Shown here: positions 1-59,708 of the stretch, piece by piece | Layout of the letters: each line of letters starts with the position of its first letter | Position numbering within the stretch: position 1 is the first letter of the stretch | NCBI RefSeq assembly: GCF_029478095.1 | Contig: NZ_JAKOAV010000022.1 | Coordinates: forward strand, 1 to 59,708 | Length of the DNA stretch: 59,708 bases | DNA from: Pelotomaculum isophthalicicum JI | GTDB lineage: Bacteria; Bacillota; Desulfotomaculia; Desulfotomaculales; Pelotomaculaceae | Direction: 5' to 3' | Notes under the pieces: model-generated | What the model was told of the DNA's origin: nothing | Database searches by the model: none | What the model saw: the letters and a program-made list of their open reading frames with translations, nothing else | Translations under genes and position numbers: made by a program

Positions 1-190
1 TTCTCTTCAAACTCTGGCCAATTTATTTTAAGTATTTCTTTTATTTTCGACGAATATCTCATGTTTAAATGTTACCATATTATGGTCTCACCGGGTACCC
101 TCAAAAATGTATACTTTCCTAAACAATAAAAAACCAGCATAAATACCCTGTTCGATTACACGAGCTAATAAAAACTAAACATAATAAATC
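1..190. other. AT-rich left edge, no gene seen
   Basis: No convincing reading frame or RNA gene is visible here. It is AT-rich upstream DNA of the leader and regulator that follow. A TTCGAC core near position 47 recalls half of a Spo0A box, but the match is incomplete and I do not call it. A promoter for the downstream leader probably lies around 150-190, where TATAAT-like stretches occur without a clear -35. Confidence 0.5.
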
Positions 191-194
191 TGAG

Positions 195-333
195 TCCCCA
201 TTGCCTGTTGCCTATGGTTAAAGCTATGGCGGGTGGACCGATGGGTGTATCGGGAAACCGGTGCGCCTCCCATTGCGGAAAGGATTTAACTTACTTACAA
301 TGTCGTCGTGCCTTTACGCATGACGGCTTTTTT
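195..333 (+). ncRNA. structured leader RNA 1 with intrinsic terminator (riboswitch-like)
   Basis: This leader aligns with another at 20818-20962. Shared blocks are GCTATGGCGG, then TG and ACCG opening a small hairpin, then GAAAC, GCCTCCCA, and TGCGGAAAGG. It ends in a stem CGTCGTGC/GCATGACG (304-311 with 318-325) followed by six T residues, a standard intrinsic terminator. The terminator lies before the probable start of the regulator gene, so the leader can attenuate it. Conserved aptamer-like blocks plus a terminator suggest a riboswitch. The GCCTCCC and GGAAAGG blocks remind me of the molybdenum-cofactor RNA motif, which would suit the molybdopterin-fold proteins downstream, but I cannot run a covariance search and leave the family open. 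Confidence 0.6.
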
Positions 334-373
334 GTTATTGGAAACATTTAAGAGCCAGAGCGGGGTGAGTCTT

Positions 374-991
374 TTGGCGGTTATCAGCGTTGTAATAGCC
401 AGTGACACAGGTCACCAAGGCGAAGCAATTAAAAAGATAATTGATAAGGCGCCTGACGTGTTTAAAGTGCTGGATGTGATATTATTCGAAAAAATCTTGG
501 AAGTAGTGGGGGACTACCAGCCGGAAATCATTGTCTGTACTTTAAGGGAATGGGAAGAAAACATTGATGTGTTGAGCGAGATTAAAAATGTCTGCCCGCA
601 GACTCTGGTGGTGATGATAACTGAGAAGGAAGATCCGGAAGTAGTCTTGCACGCCTTAAAAGCGGGTGTTGACTCCTGTCTTGGCTCAATTACGCCGGGG
701 TACATACTGCGTAGCCTGGAAATGATTTGTCGCAGCGGGATTATGATCTTCCCCCGCATGCTCAAACCAAGAATACAAAGAATAGCCGACCTTTCGGAAT
801 ATGCGTCAAAGAGGATACCCGAGGAACTGACCGGCAGGGAAAGAGAAATTTATAGTTTACTGCTGAAAAGGTATTCCAACAAAGAGATATCACAACAACT
901 ATTCATCAGTGAATCAACGGTAAAAGTACACGTGAGGAACATTCTGCAAAAAATCGGCACAAAAAGCAGGGTTAGCTTAATAGATAATTAA
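374..991 (+). CDS. LuxR/NarL-type response regulator with degenerate receiver
   Basis: The protein has an N-terminal CheY-like receiver (about residues 3-115) and a C-terminal LuxR-type helix-turn-helix (about 145-205, with the ELTGREREI and ISESTVKVHVRNIL segments), so it should bind DNA. The receiver looks unable to accept phosphate in the usual way: the Asp expected at the end of strand 3 is a Cys (QPEIIVCTL), and only one of the two acidic residues of the DD pair remains (ASD). I prefer the TTG at 374, preceded by GGGGTGAG, giving about 205 residues that begin like its paralogue (MINVLIASD). An upstream GTG at 308 lies inside the terminator hairpin and is unlikely. It could regulate the surface genes downstream; that is inference from position only. 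Confidence 0.8.
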   Translation: MAVISVVIASDTGHQGEAIKKIIDKAPDVFKVLDVILFEKILEVVGDYQPEIIVCTLREWEENIDVLSEIKNVCPQTLVVMITEKEDPEVVLHALKAGVDSCLGSITPGYILRSLEMICRSGIMIFPRMLKPRIQRIADLSEYASKRIPEELTGREREIYSLLLKRYSNKEISQQLFISESTVKVHVRNILQKIGTKSRVSLIDN

Positions 992-1036
992 GCAATCAGA
1001 TAAATGTATCGATCCTTATGGGTAGGGTGGTTTTAG

Positions 1037-1449
1037 ATGATTAACGTTTTGATTGCCAGCGATAATAGATCTTACGGAGATGCATTAATTAAGATGTTGA
1101 AAAAAGTGCCGGATGTTTATAAAGTACTTGATTTGGTAGACTCGGACGATATATTGAATACCGCGGTTGATTTCCAGCCGGAGATAATGTTGTGCGCCGT
1201 TCAGAACAGGGAATTGCCTTATTCACTGTTGAAGGAGATTCAAGACTTCTGCCCGCAGACACGTTTAATCCTGGTGCTTGAACAGGACGACGCAAACATT
1301 TCGATAAACGCTATGAAAGCGGGTGTGGATGCCTGCCTCGGCCAGGTGGCGCCGGGGAATCAACAGTTAAGGTGCATGTGCGCAATATTCTGAAAAAAAC
1401 GGGTGTTAAAAGCAGAGGCGCTTTAATTTTCGCCGGTTTGATGCAATAA
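1037..1449 (+). pseudogene. decayed paralogue of the LuxR-type regulator
   Basis: Reading from ATG 1037 gives a receiver closely resembling the preceding gene (MINVLIASDN, then FQPEIMLCAV with the same Asp-to-Cys change, then KAGVDACLG). The frame is lost at about 1355 and stops at 1393. The missing end of the helix-turn-helix appears in another frame at 1357-1449 (ESTVKVHVRNIL to GLMQ, stop). The sequence between the receiver end and ESTVKVHV, roughly 65 codons in the intact gene, is gone, so an internal deletion fused the two parts out of frame. The receiver fragment of 118 residues could still be made. It looks like a tandem duplicate now decaying. Confidence 0.85.
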
Positions 1450-1467
1450 ACTGACCAGATTAGACAT

Positions 1468-1493
1468 CCCCAACATAATGGGGTATTTTTTTT
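1468..1493 (+). terminator. intrinsic terminator after regulator pair
   Basis: A short stem CCCCA/TGGGG (1468-1472 with 1479-1483) with loop ACATAA is followed by TAT and a run of T residues to 1493. It closes the regulator transcription unit. Confidence 0.75.
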
Positions 1494-1730
1494 GCCTAAT
1501 TTGCTAAACTGCTTAATCCCAGGCCTTAAATGCCTAGCACTCGAGACGTGATGATGATTATCGACTTGACATGGGCTATTAGAGAAGCCGATAAGGCTTA
1601 ATTCAAAGTGGTGATAAAGGATAATTTTTAGGTGATATCATCTAATTCTGGCTAATCCCGGGGTTGGGAAGGTACATCCCGGGCTCGGGTTGGAGGGCGC
1701 TGTTAAAACGACTTTAGTGGTTATGTGCCT

Positions 1731-1777
1731 TTAAAAACTTTCTAAACCCTTTTAAACCTTTCTAAACCCCTCTAAAC
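1731..1777 (+). promoter_or_regulatory. 10-bp-phased TCTAAACC operator array 1
   Basis: Five near-identical blocks start at 1731, 1741, 1751, 1761 and 1771: TTAAAAAC, TCTAAACC, TTTAAACC, TCTAAACC, TCTAAACT. The spacing is exactly 10 bp, so all copies face the same side of the DNA helix. The last block starts 62 bp before the TAAAAT box at 1833. The same spacing recurs at 17028-17065 and 20702-20719. It reads as a binding site for an oligomeric activator. Confidence 0.75.
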
Positions 1778-1832
1778 TATATGCTTTAAGATTTGAACGT
1801 TTGGGGAAAAGACTGGTAGGCACTATGACTGA

Positions 1833-1838
1833 TAAAAT
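1833..1838 (+). promoter_or_regulatory. probable -10 box of the TasA-like operon
   Basis: TAAAAT sits inside CTGATAAAATAT, a string conserved in the paralogous region at 17116-17127. No good TTGACA lies 17 bp upstream (the position reads AGACTG), which fits an activator-dependent promoter using the array at 1731-1777. Confidence 0.5.
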
Positions 1839-1885
1839 ATGCAGTGCAAGCCGATAAATTCATATTTATGGAAGTTGAATGAAGA

Positions 1886-2386
1886 ATGTACCGAAAATTA
1901 AAAAATGTCCGCAGTCACATTATAATTTGTGTCGCCCTGGCGATAGCTCTGAACGCCATCGGGTTGGGTTACGCCGCCTGGCAAAACGGGCTGCAGTTCG
2001 AGGGAGTAGTGGCAACGGGGTACATCGACCCTCGCTTTAGTTCCTGCGAAGTGCTGGAAAATTGTTCACCGGGTCGCGCCAAAGCTGTGCTGGAGGGTCA
2101 GGGTAAAAGGCTGGCTCTCCACGTTCATGACGCTTACCCGGGATATTACGCGCGCTTTCGTTTTCAGGTGACCAACCAGGGGACGGTGCCGGTCGGTTAC
2201 ACCGCCCGGATCAATAATGACACGCCGGAAGTGGATATAAAGGTCAGCGACGCCCAGGGCATTATCGGAGGGGCGGGCGGCAGCCAGTACGGAGACCTCT
2301 GGCTTACGGTGGGAAACGTCGATGAAAACAGCAATTACAATTTCACGGTGGACCTGGCTTTTCAGCAGTGGGATGCCGTGAGGTGA
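1886..2386 (+). CDS. TasA/camelysin-like secreted protein, SipW-type signal peptide
   Basis: This 166-residue protein has a positively charged start, a hydrophobic segment (about 11-30) and then the pattern GYAAW...GVVATGYID. That pattern is characteristic of substrates of SipW signal peptidases (TasA, CalY/camelysin, TapA). The mature part is a predicted beta-rich domain with VHDAYPGYYARF and VTNQGTVPVGY segments, which the next gene shares. Family members are biofilm-matrix fibre or surface proteins. The Shine-Dalgarno is weak (GGAAG, 11 nt before ATG). It is first in a unit with the next gene and downstream of the phased array. The matching SipW-like enzyme is 15 kb away at 17449. Confidence 0.75.
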   Translation: MYRKLKNVRSHIIICVALAIALNAIGLGYAAWQNGLQFEGVVATGYIDPRFSSCEVLENCSPGRAKAVLEGQGKRLALHVHDAYPGYYARFRFQVTNQGTVPVGYTARINNDTPEVDIKVSDAQGIIGGAGGSQYGDLWLTVGNVDENSNYNFTVDLAFQQWDAVR

Positions 2387-2497
2387 TGATAAATAATTGC
2401 GGCTGTTTGCTAAAACATTACGGGAGGTGATGGAAAAAACTGTCTGAGCGTGCTTTGGCGCTAATTACCCATTAAATTTTGAGGAGGAAAAGGAAAG

Positions 2498-3013
2498 ATG
2501 AAAAGTGTCAAAACGATGAGTTTGGTTATGCTGCTTGCCCTGGTCCTGATGGGCGCCGCCTACGCCGTGTGGGCCGAGGACATCACCATTAACGGCAATG
2601 TCCAGACAGGTTACCTGGATACCGTGTTTACAGCCGCGACTTCCAATGACCCGGGCGTATCCGTTGACCCCGGCAAGACGTTAAACGTGGGCCGTACTGA
2701 AGTGCCCACCGTTATCGGCGCGGATGGAGTCAAAGATATCGGAGTGGACGTGACCAACGCCTATCCCGGCTACAACGCGACAGTCAATTATACCATTAAA
2801 AATAACGGCACCATTCCTGTTAAAGTGACTGAGGTTATAGATAAATCAGGCAACGAGGCCGAGCTTAGCCTGGCTTCCACTTTAACGCCCAATACTGTCA
2901 TCGCCGCGGGCGCCACCTATAACGCCAGCATTGCCCACACGCTTACCGACGCCGCCCAACAGGAGCAAAATTATCATTACAAAGTCACCATCACCGCCAC
3001 CCAGGCCCAGTAA
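2498..3013 (+). CDS. TasA/camelysin-like secreted protein, SipW-type signal peptide
   Basis: This 171-residue protein has a SipW-type leader: a hydrophobic stretch (about 8-22), then AAYAVWAEDITINGNVQTGY. The mature domain contains VTNAYPGYNATVNYTIKNNG, which matches the preceding protein, so the two are diverged tandem copies. A strong AGGAGG precedes the ATG. Members of this family assemble into matrix fibres or sit on the cell surface in bacilli; here it probably forms part of the extracellular layer that holds the cohesin and dockerin proteins. That role is inferred from the family and context. Confidence 0.75.
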   Translation: MKSVKTMSLVMLLALVLMGAAYAVWAEDITINGNVQTGYLDTVFTAATSNDPGVSVDPGKTLNVGRTEVPTVIGADGVKDIGVDVTNAYPGYNATVNYTIKNNGTIPVKVTEVIDKSGNEAELSLASTLTPNTVIAAGATYNASIAHTLTDAAQQEQNYHYKVTITATQAQ

Positions 3014-3099
3014 GTGATGTTACAGGTGTAACTAACTTGTAAGCCTGAAAAACAAACAAGTTTCTTTATCAGCAAATTAGCAAAGGAGGGATATTCAAC

Positions 3100-4296
3100 A
3101 TGTCGAACGTCAAAAAGAACTGGCTTTACAAGGTTTTCATGGTCGTTCTCAGCGCGCTGCTGCTCGCCGGGTCGTTTAGCCTGACGGCGCCCGCGCCGGC
3201 CCTGGCCGCGTCGACTCAAGTACAGATTGACGGAAACGGGGTGACGAATCCCACGACCTTTACCGTGGTCCAGCTCCAGGCCATGGACGCGCAATACAAA
3301 CTTATTGAACAGCCGTACAGCACCATCAACACCTGGCCCACCAAGAAATTTTACCGGGCCACGGGGGTCAAACTGCAGCACCTGCTGGATTTGGCGGGGA
3401 TAACAGCGTCCGCCAAACAGCTTAAATTCTACACGACCGACGGTTTTGCAATAACCCTGACCCGCCAGGAGTTATTGCAGGACACGCGCTATTACTACCC
3501 GAATTTCAAGAACGTTGATCCCGGCGACAGCGACGGTTATAAGTTCAATGAAGACTCCGACAACAACGCGGCGGCGGTGGAGCCCATCCTCGCCTATTCC
3601 AGCGCCAGCGGCGGAGCGAATGACACTTCCCCTCCCCAGGCGTCAAGCATGAACGGCGACAGCGCCCTGCTCCTGATCTTCGGGCAGCGGGCGGTCAGCG
3701 AGCAAACCAATACTTTCTTTTTAAAGTATGTGAACAGGATCGAAGTGTTCACCACCCAACCGGATCAATGGGACAGCTCCATTCAGGCCAGTCCGGCCAG
3801 CGGGCCGCCCCCGGCCAACGGGCAGGTAGCGTTGTCCATACCCGGCGCCCCGGACAACGGGCAAGAGGACACGGATAAGATTTACTACACCACCGACGGC
3901 AGCACCCCGACCCTGAACAGCCCGATCTATAACTGGATCGGCAGCCGGTGGTGGGTAGACCGGGCGGCTGTTCTGAACACGATCAACCACCCGATCACCG
4001 TCGGCACTACCGGTGAAACAGCGATCAAGGCCGTCAGGATCGGCCCCCCCGGCTATACGCCCAGCAATTCCGGCAAAACGAACAGCGACGTGCAAACCTT
4101 CGTCTACACCAACCGCGCCAAAGGTGATATCGACTACGACGGCTACATCGATGTCACAGACCTGGGGATAATGATCGACATTATCAGTGCCGAGTATACC
4201 CCTAATGATTTTGAGTTCTACGCCGCTGATATCAACTCCGACGGCTACGTCGATGTCACGGATTACGGGATGCTTATTGACTTGATCTCAGGCTAG
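3100..4296 (+). CDS. secreted sulfite-oxidase-fold / chitobiase-C-like / dockerin protein
   Basis: A 398-residue protein with an AGGAGG site. A Sec signal peptide ends at ALA (residue 36). Residues about 40-215 are a module I read as the sulfite-oxidase/YedY molybdopterin-binding fold (IDGNGV, YSTINTWPTKKFY, VKLQHLLDLAG, then FGQRAVSEQTN). Thr occupies the place of the molybdenum-ligand Cys. Residues about 220-335 form a chitobiase C-terminal-like module (KIYYTTDGSTPT, IYNWIGSRWW). Residues 340-398 are a type I dockerin with two calcium loops, DIDYDGYIDVTDLG and DINSDGYVDVTDYG. The dockerin should bind the cohesins encoded next door, docking this module on the scaffolds. A decayed paralogue lies at 19754. 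Confidence 0.85.
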   Translation: MSNVKKNWLYKVFMVVLSALLLAGSFSLTAPAPALAASTQVQIDGNGVTNPTTFTVVQLQAMDAQYKLIEQPYSTINTWPTKKFYRATGVKLQHLLDLAGITASAKQLKFYTTDGFAITLTRQELLQDTRYYYPNFKNVDPGDSDGYKFNEDSDNNAAAVEPILAYSSASGGANDTSPPQASSMNGDSALLLIFGQRAVSEQTNTFFLKYVNRIEVFTTQPDQWDSSIQASPASGPPPANGQVALSIPGAPDNGQEDTDKIYYTTDGSTPTLNSPIYNWIGSRWWVDRAAVLNTINHPITVGTTGETAIKAVRIGPPGYTPSNSGKTNSDVQTFVYTNRAKGDIDYDGYIDVTDLGIMIDIISAEYTPNDFEFYAADINSDGYVDVTDYGMLIDLISG

Positions 4297-4355
4297 CAGA
4301 GTTTCTTGAACTTCCGCGAGCCAAGTATTAATCAAACTTAAGGAGGGGGATTTTT

Positions 4356-7058
4356 TTGTCAAGCATGAGTAACAAAACATGGCGCATCCTGCTCACGGTA
4401 ACGTTTATCATGGCCATGCTGTTCAGCGTCGGCATGGCGGCGCATGCCGATGAAAGCACGGTAGTGACTATCGGTAACGTCGTCGGCGGGCCTGGAACAG
4501 AGATCCAGGTTCCGGTTTATTTGAATAGTACGGGTAATGTGGCAGTAGGTCAATTTGACATGTACTATGACTCCGCCCTGTTAACCTACACGGGTTACAG
4601 CAGGGGGGATCTGGTGGCTTCCACCAGCCATAGTTTTATTGTCAGCAACCCGTCTACCGGTCCCAAGAGAACGAGAGTTATTATTTCAAGCAATCCCAAG
4701 GCAGCGATCCCGGCCGGTTCCGGCACCCTGATCATCCTGAGGTATCAGGTTGCGGCAGGCGCGCAGCCGGGTCAGAGTTGCGCCCTGCAACTAATCAACA
4801 ATCCGCCCACATCCACCTTGAAACTAAATGACGTTAACAACGCGGTAATCCCCACCACCTGGTACGACGGGCAGTTTAGCGTGCCCGGCGGGGGCAGCAT
4901 CACCCTGAGCGTGGACCCGGCCGCCGTCACCCTGAATGTCGGCGCCACCCGGGCCATCACTGCCACAGTTGACCCGAATGATGCCACCCTGAGCTACTCT
5001 TCCAGCAACGAAGCCGTGGCCGCCGTAGACACCACCGGCACAATCACCGCCTTGTCCCCGGGCGACGCCGACATCACCGTCACCGCCAGCAAGGCCGGTT
5101 ACACCACGGCCACAGCCACCGTGGCGGTCACCGTAAACGCACCGGCCGACACCGAAGCACCCGCCTGGCCTGAAGGCAGCATCTTGACCGCCGCCGCCTC
5201 CGGCGGCAGCGTGGACTTGAGCTGGCCGGCGGCCACCGACAACGTGGGCGTCACCGGCTATCAGGTTTACCAAAACAGCGCCCTGGTAGATACCGTGTCC
5301 GGCGCCACCCGGAACTACAACGTCACCGGGTTGATCCCCGGCAGCTACACCTTCAGCGTCAAGGCCGTGGATGCAGCCACTAACACCAGTGCGGCCTTGG
5401 ATGCCAACGCCAGCGTTGCGCTCGCCACCGACAAGACCCTGCAAATCTTCGGCACCGGTGTAAATCATGATGTAAACATAAACGCGACCGACTGGGCCGG
5501 TTTCACTCTCCAAGACCGGTACTATTCCTCTAACAACAGCTATAATTTCCACAAAATCGTCAAGACCAGAGGTTATAGTTTGTGGGATGTGATTGGTACT
5601 GATAATCTAAAAACCGACCAGGACTATGACGTTACCTTCATAGCTTCAGATGGTTTTAAGACAGTGAGAAAAGTCAGTCAGTTAAACGGCTATTTTTACT
5701 ACCCGGATTTGTATACCGAGGCAAGTAAAGTAACCGTCGGTCCAATGCTTGATTTTTACAAGGCGGAGCTTGTATCTGTTCAAGCCAATCCCCTGACCGG
5801 GCCGGTCATCTGGTCGGACCGTGAACTTGCCGCCGGCGACGCTGATTCAGGCGCCGTACGGGTAGTCTTTGGCCAGGCCAATGCCAGCGACAAGAATGAA
5901 TCCAGGTGGGCCAAATATGTGGTAAAAATCCTGGTGGGGCAGGATGCCGTCGCCCCCGCCTGGCCTGAAGGCAGCGCCCTGACCGCCGCCGCCTCCGGCA
6001 CCAGCGTGGCCTTAAGCTGGCCAGCGGCCACCGACGATGTCGGGGTAACCGGATATAACGTCTACCAGGGTGAGACACTGCTGACTGAAACCCCGATCAC
6101 CACCACCAGCTATAACGTCACCGGGCTGGCCCCCGGCAGCAGCTACACCTTCAGCGTCAAGGCCGTGGACGCCGCCGGCAACGCCAGCGCGCCATTGACC
6201 GCGGATGCAACCACCGCCCTGGGGGCCATCACCCTGAGCGCCAGCCCGGCCAGCGCCGCCCTGATTGCCGGTAACACCCAAGCAATCACCGCCACTGTTG
6301 ACCCGGCCGACGCCAGCCTGAGCTATGTTTCCAGCGACACGAGCGTGGCTGCTGTTGACGCCGGCGGCGTGATTAGCGCGGTCGGAGCGGGCAGCGCCAC
6401 CATCACCGTCACAGCCAGCAAGGCCGGCTACAACGATGCCACCGCCACCGTGCAGGTAACTGTGAATACTGCGGCGGAAACCGACCAGGTGGCTCCCGTC
6501 TGGCCAACAGCCAGCGCCTTGACCGCTACCGTCGCGGCTGACGGCGTCAGCGTGGCTCTAAGTTGGACCGCGGCCACCGATAACATCGCCGTGACCGGGT
6601 ACAAAGTTTACCAGAACGGCACTCTAATTACCACTGTGCCTGTTACCGGGACCAGCTATACCGCCACCGGCCTGACTGTGAACACTCAGTACACCTTCCG
6701 GGTCACCGCCGGTGACGCCGCAGGCAACTGGACCGGCAACGGCCCCAGCGCCACCGTGATCACCACCACCCCGACCACCGACACATCTCCACCTTACTGG
6801 CCGGCCGGCAGCGGCGTGACCGCCTCCGGCGCCACCCACTTCGGGGTGAATCTGAGCTGGACCGCCGCCGGTGACAACGTGGGCGTAACCGGCTACCGGA
6901 TCTATAAGAACGGCACCCTGATCGACACCGTGAGCGGCACCGGCTACAGCGCAACCGGCCTTAGCGCCAACACCATGTACACCTTCCGGATCACCGCCGG
7001 CGACGCCGCAGGCAACTGGAGCCGTAGCGGCGTTTCGGTAACCGTGACCACACCCTAA
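4356..7058 (+). CDS. secreted cohesin / Big_2 / FN3 protein, no wall anchor
   Basis: A 900-residue exported protein; TTG start with AGGAGGGGG six bases upstream. Signal peptide to AHA (31). Residues 34-175 are a cohesin (VGQFDMYYDSALLTYTGY). Then a Big_2 Ig-like domain (about 180-260), an FN3 domain (265-355), a divergent sulfite-oxidase-fold module (about 357-530: LQIFGTG, RGYSLWDVIG, RVVFGQA), FN3 (531-620), Big_2 (622-705) and two FN3 domains to the end. There is no SLH domain, sortase motif or dockerin, so it may be a free adaptor that binds dockerin proteins. The cohesin DNA is nearly identical to that in the next gene. A hairpin without a T tract follows. Confidence 0.85.
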   Translation: MSSMSNKTWRILLTVTFIMAMLFSVGMAAHADESTVVTIGNVVGGPGTEIQVPVYLNSTGNVAVGQFDMYYDSALLTYTGYSRGDLVASTSHSFIVSNPSTGPKRTRVIISSNPKAAIPAGSGTLIILRYQVAAGAQPGQSCALQLINNPPTSTLKLNDVNNAVIPTTWYDGQFSVPGGGSITLSVDPAAVTLNVGATRAITATVDPNDATLSYSSSNEAVAAVDTTGTITALSPGDADITVTASKAGYTTATATVAVTVNAPADTEAPAWPEGSILTAAASGGSVDLSWPAATDNVGVTGYQVYQNSALVDTVSGATRNYNVTGLIPGSYTFSVKAVDAATNTSAALDANASVALATDKTLQIFGTGVNHDVNINATDWAGFTLQDRYYSSNNSYNFHKIVKTRGYSLWDVIGTDNLKTDQDYDVTFIASDGFKTVRKVSQLNGYFYYPDLYTEASKVTVGPMLDFYKAELVSVQANPLTGPVIWSDRELAAGDADSGAVRVVFGQANASDKNESRWAKYVVKILVGQDAVAPAWPEGSALTAAASGTSVALSWPAATDDVGVTGYNVYQGETLLTETPITTTSYNVTGLAPGSSYTFSVKAVDAAGNASAPLTADATTALGAITLSASPASAALIAGNTQAITATVDPADASLSYVSSDTSVAAVDAGGVISAVGAGSATITVTASKAGYNDATATVQVTVNTAAETDQVAPVWPTASALTATVAADGVSVALSWTAATDNIAVTGYKVYQNGTLITTVPVTGTSYTATGLTVNTQYTFRVTAGDAAGNWTGNGPSATVITTTPTTDTSPPYWPAGSGVTASGATHFGVNLSWTAAGDNVGVTGYRIYKNGTLIDTVSGTGYSATGLSANTMYTFRITAGDAAGNWSRSGVSVTVTTP

Positions 7059-7092
7059 GCTGCGCTCTGCGCGCGCAGCCGGGTGAACAATT

Positions 7093-7123
7093 TCCCGCTC
7101 AGGCCGCCACGGCCTGAGCGGGA
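7093..7123 (+). terminator. 13-bp perfect hairpin after cohesin gene
   Basis: CCCGCTCAGGCC pairs with GGCCTGAGCGGG around a GCCAC loop, with one further T-A pair outside. No T tract follows, so it may act as an RNA 3' end stabiliser or pause site and not a classic terminator. A similar sequence context (CAGCCGGGTGAACAA before the stem) recurs after the gene ending at 16816. Confidence 0.6.
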
Positions 7124-7167
7124 GTTCCAAAATTGACGCTTCCGTCCCGTTAGCGGGCCCTGAATAT

Positions 7168-7288
7168 TTGACAATGCACACAACAGGTATCAGTGACAGG
7201 CGCCGGGAAGCAGGTTAACTCCCGGCGCTGAAAAAAGTTTAAGCTTGCCAACAACGGCTGGCTGCGTTTTCATCATCCGGCTGTTTTT
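7168..7288 (+). ncRNA. structured leader RNA 3 with hairpin and terminator
   Basis: After a TTGACA at 7168 there is a 9-bp GC-rich hairpin (GCGCCGGGA, 7200-7208, with TCCCGGCGC, 7220-7228). A second stem, CGGCTGG with CCGGCTG (7255-7261 with 7277-7283), ends in TTTTT. The second part matches leader 2 (20921-20957) over ACAACGGCTGG, GCGTTTTC and CCGGCTGTTTTT. The block CTCCC..GC.GAAA also aligns with leaders 1 and 2. The gene start follows about 100 bp later, so this is an attenuator-like leader of the giant scaffold gene. What it senses is unknown. Confidence 0.5.
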
Positions 7289-7384
7289 ATATTTGTTCAG
7301 AAAAGTATGCACGCAAGTGCGCGGCGCTTGCATTTTGAGAGTTTTGCCGGCGTCGTGCAAGCGTATTTGAGGAGGGAGAGATTT

Positions 7385-10300
7385 TTGTCAAGCGCGAAAA
7401 GTAAAACATGGCGCGTCCTGCTCTCGGTAGTGTTCGTCATGGCCATGCTGTTCAGCTATGGTCCGGCGGCGAACGCCGACGAAAGCACGGTAGTGACTGT
7501 CGGCGCCGTCACCGGTGAGCCTGGAACAGAGATCCAGGTTCCGGTTTATTTGAATAGTACGGGTAATGTGGCAGTGGGTCAATTTGACATGTACTATGAC
7601 TCCGCCCTGTTAACCTACACGGGCTACAGCAGGGGGGATCTGGTGGCTTCCACCAGCCATAGTTTCATAGTCAGCAACCCGTCTACCGGTCCCAAGAGAA
7701 CGAGAGTTATTATTTCAAGCAATCCCAAGGTAGCGATCCCGGCCGGATCCGGCACCCTGATCATCTTGAAGTATCAGGTTGCGGCAGGCGCGCAGCCGGG
7801 TCAGAGCTGTACCTTGCAACTGGTACACAATCCGCCCACATCTACCTTGAAACTGAATGAAGTCAATAACGCGGTAATCCCCGCCACCTGGCACGATGGG
7901 CAGTTTAGCATAACCGGCGGCCCCATCGCCCTTAGCGTGGACCCGGCCGCCGTCACCCTGAATGTCGGCGCCACCCGGGCCGTCAGTGCCACGGTTAACC
8001 CGAACGACGCCGGACTGAGCTACGCTTCCAGCGACACAGGCGTGGCCACCGTCAGCGCCTACGGCTTGATCAGCGCCGTGGCCCCGGGCGTCGCCGACAT
8101 CACCGTTACCGCCGCCAAGGCCGGCTACACCACGGCCACCGCCACCGTGGCGGTCACCGTGGTCGACGCGGCGCCAACCTGGCCCGCGGGCGCCGCCCTG
8201 ACCGCCGCCGCCACCGGCGGCAGCGTGAACTTAAGCTGGCCCGCGGCCGCCGGCGGCGCGGGCGTCACCGGCTACCAGGTCTGCCGGGACGGCAGCCTGC
8301 TGGCCACCGTGACATCCACCGTCTACACCGTCGACGGCCTGGCCCCAGGCAAATACTACTTTACCGTGAGGGCCGTGGACACCGCCGGCAACCTCAGCGC
8401 GGCCTTATCCGCCAGTGCGGCGCCGGGCCTGGCCAACGGCTATATCACCACCGTGGCCGGCAATGGAACACTTGGCTACTCCGGCGACAACGGCCCGGCC
8501 ACCGCTGCGCAGCTAAACCTGCCTAATGGCATGGCTATGGATGCCGCCGGCAACCTTTATATTGCAGATTCTGAAAATAATCGCGTCCGCGTGGTGGCGG
8601 CGGCTGATGGTGTCAGATGCGGCATCGCCATGACAGCCGGGAACATTTACACCGTGGCCGGCACCGGCAATCGAGGCTGCTCCGGCGACAACGGCCCGGC
8701 CGCCGGCGCGCAGCTAAACTTGCCTAATAGTGTTGCGGTGGACTCCGCCGGTAACCTCTACATCGCCGACACCGACAATCATCGTGTCCGCATGGTGGCG
8801 GCTGCTGACAGCACCAGATATGGAATCGCCATGACCGCCGGGAAAATCTACACCGTGGCGGGCACCGGCGCCGCCGGCTACTCCGGCGACGGCGGCCCGG
8901 CCGCTGGCGCAAAGCTAAGTTACCCTCAAGGAGTGACGGTGGATAGCGCCGGCAACCTCTATATCGCCGATAACCAAAACCATCGTATACGCCGGGTGTC
9001 TCCCAATGGTGCTATCACCACCGTGGCCGGAAATGAAATCCCTGGCTACTCCGGCGACAACGGCCCGGCCACCGGCGCTCAGCTTACCTCGCCTAGTGCT
9101 GTGGCGGTGGATACCGCCGGCAACCTCTACATTCTAGACAGCTATTACCAACGTGTTCGCATGGTGGCGGCGGTGTCCGGCACCAAATACGGCATCAACA
9201 TGACCGCCGGGAACATTTACACCGTAGCCGGCATCGGTATTCCGGGCTACTCCGGCGACGGCGGCCCGGCCACCGGCGCTCAGCTTACCTCGCCTAGTGC
9301 TGTGGCGGTGGATACCGCCGGCAACCTCTACATCGCCGACGGCAATCGCGTTCGCCGGGTGGCCCCCGGCGGCATCATCACCACCGTGGCCGGCACCGGC
9401 GTCAGCGGCTGCTCCGGCGACGGCGGCCCGGCCGGCGGCGCGCAGTTAACAGGCACTAGGGGTGTGGCGGTGGACGCCGCCGGCAACCTCTACATCGCCG
9501 ACAGCGGCAATCAGCGCGTCCGCTATGTGCCATCGCCGGTTTCTTCATCTTACCTGGCCACCCTCACCCTGAGCGGCAGCCCGGCCCTGAACTACAGCGG
9601 TGCCCCCTTTACCTACGACCTGAGCAGCCTCACCCTGGCCGGCGTTGGCCAGAACGGGGCGGCCTTCGACCTCACCGGCCAGACGGTCACCTGGGCGCTC
9701 ATCTCCGGCCCAGCCACTATCTCGGGCAGCACACTGACCATCAACGGCAGCGGCATCGTGAGCGTCACCGCCCGGGCGCTCGGGATCACCAGCAACACCC
9801 TTAGCCTTACCGTCACCAACAACGCCGGTAGTCAACCCCCGGCCCTGGCCGCGGATATCACCGGCAACAATGTCGGCCAGGATATCGAGCTGACCTTCAC
9901 TGACGACCCGGCCTGGCGTGGGGCCATCGGCGGGATCAGCATCGGAGGCGCGGCGCTTGGCGCCGGTCAATATACCATCGCTGCCGGCAAGATTACCGTC
10001 AGCGGGGCTATCTTCGCCACAGCCGGGGATTACGCCGTCGTGATTACAGCCGCCGGGTACGCGAACGCCTCCGTGACGCAGACGATACTGCCGCCCGGGA
10101 TAAAAACGCCGCCCGCCCTGGCCTTCGATTACACCGGTAACACCGCCGGCCAAGATATCGAGCTGACCTTTACGGACGACCCGATCTGGCGGGGGGCGAT
10201 CAACCAGGTTAGCGTCGACGGCGCGGCGCTCGGCGCCGGTCAATATACCATAGCGGCCGGCAAGATCACCATTAGCGGAGCCGTGTTCCCGGCGGAAAAA

Positions 10301-13300
10301 AATTATGCCGTCGTGATCACTGCTACCGGCTACGCGAATGCCGGCGTGACGCAGCCCATTGAAGAAATCGCGCTTGAAATCAAAGGGGACGGAGTGGAGA
10401 ATCCCGTTAGCTATACAATGTCCCACCTCCGGGCCATGCCTCAATACGAGCATTTGTACAGCACTATTAACGTCTTCCCCAGTAAAAACTTTTACCGGGC
10501 CCGGGGAGTCAAAGTCAGCGACCTGCTCGCCCCGGCGGGAGTGAAAAATGATGCCAGGCAGATTAAATTTATGTCTCTGGATAGTGAAATGGCATATACA
10601 GCTGAATTTCCCCTGCCGCAGTTTTTTAATGAAAAGCGCTATTATTACCCGCATTTCAAGGATGTAACCACCGCCGACGGCGACGGCGACGGGTGGATTC
10701 CCGGCGATTCATCTGGTGCGGAAGAGGTAGAGTCAATCATTGCACTAACAGTCAGCATTGGTCATACTAAACCACCTGCCGACTTTTCAGATATTGACAA
10801 TGATTTCTCATTTAAGTCCCTGATTGTAGGGCAGCGGTCGGTTCTCGAGGAGACGAACCCTTCTTTTGTGAAATATATGAAGGTAATCAAGGTGCTCACC
10901 GCCGATTTGGAAAAATGTCCCAATCCGCAGGCTGATCCAGGCGTTCTAGACGGTACCATGACGGTGCCCGCCGGGACCAAGGTGTATCTGAGTGCTCCCC
11001 CGGATAGTCTAAATTATAGGCAAATTCATTACACCACGGATGGAAGCACCCCGGACGTGAGCAGCCTAATTTATAATTGGAGCGGCAATAGTTATAACCC
11101 ATCACGAAACGTCCCCCTCGAAATCAGAAAGAGCACCACGCTTAAGGCTATCTTCATTGGCGACGGCAAGCGGGGCGGGTTGGACAGCGACGTGGTCACC
11201 TACCACTACCATGTCGACGTGGCCATGCCTCCGGACCTGGTGACCGATACCACCGATAATACGGTGGGTTGGCCGGTAGAGCTGGCCTTCCATTTCGGCA
11301 ACCCATATGTTACCGACGACGCGGACTGGCGGGCGGGCATCAGCGAGGTCAGTGTAGACGGCGTGGTGCTGGCCGCCGGGCAGTATTCGGCCGGCACCCC
11401 CGGCAAGCTCACCATCAGCGGCGACGTGTTCACCACGGCTAAAGATTATACCATTGTGATCAAGGCCGCCGGCTACACCGACGCCACCGTGACCCAGACC
11501 GTCCTTGAGTCCCTGAGCGAGCCGCCCGCCCTGGCAGCGGACACCACCGGGAACGTAACCGGGTGCCAGGTGGAGCTGACCTTCACCGACGACCCGGCCT
11601 GGCGGGGGGCCATCACCGGGATCACCGTCGACGGTGCGGCCCTGGCCGCCGGGCAGTACTCAAAAGACACCGCCGGCAAGATCACCATCACGGCAAATGT
11701 GTTCACCGCCGCCAGAGATTACACCATCGTAATTAAAGCCACCGGGTACAACGACGCCACCGTGACCCAGACCATCACCGGGCTGGTGGTGGAAAAGGCG
11801 CCCCTTCTGACCTGGTCCGGCGATCCCAAAACCACCCAGACCGTCACCTGGCTGATGCCGCAGACCTTTGCCACGGCCAAAGTACAGTACCTGGAAGCGG
11901 CCGGCTTTACCGGCAGCTTTGCCGGCGCCCAGGAAGCGGCGGCCGCCGGCCGGGCCTTCGGCGCCTCCGGCGCGGACAACCTGTTTTCAGTCAACCTGAC
12001 CGGCCTGGAGCCGGGGACGCGGTACGTCTACCGGGTCGGGTCCGGGGCGGACTGGAGCGGCCAGTACACCTTCACCACGGCTTCTGATACCGACGCCTTC
12101 TCCTTCCTGTACCTGGGCGACGTCCACGCCGGGTACAGCGCGGGCTGGGACGGCCAGTGGAGCGGGATGCTGGATTCAGCCTGTGCCGCGCACCCCGGCC
12201 TGAAGTTTTCCCTCCAGGGCGGGGATTTGACCAACGCGGACGACGAGGCGGAATACCGGCAGTTCCTCGGCGCGGCCACGGGAACATTCTCCCGGATTCC
12301 CTTCATGCCCGCTCTGGGGAACCACGACGGCGCCTTCTACCTGGATTTCTTCACCCTGCCGGAAAACGGCCCCGCCGGCCAGAAAAAAAGGTTTTACTCC
12401 TTTGACTACGGCAACGCCCACTTCGCCGTGCTGGACAGCGACAGCAACGGTGACGCGGCGGCCGCCGAGTGGCTGCGGCAGGACCTGCAAGACAATCACA
12501 GCCAGTGGAAGTTCGTGGTGTTCCACAAGCCCGCCTACTACGCCAGTGACGATGGGAAGACAGCCACATACGACGCCATACGGGCGACCTGGGTCCCCAT
12601 CTTTGAGCAAAACGGCGTGGATATGGCCTTTGTCGGCCACCAGCACGTGTACATGCGGACCAAGCCCATGCGGGACAACCAGGTCCAGGCGGACGGGCAG
12701 GGCATCACCTACGTCATGGGCGTGTCGGGACCCAAGTATTATGCCGCCGGGGAAGATTACGACTATGTCGCCAAAGAAGTGGCCAATGTCAGCAATTACC
12801 AGGTCGTCAGCATTGACGGCGGCGAACTGACCCTGACCTCTGTCCAGGCGGACGGCCAGGTCATCGACACTTATCAGATCGACAAGAACGCTGGTGTCCC
12901 GGCCCCCGTCTGGCCCGACGGCAGCGCCCTGACCGCCGCCGTCTCCGGCAGCGACGTGGTCTTGAGCTGGCCCGCGGCAACCGGCGACGGCATAACCGGT
13001 TATCGGGTCTACCAGGACGGCAACCTGCTGACCACCGTCGCAGATGCCGTTTACAGCGGCACCGTCACCGGGGCTGTATACGGCGACGCTTATAGCTATA
13101 CCGTAACCGGGCTGGCGCCCGGCAGCTACCAGTTCAGCGTCAAGGCGGTAAATGCCGCCCAAAAAACCAGCGCGGCCCTGACCGCCGGAGTCAGCATCAC
13201 CGGCTCCATGGACACCATGGCACCCGTATGGCCGGAAGGCGGCGCCTTAACCGCCGCCGTCTCCGGCAGCAGCGTGGCCTTGAGTTGGCCCGCGGCGTAT

Positions 13301-16300
13301 GACAACACGGGCGTCACCGGCTACCGGATTTACCGGGGTACGGCCTTGCTGGCCACCGTCACCGGGACCGTGCACAGCTACCCGATCACCGTGCTTGCCT
13401 CCGGCAGCTATACTTTCAGTGTTATAGCAGTTGACGCCGCTGGCAACGCCGGCGCGCCCCTGACCGCCGGCGCCGTGATTGCCAACAGTCCGGAAGTGGC
13501 GCTGACCATCACCGGAGACGGGGTGGCGACGACCAAAAGCTACACCCTGGACCAGCTTGCGGCCATGGAGCAGTACCAGCAGGTATACAGCGCGATCAAC
13601 ACCTGGCCCAGCAAGAAATGGTACGTGGGCAAAGGAGTCAAATTAAGAGACCTGCTTAGCCAGGCGGGGATGGCGGAAAACGCCAAGCTGATTAAAATTA
13701 CCTCGCAAGACGGCTACGCAGTAACCCTGACGGTGCAGGAACTGCTTAACGACAAGCGCTATTACTTCCCGCACCTGATGGATAGCGGCACCGGCGACGG
13801 CGGGGGGCACATACCCGGCTCCCCCGCGGGCGCGGTGGAAGTGGAGCCCATTCTCGGCCTGGCCAGCGCCGAGGGCACCAGCAACCCCGCCTATATGAAC
13901 GACGCGAACGCCCTGCTGCTGATGCTGGGGCAGCGGGCGGTCACCGAGCAGACAGGCAATCTATTCGCCAAATATGTAAAGAAAATCGAAGTGCTTACCA
14001 GCGCCCCGCCTAAATGGGACAACCCCCGGGCAGTACCGGACAGCGGCACGGTGGCCGCGGGCACCCTGGTCAGACTAAGCAATGACAACATGGACGACGA
14101 CAAAATTTACTACACCACGGACGGCAGCGACCCGACCCTGGACAGCCCGATGTACAACTGGATAGCCAGCCGGTGGTGGGATGCCCGAAAGAATGTTTTG
14201 GACACCATCAATCATCCTATCGAAATCAGAAAGAACACTGTCATCAAGGCCATAACCATCGGCCCCGGCAAAGAGAACAGCGATATCGTCACCTTCAGCT
14301 ACCAGGTTGACGTTCCCCTGCCCCCGGTATTAAAGGCGAATGCGACGAATGTAATCGGCCAGCAGGTGGATCTGACCTTTGACGACGACGCGGCCTGGCG
14401 GGCGGCCATCAGCCAGCTCAGCGTCGACGGCGCGGCCCTGGACTCCGTGCAATATTCAGTATACGCCGGCAAGATCACCATCATTGGAGATGTGTTCAAG
14501 ACAGCCAAGGATTATCTCATTGAGATCAATGCCGCCGGGTACAATGATGCCGCCGTGACGCTGACGATCACGGAAAGTAGCGGTACAGTAGAGCCTGAGC
14601 CCGAACCCAAAGACGTGGTGCTGACCATCAGCGGAAACGGGCTGGCAAAAGACAAGAAGTACACCCTGGCCGCTCTCCAGGCCATGGAACAGTACCAGCA
14701 GGTATACAGCGCGATTAACACCTGGCCCAGCAAGAAGTGGTATGTGGGGAAAGGGGTCAAATTGAGAGACCTGCTCAACCAGGCGGGGGCGGCCGGAAGC
14801 ATGATCAGATTCACCGCCAAAGACGGCTATCAAATGACTCTCACCGCTAAGGAGTTATTACAAGACAGGCGTTATTATTTCCCGCGTTTCATGGACACCG
14901 GCGGCGGCAACGGTGGGGGGCATCTGCCGGGCTCCCCGGCGGGGGCGGTGGAGGTGGAGCCCATCATCGGCCTGGTCAGCGCCGAGGGCTCAAACAACCC
15001 GGCCTATATGAACGACGTGAATACCCCGCTGCTGATGCTGGGACAGCGGGCGGTCACCGAGCAGACCGGTAATTTATTTGTAAAAAATTTGTGTAAAATC
15101 GAAGTTCTCACCACCAGCCCGTCCAGGTGGGACAGCCCGAAAGCGGAGCCGGGCAGCGGCACGGTGGCCGCGGGCACCAAGGTCAAGCTGAGCAACGCCA
15201 ACATGGACGACGACAAGATTTATTACACCACGGACGGCAGCACGCCGACCCTGGACAGCCCGATGTACAACTGGATTGCCAGCCGGTGGTGGTCAGCCCG
15301 GGGAGAAGCCACAGTGGCCGAAATCAATCACCCTATCGAAATAACCAAGGACACCACCATCAAAGCCGTCACCATCGGCCCCGGCAAGGAGGACAGCGAT
15401 GTCGTCACTTTCACTTACAAGGTTATGGAAGCTCCCTCCAGCGCGTCCGGCACCATCACGCCCGAAAAAGGAGGCGCCGTGAGCCTCGGGAATGAAGTTG
15501 TCATTGAGTTACCCCCCGGCGCGGTCACCAGCAATGTGGATGTAAAAATAGACCGCATCGCCGCGCCGCCCGCCGCGCCCGCCGGCTTCAAGCTGCTCGG
15601 CGGCGTGTACGAGTTCAGCGTGGGCGATCAGAAAAACTACAGCTTTACCAAAAGCGTGACCATCAAGCTAATCTTCGATCCCAAGGCTCTTAGCCCCGGC
15701 GAGACCCCGGCCGTCTACTACTACGACGAGACTGAAGGCCAGTGGGTCAACCTGGGCGGCACCGTGTCCGGCAATTACATCACCGTGCAGGTGGATCACT
15801 TCACCAAGTTTGCCGTAATGGTTGCCCTGCCTGCCAGCGTAACGGTGAAAATCAAGCTGGACAAAGGCGGCACGGTAAGCCTCAACGATGAAGCCGTCCT
15901 GGAAATACCCGCCGGAGCCCTCAGCGGAGCCGGTGAGGTGGAAGTAAAAATCGAGAGATTGGCCGCGCCGCCCGCCGCGCCCGCCGGTTTCAAGCTGGCC
16001 GGCAGCGTGTACGAGTGCAGCGTGGGCGGCAAGAGCAGCTACGAATTTGCCAAGCCGGCGACCATCAAGCTCAGCTTCGACCCCGGCCTGGTCGAACCGG
16101 GCAATACCCCGGCCGTTTTCTGCTACGACGAGGCCAAGGGCCAGTGGGTCAAGCTCGGCGGCGTTGTGTCCGGCAAGACCATCACCGTGCCGGTGGACCA
16201 CTGTGGCAGGTTTGCCGTGCTGACCGCCGCGAGAGTGATCCTGACCGACATCGCCGGCCACTGGGCGGAGGCCGCCATTGAAAAACTGGTGGCCATGGGC

Positions 16301-16816
16301 GCCGTCAGCGGATACCCCGACGGCACCTTCCAGCCCGACAACACCATTACCCGGGCAGAATTTGCCACCGTGCTGGTGAAGGCGTTCAAGCTGGAGGGCA
16401 AGGGCGGTCAAACCTTTGCCGACACTGCCGGTCACTGGGCCGCGGACGCCGTGGCCGCGGCCGCCTGTCACGGCATCGTCAGGGGCTACGACACCAACAC
16501 CTTTGCCCCGGACGACCTGATCACCCGCGAGCAGATGGCCGCGATGGTCGTCAAGGCGGCCAGGCCGGCCCCGGCGGCGGGAGGACTACAGTTTTCCGAC
16601 GGCGGCAGTATTTCCGGGTGGGCCAGGGAAGCCGTGGTCACAGCGACCGGGAACGGGATCATCAAGGGGTACGAAGACCGCACCTTCCGGCCCCAGGACA
16701 ACGCCACCAGGGCCGAGGCCGTGACGGTGATCGTGAATGCGTTGAACAGCATCGCCCCCGCCGCGCCGGCGGCGCCGCCGGCAACTGGAGCCGCGGCGGC
16801 GGTATCGCAACAGTAG
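7385..16816 (+). CDS. giant S-layer-anchored cohesin scaffold with propeller, phosphatase and oxidase-fold modules
   Basis: A mosaic of 3143 residues from TTG 7385 (AGGAGGG just before it, as in the sister scaffolds). Order by residue: signal peptide 1-31; cohesin 33-175; Big_2 179-260; FN3 262-349; six NHL-type repeats 352-719 (enough for one propeller); Ig-like 721-815; two DUF1533/Shr-HID-like 817-994; sulfite-oxidase-fold 1 and chitobiase-C 994-1277; two more HID-like 1279-1467; purple-acid-phosphatase-type FN3 and metallophosphatase 1469-1832 (GGDLTN, GNHD, GHQHVY); two FN3 to 2034; oxidase-fold 2 and chitobiase-C 2037-2311; HID-like; oxidase-fold 3 and chitobiase-C 2409-2682; two ZU5-like; three SLH domains 2951-3129. 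The SLH domains should bind pyruvylated wall polymer. The phosphatase motifs look intact, the oxidase folds lack the Cys. Confidence 0.85.
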   Translation: MSSAKSKTWRVLLSVVFVMAMLFSYGPAANADESTVVTVGAVTGEPGTEIQVPVYLNSTGNVAVGQFDMYYDSALLTYTGYSRGDLVASTSHSFIVSNPSTGPKRTRVIISSNPKVAIPAGSGTLIILKYQVAAGAQPGQSCTLQLVHNPPTSTLKLNEVNNAVIPATWHDGQFSITGGPIALSVDPAAVTLNVGATRAVSATVNPNDAGLSYASSDTGVATVSAYGLISAVAPGVADITVTAAKAGYTTATATVAVTVVDAAPTWPAGAALTAAATGGSVNLSWPAAAGGAGVTGYQVCRDGSLLATVTSTVYTVDGLAPGKYYFTVRAVDTAGNLSAALSASAAPGLANGYITTVAGNGTLGYSGDNGPATAAQLNLPNGMAMDAAGNLYIADSENNRVRVVAAADGVRCGIAMTAGNIYTVAGTGNRGCSGDNGPAAGAQLNLPNSVAVDSAGNLYIADTDNHRVRMVAAADSTRYGIAMTAGKIYTVAGTGAAGYSGDGGPAAGAKLSYPQGVTVDSAGNLYIADNQNHRIRRVSPNGAITTVAGNEIPGYSGDNGPATGAQLTSPSAVAVDTAGNLYILDSYYQRVRMVAAVSGTKYGINMTAGNIYTVAGIGIPGYSGDGGPATGAQLTSPSAVAVDTAGNLYIADGNRVRRVAPGGIITTVAGTGVSGCSGDGGPAGGAQLTGTRGVAVDAAGNLYIADSGNQRVRYVPSPVSSSYLATLTLSGSPALNYSGAPFTYDLSSLTLAGVGQNGAAFDLTGQTVTWALISGPATISGSTLTINGSGIVSVTARALGITSNTLSLTVTNNAGSQPPALAADITGNNVGQDIELTFTDDPAWRGAIGGISIGGAALGAGQYTIAAGKITVSGAIFATAGDYAVVITAAGYANASVTQTILPPGIKTPPALAFDYTGNTAGQDIELTFTDDPIWRGAINQVSVDGAALGAGQYTIAAGKITISGAVFPAEKNYAVVITATGYANAGVTQPIEEIALEIKGDGVENPVSYTMSHLRAMPQYEHLYSTINVFPSKNFYRARGVKVSDLLAPAGVKNDARQIKFMSLDSEMAYTAEFPLPQFFNEKRYYYPHFKDVTTADGDGDGWIPGDSSGAEEVESIIALTVSIGHTKPPADFSDIDNDFSFKSLIVGQRSVLEETNPSFVKYMKVIKVLTADLEKCPNPQADPGVLDGTMTVPAGTKVYLSAPPDSLNYRQIHYTTDGSTPDVSSLIYNWSGNSYNPSRNVPLEIRKSTTLKAIFIGDGKRGGLDSDVVTYHYHVDVAMPPDLVTDTTDNTVGWPVELAFHFGNPYVTDDADWRAGISEVSVDGVVLAAGQYSAGTPGKLTISGDVFTTAKDYTIVIKAAGYTDATVTQTVLESLSEPPALAADTTGNVTGCQVELTFTDDPAWRGAITGITVDGAALAAGQYSKDTAGKITITANVFTAARDYTIVIKATGYNDATVTQTITGLVVEKAPLLTWSGDPKTTQTVTWLMPQTFATAKVQYLEAAGFTGSFAGAQEAAAAGRAFGASGADNLFSVNLTGLEPGTRYVYRVGSGADWSGQYTFTTASDTDAFSFLYLGDVHAGYSAGWDGQWSGMLDSACAAHPGLKFSLQGGDLTNADDEAEYRQFLGAATGTFSRIPFMPALGNHDGAFYLDFFTLPENGPAGQKKRFYSFDYGNAHFAVLDSDSNGDAAAAEWLRQDLQDNHSQWKFVVFHKPAYYASDDGKTATYDAIRATWVPIFEQNGVDMAFVGHQHVYMRTKPMRDNQVQADGQGITYVMGVSGPKYYAAGEDYDYVAKEVANVSNYQVVSIDGGELTLTSVQADGQVIDTYQIDKNAGVPAPVWPDGSALTAAVSGSDVVLSWPAATGDGITGYRVYQDGNLLTTVADAVYSGTVTGAVYGDAYSYTVTGLAPGSYQFSVKAVNAAQKTSAALTAGVSITGSMDTMAPVWPEGGALTAAVSGSSVALSWPAAYDNTGVTGYRIYRGTALLATVTGTVHSYPITVLASGSYTFSVIAVDAAGNAGAPLTAGAVIANSPEVALTITGDGVATTKSYTLDQLAAMEQYQQVYSAINTWPSKKWYVGKGVKLRDLLSQAGMAENAKLIKITSQDGYAVTLTVQELLNDKRYYFPHLMDSGTGDGGGHIPGSPAGAVEVEPILGLASAEGTSNPAYMNDANALLLMLGQRAVTEQTGNLFAKYVKKIEVLTSAPPKWDNPRAVPDSGTVAAGTLVRLSNDNMDDDKIYYTTDGSDPTLDSPMYNWIASRWWDARKNVLDTINHPIEIRKNTVIKAITIGPGKENSDIVTFSYQVDVPLPPVLKANATNVIGQQVDLTFDDDAAWRAAISQLSVDGAALDSVQYSVYAGKITIIGDVFKTAKDYLIEINAAGYNDAAVTLTITESSGTVEPEPEPKDVVLTISGNGLAKDKKYTLAALQAMEQYQQVYSAINTWPSKKWYVGKGVKLRDLLNQAGAAGSMIRFTAKDGYQMTLTAKELLQDRRYYFPRFMDTGGGNGGGHLPGSPAGAVEVEPIIGLVSAEGSNNPAYMNDVNTPLLMLGQRAVTEQTGNLFVKNLCKIEVLTTSPSRWDSPKAEPGSGTVAAGTKVKLSNANMDDDKIYYTTDGSTPTLDSPMYNWIASRWWSARGEATVAEINHPIEITKDTTIKAVTIGPGKEDSDVVTFTYKVMEAPSSASGTITPEKGGAVSLGNEVVIELPPGAVTSNVDVKIDRIAAPPAAPAGFKLLGGVYEFSVGDQKNYSFTKSVTIKLIFDPKALSPGETPAVYYYDETEGQWVNLGGTVSGNYITVQVDHFTKFAVMVALPASVTVKIKLDKGGTVSLNDEAVLEIPAGALSGAGEVEVKIERLAAPPAAPAGFKLAGSVYECSVGGKSSYEFAKPATIKLSFDPGLVEPGNTPAVFCYDEAKGQWVKLGGVVSGKTITVPVDHCGRFAVLTAARVILTDIAGHWAEAAIEKLVAMGAVSGYPDGTFQPDNTITRAEFATVLVKAFKLEGKGGQTFADTAGHWAADAVAAAACHGIVRGYDTNTFAPDDLITREQMAAMVVKAARPAPAAGGLQFSDGGSISGWAREAVVTATGNGIIKGYEDRTFRPQDNATRAEAVTVIVNALNSIAPAAPAAPPATGAAAAVSQQ

Positions 16817-16855
16817 CCACACCTTGAGCTGCACTCTGCGCAGCCGGGTGAACAA

Positions 16856-16887
16856 CTCCCTTTCGGACCACACGGTCCGGGAGGGAG
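16856..16887 (+). terminator. hairpin after giant scaffold gene
   Basis: CTCCC and CGGACC pair with GGTCCG and GGGAG around an ACAC loop. As after the gene at 7058, no T tract follows. The regulatory repeat begins four bases later. Confidence 0.55.
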
Positions 16888-17027
16888 TCAATAAGGCTTA
16901 ATTCAAAGCGGCGGCAAAGGATAATTTTTGGGTGATTTTGTCTAAACCAGGCTAATCCCGGGATTAGGCGGGAGCATCCCGGGATCGGGTTGGAAGGCGC
17001 TGTTATAACGGTTTAAGTGTAAACACC

Positions 17028-17065
17028 TCCTAAGCCGTTTAAACCAATCTAAACCTGTCTAAACT
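17028..17065 (+). promoter_or_regulatory. 10-bp-phased TCTAAACC operator array 2
   Basis: Blocks start at 17028 (TCCTAAGCC, weak), 17038 (TTTAAACC), 17048 (TCTAAACC) and 17058 (TCTAAACT), exactly 10 bp apart. The last starts 62 bp before TAAAAT at 17120, the same distance as in array 1. Confidence 0.75.
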
Positions 17066-17119
17066 TTTTGCCTGAAGGTTTATCAGGTTGAGGGAAAGAC
17101 CGGCAGGCGCCTTGGCTGA

Positions 17120-17125
17120 TAAAAT
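17120..17125 (+). promoter_or_regulatory. probable -10 box of the SipW operon
   Basis: TAAAAT within the conserved CTGATAAAATAT. The -35 position is poor (AGACCG), again suggesting dependence on whatever binds the array. An alternative reading is a sigma-28-like pair, TAAA at 17120 and ACTGATAA 15 bases on, but the first copy has a different spacing. Confidence 0.45.
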
Positions 17126-17182
17126 ATAACCCAGCGAAACTGATAATATCCGCTGGTTGAATAAAGGAAGTTTTTAAGGAGT

Positions 17183-17446
17183 GTGGAGCCGAAGGTGAAG
17201 GTATTATTCCTGGTTCTGTCGGTAATTGTCGCGCTCGTGTTCTTGCCCGGCGGTATGGCCCGCTGGGAGCATGACGCGGAGATTACCGGCAAAATCCACA
17301 CGGGCAACTGGAACAAGCATCATCATTCCGCGCCGGAAAACACCTCCGGCGATTATCCCACGTTGATTGGTGACACCGGCGCGGACGATCGGCCGGAAGT
17401 CATACCATGTGACTACGAGCGGGAAGGGCTGGGAAATTTCCAATAG
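17183..17446 (+). CDS. short exported protein with SipW-type signal peptide
   Basis: An 87-residue protein. A hydrophobic segment (about 7-22) is followed by GGMARWEHDAEITGKIHTGNW, written here as GGMARW then EITGKIHTGNW, the pattern of SipW substrates. The mature part is only about 60 residues, rich in His, Asp and Gly, with a single Cys, far shorter than TasA-like proteins. AAGGAG at 17176 is too close to GTG 17183, so GTG 17195 (MKVLFLVL) may be the true start. It ends two bases before the signal peptidase gene, so the two are probably translated together. It could be a small matrix assembly protein in the manner of TapA; that is a guess from position. Confidence 0.6.
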   Translation: MEPKVKVLFLVLSVIVALVFLPGGMARWEHDAEITGKIHTGNWNKHHHSAPENTSGDYPTLIGDTGADDRPEVIPCDYEREGLGNFQ

Positions 17447-17448
17447 AA

Positions 17449-18651
17449 ATGCGCGACAACGCGGGCGTCTCAAAATACAGCCGGATCATGCTGCCGGCCA
17501 TGTTATGCGTGATGTACCTGCTCATCAACATGTCGGTCAGCCGGACGGGGGACAGTTTTTTGCTGGCCTACGTGGCGCAGCCGCTGCTCTGGTCAGGGGT
17601 GGCTTACTTTGTCTGGCGGCTGCCCCGGCCGGGGATCTCCGGAAAGATGCGCCTGCGCTCCCTGCTGAGCTGGCTGGCGCTGCTCGCCGCCGGTTTCCAG
17701 ATCATATTTCAACTGGCCGGCGGCATGGTGGAAGGTTTCGGCAAGAGTCCCTCGTCCTTCACGTTTCTGGGGATAGCCAGCAACATCCTCTACGTGGGCG
17801 CCTGCCTGGCCGGCACGGAGACGGCCCGGGCCTACCTGATCAACAGCCTGGCCAAGCGGCGCCTCCACCTGAAAATAGGATTACTGACGCTTTTTTTCGC
17901 GGCCCTCGGTCTTCCCTTCAGCGCGGTTGGCGGTTTCCGGACCGGCTTCGAGTTCGTCAAGGTTGCCGGAAGCGTGATCCTGCCGGGTCTCACCGAAAAC
18001 GTTGCGGCCTCCTACCTGGCTTACCTGGGCGGCCCGTTGCCGGCCTTGATTTACCGCGGCGCGCTCCAGTCCTTTATCTGGTTTTGCCCGGTTTTGCCCG
18101 ACTTGAGCTGGACGACCAAGACCCTGCTGGGCGCCTTTATCCCGGCCTTCAGCCTGTTCATGATCCACCGGATCTACCTGCTGGAGTCCAGGGAACTGAG
18201 GAAAAAGAATCATGCCGGGGAAAATCCGGCCGGTTGGATCATCACCTGTGTCGTTTCGGTACTGCTGGTCTGGTTTTGCGTAGGCATATTTCCCGTCTTT
18301 CCGTCGGTGGTTTTAAGCGGCAGCATGATGCCCGTGATGTATAAGGGCGACATCGCCCTGGTCAAAAAGATTTCGGGAGACGAGGTCAGGCTGGGTGATG
18401 TGATTGATTTTCGCCGGGATAAGATGCTGATTACCCACCGGGTGATTGAAATTAAGGAAAACCATGGCGCCAGGGTTTTCCGGACCAAGGGCGACAACAA
18501 CAGCGGGCCGGACCCGGACCTGGTCGGCCCGCAGCAGGTGAGGGGCAAAGTGGTTTGTACAATCCCGAAAATCGGTTGGGCCGCTTTATTTGCCAAGACG
18601 CTGGCCGGGATGGTCAAACCGGGTGCGAGTCCCCAGGGGATGGAATTTTAA
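17449..18651 (+). CDS. sipW: SipW-like type I signal peptidase with long N-terminal membrane domain
   Basis: A 400-residue integral membrane protein. Residues about 15-265 contain six or seven hydrophobic segments of unknown function. The C-terminal part is a signal peptidase I of the archaeal/ER (SipW) kind: SGSMMP with the nucleophile at Ser292, and ITHRV with His330 where bacterial enzymes have Lys, then TKGDNN. It should remove the signal peptides of the small proteins encoded at 1886, 2498 and 17183. Ordinary SipW is about 190 residues, so the membrane domain is an addition. Two-base gaps separate it from both neighbours. Confidence 0.85.
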   Translation: MRDNAGVSKYSRIMLPAMLCVMYLLINMSVSRTGDSFLLAYVAQPLLWSGVAYFVWRLPRPGISGKMRLRSLLSWLALLAAGFQIIFQLAGGMVEGFGKSPSSFTFLGIASNILYVGACLAGTETARAYLINSLAKRRLHLKIGLLTLFFAALGLPFSAVGGFRTGFEFVKVAGSVILPGLTENVAASYLAYLGGPLPALIYRGALQSFIWFCPVLPDLSWTTKTLLGAFIPAFSLFMIHRIYLLESRELRKKNHAGENPAGWIITCVVSVLLVWFCVGIFPVFPSVVLSGSMMPVMYKGDIALVKKISGDEVRLGDVIDFRRDKMLITHRVIEIKENHGARVFRTKGDNNSGPDPDLVGPQQVRGKVVCTIPKIGWAALFAKTLAGMVKPGASPQGMEF

Positions 18652-18653
18652 CA

Positions 18654-19748
18654 ATGGTTATTAACTTGAAGCCAATTAAAAATATAAATGATCAAGGCTG
18701 GAAGCACCGGATGGACAGGAGAGTCAGGCTGGCCTGCCTGGCTATGTGCGCGGCGCTGCTGGCCCTGACATCGTTCCTGTTTTTGAAGTCCCTTTTTTGG
18801 CACGGCACGGCGCGGGAGACAGTGCCGCTGGTTTCCTACAACCAGACAGCCCGGGTGGACTACCGGGTCTACTTTATCCCGGGCAACAACCTGTACGCCG
18901 AAAATAGCCTCGGGGCGGGCAACGTGTACATGACCAACTTCGTTGATTACATCACTACCTCTTTCAAGTACACCTTCAGCGCCGACCGGGTGTCCGAGGT
19001 CAGGGGCGAATACGGAATAGTCGCCCTGGCGGAAGCGCTGGCCGGCAAGGAAAACACAAAAATCTGGCAGCGGGAATTTGTGCTGCTGCCGAAAAAAGCC
19101 TTTAGCGGCAATGAACGGACCGTCTCCGTCCAGGAGGAGTTGCCGCTGCGCCTGCCGGAATACAATACCTTCGCCAGTATGGTGATCAAGGATACGGAGC
19201 TGATTCCGAACGAGGTCAACCTGACCGTGCGCTGGAACGTGGACGTGGAAGCCGTTACGGACAGCGGGCAAATCAAGGATCAGATAGCCCCGACCCTGGT
19301 GGTGCCGCTGGTCCGGAAAGCTTTTGAGATCGGCGGGGAGCCGGTTAAAGAAAAGCCCGGCGCCATCAGCGCGACCAGGTCCGTGCCGGCCCAAACCGAC
19401 CGGAAAAAGGCCGCCCTGTACGGCGCGGCCGCCGGCCTCAGCGCCGTCATCCTGGCCCTGCTGCTCCGGTTCACCGGCGGAAGCGCGGGGCGGACCGATC
19501 CCCTGGAGGCCAGGTTCAGGCGAATTGTTAAAAAATACGGCTACCGCATGGCCGTCATCGAGGGAGAGATCCCTGGCGAACGCGGGAACGCGATCCCGGT
19601 CCGGTCCGTGGACGACCTGGCGCTGATTGCCGACGAGCTGAACAAGCCCGTCATGTACCGGCCGCTTTCGGAAACCGATAATATGGCGACGTTTTATGTC
19701 TTCGACGAGCCAAAGTTGTTTGTTTATGAATTAAAAAAGGAGGGATAA
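18654..19748 (+). CDS. DUF5305-like membrane protein
   Basis: About 364 residues from ATG 18654, two bases after the sipW stop. A transmembrane segment (about 27-46) is followed by an extracellular beta-rich region (VSYNQTARVDYRVYF, ALAEALAGKENTKIW, NEVNLTVRWNVDVEA). A second transmembrane segment lies at about 255-275, and a charged cytoplasmic tail of about 85 residues ends the protein. This matches the DUF5305 family, which I recall as a frequent neighbour of SipW-type peptidases. It may help SipW processing or fibre assembly; function is unproven. A later ATG at 18711 is possible. Confidence 0.7.
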   Translation: MVINLKPIKNINDQGWKHRMDRRVRLACLAMCAALLALTSFLFLKSLFWHGTARETVPLVSYNQTARVDYRVYFIPGNNLYAENSLGAGNVYMTNFVDYITTSFKYTFSADRVSEVRGEYGIVALAEALAGKENTKIWQREFVLLPKKAFSGNERTVSVQEELPLRLPEYNTFASMVIKDTELIPNEVNLTVRWNVDVEAVTDSGQIKDQIAPTLVVPLVRKAFEIGGEPVKEKPGAISATRSVPAQTDRKKAALYGAAAGLSAVILALLLRFTGGSAGRTDPLEARFRRIVKKYGYRMAVIEGEIPGERGNAIPVRSVDDLALIADELNKPVMYRPLSETDNMATFYVFDEPKLFVYELKKEG

Positions 19749-19753
19749 TTAAA

Positions 19754-20490
19754 ATGTTAATAGTCAAAAAAAACTGGTTTTACAAGGTTTGCCTGACCGT
19801 CCTGGGCGCGCTGCTGAGTTCAGCCTGACCGCGCCCGCGCCGGCCCTGGCCGCGTCGACCGAGGTACAGATCGACGGAAACGGGGTGACGAATCCCACTA
19901 CCTTCACCGTGGCCCAACTCCAGGCCTATGTGAACAGAATTGAAGTGCTCACCACCCAACCTAGTCAATGGGATAGCTCCATTCAGGCTAGTCCGGCCAG
20001 CGGGCCGCCCCCGGCCAACGGCCAGGTGGCGCTGTCCATACCCGGTACCCCAGACAACGGGCTGGAAGACACGGACAAGATTTACTATACCACTGACGGC
20101 AGCACCCCGACCCTGAACAGCCCGATCTATAACTGGATTGGCAGCAGATGGTGGTATGACCACCCAGGTCTGAACACAATCAATCACCCGATCACCGTCA
20201 GCACTACCGGTAAAACAGCGATCAAGGCCGTCAGGATCGGACCCCCCGGCCAAAACAACCAAAACGGAAAAACGAACAGCGATGTGCAAACCTTCGTCTA
20301 CACCAACCGCGCCAAGGGGGATATCGACTACGACGGCTACATCGATGTCACAGACCTGGGGATAATGATCGACATTATCAGTGCCGAGTATACCCCCAAT
20401 GATTTTGAGATTTACGCCGCTGATCTCGACTCCGACGGCTACGTTGACGTCACGGATTACGGCATGCTTATAGACTTGATCTCGGGCTAG
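19754..20490 (+). pseudogene. decayed dockerin protein, oxidase-fold module deleted
   Basis: A good AGGAGG precedes ATG 19754, and the first 24 codons match the signal peptide of the gene at 3100, but a 10-nt net loss near 19815 shifts the frame into TGA. Beyond the shift the frame resumes (APALAASTEVQIDGNGV). The whole sulfite-oxidase-fold module is then missing: LQA joins straight to YVNRIEVLTTQ at about 19925. The chitobiase-C-like module (KIYYTTDGSTPT) and a perfect-looking dockerin (DIDYDGYIDVTDLG, DLDSDGYVDVTDYG) remain. Without a signal peptide the product would stay inside the cell, so I call it broken, unless the shift is a sequencing error. Confidence 0.8.
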
Positions 20491-20531
20491 CGGATTTCCG
20501 GCTTTCAACGTTACCCGTCCGGTATGCTACC

Positions 20532-20558
20532 CACCCCCTTCACCCGGGGGTGTTTTTT
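20532..20558 (+). terminator. intrinsic terminator
   Basis: CACCCCC (20532-20538) pairs with GGGGGTG (20546-20552), followed by six T residues. It ends the sipW-DUF5305-dockerin unit. Confidence 0.85.
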
Positions 20559-20586
20559 GTCCAAATACAGCATGGTTTAGTTTGAG

Positions 20587-20625
20587 TTATCTAATAGATT
20601 ATTATTGGGTTAATTTATTAGATAA
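20587..20625. repeat. inverted repeat in promoter region 3
   Basis: TTATCTAATA (20587-20596) and TATTAGATAA (20616-20625) form a perfect 10-bp inverted repeat with a 19-bp AT-rich spacer. It lies about 80 bp upstream of operator array 3 and has no T tract, so an operator is more likely than a terminator. Confidence 0.55.
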
Positions 20626-20701
20626 GTATAACCCGAGGGCTAGACAGGAGTAGTTATAAATTAAATGAAAGCGTGGCTTAACCGGAGTTCTACTGTTATC
20701 T

Positions 20702-20719
20702 TCTAAACCGGTCTAAACC
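20702..20719 (+). promoter_or_regulatory. 10-bp-phased TCTAAACC operator array 3
   Basis: Two perfect TCTAAACC copies at 20702 and 20712, 10 bp apart. The second starts 61 bp before TAAAAT at 20773, close to the 62 bp of arrays 1 and 2. An inverted copy (GGTTTAG) is at about 20574. Confidence 0.7.
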
Positions 20720-20772
20720 TATTTGTAGAAATTTTATCCTTTTGTGGTAATGATGGTTTACGCTATGTTTGT

Positions 20773-20778
20773 TAAAAT
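20773..20778 (+). promoter_or_regulatory. probable -10 box before leader 2
   Basis: TAAAAT in TTAAAATATAAT. It is placed like the -10 boxes at 1833 and 17120 relative to the operator array. Transcription from here would run through leader 2. Confidence 0.45.
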
Positions 20779-20817
20779 ATAATATCGTTCTGGACATCCA
20801 CAGTGTAACATCCTAGT

Positions 20818-20962
20818 CTGCCCGCCTGTGGCCTCGCGCGGCTATGGCGGCTGACCGGCAGGGCCGGCCCGGAAACAGGCCTGCCTCCCAGTGCGGAAAG
20901 GGTTGTTTGCCTGCTGTGCACAACGGCTGGACGCGTTTTCCGCGCCCGGCTGTTTTTGTTTT
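20818..20962 (+). ncRNA. structured leader RNA 2 with intrinsic terminator (riboswitch-like)
   Basis: Homologous to leader 1 at 195-333, as shown by GCCTGT.GCCT, GGCTATGGCGG, CTGACCGG, GGAAAC, GCCTCCCA and TGCGGAAAGG in the same order. A strong stem GGCAGG(G)CC with GGCCTGCC can form in the middle. The 3' end is a terminator: CGGCTGG, CGCG, loop, CGCG, CCGGCTG (20924-20952) and then TTTTTG. The start codon follows 26 bases later. The ligand is unknown. Sequence differences from leader 1 fall mainly in stems, which would be expected for a conserved structure. Confidence 0.6.
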
Positions 20963-20987
20963 GTCAATTTCTGGCGATAAGGGGAGT

Positions 20988-22661
20988 ATGATCACGCCGG
21001 CAGTTAAAAATATATGGCTCTGTAAGCTCTTTGTGAAATTACTGGTATTGCTGCTGCTCGTAGGCTTATCCAACCTGATGGCGCCCATGGCGGCCCTGGC
21101 CGATCAGTCGGACTCGGTGGAGATCACCGGGGACGGAGTGACTGCCCCCGTGACCTTGACCCTGTCCCAGCTCGAGGGCATGAAACAATACGAGCACGTG
21201 TACAGTGTGATCAACACCTGGCCTACCAAAAAGTGGTACATAGGGAAAGGTGTCAAGCTGAGGGACCTGCTCGCCCTGGCGGGGATGACAGAAGAGGCCA
21301 GGCTGATCAGATTTGTGTCGAACGACGGGTACGAAGTGACGCTTACAGTTAAGGAGTTGTTCAAAGACAAGCGCTATTATTTCTCGCGCTTAATGGACAA
21401 CCATGCCAGCGACGGGAGCGTTCCAGGCTCTCCGGAGGGCGCGCGGGAGGTGGAGCCGATCCTTGCCCTGATCAGCAGCGAGGGCAGTGACAACCCCGCC
21501 GAAATGAACGACCGGGACGCGCTGCTGCTGCTCATCGGGCAGCGGGCGGTTACCGAGCAGAACAATAACTTGTTTTTAAAATATGTGGCTAAAATCGAGG
21601 TGCTTACCGACGCCCCACCCAAATGGGACAGCCCGAAGGCGAGCGTGGCCGGCGGAGAGGTGCCCGCGGGGACCAAGATCGAGCTCAGCAATAAGCACAA
21701 TGACGCGGACAAGGTGTATTACACCACGGACGGCAGCATCCCGACCATTAACAGCCCGATGTACAACAAGAGCGCAAAGCGGTGGTGGCCGCTGCGGCCG
21801 GACGATTTGGACAGCGTCAACCGGCCCATCGAGATTAAAAAGGACACGGTGATCAAGGCCGTCACCATCGGTCCCGGCAAAGAGGACAGCGACGTTGTAA
21901 CCTTTACCTATAAAGCTGATCTCACGGGCAAAGCGGCGGACCCGGCGAAGAGGCCGGCCGGGCCGCCCACCAAGATCACCCTCGACCAGGACACGGCCAG
22001 TCTCAAAGTCGGTAACACCATTGAGTTGGTGGCGAGCATAGAACCATACAACACCATGGACCACGACGTGACCTGGAGTTCCAGCGACACCAGGGTGGCC
22101 ACGGTCGACGGCAACGGCCTGGTGACGGTGGTCGGCCCCGGCACGGCCACCATCACCGCGAGGACTGTGGCCGGGAACCTGTCGGCTTCCTGCGTCGTGC
22201 ATGGTCAAAGCCTGACTAACGCAGGTTCTCAGCAGAGCGGGTCGCGGGAGATGCCCAAAAAAGCGCCAGTGCCGGAGAGTGGACGGCGTTCCCCGGCGGA
22301 AAATGAGATTATCGCCACCAACCGGCAGAGCCCGGCGGAGAAAAAGGCGGCTGCCGGCGATTCGACAACTGCCGATAGGCAGCCGGAGATACCTGCCGAA
22401 CAGCCGGTGCCGGAAGCCAACCGGCAGTACCTGGCGGAAAAAAAGGAAGTTGCCGCCGCTTCAACTACCGGCGGTGTCACCCCGGAGCAGCCGGATGTAC
22501 AACCCTGGCGTGTTTTCGAGATGTCGGCCGATGATATACCCTTGAAGTTACAGGAGGAGGCAGATATACAGGACGGTTACGCGGCGGTTGTGTTTCTACT
22601 CCTGTTTCTAACCGGCGCGATTAAGAGGTACTTGGAATACGCAAAGGAGGTAGCTAGGTGA
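20988..22661 (+). CDS. membrane-anchored sulfite-oxidase-fold / chitobiase-C / Big_2 protein
   Basis: About 557 residues from ATG 20988; an in-frame upstream start at 20844 lies within the leader RNA and is unlikely. The signal peptide ends at ALA (38). The sulfite-oxidase-fold module spans about 41-220 (ITGDGV, YSVINTWPTKKWY, GQRAVTEQNN) with Val in the Cys position. A chitobiase-C-like module follows to about 325 (KVYYTTDGSIPT), then Big_2 (330-410), a Pro/Glu/Ala-rich linker with repeated R-x-SPAE-like units, and a C-terminal transmembrane helix (about 535-552) with a basic tail. Its stop overlaps the start of the ExbB-like gene (GTGA), so it is probably the extracellular partner of that channel. 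Confidence 0.8.
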   Translation: MITPAVKNIWLCKLFVKLLVLLLLVGLSNLMAPMAALADQSDSVEITGDGVTAPVTLTLSQLEGMKQYEHVYSVINTWPTKKWYIGKGVKLRDLLALAGMTEEARLIRFVSNDGYEVTLTVKELFKDKRYYFSRLMDNHASDGSVPGSPEGAREVEPILALISSEGSDNPAEMNDRDALLLLIGQRAVTEQNNNLFLKYVAKIEVLTDAPPKWDSPKASVAGGEVPAGTKIELSNKHNDADKVYYTTDGSIPTINSPMYNKSAKRWWPLRPDDLDSVNRPIEIKKDTVIKAVTIGPGKEDSDVVTFTYKADLTGKAADPAKRPAGPPTKITLDQDTASLKVGNTIELVASIEPYNTMDHDVTWSSSDTRVATVDGNGLVTVVGPGTATITARTVAGNLSASCVVHGQSLTNAGSQQSGSREMPKKAPVPESGRRSPAENEIIATNRQSPAEKKAAAGDSTTADRQPEIPAEQPVPEANRQYLAEKKEVAAASTTGGVTPEQPDVQPWRVFEMSADDIPLKLQEEADIQDGYAAVVFLLLFLTGAIKRYLEYAKEVAR

Positions 22662-23329
22662 CAATATCTGTGTTAACCCCGTTGAAAGATACAATGCATG
22701 TCATCTCGTCGGCTTTACTAATGCCTACCGTCGCGGTCCTGCTGCTGTTACTGGCCTTTACCGTGATTGAACTGGGCGGCCTGCTTGTGGAAACCCTCAT
22801 GGAGCGGCGCCGGGCACGGGTAAGGGTGCCGGAGTTGGTTGACGCCTTTCAGGGGAAAGAAGCCGTTCAGATCATGGACGAGATCGAAAATAGCCGGTTG
22901 TTCCGGCGCCAGAAAGCGGCTCTGGGCGAGTTGATCAAGCACCGCCATTTGCCCGCCACCTCCCTGCAGGCCCTGGCCCGCCGGCTGCTTGCCGGCGAGG
23001 AACTGCATTACGCCGGGATCACCAACAGGACCGACCTGGTGGCCCGCCTGGGGCCCATGTTCGGGTTGATGGCCACTCTGATTCCACTGGGGCCGGGCAT
23101 GATCGCCCTGGGCCAGGGCGACACCAGGACCCTGGCCGACTCCCTGCTCACCGCCTTTGACGCCACGGTGACCGGCCTGGCCGCCGCCGGCATCGCCTTT
23201 GCCATCTCCCGGCTGCGCAAAAGGTGGTATGAGGATTACTTGAGTTCACTTGAGGCCTTGCTGGAAAGCTTACTGGAGGTGTTCGCCCGTGGACGGGGGA
23301 CTGAGAAGCAGGAGACGCGGAACGCCTGA
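22658..23329 (+). CDS. MotA/TolQ/ExbB-type proton-channel protein
   Basis: 223 residues, GTG start overlapping the previous stop and preceded by AAAGGAGG. Transmembrane segments lie at about 20-42, 128-150 and 165-185. The segment LGPMFGLMATLIPLGPGMIA and the following DATVTGLAAAGIAFAI belong to the MotA/TolQ/ExbB family and, as I recall, resemble the methanogen members most. Such proteins use the proton gradient to drive partner proteins across the envelope. With the next gene it should form an ExbB-ExbD-like motor. A Gram-positive cell has no outer membrane, so the target is probably the anchored surface protein just upstream. Confidence 0.8.
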   Translation: MTISVLTPLKDTMHVISSALLMPTVAVLLLLLAFTVIELGGLLVETLMERRRARVRVPELVDAFQGKEAVQIMDEIENSRLFRRQKAALGELIKHRHLPATSLQALARRLLAGEELHYAGITNRTDLVARLGPMFGLMATLIPLGPGMIALGQGDTRTLADSLLTAFDATVTGLAAAGIAFAISRLRKRWYEDYLSSLEALLESLLEVFARGRGTEKQETRNA

Positions 23330-23342
23330 GGAGGTCAATCCC

Positions 23343-23606
23343 ATGGATGGCGCCATCAACATTGTGGACGCCATGCTGGTGTTTGCCTGCGGGCTGATGC
23401 TCTCCCTGGTCATGCACTGGAATGTCGACCTGGGCCGAATAGGTGAGCGCGTCAACCTGGAGCGCGGCCGCGAGGTTTTGCAAGATCCGGAAATACGGGA
23501 CGATCTGATCGAAACCGAAGAGGGCCGGGGCAGGCTTTATGAAAAGATGGGCACGGTTTACAAAGACCCTGCCACGGGGCAGTTGTTCATGTTAACCAAC
23601 CAGTAG
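23343..23606 (+). CDS. DUF2149 protein, probable ExbD-like partner
   Basis: 87 residues from ATG 23343 (AGGAGG seven bases before). One N-terminal transmembrane helix begins with NIVDAMLVFACGLMLSL, with an Asp at its start as in ExbD/TolR. A short charged region then ends in GTVYKDPATGQLFML, typical of DUF2149. In archaea I recall this family next to TolQ-like genes, so it is probably the ExbD counterpart of the preceding channel protein. The gene lies 13 bases after it. Confidence 0.7.
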   Translation: MDGAINIVDAMLVFACGLMLSLVMHWNVDLGRIGERVNLERGREVLQDPEIRDDLIETEEGRGRLYEKMGTVYKDPATGQLFMLTNQ

Positions 23607-23631
23607 AACAAGTGAAAGGGGTATCTGCTCA

Positions 23632-25026
23632 ATGCAAATTGTTAAACAGAAATGGTTTCGCGGGCTTATGGCGACTATTCTGGGAGCGCTGCTGCTGGCC
23701 GGCGCGTTAAGCCTGGTGGCGCCGCCGGCGGCCCTGGCCGATCCCTCGACCTCGGTCGAAATCACGGGAGACGGGGTAAAGACTCCGGTGACGCTGACCC
23801 TGGCCCAACTCCAGGCCATGGAGCAATACCAGCATGTGTACAGTTGCATCAACACCTGGCCCACCAAGAAATGGTACGTGGGCAAGGGAGTTAAGTTACG
23901 GGACTTGCTGGCCAAGGCGGGGATGCTTGAGACGGCCAAGTTAATTAAGTTCACTGCTAAGGACGGCTACACGGTGACGCTGACGGTGCAGGAATTATTA
24001 AAAGACAAGCGTTATTACTTCCCGCGTTTCAAGACCGGCGGCGACGGTGACGGGAATACGCCCGGCGACCCGTCGGGCGCGGAAGAGGTGGAGCCCATCC
24101 TCGGTCTAGTGAGCGTCGAGGGCAGCAATAACCCCAAGTATATGAACGACATGAATGCTTTGCTGCTGATGATCGGACAGCGGGCGGTCACCGAGCAGAC
24201 CGGTAATTTGTTTGTTAAATACATAAGTAAAATTGAGGTACTCACCACCGAGCCGGAAAAATGGGACGCTCCGCAGGCGAATCCGGGCGGCGGCGTGGTG
24301 CCTGAGGGGACCATGGTGGCGCTGAGCAACGCCCACAATGACGATGACAAGATTTACTACACGACGGACGGCAGCACCCCGGACTTGAACAGTCCGATGT
24401 ACAACTGGATTGCCAAGCGGTGGTGGTCGGCACGGGCGGATGTTCTGGGCACGATCAACCACCCGGTCGGGCCAATCAATAAAAACACGACGATTAAGGC
24501 TGTGACAATAGGCCCCGGCAAGCTGAACAGCGACGTGGTCACCTTCTCCTACCAGATTGCCGGAACAGAGAGCGCTTCCGCAACCACGGCGGGCACAGCC
24601 GGCCTGGAGAATCAAAGGAAAGATGAAACACCGGGCAGTCCGCCGGTAAAAGTGATCAAGCTCACCATCGGACAAACGGGAGCCAGTGTTGGCGGTAGCC
24701 CCTTCACCCTGGACGCGGTGCCTTACGTCAATACCAAGGTCGAACGCACCCTGGTGCCGGTGCGGTTTGTCAGCGAGGCCCTGGGCGCCGGAGTGAAATG
24801 GAATGCTGAGACTGGGCAGGTAACCATCACCGGTGCAGGGAAAGAGATTGTCCTGACCCCGGGCTCCACCAGCGTGCTTGTAAACGGACAGACGGCGGCC
24901 ATCGACTGCGTCCCCGAAACCATACCGCCCGGGCGCACCTTCGTTCCCCTCCGGTTTGTCAGCGAGAACCTGGGGGCGAAAGTGGACTACAATGCTGAAA
25001 CCGGGGAGATCACGATTACTAAATAA
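23632..25026 (+). CDS. secreted sulfite-oxidase-fold / chitobiase-C / copper-amine-oxidase-N protein
   Basis: 464 residues. Signal peptide to ALA (36). The sulfite-oxidase-fold module (about 42-212) reads YSCINTWPTKKWYVGKGVK, with Cys72 exactly where YedY has its molybdenum ligand (CVEAW). It is the only copy in the window that keeps Cys. A chitobiase-C-like module follows (about 215-310, KIYYTTDGSTPD), then a linker and a C-terminal stalk domain of the copper-amine-oxidase-N kind (342-464, TLVPVRFVSEALGAGVKW and FVPLRFVSENLGAKVDY). Such stalk domains are common on clostridial wall proteins. If any copy here binds a molybdenum cofactor, this one is the best candidate; binding is not shown. 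Confidence 0.8.
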   Translation: MQIVKQKWFRGLMATILGALLLAGALSLVAPPAALADPSTSVEITGDGVKTPVTLTLAQLQAMEQYQHVYSCINTWPTKKWYVGKGVKLRDLLAKAGMLETAKLIKFTAKDGYTVTLTVQELLKDKRYYFPRFKTGGDGDGNTPGDPSGAEEVEPILGLVSVEGSNNPKYMNDMNALLLMIGQRAVTEQTGNLFVKYISKIEVLTTEPEKWDAPQANPGGGVVPEGTMVALSNAHNDDDKIYYTTDGSTPDLNSPMYNWIAKRWWSARADVLGTINHPVGPINKNTTIKAVTIGPGKLNSDVVTFSYQIAGTESASATTAGTAGLENQRKDETPGSPPVKVIKLTIGQTGASVGGSPFTLDAVPYVNTKVERTLVPVRFVSEALGAGVKWNAETGQVTITGAGKEIVLTPGSTSVLVNGQTAAIDCVPETIPPGRTFVPLRFVSENLGAKVDYNAETGEITITK

Positions 25027-25027
25027 C

Positions 25028-25072
25028 AGGAGTCAGGAGTCGGGAGTCAGTAGTCAGTAGTCAGTAGTCAGA
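25028..25072. repeat. GAGTCAG/TAGTCAG tandem repeat
   Basis: Several tandem copies of a 7-9-bp unit (GGAGTCAG, TAGTCAG) fill this stretch. Related tracts occur at 50989-51075, 51250-51332 and 53076-53110, always between genes, so this is a dispersed intergenic repeat of the genome. Confidence 0.7.
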
Positions 25073-25106
25073 ATGGGAGAGGGTAACTAATCAGTCAACC
25101 AGGCTG

Positions 25107-25289
25107 AGGCATGGCGTTATCGTTAGCGAACGAGCGCCGCTAGTTCGGTCCGAAGCGAGCCGTGGTACTGTCGACACGGAATTAATTGGGGACATTCCTT
25201 CCCTGATTTTCAAAACAACTTTCGTTTTTATTTTAACCAAGCAAGGTGTGTCCCCTTTCCTCTGAGTAAGCGGTGATAACGCCATGCCT
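25107..25289. mobile_element. MITE-like element with nested inverted repeats
   Basis: A 183-bp stretch is bounded by perfect 15-bp inverted repeats, AGGCATGGCGTTATC and GATAACGCCATGCCT. Inside lies a second inverted pair, GGGGACA..CCTT (25188-25200) and AAGG..TGTCCCC (25243-25255). There is no coding frame. This is the architecture of a small non-autonomous element or a long RNA hairpin. No clear target-site duplication flanks it, so mobility is uncertain. Confidence 0.4.
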
Positions 25290-25356
25290 TAATACCGGTT
25301 TCACTGAATATATACGAGCAGTGACAGTCATTGATCAAACAGGAAGTGTAAGTTCA

Positions 25357-26259
25357 ATGAAAGGGAACACTTTTTTCCACAAGAAATATTGTCTCTTCTG
25401 GATTGTGATCATATTCTGCATCATCTTTGCCTCCGGGTGTAAGGGCGGGGGAGTTGCCCAAAAGGATCAGAGCGGCCCCGCCGGGGAGCAGGCGGTTGTC
25501 TTCAGCGGCAACGGCATGGTTAAGGAAACCCGGATGACCATGAAAGAGATGCTGGAAGTGCCTGAGGCCCGGTATGAGCACGTGTATTCCGCCATCAACA
25601 ACTGGCCCACCAAAAAGAAGTATGCGGCGCGGGGAGTGAAATTGGCCGCGCTGCTGGAGGCCGCCGGCCTCAAGGACGAGGCCAGATGCCTTACGGTTAA
25701 AGGTAAGGACGGGTTTGAATGGTCGTTTACACGAGAGCAGTTGCTAGGTACCAAAAGATATTATTTCCCTGGCGTGCTGGCTGGCGATCCGGCAGGGGCC
25801 GAACCGGTGGAGCCGATTATCGCTTACGAGTACCTGGAAAACAGCGACAATCTAAGCGAGGCCAGAGCGGACGATTTATGCCTGATCGTGCCGCAGGCCA
25901 ATGTCAATGAACAGACCAATTACGCCTTTGTCAAGGGGGTCGGCGAGATCGTCGCGGCTGTGGAAGACCCGGGCCGTTGGCCGGTGGCCGCCGTTTTCCC
26001 CCCGGAAGGGAAGATTGCCGGGGGCGACACGGTAAAACTGCAGCATAAGGATCTGGGCCTGGTAAAAATGTATTACACCCTGGACGGCTCCACGCCGACA
26101 GAAAACAGCACGCTATATAATCCCAGCACCTATCAGCCGGAGTTGAACAAACCGATCAGGATTGATCAAGATACTACCATCAAGGTTCTGGTCAAGGGTT
26201 TCGGCAAACATGACAGCGATATCGCCGAGTTTCACTATCAGGTCAGGCAAGGAGGTTGA
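25357..26259 (+). CDS. lipoprotein with sulfite-oxidase-fold and chitobiase-C modules
   Basis: About 300 residues from ATG 25357. Hydrophobic leader with lipobox ASGC (Cys28), so it is lipid-anchored outside the membrane. The sulfite-oxidase-fold module (about 45-195) shows YSAINNWPTKKKY, VKLAALLEAAGLKD and PQANVNEQTN, with Ala at the Cys position. A chitobiase-C-like module follows (KMYYTLDGSTPT). It opens a run of five adjacent genes for lipoproteins or anchored proteins with the same fold or an FMN domain, ending at 29561. The next gene overlaps or abuts it, so co-translation is likely. Confidence 0.8.
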   Translation: MKGNTFFHKKYCLFWIVIIFCIIFASGCKGGGVAQKDQSGPAGEQAVVFSGNGMVKETRMTMKEMLEVPEARYEHVYSAINNWPTKKKYAARGVKLAALLEAAGLKDEARCLTVKGKDGFEWSFTREQLLGTKRYYFPGVLAGDPAGAEPVEPIIAYEYLENSDNLSEARADDLCLIVPQANVNEQTNYAFVKGVGEIVAAVEDPGRWPVAAVFPPEGKIAGGDTVKLQHKDLGLVKMYYTLDGSTPTENSTLYNPSTYQPELNKPIRIDQDTTIKVLVKGFGKHDSDIAEFHYQVRQGG

Positions 26260-26264
26260 TTGAT

Positions 26265-27377
26265 GTGGTTTTAAAAAAAGGCGTATGTCTTTATGTGGTT
26301 TTACTTCTGGTATGCTGCGTCCTGGCCGGCTGTTCCCTGCAGAAGGCCGCCGCTGTCAATCCGGAGTATGAAGGTCAGAAGATCGTTATTGAAGGCGATA
26401 TGGACGCGCCCAAAGAGATCACCGTGGTAGAAATGCGGGCGCTGACCCAGAAAAAACTGGATGCCAACTTCAACCGGACCACGGGCCTTCTGGAAGAATT
26501 TAAAGCGGCCGGCCCCACCGTTCAGGATGTACTGGCTCACGCGGGTATTAAATTTGAGGATTACAAGGGCGTCGGCTTTGTGGGTAAGGACGGTTACTAC
26601 TGTCTGGTGACGCCGGAAATCATGAGCAGCCGGGAGATGATTCTGGCAATAAACATCGACGGGCGGAGCGAACTGCCGGATGAACTGAGTCCCGCGCGGC
26701 TGTGCGTGCAGGGGGAGTTCGGACCTTACTGGGTGAAAATGGTCGACAAGATTGTTTTATACAAGGAGATCCCGGAAAAAAGCATTTCTTCCGTCTGGGT
26801 CTTTAAAAACCTCACGCAAGGGATTGAACCTTACCAGTATGAGTATTACGGCAGTAAAGACGACGCCATCGAGCTGGCGCAAGTCTTTTCCCGCTTTGAC
26901 AACGTGAACAACAAGGCCTTCTTTACCATGAAATCATCGGACGGTTTCAAGAAAAATGAAGCGTTGAACATGGTCAGCAAGCGCTATTACATCAAAATTG
27001 AGGGTGAAGGCGCTCCCATGAACATGTCGCCCAACATCAAACTGGGTATGAACGTGCAGCGTATCGCCTGGTTTTCCACAAACGCGGACGCGGCGGTATT
27101 CCCTGAAGAATTGATCAAATTGACCGGAGAGAAGGAGGTTGGCGGGCAAAAGGGCATCCCCTTGCAGGCCATGCTGGAAGAAGTGCAGGTCAAGGGCATC
27201 GAGGGAAAACAGTTTGAGGTCACCGGCACGGACGGCGGGAGCGTCAATGTCAGCGGCCGGGACCTGGCCGAGGGAATTCTGATCATTAAAGGTGACGGCA
27301 CTTACCCGGTGGTCTGGACCGAAGGAAAAGGGCTGAGTCCCATCGGCAACTTGATGCGCATCCGTTCAATGGATTAG
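26265..27377 (+). CDS. lipoprotein with two divergent sulfite-oxidase-like domains
   Basis: About 370 residues. GTG 26265 has AAGGAGG nine bases upstream; a TTG at 26256 that overlaps the preceding stop is too close to the same site. Lipobox VLAGC is perfect. Two domains follow (about 40-170 and 175-365), each with a KD/SDG turn and segments such as VQDVLAHAGI, VGKDGYYCLV and IPLQAMLEEV, which I read as distant copies of the sulfite-oxidase fold. There is no chitobiase-like module and no Cys at the equivalent position. Fold assignment is weaker than for the neighbours. Confidence 0.6.
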   Translation: MVLKKGVCLYVVLLLVCCVLAGCSLQKAAAVNPEYEGQKIVIEGDMDAPKEITVVEMRALTQKKLDANFNRTTGLLEEFKAAGPTVQDVLAHAGIKFEDYKGVGFVGKDGYYCLVTPEIMSSREMILAINIDGRSELPDELSPARLCVQGEFGPYWVKMVDKIVLYKEIPEKSISSVWVFKNLTQGIEPYQYEYYGSKDDAIELAQVFSRFDNVNNKAFFTMKSSDGFKKNEALNMVSKRYYIKIEGEGAPMNMSPNIKLGMNVQRIAWFSTNADAAVFPEELIKLTGEKEVGGQKGIPLQAMLEEVQVKGIEGKQFEVTGTDGGSVNVSGRDLAEGILIIKGDGTYPVVWTEGKGLSPIGNLMRIRSMD

Positions 27378-27379
27378 GG

Positions 27380-28330
27380 ATGATGACTATGTTTTTGGTG
27401 AGCAGAATGTTTAAAAAGATAGGGTTGATCACGTTCTTGCTGGTCATTGGGCTGAGCCTTTTGACAGGATGTCAAGGCCAAAAACGGGAGGTAAACCCGG
27501 CTTCAGCCGGCAGGGCGCCGGAAAGTCAAGTCAATCAAGCCGCCGGGAAAGCCGGCAGTGGAGAGGTCGTCCTGACCGTCAAGGGATCCGGGGTGGAGCA
27601 TGAAACGAAGTATAACCTCGACGAATTGAAAAGCATGACGGATGCCCTGGCCGGTGAGTGTTACTCGACCGTTAACAACTGGCCTGCGAAAAAATTTTTT
27701 GTGGGTAAAGGCGTCCTGGTTTCCCAGTTGTTGCGCAAGGCCGGGATCAAGGATGAGGCCCGGACGATCACCGTCACGGCCGCGGACGGTTATAACGCCA
27801 CTTTGACCAGAGAACAATTGGATGAAAAACGGTATTGTTTCCCGAACTTGCAGAAGGGAAGCGCGGAGGGGGCGCGTGAGGTTCCGGCGATCCTGGCCTG
27901 GGAGCATCAGGAAGGCGCCAGCGACTTGAGCAAGGCGGTCGGCGGTAACCTGCGCCTGCTTTTCGGCCAGAAAGGAATGAACGACGTGGTCACTGCCGCC
28001 TATGTCAAAGATGTGGCTACCATCGAAGTGTCGACCGCGCCGCCCGGCCGGTGGGACGTGGTTGGAGCAGAGCCCGCGCCCGGCAAGGTCAAGCGGGGGA
28101 CCGGCGTCGTTTTGAGCCATCCCGGCCTGGACCGGGTCAAGATCTATTACACCTTGGACGGGAGCACTCCGGATATTAAAAGCCTGGTGTACAACCCCAG
28201 CGCGACGTACTTCCAACCGGACCTGATCAAGCCGATCCCGGTGGACAAACCGGTTACCATCAAAGCTATTGTGATTGGCTACGGGAAACACGACAGCCAG
28301 GTGGCAACGTTTAAGTACGACGTGGAGTAG
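27380..28330 (+). CDS. lipoprotein with sulfite-oxidase-fold and chitobiase-C modules
   Basis: 316 residues starting two bases after the previous stop. Lipobox LLTGC. After a Ala/Gly/Gln linker the sulfite-oxidase-fold module (about 60-215) shows CYSTVNNWPAKKFFVGKGV, VSQLLRKAGIKDEA and FGQKGMND; Thr sits at the ligand-Cys position, although a Cys occurs two residues earlier. A chitobiase-C-like module ends the protein (KIYYTLDGSTPD, VYNPSATYF). It resembles the lipoprotein at 25357 more than the secreted forms. Confidence 0.8.
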   Translation: MMTMFLVSRMFKKIGLITFLLVIGLSLLTGCQGQKREVNPASAGRAPESQVNQAAGKAGSGEVVLTVKGSGVEHETKYNLDELKSMTDALAGECYSTVNNWPAKKFFVGKGVLVSQLLRKAGIKDEARTITVTAADGYNATLTREQLDEKRYCFPNLQKGSAEGAREVPAILAWEHQEGASDLSKAVGGNLRLLFGQKGMNDVVTAAYVKDVATIEVSTAPPGRWDVVGAEPAPGKVKRGTGVVLSHPGLDRVKIYYTLDGSTPDIKSLVYNPSATYFQPDLIKPIPVDKPVTIKAIVIGYGKHDSQVATFKYDVE

Positions 28331-28360
28331 TTTTCGGTTTCGGATGGGAGTTGGGATAGT

Positions 28361-28972
28361 GTGCGAAAATACATAATTGTAATGCTTGCCGCGGCGGTTA
28401 TGGCATTGATCATAACAGGGTGTTCGGATTCAAAGAAGATGACCGACCGTCAGAAGGAGGCATTTCAGGAATTACTCGGCAGTGACCAAAGTATTGCTGG
28501 TGCAAATGTTAAAGCCATTGAACTGCCGGAGGAAGCGGCGAAAAAGTTTCCGGCTGTGAAAAAAGTGTTTGAGATAACCGCCGGATCACGGAAATATTAC
28601 GCCTTTGCCGCAAGCCCGCGGGGATACCGGAGCACTATTGATCTTTTCATCTTAATAGACGGAGCCCAAAAAGAGGTGACGGGGATCAAAGTATTGCGGC
28701 ATGACGAAACACCCGAATACGCGGGAAGCCTGACCAGGGAATGGTTTTTAAACAGATTCAGGAACAAGAGCGCCGGCGCCTATCTAAATCGAGTGGTTTT
28801 GGAGGCGTCCCAGCCTAACGACGTGATTCAGATCACCTGTGCCACGGTCAGTTCACAGGCGGTCATTAACGGGGTCAATGCCGCCATGGGAACCTACCGC
28901 GAGGTGATCCTGGGCGAGGAAGCACCGCCGGTGCCTCTTGCAGTGGAGGAATTTGTCACGGAAATCAGGTAG
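28361..28972 (+). CDS. FMN-binding-domain lipoprotein (RnfG/NqrC-like)
   Basis: 203 residues with lipobox IITGC (Cys21). The rest is an FMN_bind domain: YYAFAASPRGYRSTIDLFI, GIKVLRHDETPEYAG, and ITCATVSSQAV, in which Thr162 fits the S/T-x-A-T site that binds FMN covalently through phosphate in RnfG and NqrC. It lacks the rest of an Rnf complex nearby. Placed among oxidase-fold lipoproteins, it suggests electron transfer on the outer face of the membrane. GTG start with a poor ribosome site. Confidence 0.8.
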   Translation: MRKYIIVMLAAAVMALIITGCSDSKKMTDRQKEAFQELLGSDQSIAGANVKAIELPEEAAKKFPAVKKVFEITAGSRKYYAFAASPRGYRSTIDLFILIDGAQKEVTGIKVLRHDETPEYAGSLTREWFLNRFRNKSAGAYLNRVVLEASQPNDVIQITCATVSSQAVINGVNAAMGTYREVILGEEAPPVPLAVEEFVTEIR

Positions 28973-29039
28973 AGTGAAGTGCCATGCCGGTAATTAAACG
29001 GTAGAGTGTCACTTGTTCAAAAGCGCGGAGGCCATATGG

Positions 29040-29561
29040 ATGACTGAAACAGGTAAGGAATTAAACCCAAAAAAGCTTCTCGGCCTGGGAATTCTGCTGC
29101 TGGCATTTATTATAGCTGTTTTCGCGTTCTTGAACCGCGACAGGGAAGGACTGCGGGAAGGTCAATTATTGATTAAAGCGGAAGGTGTCAGGCTAGGCGT
29201 CCTGACGGTGGATGACCTTCGCAAATTACCGGAGGTGCGAAAAAGAATGGTCATAAATTCCACCAGCGGACTGACGAGACACGAATTTACCGGTACTCCG
29301 CTGGCGGCCGTGCTGGACAGCGTAGATCATGGTCTGACACAAAAGTACGCCAGGATTGTCACGAGGGGCATCGACAACTACACCTCGGGAGTAAGCATGT
29401 CCGAAATCTTGCGGCCGGATAATGTATATGTTGTTTATTCTGATTACGGAAAACCGTTAAAAACGAAGACAGGCGGGGAGGGAACCATACAAATCGTTGT
29501 TTGCGATGATGAGTTCGGACAGCGCTTTACCAATTATCTGGTGAGCCTGGAATTGCAGTAA
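29040..29561 (+). CDS. membrane-anchored single sulfite-oxidase-like domain protein
   Basis: 173 residues from ATG 29040 (GCGGAGG eight bases before). One transmembrane helix (about 13-31) anchors an extracellular domain with RLGVLTVDDLRKLPEV, TGTPLAAVLDSVD, YTSGVSMSEIL and VVYSDYGKPL. This is the minimal form of the oxidase-like fold seen in this cluster, with no ligand Cys and no accessory module. It ends the lipoprotein run. Confidence 0.65.
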   Translation: MTETGKELNPKKLLGLGILLLAFIIAVFAFLNRDREGLREGQLLIKAEGVRLGVLTVDDLRKLPEVRKRMVINSTSGLTRHEFTGTPLAAVLDSVDHGLTQKYARIVTRGIDNYTSGVSMSEILRPDNVYVVYSDYGKPLKTKTGGEGTIQIVVCDDEFGQRFTNYLVSLELQ

Positions 29562-29632
29562 ACGAAAGGAGGTTACGTTGGCGCGCCAATCCTTTACTCT
29601 ATTATAAATCCACTAAAAGGAGGGAGATATTC

Positions 29633-32600
29633 TTGTTTGGCAGGAAAAGTAAAACACTCCGCATCCTGCTTTCAGTATTTTTCATAATAAGTATGCTGTT
29701 GAGCTATGGCCCGGCGGCGAATGCCATTGAAAGCACGGTAGTGACTGTCGGTACCGTCACCGGTGAGCCTGGAACAGAGCTCCAAGTTCCGGTTTACTTA
29801 ACCAGTACGGGTAATGTGGCTGTGGGTCAGTTTGACATGTATTATGACTCCGCCCTGCTAACCTACACGGGTTACGACAGGGGGGATCTGGTGGTTTCCA
29901 CCAGCCATACTTTCATAGTAACCAACCCGGGAACCGGTCCCAAGAGAACGAGAGTAATTATTTCGAGCAATCCCAAAGTGGGGATCCCGGCCGGTACCGG
30001 CACCCTGATCATCCTGAAGTATCAGGTTGCGGCAGGCGCGCAGCCGGGCCAAAGTTGCGCCCTGCAACTAATCAACAATCCGCCCACATCCACCTTGAAA
30101 CTAAATGACGTCAGTAACGCGGTAATTTCCGCCACCTGGCAGGACGGCCAATTTAGCGTGCCCGCTCTGCCTGATATTACTATAAGCGGTGTTCCGGCCA
30201 GCGTTAACCTGGCTAAAAATGACACTCAAACCCTGAGCGTCACCACTGACCCGGCCGATGCCACCGTAACCTACGCTTCCAATAACGAAGCCGTGGCCAC
30301 TGTAAGCGCCGGCGGCGAAATCAGCGCAGTAGGAGGGGGCAACACCACCATCACCGTCACCGCCAACAGGTCCGGGTATAACACGGCCACAGCCACTTGT
30401 AATGTGACCGTACAAGTGCCGGTCAGTGGGGTCACCCTCAATAAGAATAGCACCACTATTACCGTGGACGGTTCCGAACAGTTGACGGCGACTGTAACTC
30501 CGGGCGACGCCACCGACAAGAGTGTTACGTGGAGTTCCGACACTCCTGGAGTAGCCACGGTCAGCAATGGCCAGGTGACTGGAGTCGCCCCGGGCGCTGC
30601 CACTATCACCGTGACTACAGTTGACGGCGGCTACACCACCACCTGCGATGTGACTGTCAACCCGGGCACCATAACCATCAGCGGTGTACCGGCTAACGCC
30701 ACCCTGACTGTGGGCGGTACCACCCAGACAATTAACGCCACAACAACTCCTAATAATGCCAGCCTGAGCTACGCCTCCAGCAACGAAGCCGTGGCCACTG
30801 TCAGTGCCGGCGGTCTGATCACCGCCGTGGCTCCGGGCGATGCCAACGTCACCGTCACCGCCAGCAAGGCCGGCTACAACCAGGCCACATCGACCATTGC
30901 GGTACATGTCAACCCGGGCACCATCACCCTTAGTGTGAACCAGACCAACGTCACCCTGACCACTGACAGCACCCATACCATAGTACCCACGGTAAACCCG
31001 GCCGATGCCGGCGTGACCTACTCATCCAGTGACACGAACGTGGCCACTGTCGGTGGCGGCGGCGTGATTACCGCTATGGCTCCTGGTGATGCAAACATCA
31101 CCGTCACCGCCAGCAAGAATGGCTATAACGATGCTACAAAGACCGTTGCGGTACATGTCAACCTGGGCACCATTACCATTAGCGGTGTTCCGGCCGACGT
31201 CACCCTGAATAAAAATAGCACTCAAACCTTGAGCGCCATCACTAATCCCGCTGGTGCCAGCCTGAGCTTCGCTTCCAGCAACACTTCCGCTGCCACTGTA
31301 AGCGCCGGCGGCGAAATCAGCGCAGTAGGAGGGGGCAGCGCCACCATTACCGTCACCGCAGCCAAGGCCGGGTATAACACTGCCACAGCCACTTGTAATG
31401 TAACCGTGCAAGTGCCGATCAGCGGGGTCACCCTCGATAAGACCAGCACCACTATAACTGTAGACGGTAACGACCAGCTGACGGCGACCGTAGCACCGAA
31501 CGATGCCACCGACAAGAGGGTAACGTGGAGTTCCGACACACCCGGAGTAGCTACGGTCAGCAACGGCCAGGTGACTGGCATCGCCCCGGGCACTGCCATT
31601 ATCAACGCTACTACAGTTGACGGCGGCTACACCGCCGCCTGCAATGTGACCGTCAACCCGGGCAACATTACCATCAGTGGTGTTCCGGCTAACGCCACCC
31701 TGACCGTGGGCGGCACCACCCAGACAATTAACGCCACAACAACTCCAAATGATGCCACCGTAACCTACGCTTCCAGCAACGAAGCCGTGGCCACCGTCAA
31801 TGCCGGCGGCTTAATCACCGCCGTAGCTCCTGGCGACGCCAACGTCACCGTCACTGCCAGCAAAGCTGGTTATAATAATGCGACAACAACCGTTGCGGTA
31901 CATGTCAACCCGGGCACAATCACCCTGAGCGTGGACCATGCCAACATCACCCTGACCACTGACGGCACCCATACCATAGTACCCACGGTAAGCCCGGTCA
32001 ATGCCGGTGTGAGCTATTCATCCAATGACACGAACGTGGCCACCGTCAATGGCGACGGGGTGATCACCGCCGTGGCTCCGGGCAGCGCCAATATCACCGT
32101 CACCGCCGTCAAGGCCGGGTATAACGATGCCACAGCCACCGTAGCGGTAACGGTAAACCTGGGCGCAATAATGGTGAGCGATATACCGGCCAACTACAGT
32201 TTGAATGCCGGTGGCACCCAGGCCATTAGCGCTACTGTAAGCCCGGCCGGTGCCAGCCTCAGTTATACGTCCAGCGATCCGAATGTGGCTACCGTAAGTA
32301 ACAACGGAATCATTACCGCCATAGCCCCGGGCAGCGCCACCATCACCGTTGCCGCCTCTAAAAGCGGCTATACCACGGGCACAGCTACCGTACTGGTTAC
32401 CGTGGCAGATACAACAGCGCCAACCTGGCCTGCCGGCTGCGGTCTGACCGCTACTGTCGCCGCTAATAAAGTCACCCTCGAATGGTTACCGGCCAGCGAC
32501 AACTTAGGTGTCACCGGTTACCAGATTTATCAGGATAACAATCTGCTGACCACAGTTACAGGGACTGTCTACTGTACTGTGACTGTGAATACCACGGGCA

Positions 32601-34465
32601 GCCACAGTTTCAGCGTCATAGCGGTGGATGCCGGCCAAAATGCCAGCGGGGCTTTAACTGTAAGTGTCATTATAGCAGACATCGAACCTCCAATATGGGG
32701 AAAAAACAGCGCCTTGACCGCTACGGTCAGCGCACCTGGCAACGTGAACTTAAGCTGGCCAGCGGCAACCGACAGTGCCGGAGTAACCGGATATAGGGTA
32801 TATCAGGATGAAAACTTGCTGACTACTCCACCAATAACCAATACAAGTTATACCGTCACCGGCGCGACCTACGGCACCTATACCTTCACGGTCCAGGCAG
32901 GCGATGCGTCCGGAAACTGGAGCACTGCCGGCTTGAGCACTTCAATTTTCATTGCCCAAATAAATAACACGGTTTCGGGTGATGTATATTCCTATACCGG
33001 GCAACCAATCAGTCTGCCGGCGATTGCGCCCCTGAATAATGGTAATGTGCAGTTATGTACTGATATTCCGGCGGGAACTACCATAACCGGACCTGCGATG
33101 TGGAATGGTGAAATCCAGGCTCCGACCGTCATGCAAGCGGAAACTATCAACAGCTCATTGGTGACGCCTGATGCCGGGAAGGTCGCATCGGTCAACACGG
33201 TCATAGAAGTCGGCTTGAACAACGGCACTTTGGAATTTGACAAGGCTGTAAGGCTCCTCATTCCCGGTCAGGGCAACCTGGACGTTGGCTATATTGACGG
33301 AAGCGGCGCGTTTCATAAGATTAATACCGTGGTGGAAGCGACTTATGCAGACGCGGTCACAGCGGAATTGGCTGCCAAATCAGTCCGGGAAGGAAAACAG
33401 GTCGTTGGCGGCAATGATCTGGCGGTATGGACCATGCATTTCACCAAGTTCGTCACTTATGAACAGACTAATCGCCATAGTTCCAGTAGTGACGGCGGCG
33501 GCAGCGCGACACCCCAGGCAGTTACCTCCACAACCGGAACGGCATTAGTGTCGCCCGGCGTGGGTGGCGTCATCAGCCTGGGCAATGAGGCCACCGTTGA
33601 GATACCGGCTGACGCGTTGACCGGAACCAGCGCGGTGGAAGTGAAAGTACAGAAATTGACCACTCCACCAACTGTTCCCACTGGTTTCCGGATGGCCGGC
33701 AGCGCTTACGAGTTAAGCGTGGGGGGCAAGAGCAGCTACAATTTTGCCAAAAACGTAACGATCAAACTTAGCTTCAATTCCAGCGCCCTCAGCGCGGACG
33801 AGACCCCGGCCATCTATTATTACGACGATGTCAAAGACCAGTGGGTAAACCTCGGCGGCACCGTTTCCGGCAATACCGTTACCGTGCAGGTGGTCCACTT
33901 CACAAAATTTGCCGTGCTGGCCGTTAAGAAAGAAGAACAAAAGGTAGAGGCATTAAATGACATCGCCGGTCACTGGGCTGAAGCCAGTATTAAAAAGCTG
34001 GTGGCGTTGGGCTGCATTAGCGGTTATCCCGACGGCAGCTTCAAGCCTGACAACAATATCACCAGGGCTGAATTTGCCACCATATTGGTAAAGGCGTTCA
34101 AGCTTGATAACAAGGGCGGCAAAATTTTTGCCGACACGGCAGCGCACTGGGCTAAAGACTACATTGCCGCGGCAGCGGCCAACGGGGTGGTCAACGGCTA
34201 TGACGCCGGCGCCTTTGGCCCGGACGACCTGATCACCCGTGAACAGATGGCCGTGATGGTTGTCAAGGCAGCTAAACTCGCCACGGAATCTTCTCAGGGG
34301 ACATCCTTTAAGGATAGTTCTGCCATTTCTCCCTGGGCTGCCGGAGCAGTGGCCGTCGCAGCGCGCAATGGTGTTATTAAAGGCTATCCCGACGACATAT
34401 TCCTGCCGCAAGGCCGGGCCACCAGGGCTGAAGCCGTGACGGTTATTGTAAATGTGTTGAAATAG
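29633..34465 (+). CDS. S-layer-anchored cohesin scaffold with nine Big_2 domains
   Basis: 1610 residues, TTG start with AAAGGAGGG. Signal peptide to ANA (31); cohesin 33-178; nine Big_2 Ig-like domains 180-925; two FN3 domains (927-1108); an unassigned region (1110-1283) ending in a HFTKFVTYE strand; a ZU5-like domain (about 1290-1435); three SLH domains (1442-1610, with HWAEASIKKL, GYPDGSFKPD, TRAEFATIL). Big_2 domains 1-4 and 5-8 are a tandem duplication with a period of 996 bp (332 residues). The protein is a stalk that holds one cohesin away from the wall. Its cohesin and SLH parts closely match those of the 3143-residue scaffold. Confidence 0.9.
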   Translation: MFGRKSKTLRILLSVFFIISMLLSYGPAANAIESTVVTVGTVTGEPGTELQVPVYLTSTGNVAVGQFDMYYDSALLTYTGYDRGDLVVSTSHTFIVTNPGTGPKRTRVIISSNPKVGIPAGTGTLIILKYQVAAGAQPGQSCALQLINNPPTSTLKLNDVSNAVISATWQDGQFSVPALPDITISGVPASVNLAKNDTQTLSVTTDPADATVTYASNNEAVATVSAGGEISAVGGGNTTITVTANRSGYNTATATCNVTVQVPVSGVTLNKNSTTITVDGSEQLTATVTPGDATDKSVTWSSDTPGVATVSNGQVTGVAPGAATITVTTVDGGYTTTCDVTVNPGTITISGVPANATLTVGGTTQTINATTTPNNASLSYASSNEAVATVSAGGLITAVAPGDANVTVTASKAGYNQATSTIAVHVNPGTITLSVNQTNVTLTTDSTHTIVPTVNPADAGVTYSSSDTNVATVGGGGVITAMAPGDANITVTASKNGYNDATKTVAVHVNLGTITISGVPADVTLNKNSTQTLSAITNPAGASLSFASSNTSAATVSAGGEISAVGGGSATITVTAAKAGYNTATATCNVTVQVPISGVTLDKTSTTITVDGNDQLTATVAPNDATDKRVTWSSDTPGVATVSNGQVTGIAPGTAIINATTVDGGYTAACNVTVNPGNITISGVPANATLTVGGTTQTINATTTPNDATVTYASSNEAVATVNAGGLITAVAPGDANVTVTASKAGYNNATTTVAVHVNPGTITLSVDHANITLTTDGTHTIVPTVSPVNAGVSYSSNDTNVATVNGDGVITAVAPGSANITVTAVKAGYNDATATVAVTVNLGAIMVSDIPANYSLNAGGTQAISATVSPAGASLSYTSSDPNVATVSNNGIITAIAPGSATITVAASKSGYTTGTATVLVTVADTTAPTWPAGCGLTATVAANKVTLEWLPASDNLGVTGYQIYQDNNLLTTVTGTVYCTVTVNTTGSHSFSVIAVDAGQNASGALTVSVIIADIEPPIWGKNSALTATVSAPGNVNLSWPAATDSAGVTGYRVYQDENLLTTPPITNTSYTVTGATYGTYTFTVQAGDASGNWSTAGLSTSIFIAQINNTVSGDVYSYTGQPISLPAIAPLNNGNVQLCTDIPAGTTITGPAMWNGEIQAPTVMQAETINSSLVTPDAGKVASVNTVIEVGLNNGTLEFDKAVRLLIPGQGNLDVGYIDGSGAFHKINTVVEATYADAVTAELAAKSVREGKQVVGGNDLAVWTMHFTKFVTYEQTNRHSSSSDGGGSATPQAVTSTTGTALVSPGVGGVISLGNEATVEIPADALTGTSAVEVKVQKLTTPPTVPTGFRMAGSAYELSVGGKSSYNFAKNVTIKLSFNSSALSADETPAIYYYDDVKDQWVNLGGTVSGNTVTVQVVHFTKFAVLAVKKEEQKVEALNDIAGHWAEASIKKLVALGCISGYPDGSFKPDNNITRAEFATILVKAFKLDNKGGKIFADTAAHWAKDYIAAAAANGVVNGYDAGAFGPDDLITREQMAVMVVKAAKLATESSQGTSFKDSSAISPWAAGAVAVAARNGVIKGYPDDIFLPQGRATRAEAVTVIVNVLK

Positions 34466-34470
34466 CATTT

Positions 34471-34496
34471 ATGGCCGGCAATTGCCGGCCATTTTT
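34471..34496 (+). terminator. strong intrinsic terminator at end of surface island
   Basis: ATGGCCGGC and GCCGGCCAT form a perfect hairpin with an AATT loop, followed by five T residues. It separates the GC-rich surface island from the ECF operon. Confidence 0.9.
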
Positions 34497-34550
34497 ACAT
34501 AGAATAATTTTGAAGCATTGGGGTCTAACTACATGTTTTAACGGGGGTGC

Positions 34551-35132
34551 ATGGCAGAATTGCAGTGTTGGCGCAAGATGCTCGATAAATTCTCTATATT
34601 TGATTTAATCGTAATTGCTATGATTTCCGCCCTGGGCATCGCCAGCAAACCCCTGATTGTGCCCCTGAGCCATATTATTACCGGGCCGTTATTGATACCA
34701 GGCGGGGTTGTGGCCGGTGGTTTTTACATGCTGTGGATTGTGCTCGGGGCGGGAATAGTAGGCAAACCAGGAACGGCCACTTTGCTCGGGATTGTTCAGG
34801 CGCTGATGGTTTTCGGATCGGGAATATTCGGATCACACGGAGCCATGACTTTGCTCAGTTACACTTTGCCTGGTGTTGCTGTTGACCTGATTCTTTATTT
34901 AATCAAGCATAAGGTATGCTGTCCGGCTTGCGCCTTCCTTGCCGGTTTGACAGCCAACGTCACAGGTTCGGTGCTGGTGAATATTATTTATTTCCGGCTG
35001 CCCTTTGTGCCTTTAATGCTTGCTTTGTCTGTGGCGGCTTTATCAGGTGGACTTGGTGGCATAATTGCCTTTAGAGCATCTCAGTTAGTCAACAAAATTT
35101 TGCCCTGGGGGAAAGGTTTCAAAGGGAGTTAG
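34551..35132 (+). CDS. ECF transporter substrate-binding (S) component
   Basis: 193 residues with about five or six hydrophobic helices (SIFDLIVIAMISALGIASK, IPGGVVAGGFYMLWIVLG, LSYTLPGVAVDLILYLI and others). This is the size and layout of ECF S components, which bind a vitamin, metal or cofactor in the membrane. It is followed by two ATPases and a T component, so the module is complete. The substrate cannot be read from the sequence; MobB at the end of the operon hints at a molybdenum- or pterin-related compound. Confidence 0.75.
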   Translation: MAELQCWRKMLDKFSIFDLIVIAMISALGIASKPLIVPLSHIITGPLLIPGGVVAGGFYMLWIVLGAGIVGKPGTATLLGIVQALMVFGSGIFGSHGAMTLLSYTLPGVAVDLILYLIKHKVCCPACAFLAGLTANVTGSVLVNIIYFRLPFVPLMLALSVAALSGGLGGIIAFRASQLVNKILPWGKGFKGS

Positions 35133-35165
35133 AAAGATGTCTTCATTTTTTGGAGGTCAACTGAC

Positions 35166-35900
35166 GTGGACGCAATTGTGGTTGATAATCTGACTTATAA
35201 GTATCCGGCAGGAAGGGAAATTTTGAAAAATCTAGACTTCAGGGTCAGACCGGGGGAGATAGTGGCGGTTATAGGTCTCAGCGGGTGTGGCAAAAGCACC
35301 TTGTGCTTATGTCTCGGCGGTATTATCCCTCACTATCTGGGGGGGGAGCTGACCGGGCAGGTATGGGTGAATGGAAAGAACACCAGAGAGTATAAGGTTG
35401 CTCAACTGGCGCTGGAGGTAGGTCTGGTTTTCCAAGACCCCGATACGCAGCTTTTTTCAGCGACGGTGGAAGATGAAATAGCTTTTGCCCCGGAGAATCT
35501 TTGCCTGCCTGTAGAAGTAGTAAGAGAGCGTGTCAATAGTGTGTTGGAGATGTTGGGAATTAGCGACTTGAGACAAAATAGCCCAAGCAACTTATCCGGA
35601 GGGCAAAAACATTTAGTTGCCATGGGAGCGGTTTTAGCTCTTGATCCCGCCATCCTGGTGCTTGATGAAGTGATGGCCCAGCAGGACTCACTGGGAAAAA
35701 AAACGATCAAGGACATCCTGGTTGATTTGCGTCGGCAAGGTAAAACTATCTTAATTGTTGAGCATGACCTGGAGAGCGTCTCTATCGCGGATCGTGTTTT
35801 GGTGCTTGAAGGCGGGTTTCTGATTAGGGACGGACAAGCGGCAAATATACTGGAGGAGCGGGAATTCCTGATCCGGCAAAAATTAGCGTATGAGGTTTAA
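35166..35900 (+). CDS. ECF transporter ATPase (A)
   Basis: 244 residues, GTG start with GGAGGTC upstream. ABC ATPase motifs are all present: Walker A GLSGCGKST, Q-loop FQDPDTQLFS, signature LSGGQKHL, Walker B AILVLDEVMA, and the switch His in EHD. The FQDPDxQ string is typical of ECF ATPases. It pairs with the next ATPase to power the S and T components. The normal DEP triplet reads DEV. Confidence 0.85.
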   Translation: MDAIVVDNLTYKYPAGREILKNLDFRVRPGEIVAVIGLSGCGKSTLCLCLGGIIPHYLGGELTGQVWVNGKNTREYKVAQLALEVGLVFQDPDTQLFSATVEDEIAFAPENLCLPVEVVRERVNSVLEMLGISDLRQNSPSNLSGGQKHLVAMGAVLALDPAILVLDEVMAQQDSLGKKTIKDILVDLRRQGKTILIVEHDLESVSIADRVLVLEGGFLIRDGQAANILEEREFLIRQKLAYEV

Positions 35901-35906
35901 TCGCGA

Positions 35907-36566
35907 ATGGGGTTTATAGATCTATATAATGTTTCTTACAGCTATCCCGGTCAAAGCAGGTCAATTTTGAACGACATAAATTTAAGCATCTTGAAAGAGG
36001 GAATTACCGCTGTTACGGGCTCAAACGGCAGTGGTAAGACAACTTTTTCCAAACTACTTACAGGAATATTAACACCAACAAAAGGGTGCGTCAAATTAAA
36101 CGGACAATTATTGACCTCCCTGTCTCTGGCGCAAATTGGGCGTCAAGTCGGATATGTTTTTCAGAACCCGGAAAAGCAGCTGTTTTGTGAGACAGTGGAG
36201 GAAGAGATCAGTTTTGGCATGCATAATCTTGGATTTCCCTTAGACCAGGTGGCGTTAAAAACCAGGGATATTATGGAGTATTTTGAGTTGACCCGGTACT
36301 CTCAATCCTTTCCCCATAATCTGAGCGCGGGAGAAAAAAGACGCCTGGCTATAGCAGCGGTTATTGCGCTGGAACCTGATTTGCTGATTCTTGATGAACC
36401 GACAACGGGTTTGGATCCTTACCGCAAAAAATTGTTGGGTGATTATATGGAAAGAATTATAGCTTCAAATAGAGGTGTGGTTATAATCAGTCACGATCAT
36501 AAATTCATTGACAGGTACGCAACCCGGTTAATCAGGCTCAGAGAGGGACAGTTCACAGAAGGCTAG
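35907..36566 (+). CDS. ECF transporter ATPase (A')
   Basis: 219 residues, seven bases after the first ATPase. Walker A GSNGSGKTT, Q-loop FQNPEKQLF, signature LSAGEKRRLA (Ala in place of the second Gly), Walker B LLILDEPTTGLDP, switch His in SHDH. It forms the heterodimer with the preceding ATPase. The two are diverged from each other, as usual for EcfA and EcfA'. Confidence 0.85.
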   Translation: MGFIDLYNVSYSYPGQSRSILNDINLSILKEGITAVTGSNGSGKTTFSKLLTGILTPTKGCVKLNGQLLTSLSLAQIGRQVGYVFQNPEKQLFCETVEEEISFGMHNLGFPLDQVALKTRDIMEYFELTRYSQSFPHNLSAGEKRRLAIAAVIALEPDLLILDEPTTGLDPYRKKLLGDYMERIIASNRGVVIISHDHKFIDRYATRLIRLREGQFTEG

Positions 36567-36576
36567 GGAAGAAAAT

Positions 36577-37323
36577 ATGATCAACCTTGACCCAAGGACT
36601 AAAATAGTGGTTATATTATGTCTTTCAACGCTGGCTATTTTTTTAAATTCACCCCGGTTGTTACTGCTGTTGTTTGTCTTCACATTGGTTATTTTATTAT
36701 TATTCCACATTAATTTTTTCGGTATTATATTTAGATTTAATAAGCTAATGCCCATATTACTGGTGATGCTCATAATGCAAAGTGTTTTTACCTCGGGCGG
36801 ACAAGTTCTGGTTTCTCTTCATGGTGTTAATATCCTTACGTCGCACGGTGTTAGTTCCGCCCTTTGTATTTTATTTAGAATGCTTATTTTTTTTGGCTCG
36901 GCGATGATTATTATGACAAGCAGTCCCAAAGATTATATTTTGGCCCTGGTGCAGTTTAAGATTCCTTACGAAATCGCTTTCATGGTCATGGTGGCGTTTC
37001 GTTTTTTGCCTGTTCTTAAGGAGGAGCTCAACGATACCCTCGTAGCGATGCAACTCCGGGGAGTTGAGTTGAAGAGAATAGCATGGAGGAAAAAGATTAA
37101 ATTCTATACGCATTTTTTAACCCCCTTGCTTTCCAGTGTGATGATCAAAGCCTATCAACTGTCCATCACAATGGAGTCCAGGGCGTTTAGAGTATACCGG
37201 CGGCGAACTTACTTGCGACTTTTAAAATATAGTGTTTCAGATTATCTTGTTACAGTGTTCTTATTAACAGTGACGATAGTGGTTCTCTTACAAGATTTAA
37301 TCAATCAATGGATAAAGTGTTAA
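36577..37323 (+). CDS. ECF transporter transmembrane coupling (T) component
   Basis: 248 residues. Hydrophobic segments in the N-terminal half are followed by the two short coupling motifs of EcfT: AMQLRGVELKRI and TMESRAFRVYR, which contact the ATPases. Family identity is clear from these and from the preceding MVMVAFRFLPVLKEEL. It links the S component to ATP hydrolysis. It begins ten bases after the second ATPase. Confidence 0.85.
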   Translation: MINLDPRTKIVVILCLSTLAIFLNSPRLLLLLFVFTLVILLLFHINFFGIIFRFNKLMPILLVMLIMQSVFTSGGQVLVSLHGVNILTSHGVSSALCILFRMLIFFGSAMIIMTSSPKDYILALVQFKIPYEIAFMVMVAFRFLPVLKEELNDTLVAMQLRGVELKRIAWRKKIKFYTHFLTPLLSSVMIKAYQLSITMESRAFRVYRRRTYLRLLKYSVSDYLVTVFLLTVTIVVLLQDLINQWIKC

Positions 37324-37368
37324 TTAAAATTAAAGGTTTTATTATTTTACTTCCGAGGAGTGGATTGA

Positions 37369-38118
37369 TTGAAAGTATTTTCAGTATTTGGTTATTCCAA
37401 GTCCGGAAAGACGACAACTATTGAACAAATTATCCCGGAACTAAAAAAAAGGGGTTACAGGGTCGGCTCGGTAAAGAATATTCACAATGAAGGTTTTTTT
37501 CTGGATGTGGTGGGAAGCAACACCTGGAGGCATAGACAAGCCGGTTCGGAGATGGTTGTGGCCAGGGGACTAAAGGAGACTGACATTCTCTTGCCGCGGC
37601 AGTTGGATATGGAAACGATATTGGGCTATTTTAATCATGATTATGTTATCGTCGAAGGTGTATCCGATACTATTCTGCCTAAAATACTCTGCGCCTATGA
37701 GCATGAGGAAATTGAAGGCCGATTGAATGATTTTATTTTCGTGATTTCCGGCCGTATTTCCAACCATTTATCAGAATATAACGGTATTCCGGTAATCAAT
37801 CCGCTATCAGATGTTAAAAAATTAGTCGATCTGATTGAGAATAAAGTTGCGGATAAAATGCCTTTTGTAAATGGCTTGGAGCATTGCGGAGCCTGTGGCT
37901 GCAATTGCCGTGACTTTGCTTTAAGAGTTCTTAATGGCGAGTCAATACAGAAAGAGTGTGTTTTTATAAAGAACAGGGTGTCCGTTACTATCGGTCAAAG
38001 AGAAATACTGGTTGATTCCTTGTTTGAGTCTCAGTTAAATAGCAGTATTGTTGGACTTTTAGCTCAGTTGGATAATTTTAATCCTGATGATGAAATAAAA
38101 ATATCAATAGGGAAGTAA
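37369..38118 (+). CDS. mobB: MobB-like GTP-binding protein with Cys-rich tail
   Basis: 249 residues from TTG 37369 (GAGGAG eight bases upstream). N-terminal P-loop GYSKSGKTT, then KNIHNEGFFLDVVGSNTWRH and QAGSEMVVARG, which are hallmarks of MobB, the protein that assists MobA in attaching GMP to molybdopterin. After about residue 165 there is a segment with a Cys cluster, CGACGCNCRDF, and a later KEC, which could hold an Fe-S cluster; E. coli MobB lacks it. As last-but-one gene of an ECF operon downstream of molybdopterin-fold proteins it is the best link between the operon and cofactor metabolism. Confidence 0.8.
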   Translation: MKVFSVFGYSKSGKTTTIEQIIPELKKRGYRVGSVKNIHNEGFFLDVVGSNTWRHRQAGSEMVVARGLKETDILLPRQLDMETILGYFNHDYVIVEGVSDTILPKILCAYEHEEIEGRLNDFIFVISGRISNHLSEYNGIPVINPLSDVKKLVDLIENKVADKMPFVNGLEHCGACGCNCRDFALRVLNGESIQKECVFIKNRVSVTIGQREILVDSLFESQLNSSIVGLLAQLDNFNPDDEIKISIGK

Positions 38119-38122
38119 TGTC

Positions 38123-38866
38123 ATGGATAGTATCAATAAGCTGGAACTAGCCCTGGGTGTTAAGGTTTCATATACTGAAAAGAAACATAGCTTACGTAAC
38201 AATGTTTTTTTCGTTAAAACAATAGCCGGGGGAAATTTGAAGCAATGTTATGTCATCAAGGAATATGCTAATTCATCAGCGGGGAATGAGGTTTTTATTA
38301 TTGATGCCTTGCATAAACAGGGAATAAACGTGCCGGAAGTAATATGGTATGATGACAAATGTATTATAATGCAATATATTCCCGGTGTTTTATTGACGGA
38401 TTTACTAATAGACCACAAATTAGAGCAAGAGATATGGATAAATGCGCTTGCCACATGGTTGCGTAAGTTGCATGGGTTTATGAATATATCTAACCAAGTT
38501 TGTTTATGCATGTCTGATTTAAACTTGCGCAATTTTATTTTCAATGGCCGGGAGTTCTACGGTATAGATTTCGAAAGCGTATGCTTTTATCCTCCGGAGA
38601 GAGATCTTGGCGGGATATGCGCATTTATATTAAATAACGATCCAATGTTTGAATATTGGAAATATGGCATTTGCAATTCCCTGATTAAGGCTTATGAGAC
38701 AGTGCCCGGTATCAAATCCTTTGACAGGCTTGATCACGAGGCTATACGGTGCTATTTAATTGAAGAGCTAAAGGCGGCTGCTGAGAGGCGAGAAAGTCAA
38801 CGCCATTACTTAAATGAAAAAATAAAAGAATTTAGTTGCACACCATTGATGGGATCAATCCTTTAA
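38123..38866 (+). CDS. APH/choline-kinase-like small-molecule kinase
   Basis: 247 residues, four bases after mobB. The fold is read from YVIKEYANSS (ATP-binding Lys), IIMQYIPGVLL (hinge), CLCMSDLNLRNFIF (catalytic loop D-x-x-x-x-N) and YGIDFESV (metal-binding D). It resembles aminoglycoside/lipopolysaccharide kinases; the usual His before the catalytic Asp is Ser. Substrate unknown. Its place after mobB suggests phosphorylation of something imported by the ECF system, for example a vitamin-like compound; this is inference. Confidence 0.65.
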   Translation: MDSINKLELALGVKVSYTEKKHSLRNNVFFVKTIAGGNLKQCYVIKEYANSSAGNEVFIIDALHKQGINVPEVIWYDDKCIIMQYIPGVLLTDLLIDHKLEQEIWINALATWLRKLHGFMNISNQVCLCMSDLNLRNFIFNGREFYGIDFESVCFYPPERDLGGICAFILNNDPMFEYWKYGICNSLIKAYETVPGIKSFDRLDHEAIRCYLIEELKAAAERRESQRHYLNEKIKEFSCTPLMGSIL

Positions 38867-38907
38867 ATTGAAGCTGCCAGTGGGGGTTACCAAATCAAAC
38901 TGAAATA

Positions 38908-38938
38908 GGACACGCCTTTTAGGTAGTGTCTTTTTTTT
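38908..38938 (+). terminator. intrinsic terminator of ECF-mobB operon
   Basis: GGACAC pairs with GTGTC(T) around an 11-nt loop (38908-38930) and is followed by eight T residues. Confidence 0.8.
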
Positions 38939-39052
38939 ATTTCGTAGAGAATTTGTATGCGGCAATTTTGAGGCATAATACACAAATACCATTCTTTTAC
39001 ATATTATGAAATATGGATAAAGTATAGATTTTGTCATAGGAGTGATTTATAT

Positions 39053-40400
39053 ATGGCCAGTGATATTTTGTTGAACTTAAACCTGGGGGAATCGTGTGAT
39101 ATTGGGCCGGCAAGTGCGCAGCAGCGTCGTCAGGAGGCGTACCGCCATCGTGTGGAAGCGGCGTTGGTTGAAAAGAACCTTCCTCTTCCGGGCCATCCAT
39201 GTAACGGTGATGAATAGTTGTACGCAGATAAAATTGGCAACTATTCCAAGGCGTTGCCACACAATAATCTCGGTGAGGTTGACCTTAACTCCTATCAAGC
39301 CTTGATTGAGGCTTTAACGACCGGCAACCCGGATTTATTTGAATTAATACCACTCGGGGGTGTCGCCAAACTCACTGATCCCCAGGCTGCTTATGCTTAT
39401 GAAATGGCGGGACCTGATTCCCATCATTTAAGTATGATTGCGCCGCCGGCCTACAGCAGCGCCTGGAATGCAAGTGAAATGGCCGAATTATACTGGCAGG
39501 CGTTAACCCGTGATGTTCCTTTCCTGGACTACAACACCGATCCGCTCACCCTCGCTGCCGCTTCTGACCTATCTAAATTTTCGGACTTTCGCGGACCGAA
39601 AGTTAACGGCGCGGTCACTACGGGAACCCTGTTCCGCGGGGATACGCCCGGTGACCTGGTCGGACTTTACATTTCCCAGTTCCTTTGTAAGGATACTCCC
39701 TTTGGGACTACAACCTTTGTCCAGAAATATCGCACTACAGTGGCCGGCGATGACTACATGACTTCCTATGAGGATTGGTTGAACATCCAGAACGGACTTG
39801 CTCCGTCAGGGCAGAATCAATTCGACCCCACGCCCCGCTATATCCGCAACGGCCGTGATATGGCCTTATGGGTTTACCAGGATTTCAGCTATCAGGGCAC
39901 TCTCACCGCTTGTTTGATTCTGCTCGGTTTTGGCCAGGCGGCGTTAGACCCGGCCAACCCTTACCTGCGTTCTGCTACCCAGGTCGGTTTTCCCACCTTT
40001 GGCGGCCCGCATATTCTGGATTTGGTGGCCGGGGCGTCACGGAAAGCACTGGAAGCCGCCTGGTTCCAGAAATGGCTGGTCCATCGCCGGCTCCGCCCTG
40101 AGGCGTTTGGAGGGGACGTCCAAAACGTCATGACGGGCGCGGCAAGTTACCCGATTAACACGGAACTGCTCAATTCTCAGGCTCTTTCCCAGGTCTACAG
40201 CTAAATATGGCACCTATTTGTTGCCGCAGGCATTCGCGGGAGGCTGCCCCACTCATCCGGCTTATCCCTCCGGTCACGCCACCTTTACCGGGGCAGGGGT
40301 TACTATGATGAAGGCATTTTTCAAGGAATCGTTTATTATACCCAACCCGGTGGTAGCCAGTAATTCCTCAAGAAGGTTGCGATGTTTATCAGATAATTAA
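39053..40400 (+). pseudogene. vanadium-dependent haloperoxidase-like gene, broken in three places
   Basis: AGGAGTG precedes ATG 39053. The frame runs to NGDE, then hits TAG at 39215, and continues in the same frame as LYADKIGNYSKALPHNNLGEVD, a family hallmark split here by the stop. At 40202 one extra T makes TAA; skipping it restores KYGTYLLPQAF and then CPTHPAYPSGHATFTGAG, which contains the SGH of the vanadate pocket. The reading ends at 40400 without the last conserved region (about 100-150 residues missing). So there is a nonsense codon, a one-base insertion and a 3' truncation. The family oxidises halides with peroxide, or acts as an acid phosphatase. Confidence 0.85.
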
Positions 40401-40690
40401 AGGGACATAGTTATGTTGGGATACCTGAATTCTCCATTCCATACAGTAAAATAAAAAATTCAATTAGGGAAGATAGCCCTATCGCGCGGTTGATCAAAAA
40501 TTAAAAAATGAAGCAAGTCAATGAGCCGGTTTCTTACGCAATAATAAGGTGGTGCTTAGCGCCACCTTAAAAATTTTGATTTAATAATTTTGTATAATGC
40601 GGCTTGCGGCTATTATAAAGAGCTATTATAATTTTACTCTAAGGAAAATAGTAAAATGTGGATGGCATATTTGCTTTGCTGTTGGGAGTG
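40401..40690. other. intergenic region with one hairpin
   Basis: No gene is visible. A hairpin at 40545-40569 (TAAGGTGG with CCACCTTA) is followed by AAAAATTTT, possibly a weak terminator for transcription coming from the haloperoxidase remnant. The rest is AT-rich. Confidence 0.5.
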
Positions 40691-40697
40691 AGATGTA

Positions 40698-41387
40698 CTG
40701 GGGACTATTGTTAACGTTGCGGCGATCGCATTTGGCGCCGCTTTTGGCTTGTTGTTTAGAAAAGGAATATCTGAAAAGGTCGGCTGCACAATCATGCAAG
40801 GGCTTGGTCTGGCGGTTCTTCTTATAGGCTCCAGCATGGCTCTGCAAACCAAACAGGTTTTGGTAGTTATTCTTAGCCTGGTCTTTGGTGGTTTGACTGG
40901 TGGATTGCTAAATATCGAGGGAGGTTTAGCCCGTCTGGGTAAATGGCTGGAAGAAAAAGTTGGCGGAGAAACAGGGGAAGTTGGCAAGGCATTTGTTACA
41001 ACCAGCCTTATTTACTGTGTGGGAGCAATGGCTATTATGGGATCAATTGAAGATGGTCTTAACAATAACCCTCAGATTCTTTTTGCCAAAGCAGCCTTAG
41101 ACGGAATTTCAGCGGTAGTTTTCGCCTCCACTATGGGAATAGGGGTTATTTTTTCTCTTTTCCCTGTGCTAATTTACCAGGGTTCCATAACGCTTCTGGC
41201 CGCATACGTAAAAGACTTTCTCAGTCCTGACGCGGTGGCGGAAATGACAGCCACCGGCGGATTGCTGATAGTGGGGATTGGCCTGAACATTCTTGGTATT
41301 AAGGATATAAAGGTTGGCAACCTGCTTCCTGCGATTTTTTATGCTTTACCCCTCACTATAGTGCTTTCTAAAATAATCCCGGCGTGA
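40698..41387 (+). CDS. DUF554 membrane protein with disrupted start
   Basis: The frame gives LGTIVNVAAIAFGAAFGLLF followed by KGISEKVGCTIMQGLGL, a clear DUF554 protein of about 230 residues with six or so transmembrane helices. Homologues begin M-LGTIVN. Here an ATG at 40693 with GGGAGTGAG before it is separated from CTG 40698 by two extra bases, so the ATG is out of frame. Translation may begin at a later TTG (40749 gives 212 residues) or the gene may be newly inactivated. The function of DUF554 is not known. Confidence 0.7.
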   Translation: MGTIVNVAAIAFGAAFGLLFRKGISEKVGCTIMQGLGLAVLLIGSSMALQTKQVLVVILSLVFGGLTGGLLNIEGGLARLGKWLEEKVGGETGEVGKAFVTTSLIYCVGAMAIMGSIEDGLNNNPQILFAKAALDGISAVVFASTMGIGVIFSLFPVLIYQGSITLLAAYVKDFLSPDAVAEMTATGGLLIVGIGLNILGIKDIKVGNLLPAIFYALPLTIVLSKIIPA

Positions 41388-41488
41388 GATTTTGCATTGA
41401 CTCTAAATTTAACAGCATGCGTTGAGTTCTCGGTGATAACACGAGTATAGAATGTCCGCTTAAGAAGGAATAGGAATATTCTTCAAAT

Positions 41489-41523
41489 AAAGATCCTGCA
41501 GGCATAGCTTGTAGGATCTTTTA
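41489..41523 (+). terminator. intrinsic terminator after DUF554 gene
   Basis: AAAGATCCTGCA and TGTAGGATCTTTT form a long stem with one mismatch and end in a T run. Confidence 0.75.
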
Positions 41524-41630
41524 ATTAATTGAGGAACTCATTTCATAATTTCCTATTATATTGTATCAGAACAGAAAATAAGGCTGTCCATGAGAGCCGT
41601 TGAACTATAGATTCAGGAAGGATTCGTAAG

Positions 41631-41936
41631 ATGCTCAGGTTTATTCCTTTCAAAAAAAAAGAGAAAAGGCTGAAATCCGAAAAGTTGTCTGATTCCAAAA
41701 TATTACCTGATAATCAGATGATAAGTAATCAATTAGAAATTTCAATAGGTGGCATCATGGCTAGATTATCGCGTAATAATACAGCTCAACCACAGAACGA
41801 GCTCACAGTGGTAATTCCCCGGGCGGAAATTCGCCGTAAATATTATAACAACGGGCGTCTGATCGCTGAAGAAGAAATAATATTAAATAGCATTACTTTG
41901 GTTGACGCACCTTTACATACTCCTGAAGGTAAATAA
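41631..41936 (+). CDS. hypothetical protein, 101 residues
   Basis: Not recognised. AGGAAGG precedes the ATG. The first 30 residues are rich in Lys and Ser (IPFKKKEKRLKSEKL), and the rest is amphipathic with IGGIMARLSRNN and VVIPRAEIRRKYYNNGRLI. No signal peptide or membrane segment. It ends five bases before the convergent rsgI-like gene. Codon use and the ribosome site support a real gene. Confidence 0.55.
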   Translation: MLRFIPFKKKEKRLKSEKLSDSKILPDNQMISNQLEISIGGIMARLSRNNTAQPQNELTVVIPRAEIRRKYYNNGRLIAEEEIILNSITLVDAPLHTPEGK

Positions 41937-41941
41937 GAATT

Positions 41942-43036
41942 TCAGTTCCATCTGGATTGCTTATCTTTTTTTTCATCACGCCCTGGTGATATCTTCTTAT
42001 CGTTATTGTCATTTATTTTCCCCTTACCGGTAATATGGTCATTATCTTTTTTATTTCCATTGTCATCTTCTATGTTTTGCTGTTTTTCATAGATATTTTT
42101 GCTGTTTTCTTTTTCAGTTATTCTATTCTTTTCTTCGTCGTAGCTATTAGCGCTATTATCGTCATTATTATGGTTATTATCGTTATTATGGTTATTGATA
42201 CTATTATGGTTGTTGATGCTGCTACGGTTAATGATGCTATTACGGTTGTTGATGCTGTTATGATTAATGCTGATGTGATTGCTGTTATCGCCTAATAGCT
42301 CACTGACTGAGATTTTCTTTTCCTTTTCCAATTCCTTCAGACTCATGGCGCTTATCTCATCGATATTTACGGTAACTCCTCTATTAGCGGATTTCTGTAG
42401 TAAAAGGTACCTTCCTGTGGAAATACCAGCCTTCTCAGCTTCCTGTCGAATTGTAGTATCTACGGGTTCAATAATTACTTCAGTGTCCAAACCGTTTAAT
42501 TCGACTGGACTTTTTATTGATTCATAAATAGATTCCAAATCATCGGCGAAATTTTCATCATCATCATCAGTAGTCAGGGTAACTAATATGATGTTGTCGT
42601 CTTTAACTGCGAGAAATTGGTCTTTTATTGCTTGGTCTACAATAAGCTTAGCTGCTTCATGCAAGTCCAGACCGGTTACTTTGATCTCTTTCAAAATAGT
42701 CGCGCCGTCATTGTTCAACCCGCGGGCTGAGGATACTCTCTTGTCAGCCAGTATTGCCAACTCAATACTGGGGTTAATGTCGATGGTCATGAAAGCTGCC
42801 GCTGGTTGTGTACGTCCCAAGTAAAGCTGCCCGGCTAACACAATCAGCAATAAAGAAGCGGCGACCATAAAATGCCTTAGGTAAGGAAAGCGGTTCTTTT
42901 TTTCCACGACGGGTATTATTTGGCCTACCCTGGTAACGCCGTTTTCAGGAAGAGCTGCTTTTTTATATTCCCCGTCGCTGGTGAGTAAAATGCATGAACC
43001 ACCTGTGATTTTGACTACCATCCCCGTCTTTTTCAT
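41942..43036 (-). CDS. rsgI: RsgI-type anti-sigma factor with Asn-rich tail
   Basis: 364 residues. Residues about 3-45 are the RsgI N-terminal domain that binds SigI (MVVKITGGSCILLTSDGEY, VGQIIPVV). One transmembrane helix follows (about 54-72). The outer part has the conserved AAFMTIDINPSIELAI segment, then from about residue 245 a long low-complexity tail rich in Asn, His, Ser and Asp. In cellulosome-forming clostridia the tail carries carbohydrate-binding modules that sense polysaccharide; none is seen here. It lies one base after sigI in the same direction, the normal pairing. Confidence 0.85.
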   Translation of the reverse strand: MKKTGMVVKITGGSCILLTSDGEYKKAALPENGVTRVGQIIPVVEKKNRFPYLRHFMVAASLLLIVLAGQLYLGRTQPAAAFMTIDINPSIELAILADKRVSSARGLNNDGATILKEIKVTGLDLHEAAKLIVDQAIKDQFLAVKDDNIILVTLTTDDDDENFADDLESIYESIKSPVELNGLDTEVIIEPVDTTIRQEAEKAGISTGRYLLLQKSANRGVTVNIDEISAMSLKELEKEKKISVSELLGDNSNHISINHNSINNRNSIINRSSINNHNSINNHNNDNNHNNDDNSANSYDEEKNRITEKENSKNIYEKQQNIEDDNGNKKDNDHITGKGKINDNNDKKISPGRDEKKDKQSRWN

Positions 43037-43037
43037 C

Positions 43038-43772
43038 CTATATTCCCCCTAAGCTGTTGACGGGCAGTTTCAGGTACGATGCCAGATATAAAAAATCTTC
43101 CCGCCTGTTAATAAGTAAAGCCATTGCTATTATGTATTTGCGGCCTCTCTCTAAAGTTTTTCGGCCAATGCCGGTTATTTCCCCTAATTCTACCAGGGGG
43201 AGCTTCTTATTATCCATGAATTTTTTAAACAGACTGCTCTCTTTCGCCAATTCCCAAGCGGCAAGCATTAATGAACGGCGCGTATCACGGTGGCGTGGCG
43301 AACATTTAACCAAGTCTTCAAACGAAACCCCGTACATATTCAATAAATCTTCAAATTCTTTTATTTCTTCTTCACGCTCTCTTGCGGCTTCCTCTTCTAA
43401 AAAAATTTCCCATGACTTAGCGAATTCGACATTGTTTATGCCATCTTCCTGCAGCGATAGTTGAGTTATAAAAAACTTAGCATTCTTGTTTTCGCGCCGG
43501 TAATGGTCGACAAGCCGGCTTTTCATAACATTTCTGGAATAAGCAAGAAAAGGAACTCCGAAATCATTACAAAAACGATCGATAGCTTCATTAAAAGCAA
43601 TCAACCCTATAGCTAACTCGTCATCTCTGCCCCATTCCAGGTTCTTCCCGGTAAACTTGCAAACTACTTTATAAATAAATGGCTTACAGCTTTCCAAAAA
43701 GTTTTCTCTGGCCAAACTGTCACCATGTTTTATTTTTTTTATTTCAGCCTCAGTATCCTGTACAGGAAACAA
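43038..43772 (-). CDS. sigI: RNA polymerase sigma factor SigI
   Basis: 244 residues, TTG start with AAGGGGAGTG before it. Region 2 is seen in NFLESCKPFIYKVVCKFTGK, DELAIGLIAFNEAID and FLAYSRNVMKSRLVDHYR. The C-terminal part, LVELGEITGIGRKTLERGRKY and MALLINRREDFLYLASYLK, is diagnostic of SigI. In bacilli SigI answers heat and wall stress; in Clostridium thermocellum several SigI/RsgI pairs turn on cellulosome genes. The nearby cohesin-dockerin genes make a similar role conceivable here. A possible autogenous promoter lies just upstream. Confidence 0.9.
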   Translation of the reverse strand: MFPVQDTEAEIKKIKHGDSLARENFLESCKPFIYKVVCKFTGKNLEWGRDDELAIGLIAFNEAIDRFCNDFGVPFLAYSRNVMKSRLVDHYRRENKNAKFFITQLSLQEDGINNVEFAKSWEIFLEEEAAREREEEIKEFEDLLNMYGVSFEDLVKCSPRHRDTRRSLMLAAWELAKESSLFKKFMDNKKLPLVELGEITGIGRKTLERGRKYIIAMALLINRREDFLYLASYLKLPVNSLGGI

Positions 43773-43867
43773 GTTTTCACTCCCCTTCCAAACCGGCAGA
43801 CCACCTCTTTCAATAATAATAATAAAGCAGTGACCCGGGGGGCATCGACCGTTCCTTATTATTTAAA

Positions 43868-43896
43868 TACGATAAGTCAGAAGTGATTGTGGGGGT
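43868..43896 (-). promoter_or_regulatory. candidate SigI-type promoter before sigI
   Basis: On the minus strand ACCCCCACAA (starting at 43896) is followed 15 bases later by CGTA (43871-43868). SigI promoters are described as a C-rich -35 with A residues and a CGWA -10. Spacing and position fit autoregulation, but I have no alignment to support it. Confidence 0.35.
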
Positions 43897-43942
43897 AAAA
43901 AATAAAATTGGGCAGGGGGGGTACCTCTGCCCATATTTTATT
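43897..43942 (-). terminator. intrinsic terminator of the Fe-S/GTPase/ABC unit
   Basis: Read on the minus strand, TGGGCAG pairs with CTGCCCA, extended by AT pairs, and is followed by AATTTTATTTTTT. It ends the three-gene minus-strand unit just before the sigI promoter. Confidence 0.75.
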
Positions 43943-43997
43943 TGCCGTAGTATCTATATTTAGTTTAATTATACAACACTATGGTAGAATGGGGAAA

Positions 43998-44645
43998 CTA
44001 ATCTTTTGAGGCTAAAATTCTGATATCTTCGATCCGGACATGGAAACCTTCACTTTTTTCCAAAACCATATTAACCAGGCCGGTATGATTCAGGTTCATC
44101 ATGCAAAACCCCGGCAGGAAGGTCGCTCTGCAACCTAAAGCAGGTTCTTTGCTGATATTGCCGGCAATACCTTCAAACCCAATCATATGGTAGGCGATTA
44201 CATCCTTAGCTTCCCGATCCCTTGAATACAAAGGACCGACTACCCAGGTATATAATAGGCCGGTTACCGGCTCGGCTTCAATTACAGAAAGAACATGCGG
44301 CACCGGACAACCTGCTCCCATTGGTCTCCCGAGCACATAGTCACCTTTTTTGATGTCCATTTTTTCCACTAGATCGCTTCGAAAAGGCAGGACGATTTTC
44401 CGGGCAGATCTTTCACCGGGCAAAGGGCTAAGGATGAAATCATATGGATGACCTAGAATATCATGCCCCGGATAAACTGCTTCTTTTTCCAAATCATTAT
44501 TGCAAAAAGTAGGTTCCTGGTAATATGGACAGTTGTCATAAACCTTTTGGCCATTGCCAACCAACCGGAGGAAGCTCTTACAATTGGTTTCCCCGCAAAG
44601 GCCGCAGTTTTTACCTGGTGGAAGCCAGTATTGCATCTCACTCAC
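43998..44645 (-). CDS. protein with N-terminal Fe-S (ASKHA-free, RnfB-type Cys) domain, function unknown
   Basis: 215 residues. The start holds CGLCGETNCKSF and later NCPYY, a four-Cys pattern of the kind that binds one 4Fe-4S cluster in RnfB and related proteins. The rest (about 60-215) has a beta-rich look with LPFRSDLVEKMDIKKGDYV and GRPMGAGCPVPHVLSV, and two further Cys near the end. I do not recognise a defined function. It overlaps the GTPase gene by eight bases and belongs to the ABC-GTPase-Fe-S trio, so it may receive a metal or cluster from those proteins. Confidence 0.65.
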   Translation of the reverse strand: MSEMQYWLPPGKNCGLCGETNCKSFLRLVGNGQKVYDNCPYYQEPTFCNNDLEKEAVYPGHDILGHPYDFILSPLPGERSARKIVLPFRSDLVEKMDIKKGDYVLGRPMGAGCPVPHVLSVIEAEPVTGLLYTWVVGPLYSRDREAKDVIAYHMIGFEGIAGNISKEPALGCRATFLPGFCMMNLNHTGLVNMVLEKSEGFHVRIEDIRILASKD

Positions 44646-45348
44646 CCCGATAAAGGTATTCGGCGATTTGACCGTCCAATTTTTTTATGACGCCAAAGTG
44701 GTGTTTCCAGCCGATCTCTTTCTTGCCCACACATATCGTACAGGTTCCGATAGGTGGATTTCCCTTAAGATAAAGCTTTTCCGAATCAATATCTTCTGAC
44801 TGCTTGATTAGTTCATACAAACGGTGCAAAGAGGTACCTTGCAAGGCGTTAGTTTCAATCAGAATTAGATTCGGATGCACGTCTTTTATTTTTTGGATTA
44901 AGACTTCTCGCTCAGCCTGGCTGACCAGATCTATTTTAGTGACAACGGCGATGTCGGCGAGGCTAACCATGGCGCCCATTTTTTCAGGAGCGTGAATCCC
45001 GGATATGGAACTCAGGACAATTATCCCCAGGCCTTGATTTAAATAAGGAGAGCAGCGTAGACACAAACCCGCGCTTTCCACGATAAACAGGTCCGCATGC
45101 TTGCTTTCCGCCCATTCAACAGCGTCTCCAAGTACCATCACCCCGGCGTGGTCTGGACATAGGTCGCCGGAATATATCTTCTTCGTCAGAATTTTGAATT
45201 CCCTGCCCAGTTCAATGTCCTCATAAGCTTTCACCACGTCGATTTTTAAGAAGGCAATTGTCATCTCATCTTTAAATCTTCTTACGATTTGTTTGGTAAG
45301 GGAAGTTTTGCCAGCTGAGGGGGGGCCAGCTATTACCAAAAGTTTCAA
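44638..45348 (-). CDS. SIMIBI-class GTPase (HypB/UreG-like)
   Basis: About 236 residues from TTG 45348 (MKLLVIAGPPSAGKTS), chosen because GGAGG lies eight bases before it. P-loop GPPSAGKTS, Walker-B-like LFIVESAGLC, and base-recognition TKID mark a GTPase related to metallochaperones HypB, UreG and CooC. Cysteines in SAGLCLRCSP and GTCTICVGKKE could bind metal. Such enzymes load nickel or another metal into a target; here the Fe-S protein encoded next is a possible target. Gene order and overlap suggest one unit with the ABC ATPase. Confidence 0.75.
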   Translation of the reverse strand: MKLLVIAGPPSAGKTSLTKQIVRRFKDEMTIAFLKIDVVKAYEDIELGREFKILTKKIYSGDLCPDHAGVMVLGDAVEWAESKHADLFIVESAGLCLRCSPYLNQGLGIIVLSSISGIHAPEKMGAMVSLADIAVVTKIDLVSQAEREVLIQKIKDVHPNLILIETNALQGTSLHRLYELIKQSEDIDSEKLYLKGNPPIGTCTICVGKKEIGWKHHFGVIKKLDGQIAEYLYRGE

Positions 45349-45367
45349 GAAAACACCTCCAAGTAAT

Positions 45368-46147
45368 TCAAGCAAAGCTAACATTAATCAGGTCTTTGGT
45401 AATTTCGTCTCCCGCTCTTAACTTTTCCCTGATAAATCCAACCTGCTTATCTAGTTCCAAAAGATTCGCGGCAGCTTTGGTTTCAAACTCATTCTGACTA
45501 AGAACTTTTTTTACCGCGCCGTTTTCCATTATAATTCTTTTTTTTGATAAAAGGGCAATCACTGGATCATGGGTGACAAAAATAATTATTTTAGAAGTGT
45601 TTTTGATAATGTCAATTACTTCTTGTTTGAATATGCCGGCGTTTTCGATCTCGTCCAGTAGAATGATTGGAGCCGCGCCGATCAATATAGCGTCGGCAAT
45701 TAAAAGGGACCTTGTTTGCCCGCCTGACAGGACGGTAACTCTTGTTTCTCTGTCAATTTTTTCACCGGTGAATTTGTTGGCCAAGTCAATAGTTTCCATG
45801 ATTACCCTGTCGTCAGAAATCTTCCTGGCTCTGGCGTGAATCTTTAAAAATTCTACCGTGCTTAAATCGGTAAAACATTTTGTATTTTGAGTGATCATAG
45901 CTATAGGTTTCATGGCAGGGTTGTATCTTATTTCGTCGGACGGAGTTTTCCCATTAATTAATATACATCGCCCGGTTGAGGTGTCTCCTTGGGCCAGCAG
46001 TTCAATGTCAGAAATAAAAGCGGTTTTTCCGCTTCCTGTCGGGCCGACTATGGATACTGTCTCACCGGCTGTTAAAGTCAGGTATTGGTAACTCTCCTTG
46101 CCTCCTCTTTTATCCAGACCTGGAAGAATTGTAATTGTATTTATCAT
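45368..46147 (-). CDS. stand-alone ABC-type ATPase
   Basis: 259 residues. Walker A GPTGSGKTA, signature VLSGGQTRSL, Walker B PIILLDEIENAG and switch His in VTHDP are all present. DEIENAG replaces the usual DEPT.G. No membrane partner is encoded nearby, so it may be a soluble ATPase or work with a distant permease. It is first in the minus-strand unit, ending 19 bases before the GTPase start. Confidence 0.75.
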   Translation of the reverse strand: MINTITILPGLDKRGGKESYQYLTLTAGETVSIVGPTGSGKTAFISDIELLAQGDTSTGRCILINGKTPSDEIRYNPAMKPIAMITQNTKCFTDLSTVEFLKIHARARKISDDRVIMETIDLANKFTGEKIDRETRVTVLSGGQTRSLLIADAILIGAAPIILLDEIENAGIFKQEVIDIIKNTSKIIIFVTHDPVIALLSKKRIIMENGAVKKVLSQNEFETKAAANLLELDKQVGFIREKLRAGDEITKDLINVSFA

Positions 46148-46565
46148 ATCCTGCCTCCTATTAGTCTTTTTTACTATTACACCGCAATTTTATCCATATA
46201 TAATATTAAACGGTTAGTAGGTTTGCATATGCAGATCTTATTATTTTATATGATTAGTTAATGTTAATAAAGTAATAGTCTTGCAATGATAGTAAATAAA
46301 GGATAATGATTGTGAGCATGAAAACCTTGGTATTGTAAATTACATCTTTATTATAATTTTATTAAGTATTTTTTAAATATTAACAGTAAACGTATAATAC
46401 AAGTATTAAAATATATTGAGATATATTATGAAAATAATTACAAAGAATTTTCTGCGTTTGGATTATACCGGTCTAATGTTGCATATACCTATCCTAGAAA
46501 AAATAACAGGCAAGCTTGAATAGGCATATACCAAAAATCTTAGCACGGGGTGATGAAAACTGCAG
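46148..46565. other. AT-rich divergent intergenic region
   Basis: This lies between divergent genes and should hold promoters for both. A TATAAT at 46393 on the + strand has only a weak -35. One short frame, 46428-46523 (31 codons, MKIITKNFLRLDYTGLMLH and on), has a poor ribosome site (GAG seven bases before) and no recognisable relative, so it is noted but not called as a gene. Confidence 0.4.
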
Positions 46566-47810
46566 TTGCGATTAAACAGCGGTTGGCTGGCACTGGTTTT
46601 TCTAGCCGGCGTCTTTAGCTTGCTCTACCTCTGGTTTACCCTTTTCCCCGGGCGGGCGGTCCCGGAAGCAGGTTATTACTTTAGCGCTGAACAAGTGAAC
46701 CAAGGCCGTCAATATAATATGAGCCTGAGACTGGTCTATATCTGCAGCTTTCTGGTGGAAGTGTCATTTTTACTATGGCTTGTGTTAAGCAGCCGGGTAG
46801 TAGACCTTGCACGCTGGGTCCAACGGGCGACCGGGGATAGTTATTGGGGCGGTCTTTTGCTGTTTTTTTTAATAATATGGTTGTCGTTGCAGTTTTTGAG
46901 TGTGCCTTTTAATCTTTACAGTGGTTATTTTTTGCAGCATCAATGGGGTTTTTCCACTCAAACTTTTGGAGCGTGGTGGGTTGATTATTTTAAAAGCGCC
47001 GGATTAGGTTTGTTCCTGTCCATTGTGGGAGTTGTTTTATTGTTCTGGGCTATCAATCGCTGGCCCGGTACCTGGTGGTTGGCCTGTGCAGCTTTTGTTT
47101 CGCTCTGGTTTGTCATACAAACTTTTTTCTGGCCGGTGGTAATCGCGCCTCTTTTCAACCGGTTTACGCCGTCCAAAGACCCGGCGGTACTTTCCATGGT
47201 CCATGAATTGTCCGAAAAAGCCCGGCTGCCGGTGAGTCAAGTGTTGATAATGGACGCCAGCCGGCGCACCACAAAGGCCAATGCTTATTTTGCCGGTTTG
47301 GGGCGGACGAAGCGCATTGTATTATATGATACTCTCTTGGCTGATTACCCGCTTGATGAGGTTAAAGCCGTGGTAGCTCACGAAATGGCTCATTGGAACC
47401 GGGGCCATATCATCCGGGGACTGGCCCTGGGCATACTAGGCAACTTTTTCCTTTGGGGCATCTTGTTTGTATTGTTACGGTCATCAGTAACTCAATTCAC
47501 ACGTTACCCGCCGCATGTTTTGGCGCTCATCCTGTTATTCTTTTTACTGGCTTCTTTTGCCGGAACTCCGTTGCAAAACTATTTTTCCAGGGGTATGGAA
47601 GTGGAGGCGGACCAAGTTGCGGTGTCTTTGACCGGAGATGTTCCCGCCGCGCTCCGGCTTCAGGTGGACTTGGCCGCCAGGAATTTATCCGACGTGGCGC
47701 CCTCCGCTTTTATGCACTGGTTCAGCTACAGTCATCCTTCTGCTCTAAACCGGATCAAACTCATACAGCATGCTGGTGATGATAGTCTATCCTCAAATTT
47801 ATCGAGGTAA
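46566..47810 (+). CDS. M48-family membrane zinc protease (Ste24/CAAX protease type)
   Basis: 414 residues, TTG start with GGGGTGATG upstream. Several transmembrane helices in the first half (residues about 5-25, 55-78, 95-115, 145-165, 170-195). The zinc site is HEMAH at His272-His276, with a downstream EVEADQVA supplying the third ligand. PFNLYSGYFLQHQWGFSTQ is the conserved N-terminal signature of Ste24 proteases. In eukaryotes these clip CAAX proteins; in bacteria they act in membrane-protein quality control. Monocistronic by context. Confidence 0.85.
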   Translation: MRLNSGWLALVFLAGVFSLLYLWFTLFPGRAVPEAGYYFSAEQVNQGRQYNMSLRLVYICSFLVEVSFLLWLVLSSRVVDLARWVQRATGDSYWGGLLLFFLIIWLSLQFLSVPFNLYSGYFLQHQWGFSTQTFGAWWVDYFKSAGLGLFLSIVGVVLLFWAINRWPGTWWLACAAFVSLWFVIQTFFWPVVIAPLFNRFTPSKDPAVLSMVHELSEKARLPVSQVLIMDASRRTTKANAYFAGLGRTKRIVLYDTLLADYPLDEVKAVVAHEMAHWNRGHIIRGLALGILGNFFLWGILFVLLRSSVTQFTRYPPHVLALILLFFLLASFAGTPLQNYFSRGMEVEADQVAVSLTGDVPAALRLQVDLAARNLSDVAPSAFMHWFSYSHPSALNRIKLIQHAGDDSLSSNLSR

Positions 47811-47937
47811 TAATTGACTTTTTTTTGCTTTATTGTCGTGTTATAATGCTATATGGCGGTTTTTTAACCATCTGGTTATTTTTATATAAATCAAATACTT
47901 TTCCACGGAAATTTCTAAACGTGAGAGGAGAACTACT

Positions 47938-48033
47938 GTGCATCAGATTAAAGTTGGTATAATTGGCGGCGGTCAGGGAGGGACATCTATCTTGGATGTC
48001 CTGTCTTCTTTAGAGGAAGCTGAAGTTGCATAG
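47938..48033 (+). pseudogene. fragment of a Rossmann-fold signalling gene
   Basis: GTG 47938 has a good GAGAGGAG before it and encodes HQIKVGIIGGGQGGTSILDV and SSLEEAEVA, then TAG. This is the first 31 residues of a protein like the intact one at 49150 ([16 protein letters not shown]). Everything after the first beta-alpha-beta unit is gone. It is probably the stump of a second Rossmann-MCP gene. Confidence 0.65.
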
Positions 48034-48088
48034 AAAAGGCTATGACGGTAATTAAAATATTATTAACTAACGATAAAAGGAAATGCTT

Positions 48089-48724
48089 ATGATCCAAGTC
48101 AACCTTAAACGGCTTTTATCAAAAAAAGAAGTATCCGCTCTCATAGATGAAGCTACGTGTTTAATTAATAGCCCGCTTATGATCAAGGATTTAGACGGCA
48201 GGGTGCTTCTAGGTGATGTCGGTAAAGACGATTTACTCAAACATCCTATAAGTATTGGAGACAAAGTAATCGGTTGGGTGTTTGGAGGGGAGAAGGCAAA
48301 TGTTTTAGCCTCGTTGCTTTCACATCTGGCAACTGTAGAGTACGATAAAAAGATTCTTGGCCGTGAGACCCTGGAAAAATACAAGGAAATAACGCTTATA
48401 TATGACAGCGCGGAAAAACTGGCCGCAAGCCTTGATCCTAAAGAAGTCGCTCAATTAGTAGTTGATGAGGTAAAGAAAGTAATTAAAGCGGACTATGTCT
48501 CCATAATGCTCATGAACGAAGAAACAAGTATATTTGAAATATTAGCCGCGGCAGGGAAGGAATATTACCCCAAAGTTAGTCTCAGAGCAGGAGAAGGGAT
48601 TGTGGGTTGTGTTGTGCTAACAGGGAAGGCAGAGATAGTAAACGACGTCTTTTCTGACTCAAGATATGTTGTTAGAGTTTATTATGATAAATTGTTTGAA
48701 GCGGGTGACAATGGAAATGCCTAA
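48089..48724 (+). CDS. GAF-domain sensor protein, C-terminally truncated
   Basis: About 211 residues (ATG 48089; AAAAGGAA eight bases before; an ATG at 48083 is too close). Residues about 1-95 are a sensor-like domain with VLLGDVGKDDLLKHPI. Residues about 105-205 are a GAF domain (LAASLDPKEVAQLVVDEV, ADYVSIMLMNEET, RAGEGIVGCVVLTGK). It stops at VYYDKLFEAGDNGNA, before the last strands of the GAF fold, so the gene has probably lost its end. It overlaps the receiver remnant that follows. Confidence 0.6.
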   Translation: MIQVNLKRLLSKKEVSALIDEATCLINSPLMIKDLDGRVLLGDVGKDDLLKHPISIGDKVIGWVFGGEKANVLASLLSHLATVEYDKKILGRETLEKYKEITLIYDSAEKLAASLDPKEVAQLVVDEVKKVIKADYVSIMLMNEETSIFEILAAAGKEYYPKVSLRAGEGIVGCVVLTGKAEIVNDVFSDSRYVVRVYYDKLFEAGDNGNA

Positions 48725-49084
48725 AGTGTTGATAGTAGATGATGAACCACATATCCGGATCCTATTGGAACAAACTCTGGAGGAACTTGAGGATGAAGGT
48801 GTTGAGTTGCTTTTTGCGGTTAATGGAAAAGATGCCCTTGAAAAGGAGAAAGACCCGAACTTGTTTTTCTAGATGTGATGATGCCGGTAATGAACGGGTT
48901 TGAGGTATGCGACATTGTCAAGAACGAGTTAAAATTTATAGATATTTATATTGTTATGCTCACAGCTAAGGGACAGTAATTTGACAAACAGAAAGGAAAA
49001 GAAGTTGGCGCCGACATATATATGACAAAACCGTTTAATCCTGACAGTATAGTTGAAAAAGCCAGGGAAGTGTTGGAAATTTAG
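48711..49084 (+). pseudogene. CheY-like receiver gene with frameshift and stop
   Basis: ATG 48711 starts MPKVLIVDDEPHIRILLE-like sequence (DD pair intact). One base is missing near 48858, giving TAG at 48870. In the other frame the protein continues LVFLDVMMPVMNGFEVCDIV (phospho-Asp), runs to LTAKGQ, meets TAA at 48978, and resumes as FDKQKGKEVGADIYMTKPFN (the conserved Lys) to the final stop. All active-site residues can be recognised, so the decay looks recent. Confidence 0.8.
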
Positions 49085-49149
49085 TACGATGACATACTTT
49101 AACTTAATGTGCATAAAAGGGTTAAATATTTTTATCGGAGGTCAATGAT

Positions 49150-49812
49150 ATGAATATTTTAATCGTTGGCGGCGGTAATGGCGGTGTCGCAATGATCGAA
49201 TGTTTAAATGGAATGAGCGATGTGAAAATTGTTGGTGTCGTTGATGTTAAGGAAGATGCCCCGGCTTTAGTACTGGCAAAGAAATTAAATATTAGGACGA
49301 TAACTGATTTAAAGGAAGCCCTCCGGATTCCTTCACTGGATATTGTTTTAGATGTTACCAACAGTGAGAAAGCTCGTCAAATGATTAATGAACTGAAACC
49401 AGACAGTGTTCATGTTGCTGACCCAATAATCTCCAAACTGTTATATTTGATGGCATCTGACAGGGAAAAGGTTAACATTAATATCCAGGAACAAATTAAA
49501 TTTATGAATGGGATAGTAAATGAATCAAAGAGCAATATTAATAATATTAATGAAATAATTGATTTTATTAAGAGAGTCGCCGATGATACCAAGCTGCTCA
49601 GTTTAAATGCGGCAATAGAAGCAGCCAGAGCCGGTGAGCATGGCAGGAGCTTTGGCGTGGTAGCGGCGGAAGTCCGCAAGCTTGCTGATAACAGCGCCGC
49701 GGCGGCAAAAAATATTGGGAAAGTATTAAATGATATTGAAAATTCCATCAAGGGGTTAATCGGTGGAATTGAAAAAACAGCGGTAATATCAGGATTGGAA
49801 ATCGGCAAATAG
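49150..49812 (+). CDS. soluble Rossmann-fold / MCP signalling-domain fusion
   Basis: 220 residues with GGAGGTC before the ATG. Residues 1-105 form a nucleotide-binding Rossmann domain ([51 protein letters not shown]). Residues about 115-215 are a shortened methyl-accepting chemotaxis signalling hairpin with the conserved tip [20 protein letters not shown] and [21 protein letters not shown]. There is no transmembrane segment, so it is a cytoplasmic receptor that might report NAD(P)H state to CheA/CheW. The MCP part is only about half the usual length. A stump of a paralogue lies at 47938. Confidence 0.75.
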
Positions 49813-49864
49813 TCAAATAGGAAGACTGTGAATTTGGACAAAAACATTATCGGGGAGAGAATCA

Positions 49865-50989
49865 GTGAACACATCTAACCGGATTATCGAAGAGTTTTTG
49901 GAACTGGTGCAGGTCGACAGTGTTTCCGGTAAAGAGCGGCGGATAGCCGACCTGCTGAAGAAAAAATTGTCTGCCCTCGGGCTGGAGGTTTGGGAAGATG
50001 ACGCCGGTAAAACAGCCAAGGCTGAAGCAGGCAACATTATCGCCAGGCTGCCGGGAACAGGGGAAGGGCCGGTATTGTTGCTCAGCGCCCATATGGATAC
50101 CGTCGAGCCGGGCTGTGGAGTCCGGCCAAAGGTGGAAAACGGGGTAATTAGTTCCTCTGGTGAAACAATACTGGGCGCGGATGACAAAGCCGGGATTGCA
50201 GCTATTCTGGAATCGATAAGATTAGTTAAGGAAAATGGTGTTATCCACGGCGGCCTGGAGGCAGCTTTTACGATTTGGGAAGAAGGCGGCCTTTTTGGCG
50301 CTAAAAATCTTGACTATTCTCTGATCACCGCGCGGATTTGCTTCGTGCTTGACAGTGACGGACAACCAGGTACGATTGTGACAGTAGCGCCGTCACATGA
50401 CCGGATTGGCGCTACCGTCAGGGGCAGGGCGGCTCACGCCGGAATTAACCCTGAAGAAGGAGTCAACGCCATTCAAGTGGCGGCGCACGCTATTGCACAG
50501 ATGAAAGTAGGCCGGATTGATCATGAGACAACCAGTAATATAGGCATTATATCAGGTGGTAAAGCAGTTAATATAGTACCTGACAGCGTTACGATCCAGG
50601 GTGAAGCCAGAAGTCTGCGCGCCGAAAAACGGGTTTTGCAGACCGAGCATATGCGCCGGGCTATTGAGAATGCGGCGGAAAAGTTCGGAGCGCGCGCTGA
50701 TATTGTAACAGAAACAATTTATCCTGAATTCAACCTGCCGGAGGACTCTCCACCGGTTAAAATAGCTGTCGAGGCGGCTCGGAACCTCGGGCTGAAGCCC
50801 AGTTTGGTAAAAACAGGCGGCGGCAGTGACGCTAACATTTTTAACAGTAGAGGAATAGCAACAGCAGTAATCGGTATTGGTATGAAAAAAGTCCATACAA
50901 CAGATGAATATATAACAGTAGCAGATCTACTTGAAAATGCCAGGTACTTATTCGAGATTATCAAGGTGGCACAAAAAATAAAAAATTAG
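49865..50989 (+). CDS. pepT: M20-family peptidase T-like metallopeptidase
   Basis: 374 residues, GTG start. Metal-binding and catalytic motifs are in order: SAHMDTVEPG, GADDKAGIAA, WEEGGLFGA, VLDSDGQPG, and GGGSDANIFNS near the end. A central dimerisation domain contains RGRAAHAGINPEEGVNAI. The family removes N-terminal residues from tripeptides or processes other amides, using two zinc ions in the cytoplasm. The symbol is tentative; many clostridial members are annotated PepT-like. It is followed by a repeat-rich region. Confidence 0.8.
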   Translation: MNTSNRIIEEFLELVQVDSVSGKERRIADLLKKKLSALGLEVWEDDAGKTAKAEAGNIIARLPGTGEGPVLLLSAHMDTVEPGCGVRPKVENGVISSSGETILGADDKAGIAAILESIRLVKENGVIHGGLEAAFTIWEEGGLFGAKNLDYSLITARICFVLDSDGQPGTIVTVAPSHDRIGATVRGRAAHAGINPEEGVNAIQVAAHAIAQMKVGRIDHETTSNIGIISGGKAVNIVPDSVTIQGEARSLRAEKRVLQTEHMRRAIENAAEKFGARADIVTETIYPEFNLPEDSPPVKIAVEAARNLGLKPSLVKTGGGSDANIFNSRGIATAVIGIGMKKVHTTDEYITVADLLENARYLFEIIKVAQKIKN

Positions 50990-51075
50990 GAGTCAGAATT
51001 CAGGAGTCAGGATTCAGAATATTTCGGAATGATAAAGTCTTTTATTCTGACTCCTGACTCCTGACTACTGAATAC
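50989..51075. repeat. GAGTCAG repeats as an inverted pair
   Basis: GGAGTCAG and ATTCAGGAGTCAGGATTCAG-type units on the left are mirrored by CTGACTCCTGACTCCTGACT on the right, so the region can form a long imperfect hairpin. Related tracts are at 25028, 51250 and 53076. Confidence 0.7.
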
Positions 51076-51081
51076 CTGTGT

Positions 51082-51210
51082 TTAGTTCAATATCTTACCG
51101 ATCAATTCCTGGACTGTCCGGTACATAAGGGCATATTCAGCCAACAGTATCCGGGCGTCTTTTATTTTTCCACAAATGACGATACCCTTCCGCTGAGCAT
51201 ATAACCGCAT
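51082..51210 (-). CDS. mciZ: MciZ-like inhibitor of FtsZ ring formation
   Basis: A 42-residue gene on the minus strand. ATG at 51210-51208 has AAAGGGG eight bases before it. The product reads MRLYAQRKGIVICGKIKDAR and continues ILLAEYALMYRTVQELIGK. It lines up with Bacillus subtilis MciZ (40 residues): KG-V/I-V, then GK followed by a helix, then an aromatic Y/F-x-x-V stretch. MciZ is made in the mother cell during sporulation and caps FtsZ filaments. The sporulation neighbours spoIIM and dacF agree. It is bracketed by GAGTCAG repeats. No clear sigma-E promoter was found for it. Confidence 0.65.
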   Translation of the reverse strand: MRLYAQRKGIVICGKIKDARILLAEYALMYRTVQELIGKILN

Positions 51211-51249
51211 TTCTTTTTCCCCTTTCTTCGGATAGGAGTAAACACATAC

Positions 51250-51332
51250 TAGTCAGTAATCAGTAGTCAGGATAAAACAATGGCTTATTGTCCTAAAATA
51301 TTCTGAATTCTGACTCCTGACTCCTGAATACC
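51250..51332. repeat. AGTCAG repeat tract
   Basis: TAGTCAGTAATCAGTAGTCAGG at the left is mirrored by TTCTGACTCCTGACTCCTGA at the right. With 50989-51075 it flanks the mciZ-like gene. Confidence 0.65.
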
Positions 51333-51384
51333 TTCATGTTTATTATATCTATGTTGCACTGGAAAATAATATGAGAGTGAACTA

Positions 51385-51414
51385 GTCATAAAAAAAGCGG
51401 CTAACCCATAAGAA
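51385..51414 (+). promoter_or_regulatory. sigma-E-like promoter of spoIIM
   Basis: GTCATAAA (51385-51392) and CATAAGAA (51407-51414) are 14 bp apart. They match the sigma-E pattern of a KCATA -35 and CATANAAT -10. spoIIM is a sigma-E gene in B. subtilis, so motif and gene agree. Confidence 0.6.
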
Positions 51415-51451
51415 TAAGCATGGACAGGTTGGTGAGAGAGGAGGTAAGGTT

Positions 51452-52081
51452 GTGTTTAAAGCGTTTTTAACGCTTTGTAAAACCTCTCTGCGGCGGCAGT
51501 GGCTTGTTTACTTTATCGTTTTACTAGTGTTTACCCTAGGTTTGACGGCGGGTTTCGCCGGGGTTCAAAAGCTGCAGACCGACCAGACTGATCAGCTGCA
51601 ATCCGAGGTGGATCGTTTTTTACAACAGGCAGGTATGCTGGAAATAGATTTTTCTATGGCAACCAGAGATGTCATATACAACGGTATTATTTTGGTCGTG
51701 GCAATTTATCTGCTCGGGCTAACGATTATTGGCATTCCATTTGTGCTGGCCATTCTTTTTGTAAGGGGGTTTGCCCTGGGGTTTGCGATTGAGTTTCTGA
51801 CCAGGGAAAAAAGTATCCAAGGAACAGTTTTAACCATTGTGGCTATTCTGCCTCATAATATCCTGATGATTCCAGCCCTGCTGTTCGCAGGGGCTGCGTC
51901 TCTTTCCTTCGCATGGCTGCTGGCTAAAAGGTTTCATAACTCTAAAATACAGATATGGCCTAGCTTTATCGCATATAGCGGGATTATGGTTTTAGTAACA
52001 GTTTGTTTCGCTGGCGCCGGCTTGGTAGAGGTTTACCTGACACCGTTGTTAATCAAGATTGCGGCCAATTATGTATTTTAA
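51452..52081 (+). CDS. spoIIM: stage II sporulation protein M
   Basis: 209 residues, GTG start with AGGAGG. About five transmembrane helices, with the conserved LAILFVRGFALGFAIEFL and IVAILPHNILMIPALL segments of SpoIIM. The protein works with SpoIID and SpoIIP in removing septal peptidoglycan during engulfment, in the mother-cell membrane. It is followed by xerD after 98 bases. Confidence 0.9.
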   Translation: MFKAFLTLCKTSLRRQWLVYFIVLLVFTLGLTAGFAGVQKLQTDQTDQLQSEVDRFLQQAGMLEIDFSMATRDVIYNGIILVVAIYLLGLTIIGIPFVLAILFVRGFALGFAIEFLTREKSIQGTVLTIVAILPHNILMIPALLFAGAASLSFAWLLAKRFHNSKIQIWPSFIAYSGIMVLVTVCFAGAGLVEVYLTPLLIKIAANYVF

Positions 52082-52179
52082 CACTTATAAAAAGGATTAT
52101 TTGGTTTTGTGTGGAAGTAGAGTCAAGAGACTCTGCTTTTTTGTCGTGGTAAATCTACTCTTGGGAGCGTGAATATAAA

Positions 52180-53067
52180 ATGATCGAGCTCCTTGATGAA
52201 TACATTTATCATCTTGCAGTTGAGCGCGGACTTGCTGAAAACACGCTGATATCCTACCGTCTAGACCTGAACGGTTATCTTGATTTCTGCCGGAAATACG
52301 GGCTGGAGTCATTGGAACAGGCGGATAAGAATGTAGTCATGTCATACCTTTTTCAACTGCAGTTGGAGGGGCGCTCTCCGGCAACTATTTCGCGCCGCCT
52401 TGCGGCGGCCAGATCTTTTTATAAGTATTTGGTCAGTGAAGATATTCTTCAGAAAGATCCTACCGCCGACTTAGAGTTCCCTAAGCTGGCGCAAAAGCTG
52501 CCCAGAGTATTGACAGTAGAAGAGGTGGACACCTTGCTTGGCCAGCCCTTGATTAGTGAACCGGCCGGGATTAGAGACAAAGCCATGCTGGAATTGTTAT
52601 ACGCCACCGGTATCAGGGTATCTGAGCTAGTTTCTCTTAATATGGAGCACATTAATCTGGATAGCGGCTTTATTCGCTGTTTTGGAAAAGGTTCTAAGGA
52701 GAGAATCGTACCGCTTGGTGATGTGGCTGCGCGTTTTCTTAAAGAATACCTAACCCGGGGCAGAAGCAAACTAACAAAGGCCGGCAATACACCCGCCGTA
52801 TTTATAAACCAGCACGGGAAGCGGCTGACCAGGCAAGGTTTTTGGAAAATTATTAAAAAGTATGCTTTAAAGGCAAAGATTAAAAAGGAGATTACACCGC
52901 ATACATTCAGACATTCTTTTGCCACTCATTTGCTGGAAAACGGCGCGGATCTCCGTTCGGTTCAAGAAATGCTGGGACACGCGGACATCAGCACAACACA
53001 GATATATACACATTTAACCAAGCAGAGGATGAAAGAAGTGTACAACCGCAGCCACCCGAGAGCGTGA
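52180..53067 (+). CDS. xerD: site-specific tyrosine recombinase XerD
   Basis: 295 residues, the normal XerD length. N-terminal SAM-like core-binding domain (LIDEYIYHLAVERGLAENT-like start, ISRRLAAARSFYKYL). Catalytic domain with Arg in ATGIRVSEL, His-x-x-Arg in TPHTFRHSF, His in MLGHADIS and the Tyr nucleophile in TTQIYTHL. It resolves chromosome dimers at dif with XerC; position next to spoIIM and deoB is the usual one in clostridia and bacilli, so it is a housekeeping gene and not an integrase. Confidence 0.9.
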   Translation: MIELLDEYIYHLAVERGLAENTLISYRLDLNGYLDFCRKYGLESLEQADKNVVMSYLFQLQLEGRSPATISRRLAAARSFYKYLVSEDILQKDPTADLEFPKLAQKLPRVLTVEEVDTLLGQPLISEPAGIRDKAMLELLYATGIRVSELVSLNMEHINLDSGFIRCFGKGSKERIVPLGDVAARFLKEYLTRGRSKLTKAGNTPAVFINQHGKRLTRQGFWKIIKKYALKAKIKKEITPHTFRHSFATHLLENGADLRSVQEMLGHADISTTQIYTHLTKQRMKEVYNRSHPRA

Positions 53068-53075
53068 ATCTATTA

Positions 53076-53110
53076 AGGAGTCAGAAGTCAGTAGTCAGTA
53101 GTAAGGATGA
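53076..53110. repeat. GAGTCAG/TAGTCAG tract
   Basis: GGAGTCAGAAGTCAGTAGTC and AGTAGT follow the xerD stop. It is the same repeat family as at 25028 and 50989. Confidence 0.65.
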
Positions 53111-53152
53111 GACAATTATAGCAGAAAGTTATTGCAGTTGGGAGATGAGACT

Positions 53153-54322
53153 GTGCAAGTTAAACGGGTATTATTGCTGATTATGGACAGCGTGGGGGTG
53201 GGAGAACTGCCGGACGCGGTGGAATACGGTGATGCCGGAAGCAATACCCTCGGCAATACGGCTAAAGCGGTCGGCGGACTAAATCTGCCTAACCTCGGAC
53301 GTCTTGGCCTGGGTAATATTATTAATATTGAAGGAACACCCCCGGTCCAAATCCCTGCGGGTTCCTACGGACGCATGGCTGAGCGTTCCGCCGGCAAAGA
53401 TACCACCACCGGTCACTGGGAAATGGCCGGCATAATCCTGGAGCGGCCTTTTCCGGTATACCCGGATGGTTTTCCAACGGAATTAATCAAACTTTATGAG
53501 GAAAAGATCGGGCGGCGGGTGCTTGGCAACAAGGCTGCTTCAGGTACAGAGATAATTAAAGAGTTGGGCGAAAAGCACATGGAAACCGGTTGCCCGATCG
53601 TATATACTTCCGCGGACAGCGTTTTCCAGGTTGCCGCCCACGAAGAAGTAATCCCAATAGAGGAACTTTATTCAATGTGCCGGACCGCGCGTGAGATGTT
53701 GGTCGGGGAGCATGCCGTCGGCCGGGTAATCGCCAGGCCTTTTATTGGCGAACCAGGCAGTTTCCGCAGGACGGCGCGCAGGCACGATTACTCTTTAAAA
53801 CCGCCGGGCAAAACTGTTCTGAACCTGCTGGTGGAAAATAATATACAGGTTACTGCTGTGGGCAAGATTAATGATATCTTCGCGGGGGAGGGGATCAGCC
53901 GTGCAGTCTCAACCACTGGTAATGTGGAAGGTATTGACCGTACATTAGACCTGCTGCGCTCTACGGAGGAAGGCTTGATCTTCACCAATCTGGTAGACTT
54001 TGACATGCTCTACGGGCACCGCAATGATCCGCGGGGATACGCCGCGGCATTGGCGGAGCTGGACCGGAAAATGCCGGAATTGCTCGGCGCCATGCGGGAG
54101 GAAGACGTGGCAATCATTACCGCTGACCATGGCTGTGACCCCACCACTCCCAGCACCGACCATTCCAGAGAGTATGTGCCCTTACTGGTTTACGGCAAGG
54201 CGATCAAGGCGGGAGTAAATCTTGGTGTGAGAGAGACTTTCGCGGACGTTGCGGCGACAGTGGCTGAAATTTTCGGCCTTGAGACGACAGTTGGCAAGAG
54301 CTTCTGGACTGAGGTGAGGTGA
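53153..54322 (+). CDS. deoB: phosphopentomutase
   Basis: About 389 residues from GTG 53153 (GGGAGATGAG before it); a TTG at 53132 is also open. [11 protein letters not shown] near the start and [18 protein letters not shown] near the end supply the metal-binding residues; [13 protein letters not shown] contains the phosphorylated Thr. The enzyme interconverts (deoxy)ribose 1- and 5-phosphates in nucleoside salvage, after the phosphorylase encoded next. The stop overlaps the GTG of the next gene. Confidence 0.9.
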
Positions 54323-55629
54323 GAGGATTGCGATTCGTTGACCTTATTAACAAAAAGAAACAAGGCGGCAATCTAACCCGGGATGAGATTCATTTTATCG
54401 TTGAAGGATATACCGCCGGGACTATACCTGACTATCAAATGTCGGCCTTGCTCATGGCGATATGTTTTAAAGGCATGGACAAAAGAGAGATCGCGGACCT
54501 CACTCTCGCCTACGTTAATTCGGGAGATCAGATAGATTTGGCGGAAATCGAAGGGATTAAAGTTGACAAGCACTCGACCGGCGGAGTGGGAGACAAGGTA
54601 AGCTTGATTATTATCCCGCTGGTTGCTTCGGCAGGTGTCCACGTGGCCAAGATGTCCGGCAGAGGATTGGGACACACGGGAGGGACTATTGATAAGCTGG
54701 AATCTATTGATGGCTTTAAAACAGAGCTGACCAGGGACGAATTCATCCATAACGTGAATACCTACAAAATGGCCATAGCGGGCCAGAGCGCCAACTTGAC
54801 ACCTGCGGATAAGAAAATATACGCATTGAGGGACGTTACCGCCACTGTGGATAGTGTTCCCTTAATCGCCGCGTCGGTAATGAGCAAGAAGATTGCTTCC
54901 GGGGCTGACGCCGTGGTATTGGACGTTAAAGTCGGGTCCGGAGCTTTTATGAAATCTCTGGCTGAAGCCAAAGAACTGGCGGAAACGATGGTTGAGATAG
55001 GTAAATCTCTGAACAGAAAGACAATAGCTATTGTTACCGATATGAGCCAACCGCTGGGGCGCGAGGTCGGCAATGCGAACGAAGTTAAAGAAGTTATTGA
55101 AGTATTGGAAGGCAGGGGCGCTCCCGACCTGACTATTGTTTCTCTTACCATAGCCGCGCATATGGCAGTGTTGGGTGGGGCTTACCCGGACTTTGACAAG
55201 GCATATACTGCTTTGGAACTTGTTATCAAAACCGGTAAAGCTGTTGAAAAGCTGAAGCAACTTGTCAAAATTCAGGGCGGCAACCCTGACGTTATTGAAA
55301 ACCCTGAAAAACTGCCGCAGGCAAAATATCATTTTGAGGTTAAAGCCACAGAATCAGGGTATGTGACGGCTATCAACGCTGAAGCAGTTGGAGTGTCGGC
55401 GATGCTGCTGGGGGCGGGACGAAAGAAGAAGGATGACCAGATAGCGCACGCCGCGGGCTTGACAATGGTCAAGAAGATAGGGGATAAAGTCAATAAAGGC
55501 GATACTATTTGCATTTTGCACACGGACATGGAAAATTGTGAAGAAGCTGAAAATATGGTAAAAAGCGCATACTACTTTAGTGATAATGAACCGCAGCCAA
55601 TAAATTACATATATGAAGTAATCCAATAA
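54319..55629 (+). CDS. pdp: pyrimidine-nucleoside phosphorylase
   Basis: 436 residues from GTG 54319; a TTG at 54328 ([10 protein letters not shown]) matches the usual start better and may be used. The glycosyltransferase-3 fold shows [14 protein letters not shown], the phosphate loop, and [16 protein letters not shown]. It cleaves uridine and thymidine with phosphate; the sugar 1-phosphate goes to DeoB. The gene overlaps deoB by four bases, so the two are coupled. Confidence 0.9.
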
Positions 55630-55665
55630 TGAGCTAAATTTGGAGAAATAATACTTACTTGTCAG

Positions 55666-55693
55666 AACCGGGTCTATCGATCCGGTTATTTTT
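55666..55693 (+). terminator. intrinsic terminator after pdp
   Basis: AACCGG and CCGGTT form a stem around a GTCTATCGAT loop, followed by ATTTTT. Confidence 0.8.
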
Positions 55694-55759
55694 ATGCATA
55701 ATATGGTTAATTTTTTTTGAAAGTGACTAATTATGACAAAAAATGGCTTTAACGCAGCC

Positions 55760-55788
55760 GTATAACTTTATGACGGAGTATCATAATA
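55760..55788 (+). promoter_or_regulatory. sigma-G/sigma-F-like promoter of dacF
   Basis: GTATA (55760-55764) and CATAATA (55782-55788) are 17 bp apart. This fits the forespore pattern (GNATR -35, CATNMTA -10). dacF is a forespore gene in B. subtilis. Confidence 0.55.
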
Positions 55789-55843
55789 CAAATAACTGCT
55801 AATAAGGCGTTGTCTATGCAAATATTCTGGAAGAAATGGGGGT

Positions 55844-57040
55844 ATGTTTATCTTGCGGAAAAAAGCCTTGATCGGTTTAATGGTTTTTGTATTGCTTGCT
55901 GGTCTGCCAGTGGGTCAAGTTGCCGCTACGGCTTCCGGAACCCTTGGCGCGGAAAATACAGCGTGGGAGGTTGCCGCGCCTGCCGTTCCGGAAACGACTG
56001 CCGTGGCGGCGGTGCTTTTGGAGCCCACGACCAACAAGATTATTTATGAAAAGGAACCGAATAAGCGCCTGCCGATGGCCAGCGTTACGAAATTAATGAC
56101 TTTATTGCTGGCGTCGGAAGCAGTGGAACAAGGCAAGTTTAAGCTTACCGATAAGGTTGTCACTAGTGAAAACGCCTGGGAAATGGGCGGTTCACAGGTT
56201 TATCTCGAGCCGGGTGAGGAAATGAGTCTTTGGGATATGCTCTTGGCAATCGGTTTACAGTCGGCAAATGACGCCAGTGTGGCTGTTGCGGAACATATAG
56301 CGGGCAGTGAAGAGGCTTTTGTCCAGGCTATGAACGATAAAGCCAAAGAGTTGGGCCTGGCGAACACTAATTTTGTCAACTGCCATGGTTTGACTGCTGA
56401 CAACCATTATACCAGCGCCTACGACATGGCTGTTATTTTAAAGGAAGGTTTAAAATATCCGTTGTTCCGGCAAATAACCTCCATGAAAGAATCGGAATTA
56501 AGAGGCGGGGCGTTCAAGCTTTGGAACACGAACAAGCTGTTATGGTGGTACAATGGAGCAGACGCCGGTAAAACCGGCTGGACGGAAGCGGCGAAATACT
56601 GCTTGGCTTCCTCGGCGGAAAGGGACGGTTTGAGGATAATCTGCGTAGTATTGGGCACGCCGGAACCGGGAAGCCATTTCCGTGAGTCGACAAAACTGCT
56701 GGATTACGGGTTCGCCAGGTATAAAGCGGTAAAAATTGCCGAACAGGGCGCTAATGTGGGCACTATTAAAGTAGGCAAGGGGCAAGTGGACCAGGTGGAA
56801 GCTCAAACTGCTGAAAAAGTTAGCGTAGTGGCTCTTAAGGGAGAAGAAAAGGGCTTTGAATCAAGAGTCGAGGTTCCTGACCACCTGAGCGCTCCTGTGC
56901 GAAAGGGGCAGGTAGTGGGAGCTTATGTTGTCACCAAGGGCGGCCAGGAGGTCAAGCGGGTTAATTTGGTGGCCGGCAGCGATGTTCTCAAAGCAACTAT
57001 GATACAACAGATGAAACGGGTTATTGATCAGGTTTTCTAA
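55844..57040 (+). CDS. dacF: D-alanyl-D-alanine carboxypeptidase DacF
   Basis: 398 residues with a Sec signal peptide (ends near ATA, residue 30). Penicillin-binding motifs: SVTK with Ser80 and Lys83, SAND, and AGKTGWT. A C-terminal beta domain and an amphipathic tail (ATMIQQMKRVIDQVF) hold it to the membrane, as in other D,D-carboxypeptidases. It trims wall pentapeptides in forespores. Its place just before spoIIAA is the conserved bacillus/clostridium order. Confidence 0.9.
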   Translation: MFILRKKALIGLMVFVLLAGLPVGQVAATASGTLGAENTAWEVAAPAVPETTAVAAVLLEPTTNKIIYEKEPNKRLPMASVTKLMTLLLASEAVEQGKFKLTDKVVTSENAWEMGGSQVYLEPGEEMSLWDMLLAIGLQSANDASVAVAEHIAGSEEAFVQAMNDKAKELGLANTNFVNCHGLTADNHYTSAYDMAVILKEGLKYPLFRQITSMKESELRGGAFKLWNTNKLLWWYNGADAGKTGWTEAAKYCLASSAERDGLRIICVVLGTPEPGSHFRESTKLLDYGFARYKAVKIAEQGANVGTIKVGKGQVDQVEAQTAEKVSVVALKGEEKGFESRVEVPDHLSAPVRKGQVVGAYVVTKGGQEVKRVNLVAGSDVLKATMIQQMKRVIDQVF

Positions 57041-57088
57041 TATATAATTTTTAATAGCGAATCATAGTGAAACTATTTTAGTTTATTG

Positions 57089-57116
57089 GGCGCGGATTAA
57101 CTCCGGGCCTTTTTTA
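57089..57116 (+). terminator. intrinsic terminator after dacF
   Basis: GGC..GGA pairs with TCC..GCC around TTAAC, with a two-base internal loop, and is followed by six T residues. Confidence 0.65.
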
Positions 57117-57231
57117 TCTGCTGACATGCCTTGCCTTTTTAAAAAATATTTGGTAAGATTTAGCAATAAGGCATGCGCTAATGGATTTTATATCAATTCA
57201 CTTAATGATTATCGATGAAGAGGTGGTGCTT

Positions 57232-57570
57232 GTGCGTTTGGAACTTGAGCAATTACAAGATACATTAATCGCACGGCTAAGCGGGGATCTAGACCTGGGT
57301 GTGGCCGATAACCTGCGGAATACTTTAGATGAAGCCCTTGACAATCAACCAGTTAAAAACATAATTTTAAATCTGGCAGGCGTGTCATTTATTGATAGTT
57401 CGGTCTTAGGGGTGGTTCTAGGAAGGTATAAACGAATAACAAAAATAGGCGGCAGGGTTTGTTTCGTAGAACCTCAGCCACAAGTTCGCAGGATTTTGGA
57501 ACTGTCGGGTTTGCTCCGGATTATGGATGAATTTCCCGGCGAAGCCGCCGCGCTGGAGAATATCGGTTAA
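57232..57570 (+). CDS. spoIIAA: anti-sigma-F factor antagonist SpoIIAA
   Basis: About 112 residues from GTG 57232, with AGAGGTGG just before it; the in-frame ATG at 57181 would add 17 residues not found in the family. STAS domain with FIDSSVLGVVLGRY; Ser56, the first Ser after Asp, is the residue SpoIIAB phosphorylates. In its unphosphorylated form the protein frees SigF from SpoIIAB in the forespore. No clear sigma-H promoter or Spo0A box was identified upstream. Confidence 0.9.
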   Translation: MRLELEQLQDTLIARLSGDLDLGVADNLRNTLDEALDNQPVKNIILNLAGVSFIDSSVLGVVLGRYKRITKIGGRVCFVEPQPQVRRILELSGLLRIMDEFPGEAAALENIG

Positions 57571-57582
57571 GGGGGTAAAACT

Positions 57583-58032
57583 ATGCTCTTGAACAATCAA
57601 ATGAAATTGGAATTCTTAAGCATTCCAGCCAATGTGGCTTTCGCCCGTGTGACTGTCGCCGCCTTTGCTTCGCAAATCGAATGTACTCTGTCCGACTTGG
57701 AAGAAATCAAAGTAGCGGTGTCTGAGGCGGTGGAGAATTCCATTATCCATGGCTATGAGAATGCCGCGGACCGCTTTATTAGAATATACGCCGCGTTGAC
57801 GGAGGATACCATTGAGATCAGAATTGAGGATGACGGCAGGGGTATCGAAGATATCGGCGATGCTCTGCAACCTGCTTTTTCCACCGACTCTGAGCGCTTA
57901 GGCCTGGGTTTTACATTTATTAATTCTTTTATGGACAGTTTTAAGGTGGACTCAACTCCTGGCCACGGTACTGTGGTAACAATGAGCAAAAGGGTTGGTT
58001 CCGGGGTAGCGCGGATAAGCCCGGAGCAATAG
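57583..58032 (+). CDS. spoIIAB: anti-sigma F factor SpoIIAB
   Basis: 149 residues. GHKL ATPase/kinase with N box KVAVSEAVENSIIHGY, G1 box DDGRGIED and G2 segment LGLGFTFI. It binds SigF when carrying ATP, and phosphorylates SpoIIAA. Twelve bases after spoIIAA and 15 before sigF, in the standard tricistronic operon. Confidence 0.95.
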   Translation: MLLNNQMKLEFLSIPANVAFARVTVAAFASQIECTLSDLEEIKVAVSEAVENSIIHGYENAADRFIRIYAALTEDTIEIRIEDDGRGIEDIGDALQPAFSTDSERLGLGFTFINSFMDSFKVDSTPGHGTVVTMSKRVGSGVARISPEQ

Positions 58033-58047
58033 GCGGGAGATGAAAAA

Positions 58048-58824
58048 ATGAATGGCAGGCTGGTTGAGATGAACCTGCCCCGCTTTCCATTGCTGAAAGA
58101 TCGGGAAATGAAAGAGTTGCTTGGAAAGGCGAAGGCGGGTGACGGTTATGCCCGGGACAGGTTGATTAATTGCAACCTTAAGCTGGTATTTAACCTGGTC
58201 AAGCGTTTTCAAAACCGTGGCTATGAGTTGGAAGACCTCTTTCAAATCGGTTGCATTGGTTTAATTAAAGCGATAGATAAATTTGACCCCAGCTATGAGG
58301 TGAAATTTTCAACATATGCCGTGCCGATGATCGTCGGGGAAATCAGAAGATTTTTAAGGGACGACAGTCCGGTAAAAGTCAGCCGTTCGGTAAAGGAAAT
58401 CGCATATAAGATTCAGCAGGTGAGGGACGTCCTCACCGCAAAGTTGGGCCGTGAGCCGTCAGTGGGAGAAATAGCCGCGGACCTGGGGTTGTCCAGGGAA
58501 GAAGTTGTTAACGCGCTTGAGGCCGCTCAAACGCCTACGTCGATTTATGAGACTCTGCATCAGGATGACGGCGACCCGATATATCTGTTAGACCAGCTTA
58601 AAGACAAGGAAGACGGGGATGCGCCCTGGCTGGACAGGATATCTGTGAAAGAACTTTTAGACAACCTTTCTGAAAGGGACAGGCTGATTATTGCCTGGCG
58701 GTTTTTTGAGGATAAAACTCAGTCGGACATCGCAAAAAAATTGGGACTCTCGCAAGTGCAAGTGTCGCGGCTGGAAAGGCAGGCTTTAAAGAAACTCAAA
58801 GAATTAATGGAAAAGAGTGGCTAG
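58048..58824 (+). CDS. sigF: sporulation sigma factor SigF (SpoIIAC)
   Basis: 258 residues. Region 2 shows LEDLFQIGCIGLIKAIDKF and VKFSTYAVPMIVGEIRRFL; region 3 LGREPSVGEIAADLGLSREE; region 4 LSERDRLIIAWRFFEDKTQS and IAKKLGLSQVQVSRLERQAL. It is the first forespore-specific sigma factor and is held by SpoIIAB until septation. Normal length. Confidence 0.95.
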   Translation: MNGRLVEMNLPRFPLLKDREMKELLGKAKAGDGYARDRLINCNLKLVFNLVKRFQNRGYELEDLFQIGCIGLIKAIDKFDPSYEVKFSTYAVPMIVGEIRRFLRDDSPVKVSRSVKEIAYKIQQVRDVLTAKLGREPSVGEIAADLGLSREEVVNALEAAQTPTSIYETLHQDDGDPIYLLDQLKDKEDGDAPWLDRISVKELLDNLSERDRLIIAWRFFEDKTQSDIAKKLGLSQVQVSRLERQALKKLKELMEKSG

Positions 58825-58893
58825 GAAAACGTATAAAAAACAGTATTGTAGACATAATACAAATGCTTTAAAAAAATAAAGGAGGGATGATGG

Positions 58894-59088
58894 TTGCACG
58901 TTAAAGTGTCGGAAATAGTGGGTGAATCTCCCGATAGCTGGAAGGGCGCCGTGCAGTCAGCCATTACGGAGGCCTCGCGGTATGGTAAGAACATAGTAGG
59001 TGTGGAAGTTGTCAATTTTACTGCCAACGTTGAAAACGGGCAGTTGGCGGAATACAAGGCCAACGTGAAAATTGCCCATACTGATTAA
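58894..59088 (+). CDS. dodecin-family flavin-binding protein
   Basis: 64 residues, TTG start with GGAGGGATG before it. VSEIVGESPDSWKGAVQSAI and NIVGVEVVNFTANVENGQL match dodecins, small proteins that form 12-mers which store or buffer flavin. The usual aromatic stacking residue region is present though I cannot assign it with certainty. It stands apart from sigF by 69 bases. Confidence 0.85.
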   Translation: MHVKVSEIVGESPDSWKGAVQSAITEASRYGKNIVGVEVVNFTANVENGQLAEYKANVKIAHTD

Positions 59089-59141
59089 GACAGCGGGGAT
59101 ACTGCGGTTTCTCCAGGCTGCTGACTAGTGGTCAGTTGTGT

Positions 59142-59192
59142 AAACCCTTCAGGCGACCAGAAAATCAAGCCTTCGAGGGGTTTATTTTATTT
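59142..59192 (+). terminator. imperfect hairpin terminator after dodecin
   Basis: AAACCC..TTC..AGGC can pair with GCCTTCGAGGGGTTT across a 15-nt loop, followed by ATTTTATTT. Confidence 0.5.
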
Positions 59193-59708
59193 ACCGGAGG
59201 CTCGTCAGGTGCCCGTGTTGGTACCTGATCTTTATCTTCGGTGTTGGTGCCTGGCGGTACTAATATAGTGTGTCTAATTTGTCTACTGTTCGCCGTTTCA
59301 GCCTTTCAGAAACATAAGTATGTGATGCTTGTTTTTGTGTGGTCAAAAAGCTCCTGGATAACCGATAAATCTTCTCCAGTGGCTGTGATTTAATTTCAGC
59401 AGGGCATGATGAAGAAAAGGAGAAATAGCTATATCAATAATACCAGGGAGGGTTAGCGTTTGACGCGAACTTTCATTATAAAGCAAAAAACTCTTAGCTT
59501 TCTCTTGGTTTTTTCTTAGCTGATTTTTAAATGGCGGGGATATACTAACAGTAGTTATGCACTTACAGTAAATAAGTACCAAAAAAAATTTAAGAAAATA
59601 CTAAAAACCCCTTGATATTTTCAAAATCGCCCAATAATCGAAATGGATGGTATTTTTTTGCCATTACATTGTCGATACGGGTGATCCAAAAATGAATCTG
59701 AATAAACC
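59193..59708. other. intergenic right edge, no gene seen
   Basis: No reading frame with a ribosome site was found. A short hairpin lies at 59206-59227 (CAGGTGCC with GGTACCTG, one G-T pair). The rest is AT-rich. Confidence 0.5.

Follow-up and report, generated by a model that had tools for sequence, protein, structure and literature searches.

Sulfite-oxidase-fold surface modules with a TolQ–DUF2149 pair and an ECF–MobB operon in Pelotomaculum isophthalicicum: possible capture and import of a reduced pterin

Introduction

Several described systems share parts with a locus in the 59,708-nucleotide stretch of Pelotomaculum isophthalicicum JI analysed here (contig NZ_JAKOAV010000022.1; "the window" means this whole stretch). 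PruR, of the PruR-DcpA systems of Agrobacterium and Vibrio, is like the module that recurs in this locus an exported single domain with a cysteine-less sulfite oxidase (SUOX) fold and Asn/Asp-x-Tyr positions; however, PruR is the periplasmic partner of a c-di-GMP enzyme, whereas here many wall-, lipid- or membrane-anchored copies are tied to a TolQ–DUF2149 pair and an ECF importer. Sulfite oxidase and MsrP (YedY) also have this fold, but the modules show neither the Moco cysteine nor its loop, Pfam scanning of the cluster matched no Mo-co_dimer domain, and CHB is present instead.

The Isd/NEAT heme relay of Gram-positive bacteria is alike in anatomy: a single type of binding domain, present on the wall, on lipoproteins and in the membrane, leads to an importer. 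In contrast to that relay, the fold here is a different one, the importer is of the ECF and not of the classical ABC type, and there are a TolQ-like pair and redox and phosphatase branches. The Listeria flavin-based extracellular electron transfer locus reportedly combines ApbE-type flavinylation, an ECF transporter and an FMN lipoprotein, as is likewise the case here; we know of no SUOX-fold modules or TolQ–DUF2149 in it, and the Mo/W neighbours set the present system apart. Cellulosomes share the type I dockerin, the cohesin scaffolds and the SLH anchoring, but the cargo here is a putative binding module, Pfam matched no glycoside hydrolase among the cluster proteins, and cohesin is optional. 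Finally, the hmuYRSTUV heme uptake operon of Bacteroidota is, according to the available part of its description (PMC10434189), induced by iron limitation and ends in MotA/TolQ/ExbB and DUF2149 genes, which occur together with a surface ligand-binding protein as they do here; unlike it, the present system has another binding fold and an ECF importer, and CobN/HmuS was not found. Our literature searches found no named system of this kind described, in line with the first-pass annotation.

Results

Composition of the cluster

The features of the locus are listed in Table 1. The first-pass annotation had counted three cohesin proteins, one intact and one broken dockerin gene, about twelve modules and two SLH-ended scaffolds, and this inventory was borne out, except that the scaffold ORF placed at 7385 begins earlier, at 7307. 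PF00963 was found in the N-termini of the 4356, 7307 and 29633 genes when these were scanned alone (E = 4.9e-11, 7e-12 and 4.8e-11), and whole-protein Pfam scans called a cohesin in 7307 only. The dockerin of the 3100 gene matched PF00404 with E = 9e-7, and its cargo is a module-CHB protein, as had been proposed. Eleven module copies were aligned (PF00174) and a remnant lies in the broken 19754 gene, so that "about twelve" is a fair count. Taken singly, several window modules score under Pfam's cut-off for PF00174, and the 4356 copy had no match in the Pfam scan; eight of the 11 cohere as one family, at 38–73% identity to the first alignment row. By sequence or prediction, modules are carried by SLH scaffolds and lipoproteins, by membrane anchors and by the dockerin cargo. 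The ExbB-like channel and the FMN lipoprotein were recovered by Pfam, and the ECF-MobB operon was found with a complete transporter set (S, two A and T components) and MobB-FeS. The reported terminator-like hairpin is also present; the scan overall gave 20 such sites versus 22.1 in shuffled sequence.

The purple-acid-phosphatase-like domain and the five HID domains of the 7307 protein, the ExbD-like motif of the DUF2149 protein and the APH/RIO-type kinase downstream of MobB had been overlooked. No ApbE, no Fe-S membrane protein and no DcpA-type GGDEF/EAL partner was seen among the window ORFs read by eye. NF041762 (diheme GEGP protein) was tried on the cluster proteins and rejected, the match being far under the cut-off and CXXCH being absent.

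Table 1. Positions of the features of the locus in the window
Feature	Position	Strand	Evidence and remarks
Secreted module-CHB-dockerin protein	3100..4296	+	module 3211-3750, dockerin 4120-4284; PF00174 (below cut-off), PF13290, PF00404
Secreted cohesin protein with divergent module	4356..7058	+	cohesin 4461-4778, module 5430-5924; SLH not found
SLH-anchored cohesin/module scaffold	7307..16816	+	cohesin 7490-7813, NHL repeats, 5 HID, 3 SLH
Modules of the 7307..16816 scaffold	10367-10918, 13493-14026, 14612-15136	+	3 copies
Purple-acid-phosphatase-like domain of the 7307 scaffold	about 12101-12652	+	Pfam
Broken module-dockerin gene copy	19754..20490	+	read by eye: start frame stops early, module mostly gone, dockerin end intact
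Module-CHB-Big2 protein, C-terminal hydrophobic segment	20844..22661	+	overlaps TolQ gene
TolQ/MotA/ExbB-family channel protein	22658..23329	+	PF01618, 3.9e-7
DUF2149 protein, NIVDAMLV motif (ExbD-resembling)	23334..23606	+	PF09919 at 23343-23591
Secreted module-CHB-CuAO_N1 protein	23632..25026	+	Pfam; structure predicted
Module-CHB lipoprotein	25273..26259	+	PF00174 under cut-off; lipobox seen by eye
Lipoprotein, PruR-like N-terminal lobe	26256..27377	+	structure model; PruR 7kom, Z 15.7
Module-CHB lipoprotein	27380..28330	+	Pfam
FMN_bind (RnfG-type) lipoprotein	28361..28972	+	PF04205; TIGR01947 56 bits, below cut-off
Single PruR-like module, membrane-anchored	29013..29561	+	PDB match 7kom
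SLH-anchored cohesin scaffold	29633..34465	+	cohesin 29738-30079, about nine Big_2, fn3, 3 SLH; module not found
Intrinsic-terminator-like hairpin, 9 pairs	34471..34492	+	scan not enriched over shuffles
ECF transporter S-component	34551..35132	+	PF09819
ECF-type ATPase	35166..35900	+	PF00005
ECF-type ATPase	35907..36566	+	PF00005
ECF T-component	36577..37323	+	PF02361
MobB-FeS protein	37369..38118	+	profile matches
APH/RIO-type kinase	38123..38866	+	PF01636, PF01163

Fold and pocket residues of the module

The proposed sulfite-oxidase fold agrees with structure prediction. The main module model (pLDDT 92.6) is nearest to solved SUOX enzymes (SoxC, Z 15.2; SorA, Z 14.9), with PruR next, and against PruR 7rkb, which contains neopterin, it gave Z 13.6 with 124 aligned positions at 2.5 A. 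The model of the 26256 lipoprotein (pLDDT 76) has PruR 7kom on top (121 aligned of 134, 2.1 A) and SoxC at Z 14.3; a second SUOX lobe in this protein was rejected, with a profile comparison probability of 0.3%. Meanwhile, a PDB sequence search with the 29013 module gave PruR as the best match (E = 0.014), and its profile placed nitrate reductase first (E = 0.0015) and PruR second (E = 0.0016); for module alignment A1, sequence alone gave nothing in the PDB under E = 0.29. The alignments show no conserved cysteine across the modules that could ligate Mo, and a gap stands opposite the Cys-bearing loop of sulfite oxidase. The module is, as modelled and aligned, a SUOX fold without the Mo-binding cysteine.

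In the accessible part of the PruR study (PMC13259868), Trp160 and Tyr104 (Phe in some) are linked to pterin binding and Asn102 (Asp in some groups) is a possible specificity residue. Module alignment A2 comprises 40 rows, seven from the window and 33 from other loci; one of the latter (L053) is identical to the window's own 27563 module, and A2 excludes four window modules (3100, 4356, 26256, 29013) and two partial ones (L046, L057). The equivalent of position 102 is Asp and that of position 104 is Tyr/Phe in 40/40 rows, and the D and Y equivalents are invariant in alignments A3 and A4. The suspected Trp160 place in A2 holds Phe (35), Tyr (4) or Cys (1), the PruR fragment compared having ended before Trp160. 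Since the Asp and Tyr positions occur in plant sulfite oxidase too, they mark the pterin site of the fold and are no proof of binding.

Conserved core and optional parts

A genome survey, as the first-pass annotation had suggested, found the module together with TolQ-DUF2149 and ECF-MobB elsewhere as well. In a sample of 299 genomes, DUF2149 was found in 11 of 13 module-rich versus 12 of 286 other genomes (p = 2.7e-12), module-rich meaning at least three matches with best E <=1e-10, a cut chosen after the results were seen; for all 46 module-matched genomes the figures are 12 versus 11 of 253 others. The order module (or CHB)-TolQ-DUF2149-module holds in 33 of 34 TolQ loci, counting labelled plus-strand ORFs. 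Among the proteins upstream of TolQ, 14/34 have a C-terminal membrane segment exceeding the KD threshold of 1.6, and a hydrophobic stretch of similar kind was seen in all six inspected. The gene after DUF2149 carries CuAO_N1 in the window and SLH instead in other lineages; over 56 loci, many of which are contig ends, SLH occurs in 40, CuAO_N1 in 18 and TolQ in 34.

The idea that cohesin and dockerin define the system was not upheld. Any cohesin occurs in 14 of 25 module genomes, which were picked non-randomly for holding the module and include incomplete MAGs, and a cohesin label in five of the 56 loci, one of which (L044:846-5807, a phmmer label) was unconfirmed by Pfam. Some of the 25 recur under other handles in the 299, and G021/G067 and G012/G158 share coordinates. 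In three of the 14 (G000, G001, G019) a cohesin is found no farther than 20 kb from a DUF2149 match, although contig breaks may hide more. The module-CHB-dockerin protein recurs in Dethiobacter, with an adjoining cohesin gene, and in Desulfosporosinus sp. Tol-M. Conservation centres on module–TolQ–DUF2149–module, and the cohesin and dockerin assembly hooks, which lie outside this core, look like an optional extra.

Importer, MobB and Mo/W neighbours

ECF-S matches lie at most 20 kb from DUF2149 in 19 of 34 cases, and the other 15 are on contigs without a DUF2149 match. Two of three long ECF-S proteins tested (L063, L087) end in a module-like domain, with PF00174 scores of 22.0 and 22.9 bits against a cut-off of 24; that of L034 had no PF00174 match. 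At L066 and L086, genes for ApbE, FMN, Fe-S, module, ECF, MobB and kinase are interleaved. In relatives, a phosphatase and an ApbE/FMN/4Fe-4S branch are linked with the core. All eight over-cut-off MobB matches in frames of 249–273 aa are on a contig with ECF-S or DUF2149; this proximity count used 31 of 38 MobB rows, the seven dropped being weak or fragmentary and one of them (G014) being a below-cut-off match in a frame of 250 aa. Three shorter MobB matches (G007, G008, G017) are within 4 kb of an ECF-S match, and the long type had no match in 17/25 module genomes. The kinase is no more than 25 bases from MobB in six other loci. TupA-like (tungstate-binding) genes were found near the system at nine of 30 loci, with at most 0.7 expected from rounded genome sizes (p = 6e-8; 35 of 36 rows, two rows being one gene, all under NCBI's cut-off), and none near the cluster in the window's own genome. 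MOT1, ModA and MoeA-like genes are further neighbours at some loci.

Discussion

Pterin, metal, tetrapyrrole, redox contact and adhesion had been offered as possible roles; a pterin appears to fit best. The reading that we prefer, at a probability of somewhat under one half (about 0.46), is that the surface proteins catch a reduced pterin, which an energised relay passes on to the ECF importer; the pterin may be a molybdopterin- or tungstopterin-related compound or a breakdown product. The modules would hold the pterin non-covalently, as PruR does, and the phosphatase may trim off phosphate or nucleotide, while the FMN/Fe-S branch might maintain the pterin in a reduced state. Ion flow through TolQ-DUF2149 would power transfer from wall modules to membrane modules, import would be the task of the ECF transporter, and re-phosphorylation and channelling of the ligand could fall to the kinase and MobB-FeS; in some lineages cohesin-dockerin would bring extra modules onto the wall. 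The putative phosphatase, kinase and redox roles are assigned through guilt by association. Intact Moco is doubtful as the ligand, because the PruR site is probably too small for it, as stated in the part of PMC13259868 consulted. It is rather doubtful that a relay driven by a TolQ-DUF2149 motor scavenges neighbours' molybdo- or tungstopterin through dephosphorylation, flavin/Fe-S reduction, import by an ECF transporter with its own PruR-like domain and kinase-MobB reactivation, which would make a new class of envelope system and amount to bacterial salvage of Mo/W cofactor within syntrophic communities.

An unlikely alternative ligand, captured as nutrient or signal, is the molybdate/tungstate oxyanion, suggested by the TupA-like, MOT1 and ModA neighbours, or a small non-Mo pterin of the folate or monapterin type, in keeping with the preference of PruR for tetrahydromonapterin (PMC13259868, in part). 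However, TupA/ModA binders already adjoin the cluster in some genomes, and an oxyanion would have no need for MobB, kinase and phosphatase.

Capture of a tetrapyrrole (heme or corrinoid) by an S-layer version of Hmu was taken up after DUF2149 had pointed to hmuYRSTUV, with its shared TolQ/ExbB and DUF2149 end and its iron-limitation response; TolQ-DUF2149 would correspond to HmuU/HmuV, the five HID domains of the 7307 scaffold might contact heme proteins, and FMN/Fe-S would reduce the metal. In module-less genomes TolQ-DUF2149 stands together with CobN at L088, L089 and L095, and FecCD-type ABC permease/binding-protein genes lie near the L060, L061 and L069 clusters, including Dethiobacter and one Pelotomaculum. 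Iron chelates, heme or B12 are frequent substrates of FecCD-type systems, which can carry molybdate as well. This reading was weakened because CobN/HmuS was found in 0/25 module genomes, some of them incomplete MAGs. The pterin-type fold, the lack of CXXCH in the window's cluster proteins and of NEAT domains in their Pfam scans, and the enrichment of Mo/W genes near the system also speak against it, and we consider it improbable.

Extracellular electron transfer, in which FMN_bind, ApbE, a NapH/NosR-like Fe-S protein and NusG_II would lead to wall modules acting as redox partners or as contact with a syntrophic partner, seems slightly more improbable. The FMN lipoprotein motif I-T-x-[AS]-T in 13/13 rows (two being duplicates of other rows), the Fe-S protein and ApbE at eight and seven of the 56 loci (Pfam checks), and the several hosts that belong by name to syntrophic genera are in its favour. 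However, the window's cluster proteins are without heme motif and the modules without Moco cysteine, the FMN lipoprotein is present at 13 of the 56 loci versus 34 for TolQ (many being contig ends), and the ECF-module fusion and MobB are left unexplained. A term search of two flavinylation papers found neither "molybdopterin" nor "sulfite". Least probable is a purely adhesive or structural wall role with the module as a decayed enzyme domain serving as spacer, since Big_2, fn3, HID, NHL, SLH and cohesin are typical of surface adhesins but pocket residues that stay invariant in all 40 rows of the module alignment, the fixed order with a proton-channel pair (33/34) and the ECF-S-module fusion would be unexpected in a spacer.

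If capture and import of a reduced pterin is true, it would mean cofactor cross-feeding tied to syntrophy; the formate dehydrogenases of syntrophic genera depend on a Mo or W cofactor. It would also suggest a function for TolQ-DUF2149 beyond Bacteroidota, and for proteins that are annotated as "molybdopterin-dependent oxidoreductase" and have no catalytic cysteine.

The module and its putative pterin pocket

Sequence inspection and Pfam scans placed the parts named in the first-pass annotation where it had put them on the window, contig C22 in a genome of 3.6 Mb. Over 11,123 and 6,617 bases, two contigs of Pelotomaculum sp. PtaB.Bin013 are 100% identical to the window. The sulfite-oxidase-fold module, estimated at about twelve copies, occurs as 11 copies plus a remnant. 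Hairpins resembling terminators bracket one run of genes (table below); they are weak evidence, because the scan total (20 sites, against 22.1 in shuffled sequence) shows no excess. The small secreted proteins and their neighbours flanking the scaffold genes look like a matrix-fibre locus. A GTPase similar by eye to that of the trio listed in the table lies near the Dethiobacter cluster (L060).

Features of the window
Feature	Position	Strand	Remark
Small secreted camelysin/TasA-like proteins (by eye), signal peptidase (PF10502), DUF5305 protein	1886-3013; 17183-19748		flank scaffold genes
Terminator-like hairpin	20532-20552		upstream bracket of 20844-34465 run
Terminator-like hairpin	34471-34492		downstream bracket of 20844-34465 run
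Vanadium-haloperoxidase-like enzyme, C-terminal part (by eye)	39218-40204		possibly truncated; no Pfam match
RsgI-like anti-sigma protein (by eye)	41942-43036	-	tandem-repeat Asn/His/Ser-rich tail
Trio: Fe-S protein (PF04060), CobW/HypB/UreG-type GTPase (PF02492), ABC ATPase-like protein (by eye)	43998-46147	-	

The assignment of the module to the sulfite-oxidase fold is borne out by structure prediction. In the AlphaFold model of the module with its CHB domain (pLDDT 92.6), the best structural matches of the main module (Foldseek, VIA-align) are sulfite oxidase (SUOX) enzymes, namely SoxC (Z 15.2, 126 aligned residues, 1.9 A) and SorA (Z 14.9, 127, 2.0 A), and the pterin-binding protein PruR ranks behind them (7rkb with neopterin, Z 13.6, 124, 2.5 A). 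For the lipoprotein 26256, modelled with lower confidence (pLDDT 76), PruR is the top match (7kom, Z 15.7, 121 aligned, 2.1 A; SoxC, Z 14.3). The membrane module 29013 matches PruR by sequence (E 0.014), and its profile places PruR second (E 0.0016) after a nitrate reductase (E 0.0015); profile comparison gives a 97% probability of homology between the main and membrane modules (E 5.9e-11). Both alignments of plant sulfite oxidase with the modules place its Cys-bearing loop opposite a gap.

Nine residues (G7, Y31, N35, P38, K40, G47, D72, Q144 and I162) are invariant in an alignment of 40 main-module rows, seven from the window and 33 from other loci. The accessible part of PMC13259868 ties Tyr104 (Phe in some) and Trp160 of PruR to pterin binding and names Asn102 (Asp in some groups) as a possible specificity residue. 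Position 102 corresponds to D72 of the main module (40/40 rows) and position 104 to Y/F74 (Tyr in 35 rows, Phe in five); in the other two module types the equivalents are invariant Asp and Tyr. Plant sulfite oxidase also has Asp and Tyr in these columns, which therefore mark the pterin pocket of the fold in general.

Gene order and distribution

A single module scan of GTDB contigs yielded 56 module-bearing loci, in Pelotomaculum, Syntrophomonas, Sporotomaculum, Desulfoscipio, Dethiobacter, Desulfosporosinus, other Firmicutes MAGs and a few Oscillospiraceae. A CHB domain is present in 53 of them, mostly directly C-terminal to the module. Counted over labelled ORFs, the order module (or CHB) protein, TolQ, DUF2149, module protein is found at 33 of the 34 TolQ loci, and the exception (L024) stops after TolQ. 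Around this core lie module lipoproteins and a module-HID scaffold anchored by SLH or CuAO domains. Since many loci are contig ends, the counts of the 26256-type lipoprotein (at least 17/56), the FMN lipoprotein (at least 13/56) and the membrane module (at least 13/56) are lower bounds; a purple-acid-phosphatase-like gene family, Pfam-checked in some cases, occurs in 19/56. Lineages differ in the C-terminal domain of the protein encoded after DUF2149 (23632-25026; counterparts in L003-L041): some have Cu_amine_oxidN1 there and others SLH, an exchange which suggests that the former is a wall anchor.

The module and TolQ-DUF2149 co-occur in other genomes, as the first-pass annotation had anticipated; DUF2149 is present in 22 of the 25 genomes chosen as module-bearing. 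In a 299-genome sample of the phylum, with 46 genomes having any module match and 13 module-rich, DUF2149 was found in 11 of the 13 module-rich genomes versus 12 of the 286 others. All 33 DUF2149 sequences carry the motif N-[IV]-x-D-x-M-L-V, reminiscent of the membrane Asp in ExbD.

The import side

The PF09819 ECF S-component occurs in all 25 module genomes versus 2 of 14 controls. Nineteen of 34 matches lie within 20 kb of DUF2149, the other 15 being on contigs without a DUF2149 match, and in L080 and L081 the gene directly follows DUF2149. In L063 and L087 the domain at the end of the S-component matches PF00174 at 22.0 and 22.9 bits, below the cut-off of 24; the third long S-component (L034) had no PF00174 match. 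In L066/L086 the order is ApbE, module lipoprotein, FMN-module protein, Fe-S-FMN membrane protein, ECF-S, membrane module, ECF ATPase(s), ECF-T, NusG_II, MobB and kinase, some labels being assigned by phmmer or by eye. The ECF-MobB operon, which the first-pass annotation listed as accompanying the module genes, recurs in this linkage elsewhere, and in the window it is therefore very likely part of the same system.

Eight over-cut-off MobB matches have frames of 249-273 aa, and each of the eight is on the same contig as ECF-S or DUF2149; 17 of the 25 module genomes gave no such match. In the window the kinase adjoins MobB, as it does in six other loci; beside the MobB of L085/L093 (one stretch), L051 and L053 (records end), and L070 and L096 (short MobB) none was found.

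In 9 of 30 loci a TupA-like gene is no more than 20 kb away from ECF-S or DUF2149, where at most 0.7 would be expected, and 8 of 21 TupA-positive genomes have one near the system; none was found near the cluster in the window's own genome. Among the neighbours, ModA, MobB and MOT1 exceed the curated NCBIfam/Pfam cut-offs, and TupA-like, TupB-like, MoeA-like and ModE-TupA-like proteins fall below them. FecCD-type ABC genes lie near the Dethiobacter cluster and one Pelotomaculum cluster (L060 3580-6734, L061 12630-19001, L069 263-1276). CobN was found in none of the 25 module genomes.

The cohesin-dockerin layer

The cluster had first been read as a cohesin-dockerin surface system. The layer is real and recurs elsewhere, yet it is optional: a cohesin was found in 14 of the 25 genomes, and in three of those 14 one lies no farther than 20 kb from a DUF2149 match. 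Module-CHB-dockerin proteins are encoded in L045 of Dethiobacter, beside a cohesin gene, and in L044 of Desulfosporosinus Tol-M; the latter genome also has a cohesin-module protein next after DUF2149 (L038). The window's own genome has a second cohesin-dockerin-SLH cluster on contig C1 (L001 9566-16765, L002 8288-14003), in which no modules were seen. Open PMC literature yielded nothing on dockerin together with oxidoreductase molybdopterin or on the GEGP motif; biogas papers were among the matches listed for cohesin, dockerin and Pelotomaculum, and the accessible part of a Syntrophomonas paper (PMC3582634) does not mention such a cluster.

Proposed function

On the parts, their order, their linkage and the predicted fold, which are established, we infer a ligand, a motor role and catalytic steps. 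Surface capture and ECF import of a reduced pterin would best explain the system. Wall modules on SLH scaffolds would trap the pterin, dockerin adding docked copies in some lineages; the phosphatase may strip phosphate or a nucleotide from it, and FMN and Fe-S proteins would hold the ring reduced. Of this last branch, inspection of the window by eye revealed the FMN protein alone. TolQ-DUF2149, its TolQ gene overlapping one for a membrane-anchored module, would drive transfer to the lipoprotein and membrane modules. The ECF S-component would import the ligand, and the kinase and MobB-FeS protein may bring it back into Moco metabolism. The PruR pocket is probably too small for Moco (accessible part of PMC13259868), so a Moco fragment or simple reduced pterin is a more likely ligand than intact Moco. 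Some T11SS may serve molybdopterin uptake, according to PMC12282271; no bacterial pterin importer appears among the open PMC matches listed on Moco/pterin transport.

Six TolQ-DUF2149 loci from genomes without a strong module match were inspected. CobN accompanies the pair in L088, L089 and L095, together with DUF2162 in L088 and with ECF and DUF3344-SLH proteins in L089. In L090 and, by eye, L091 the partner of the pair is an SBP_bac_5/CuAO protein, and in L092 proteins without assignment stand beside it. The SBP_bac_5-CuAO genes are found with ABC genes that look Opp-type by eye. Given these differing partners, TolQ-DUF2149 looks like a common energiser serving different surface ligands, and L089, L090 and L091 suggest that such systems form a family.
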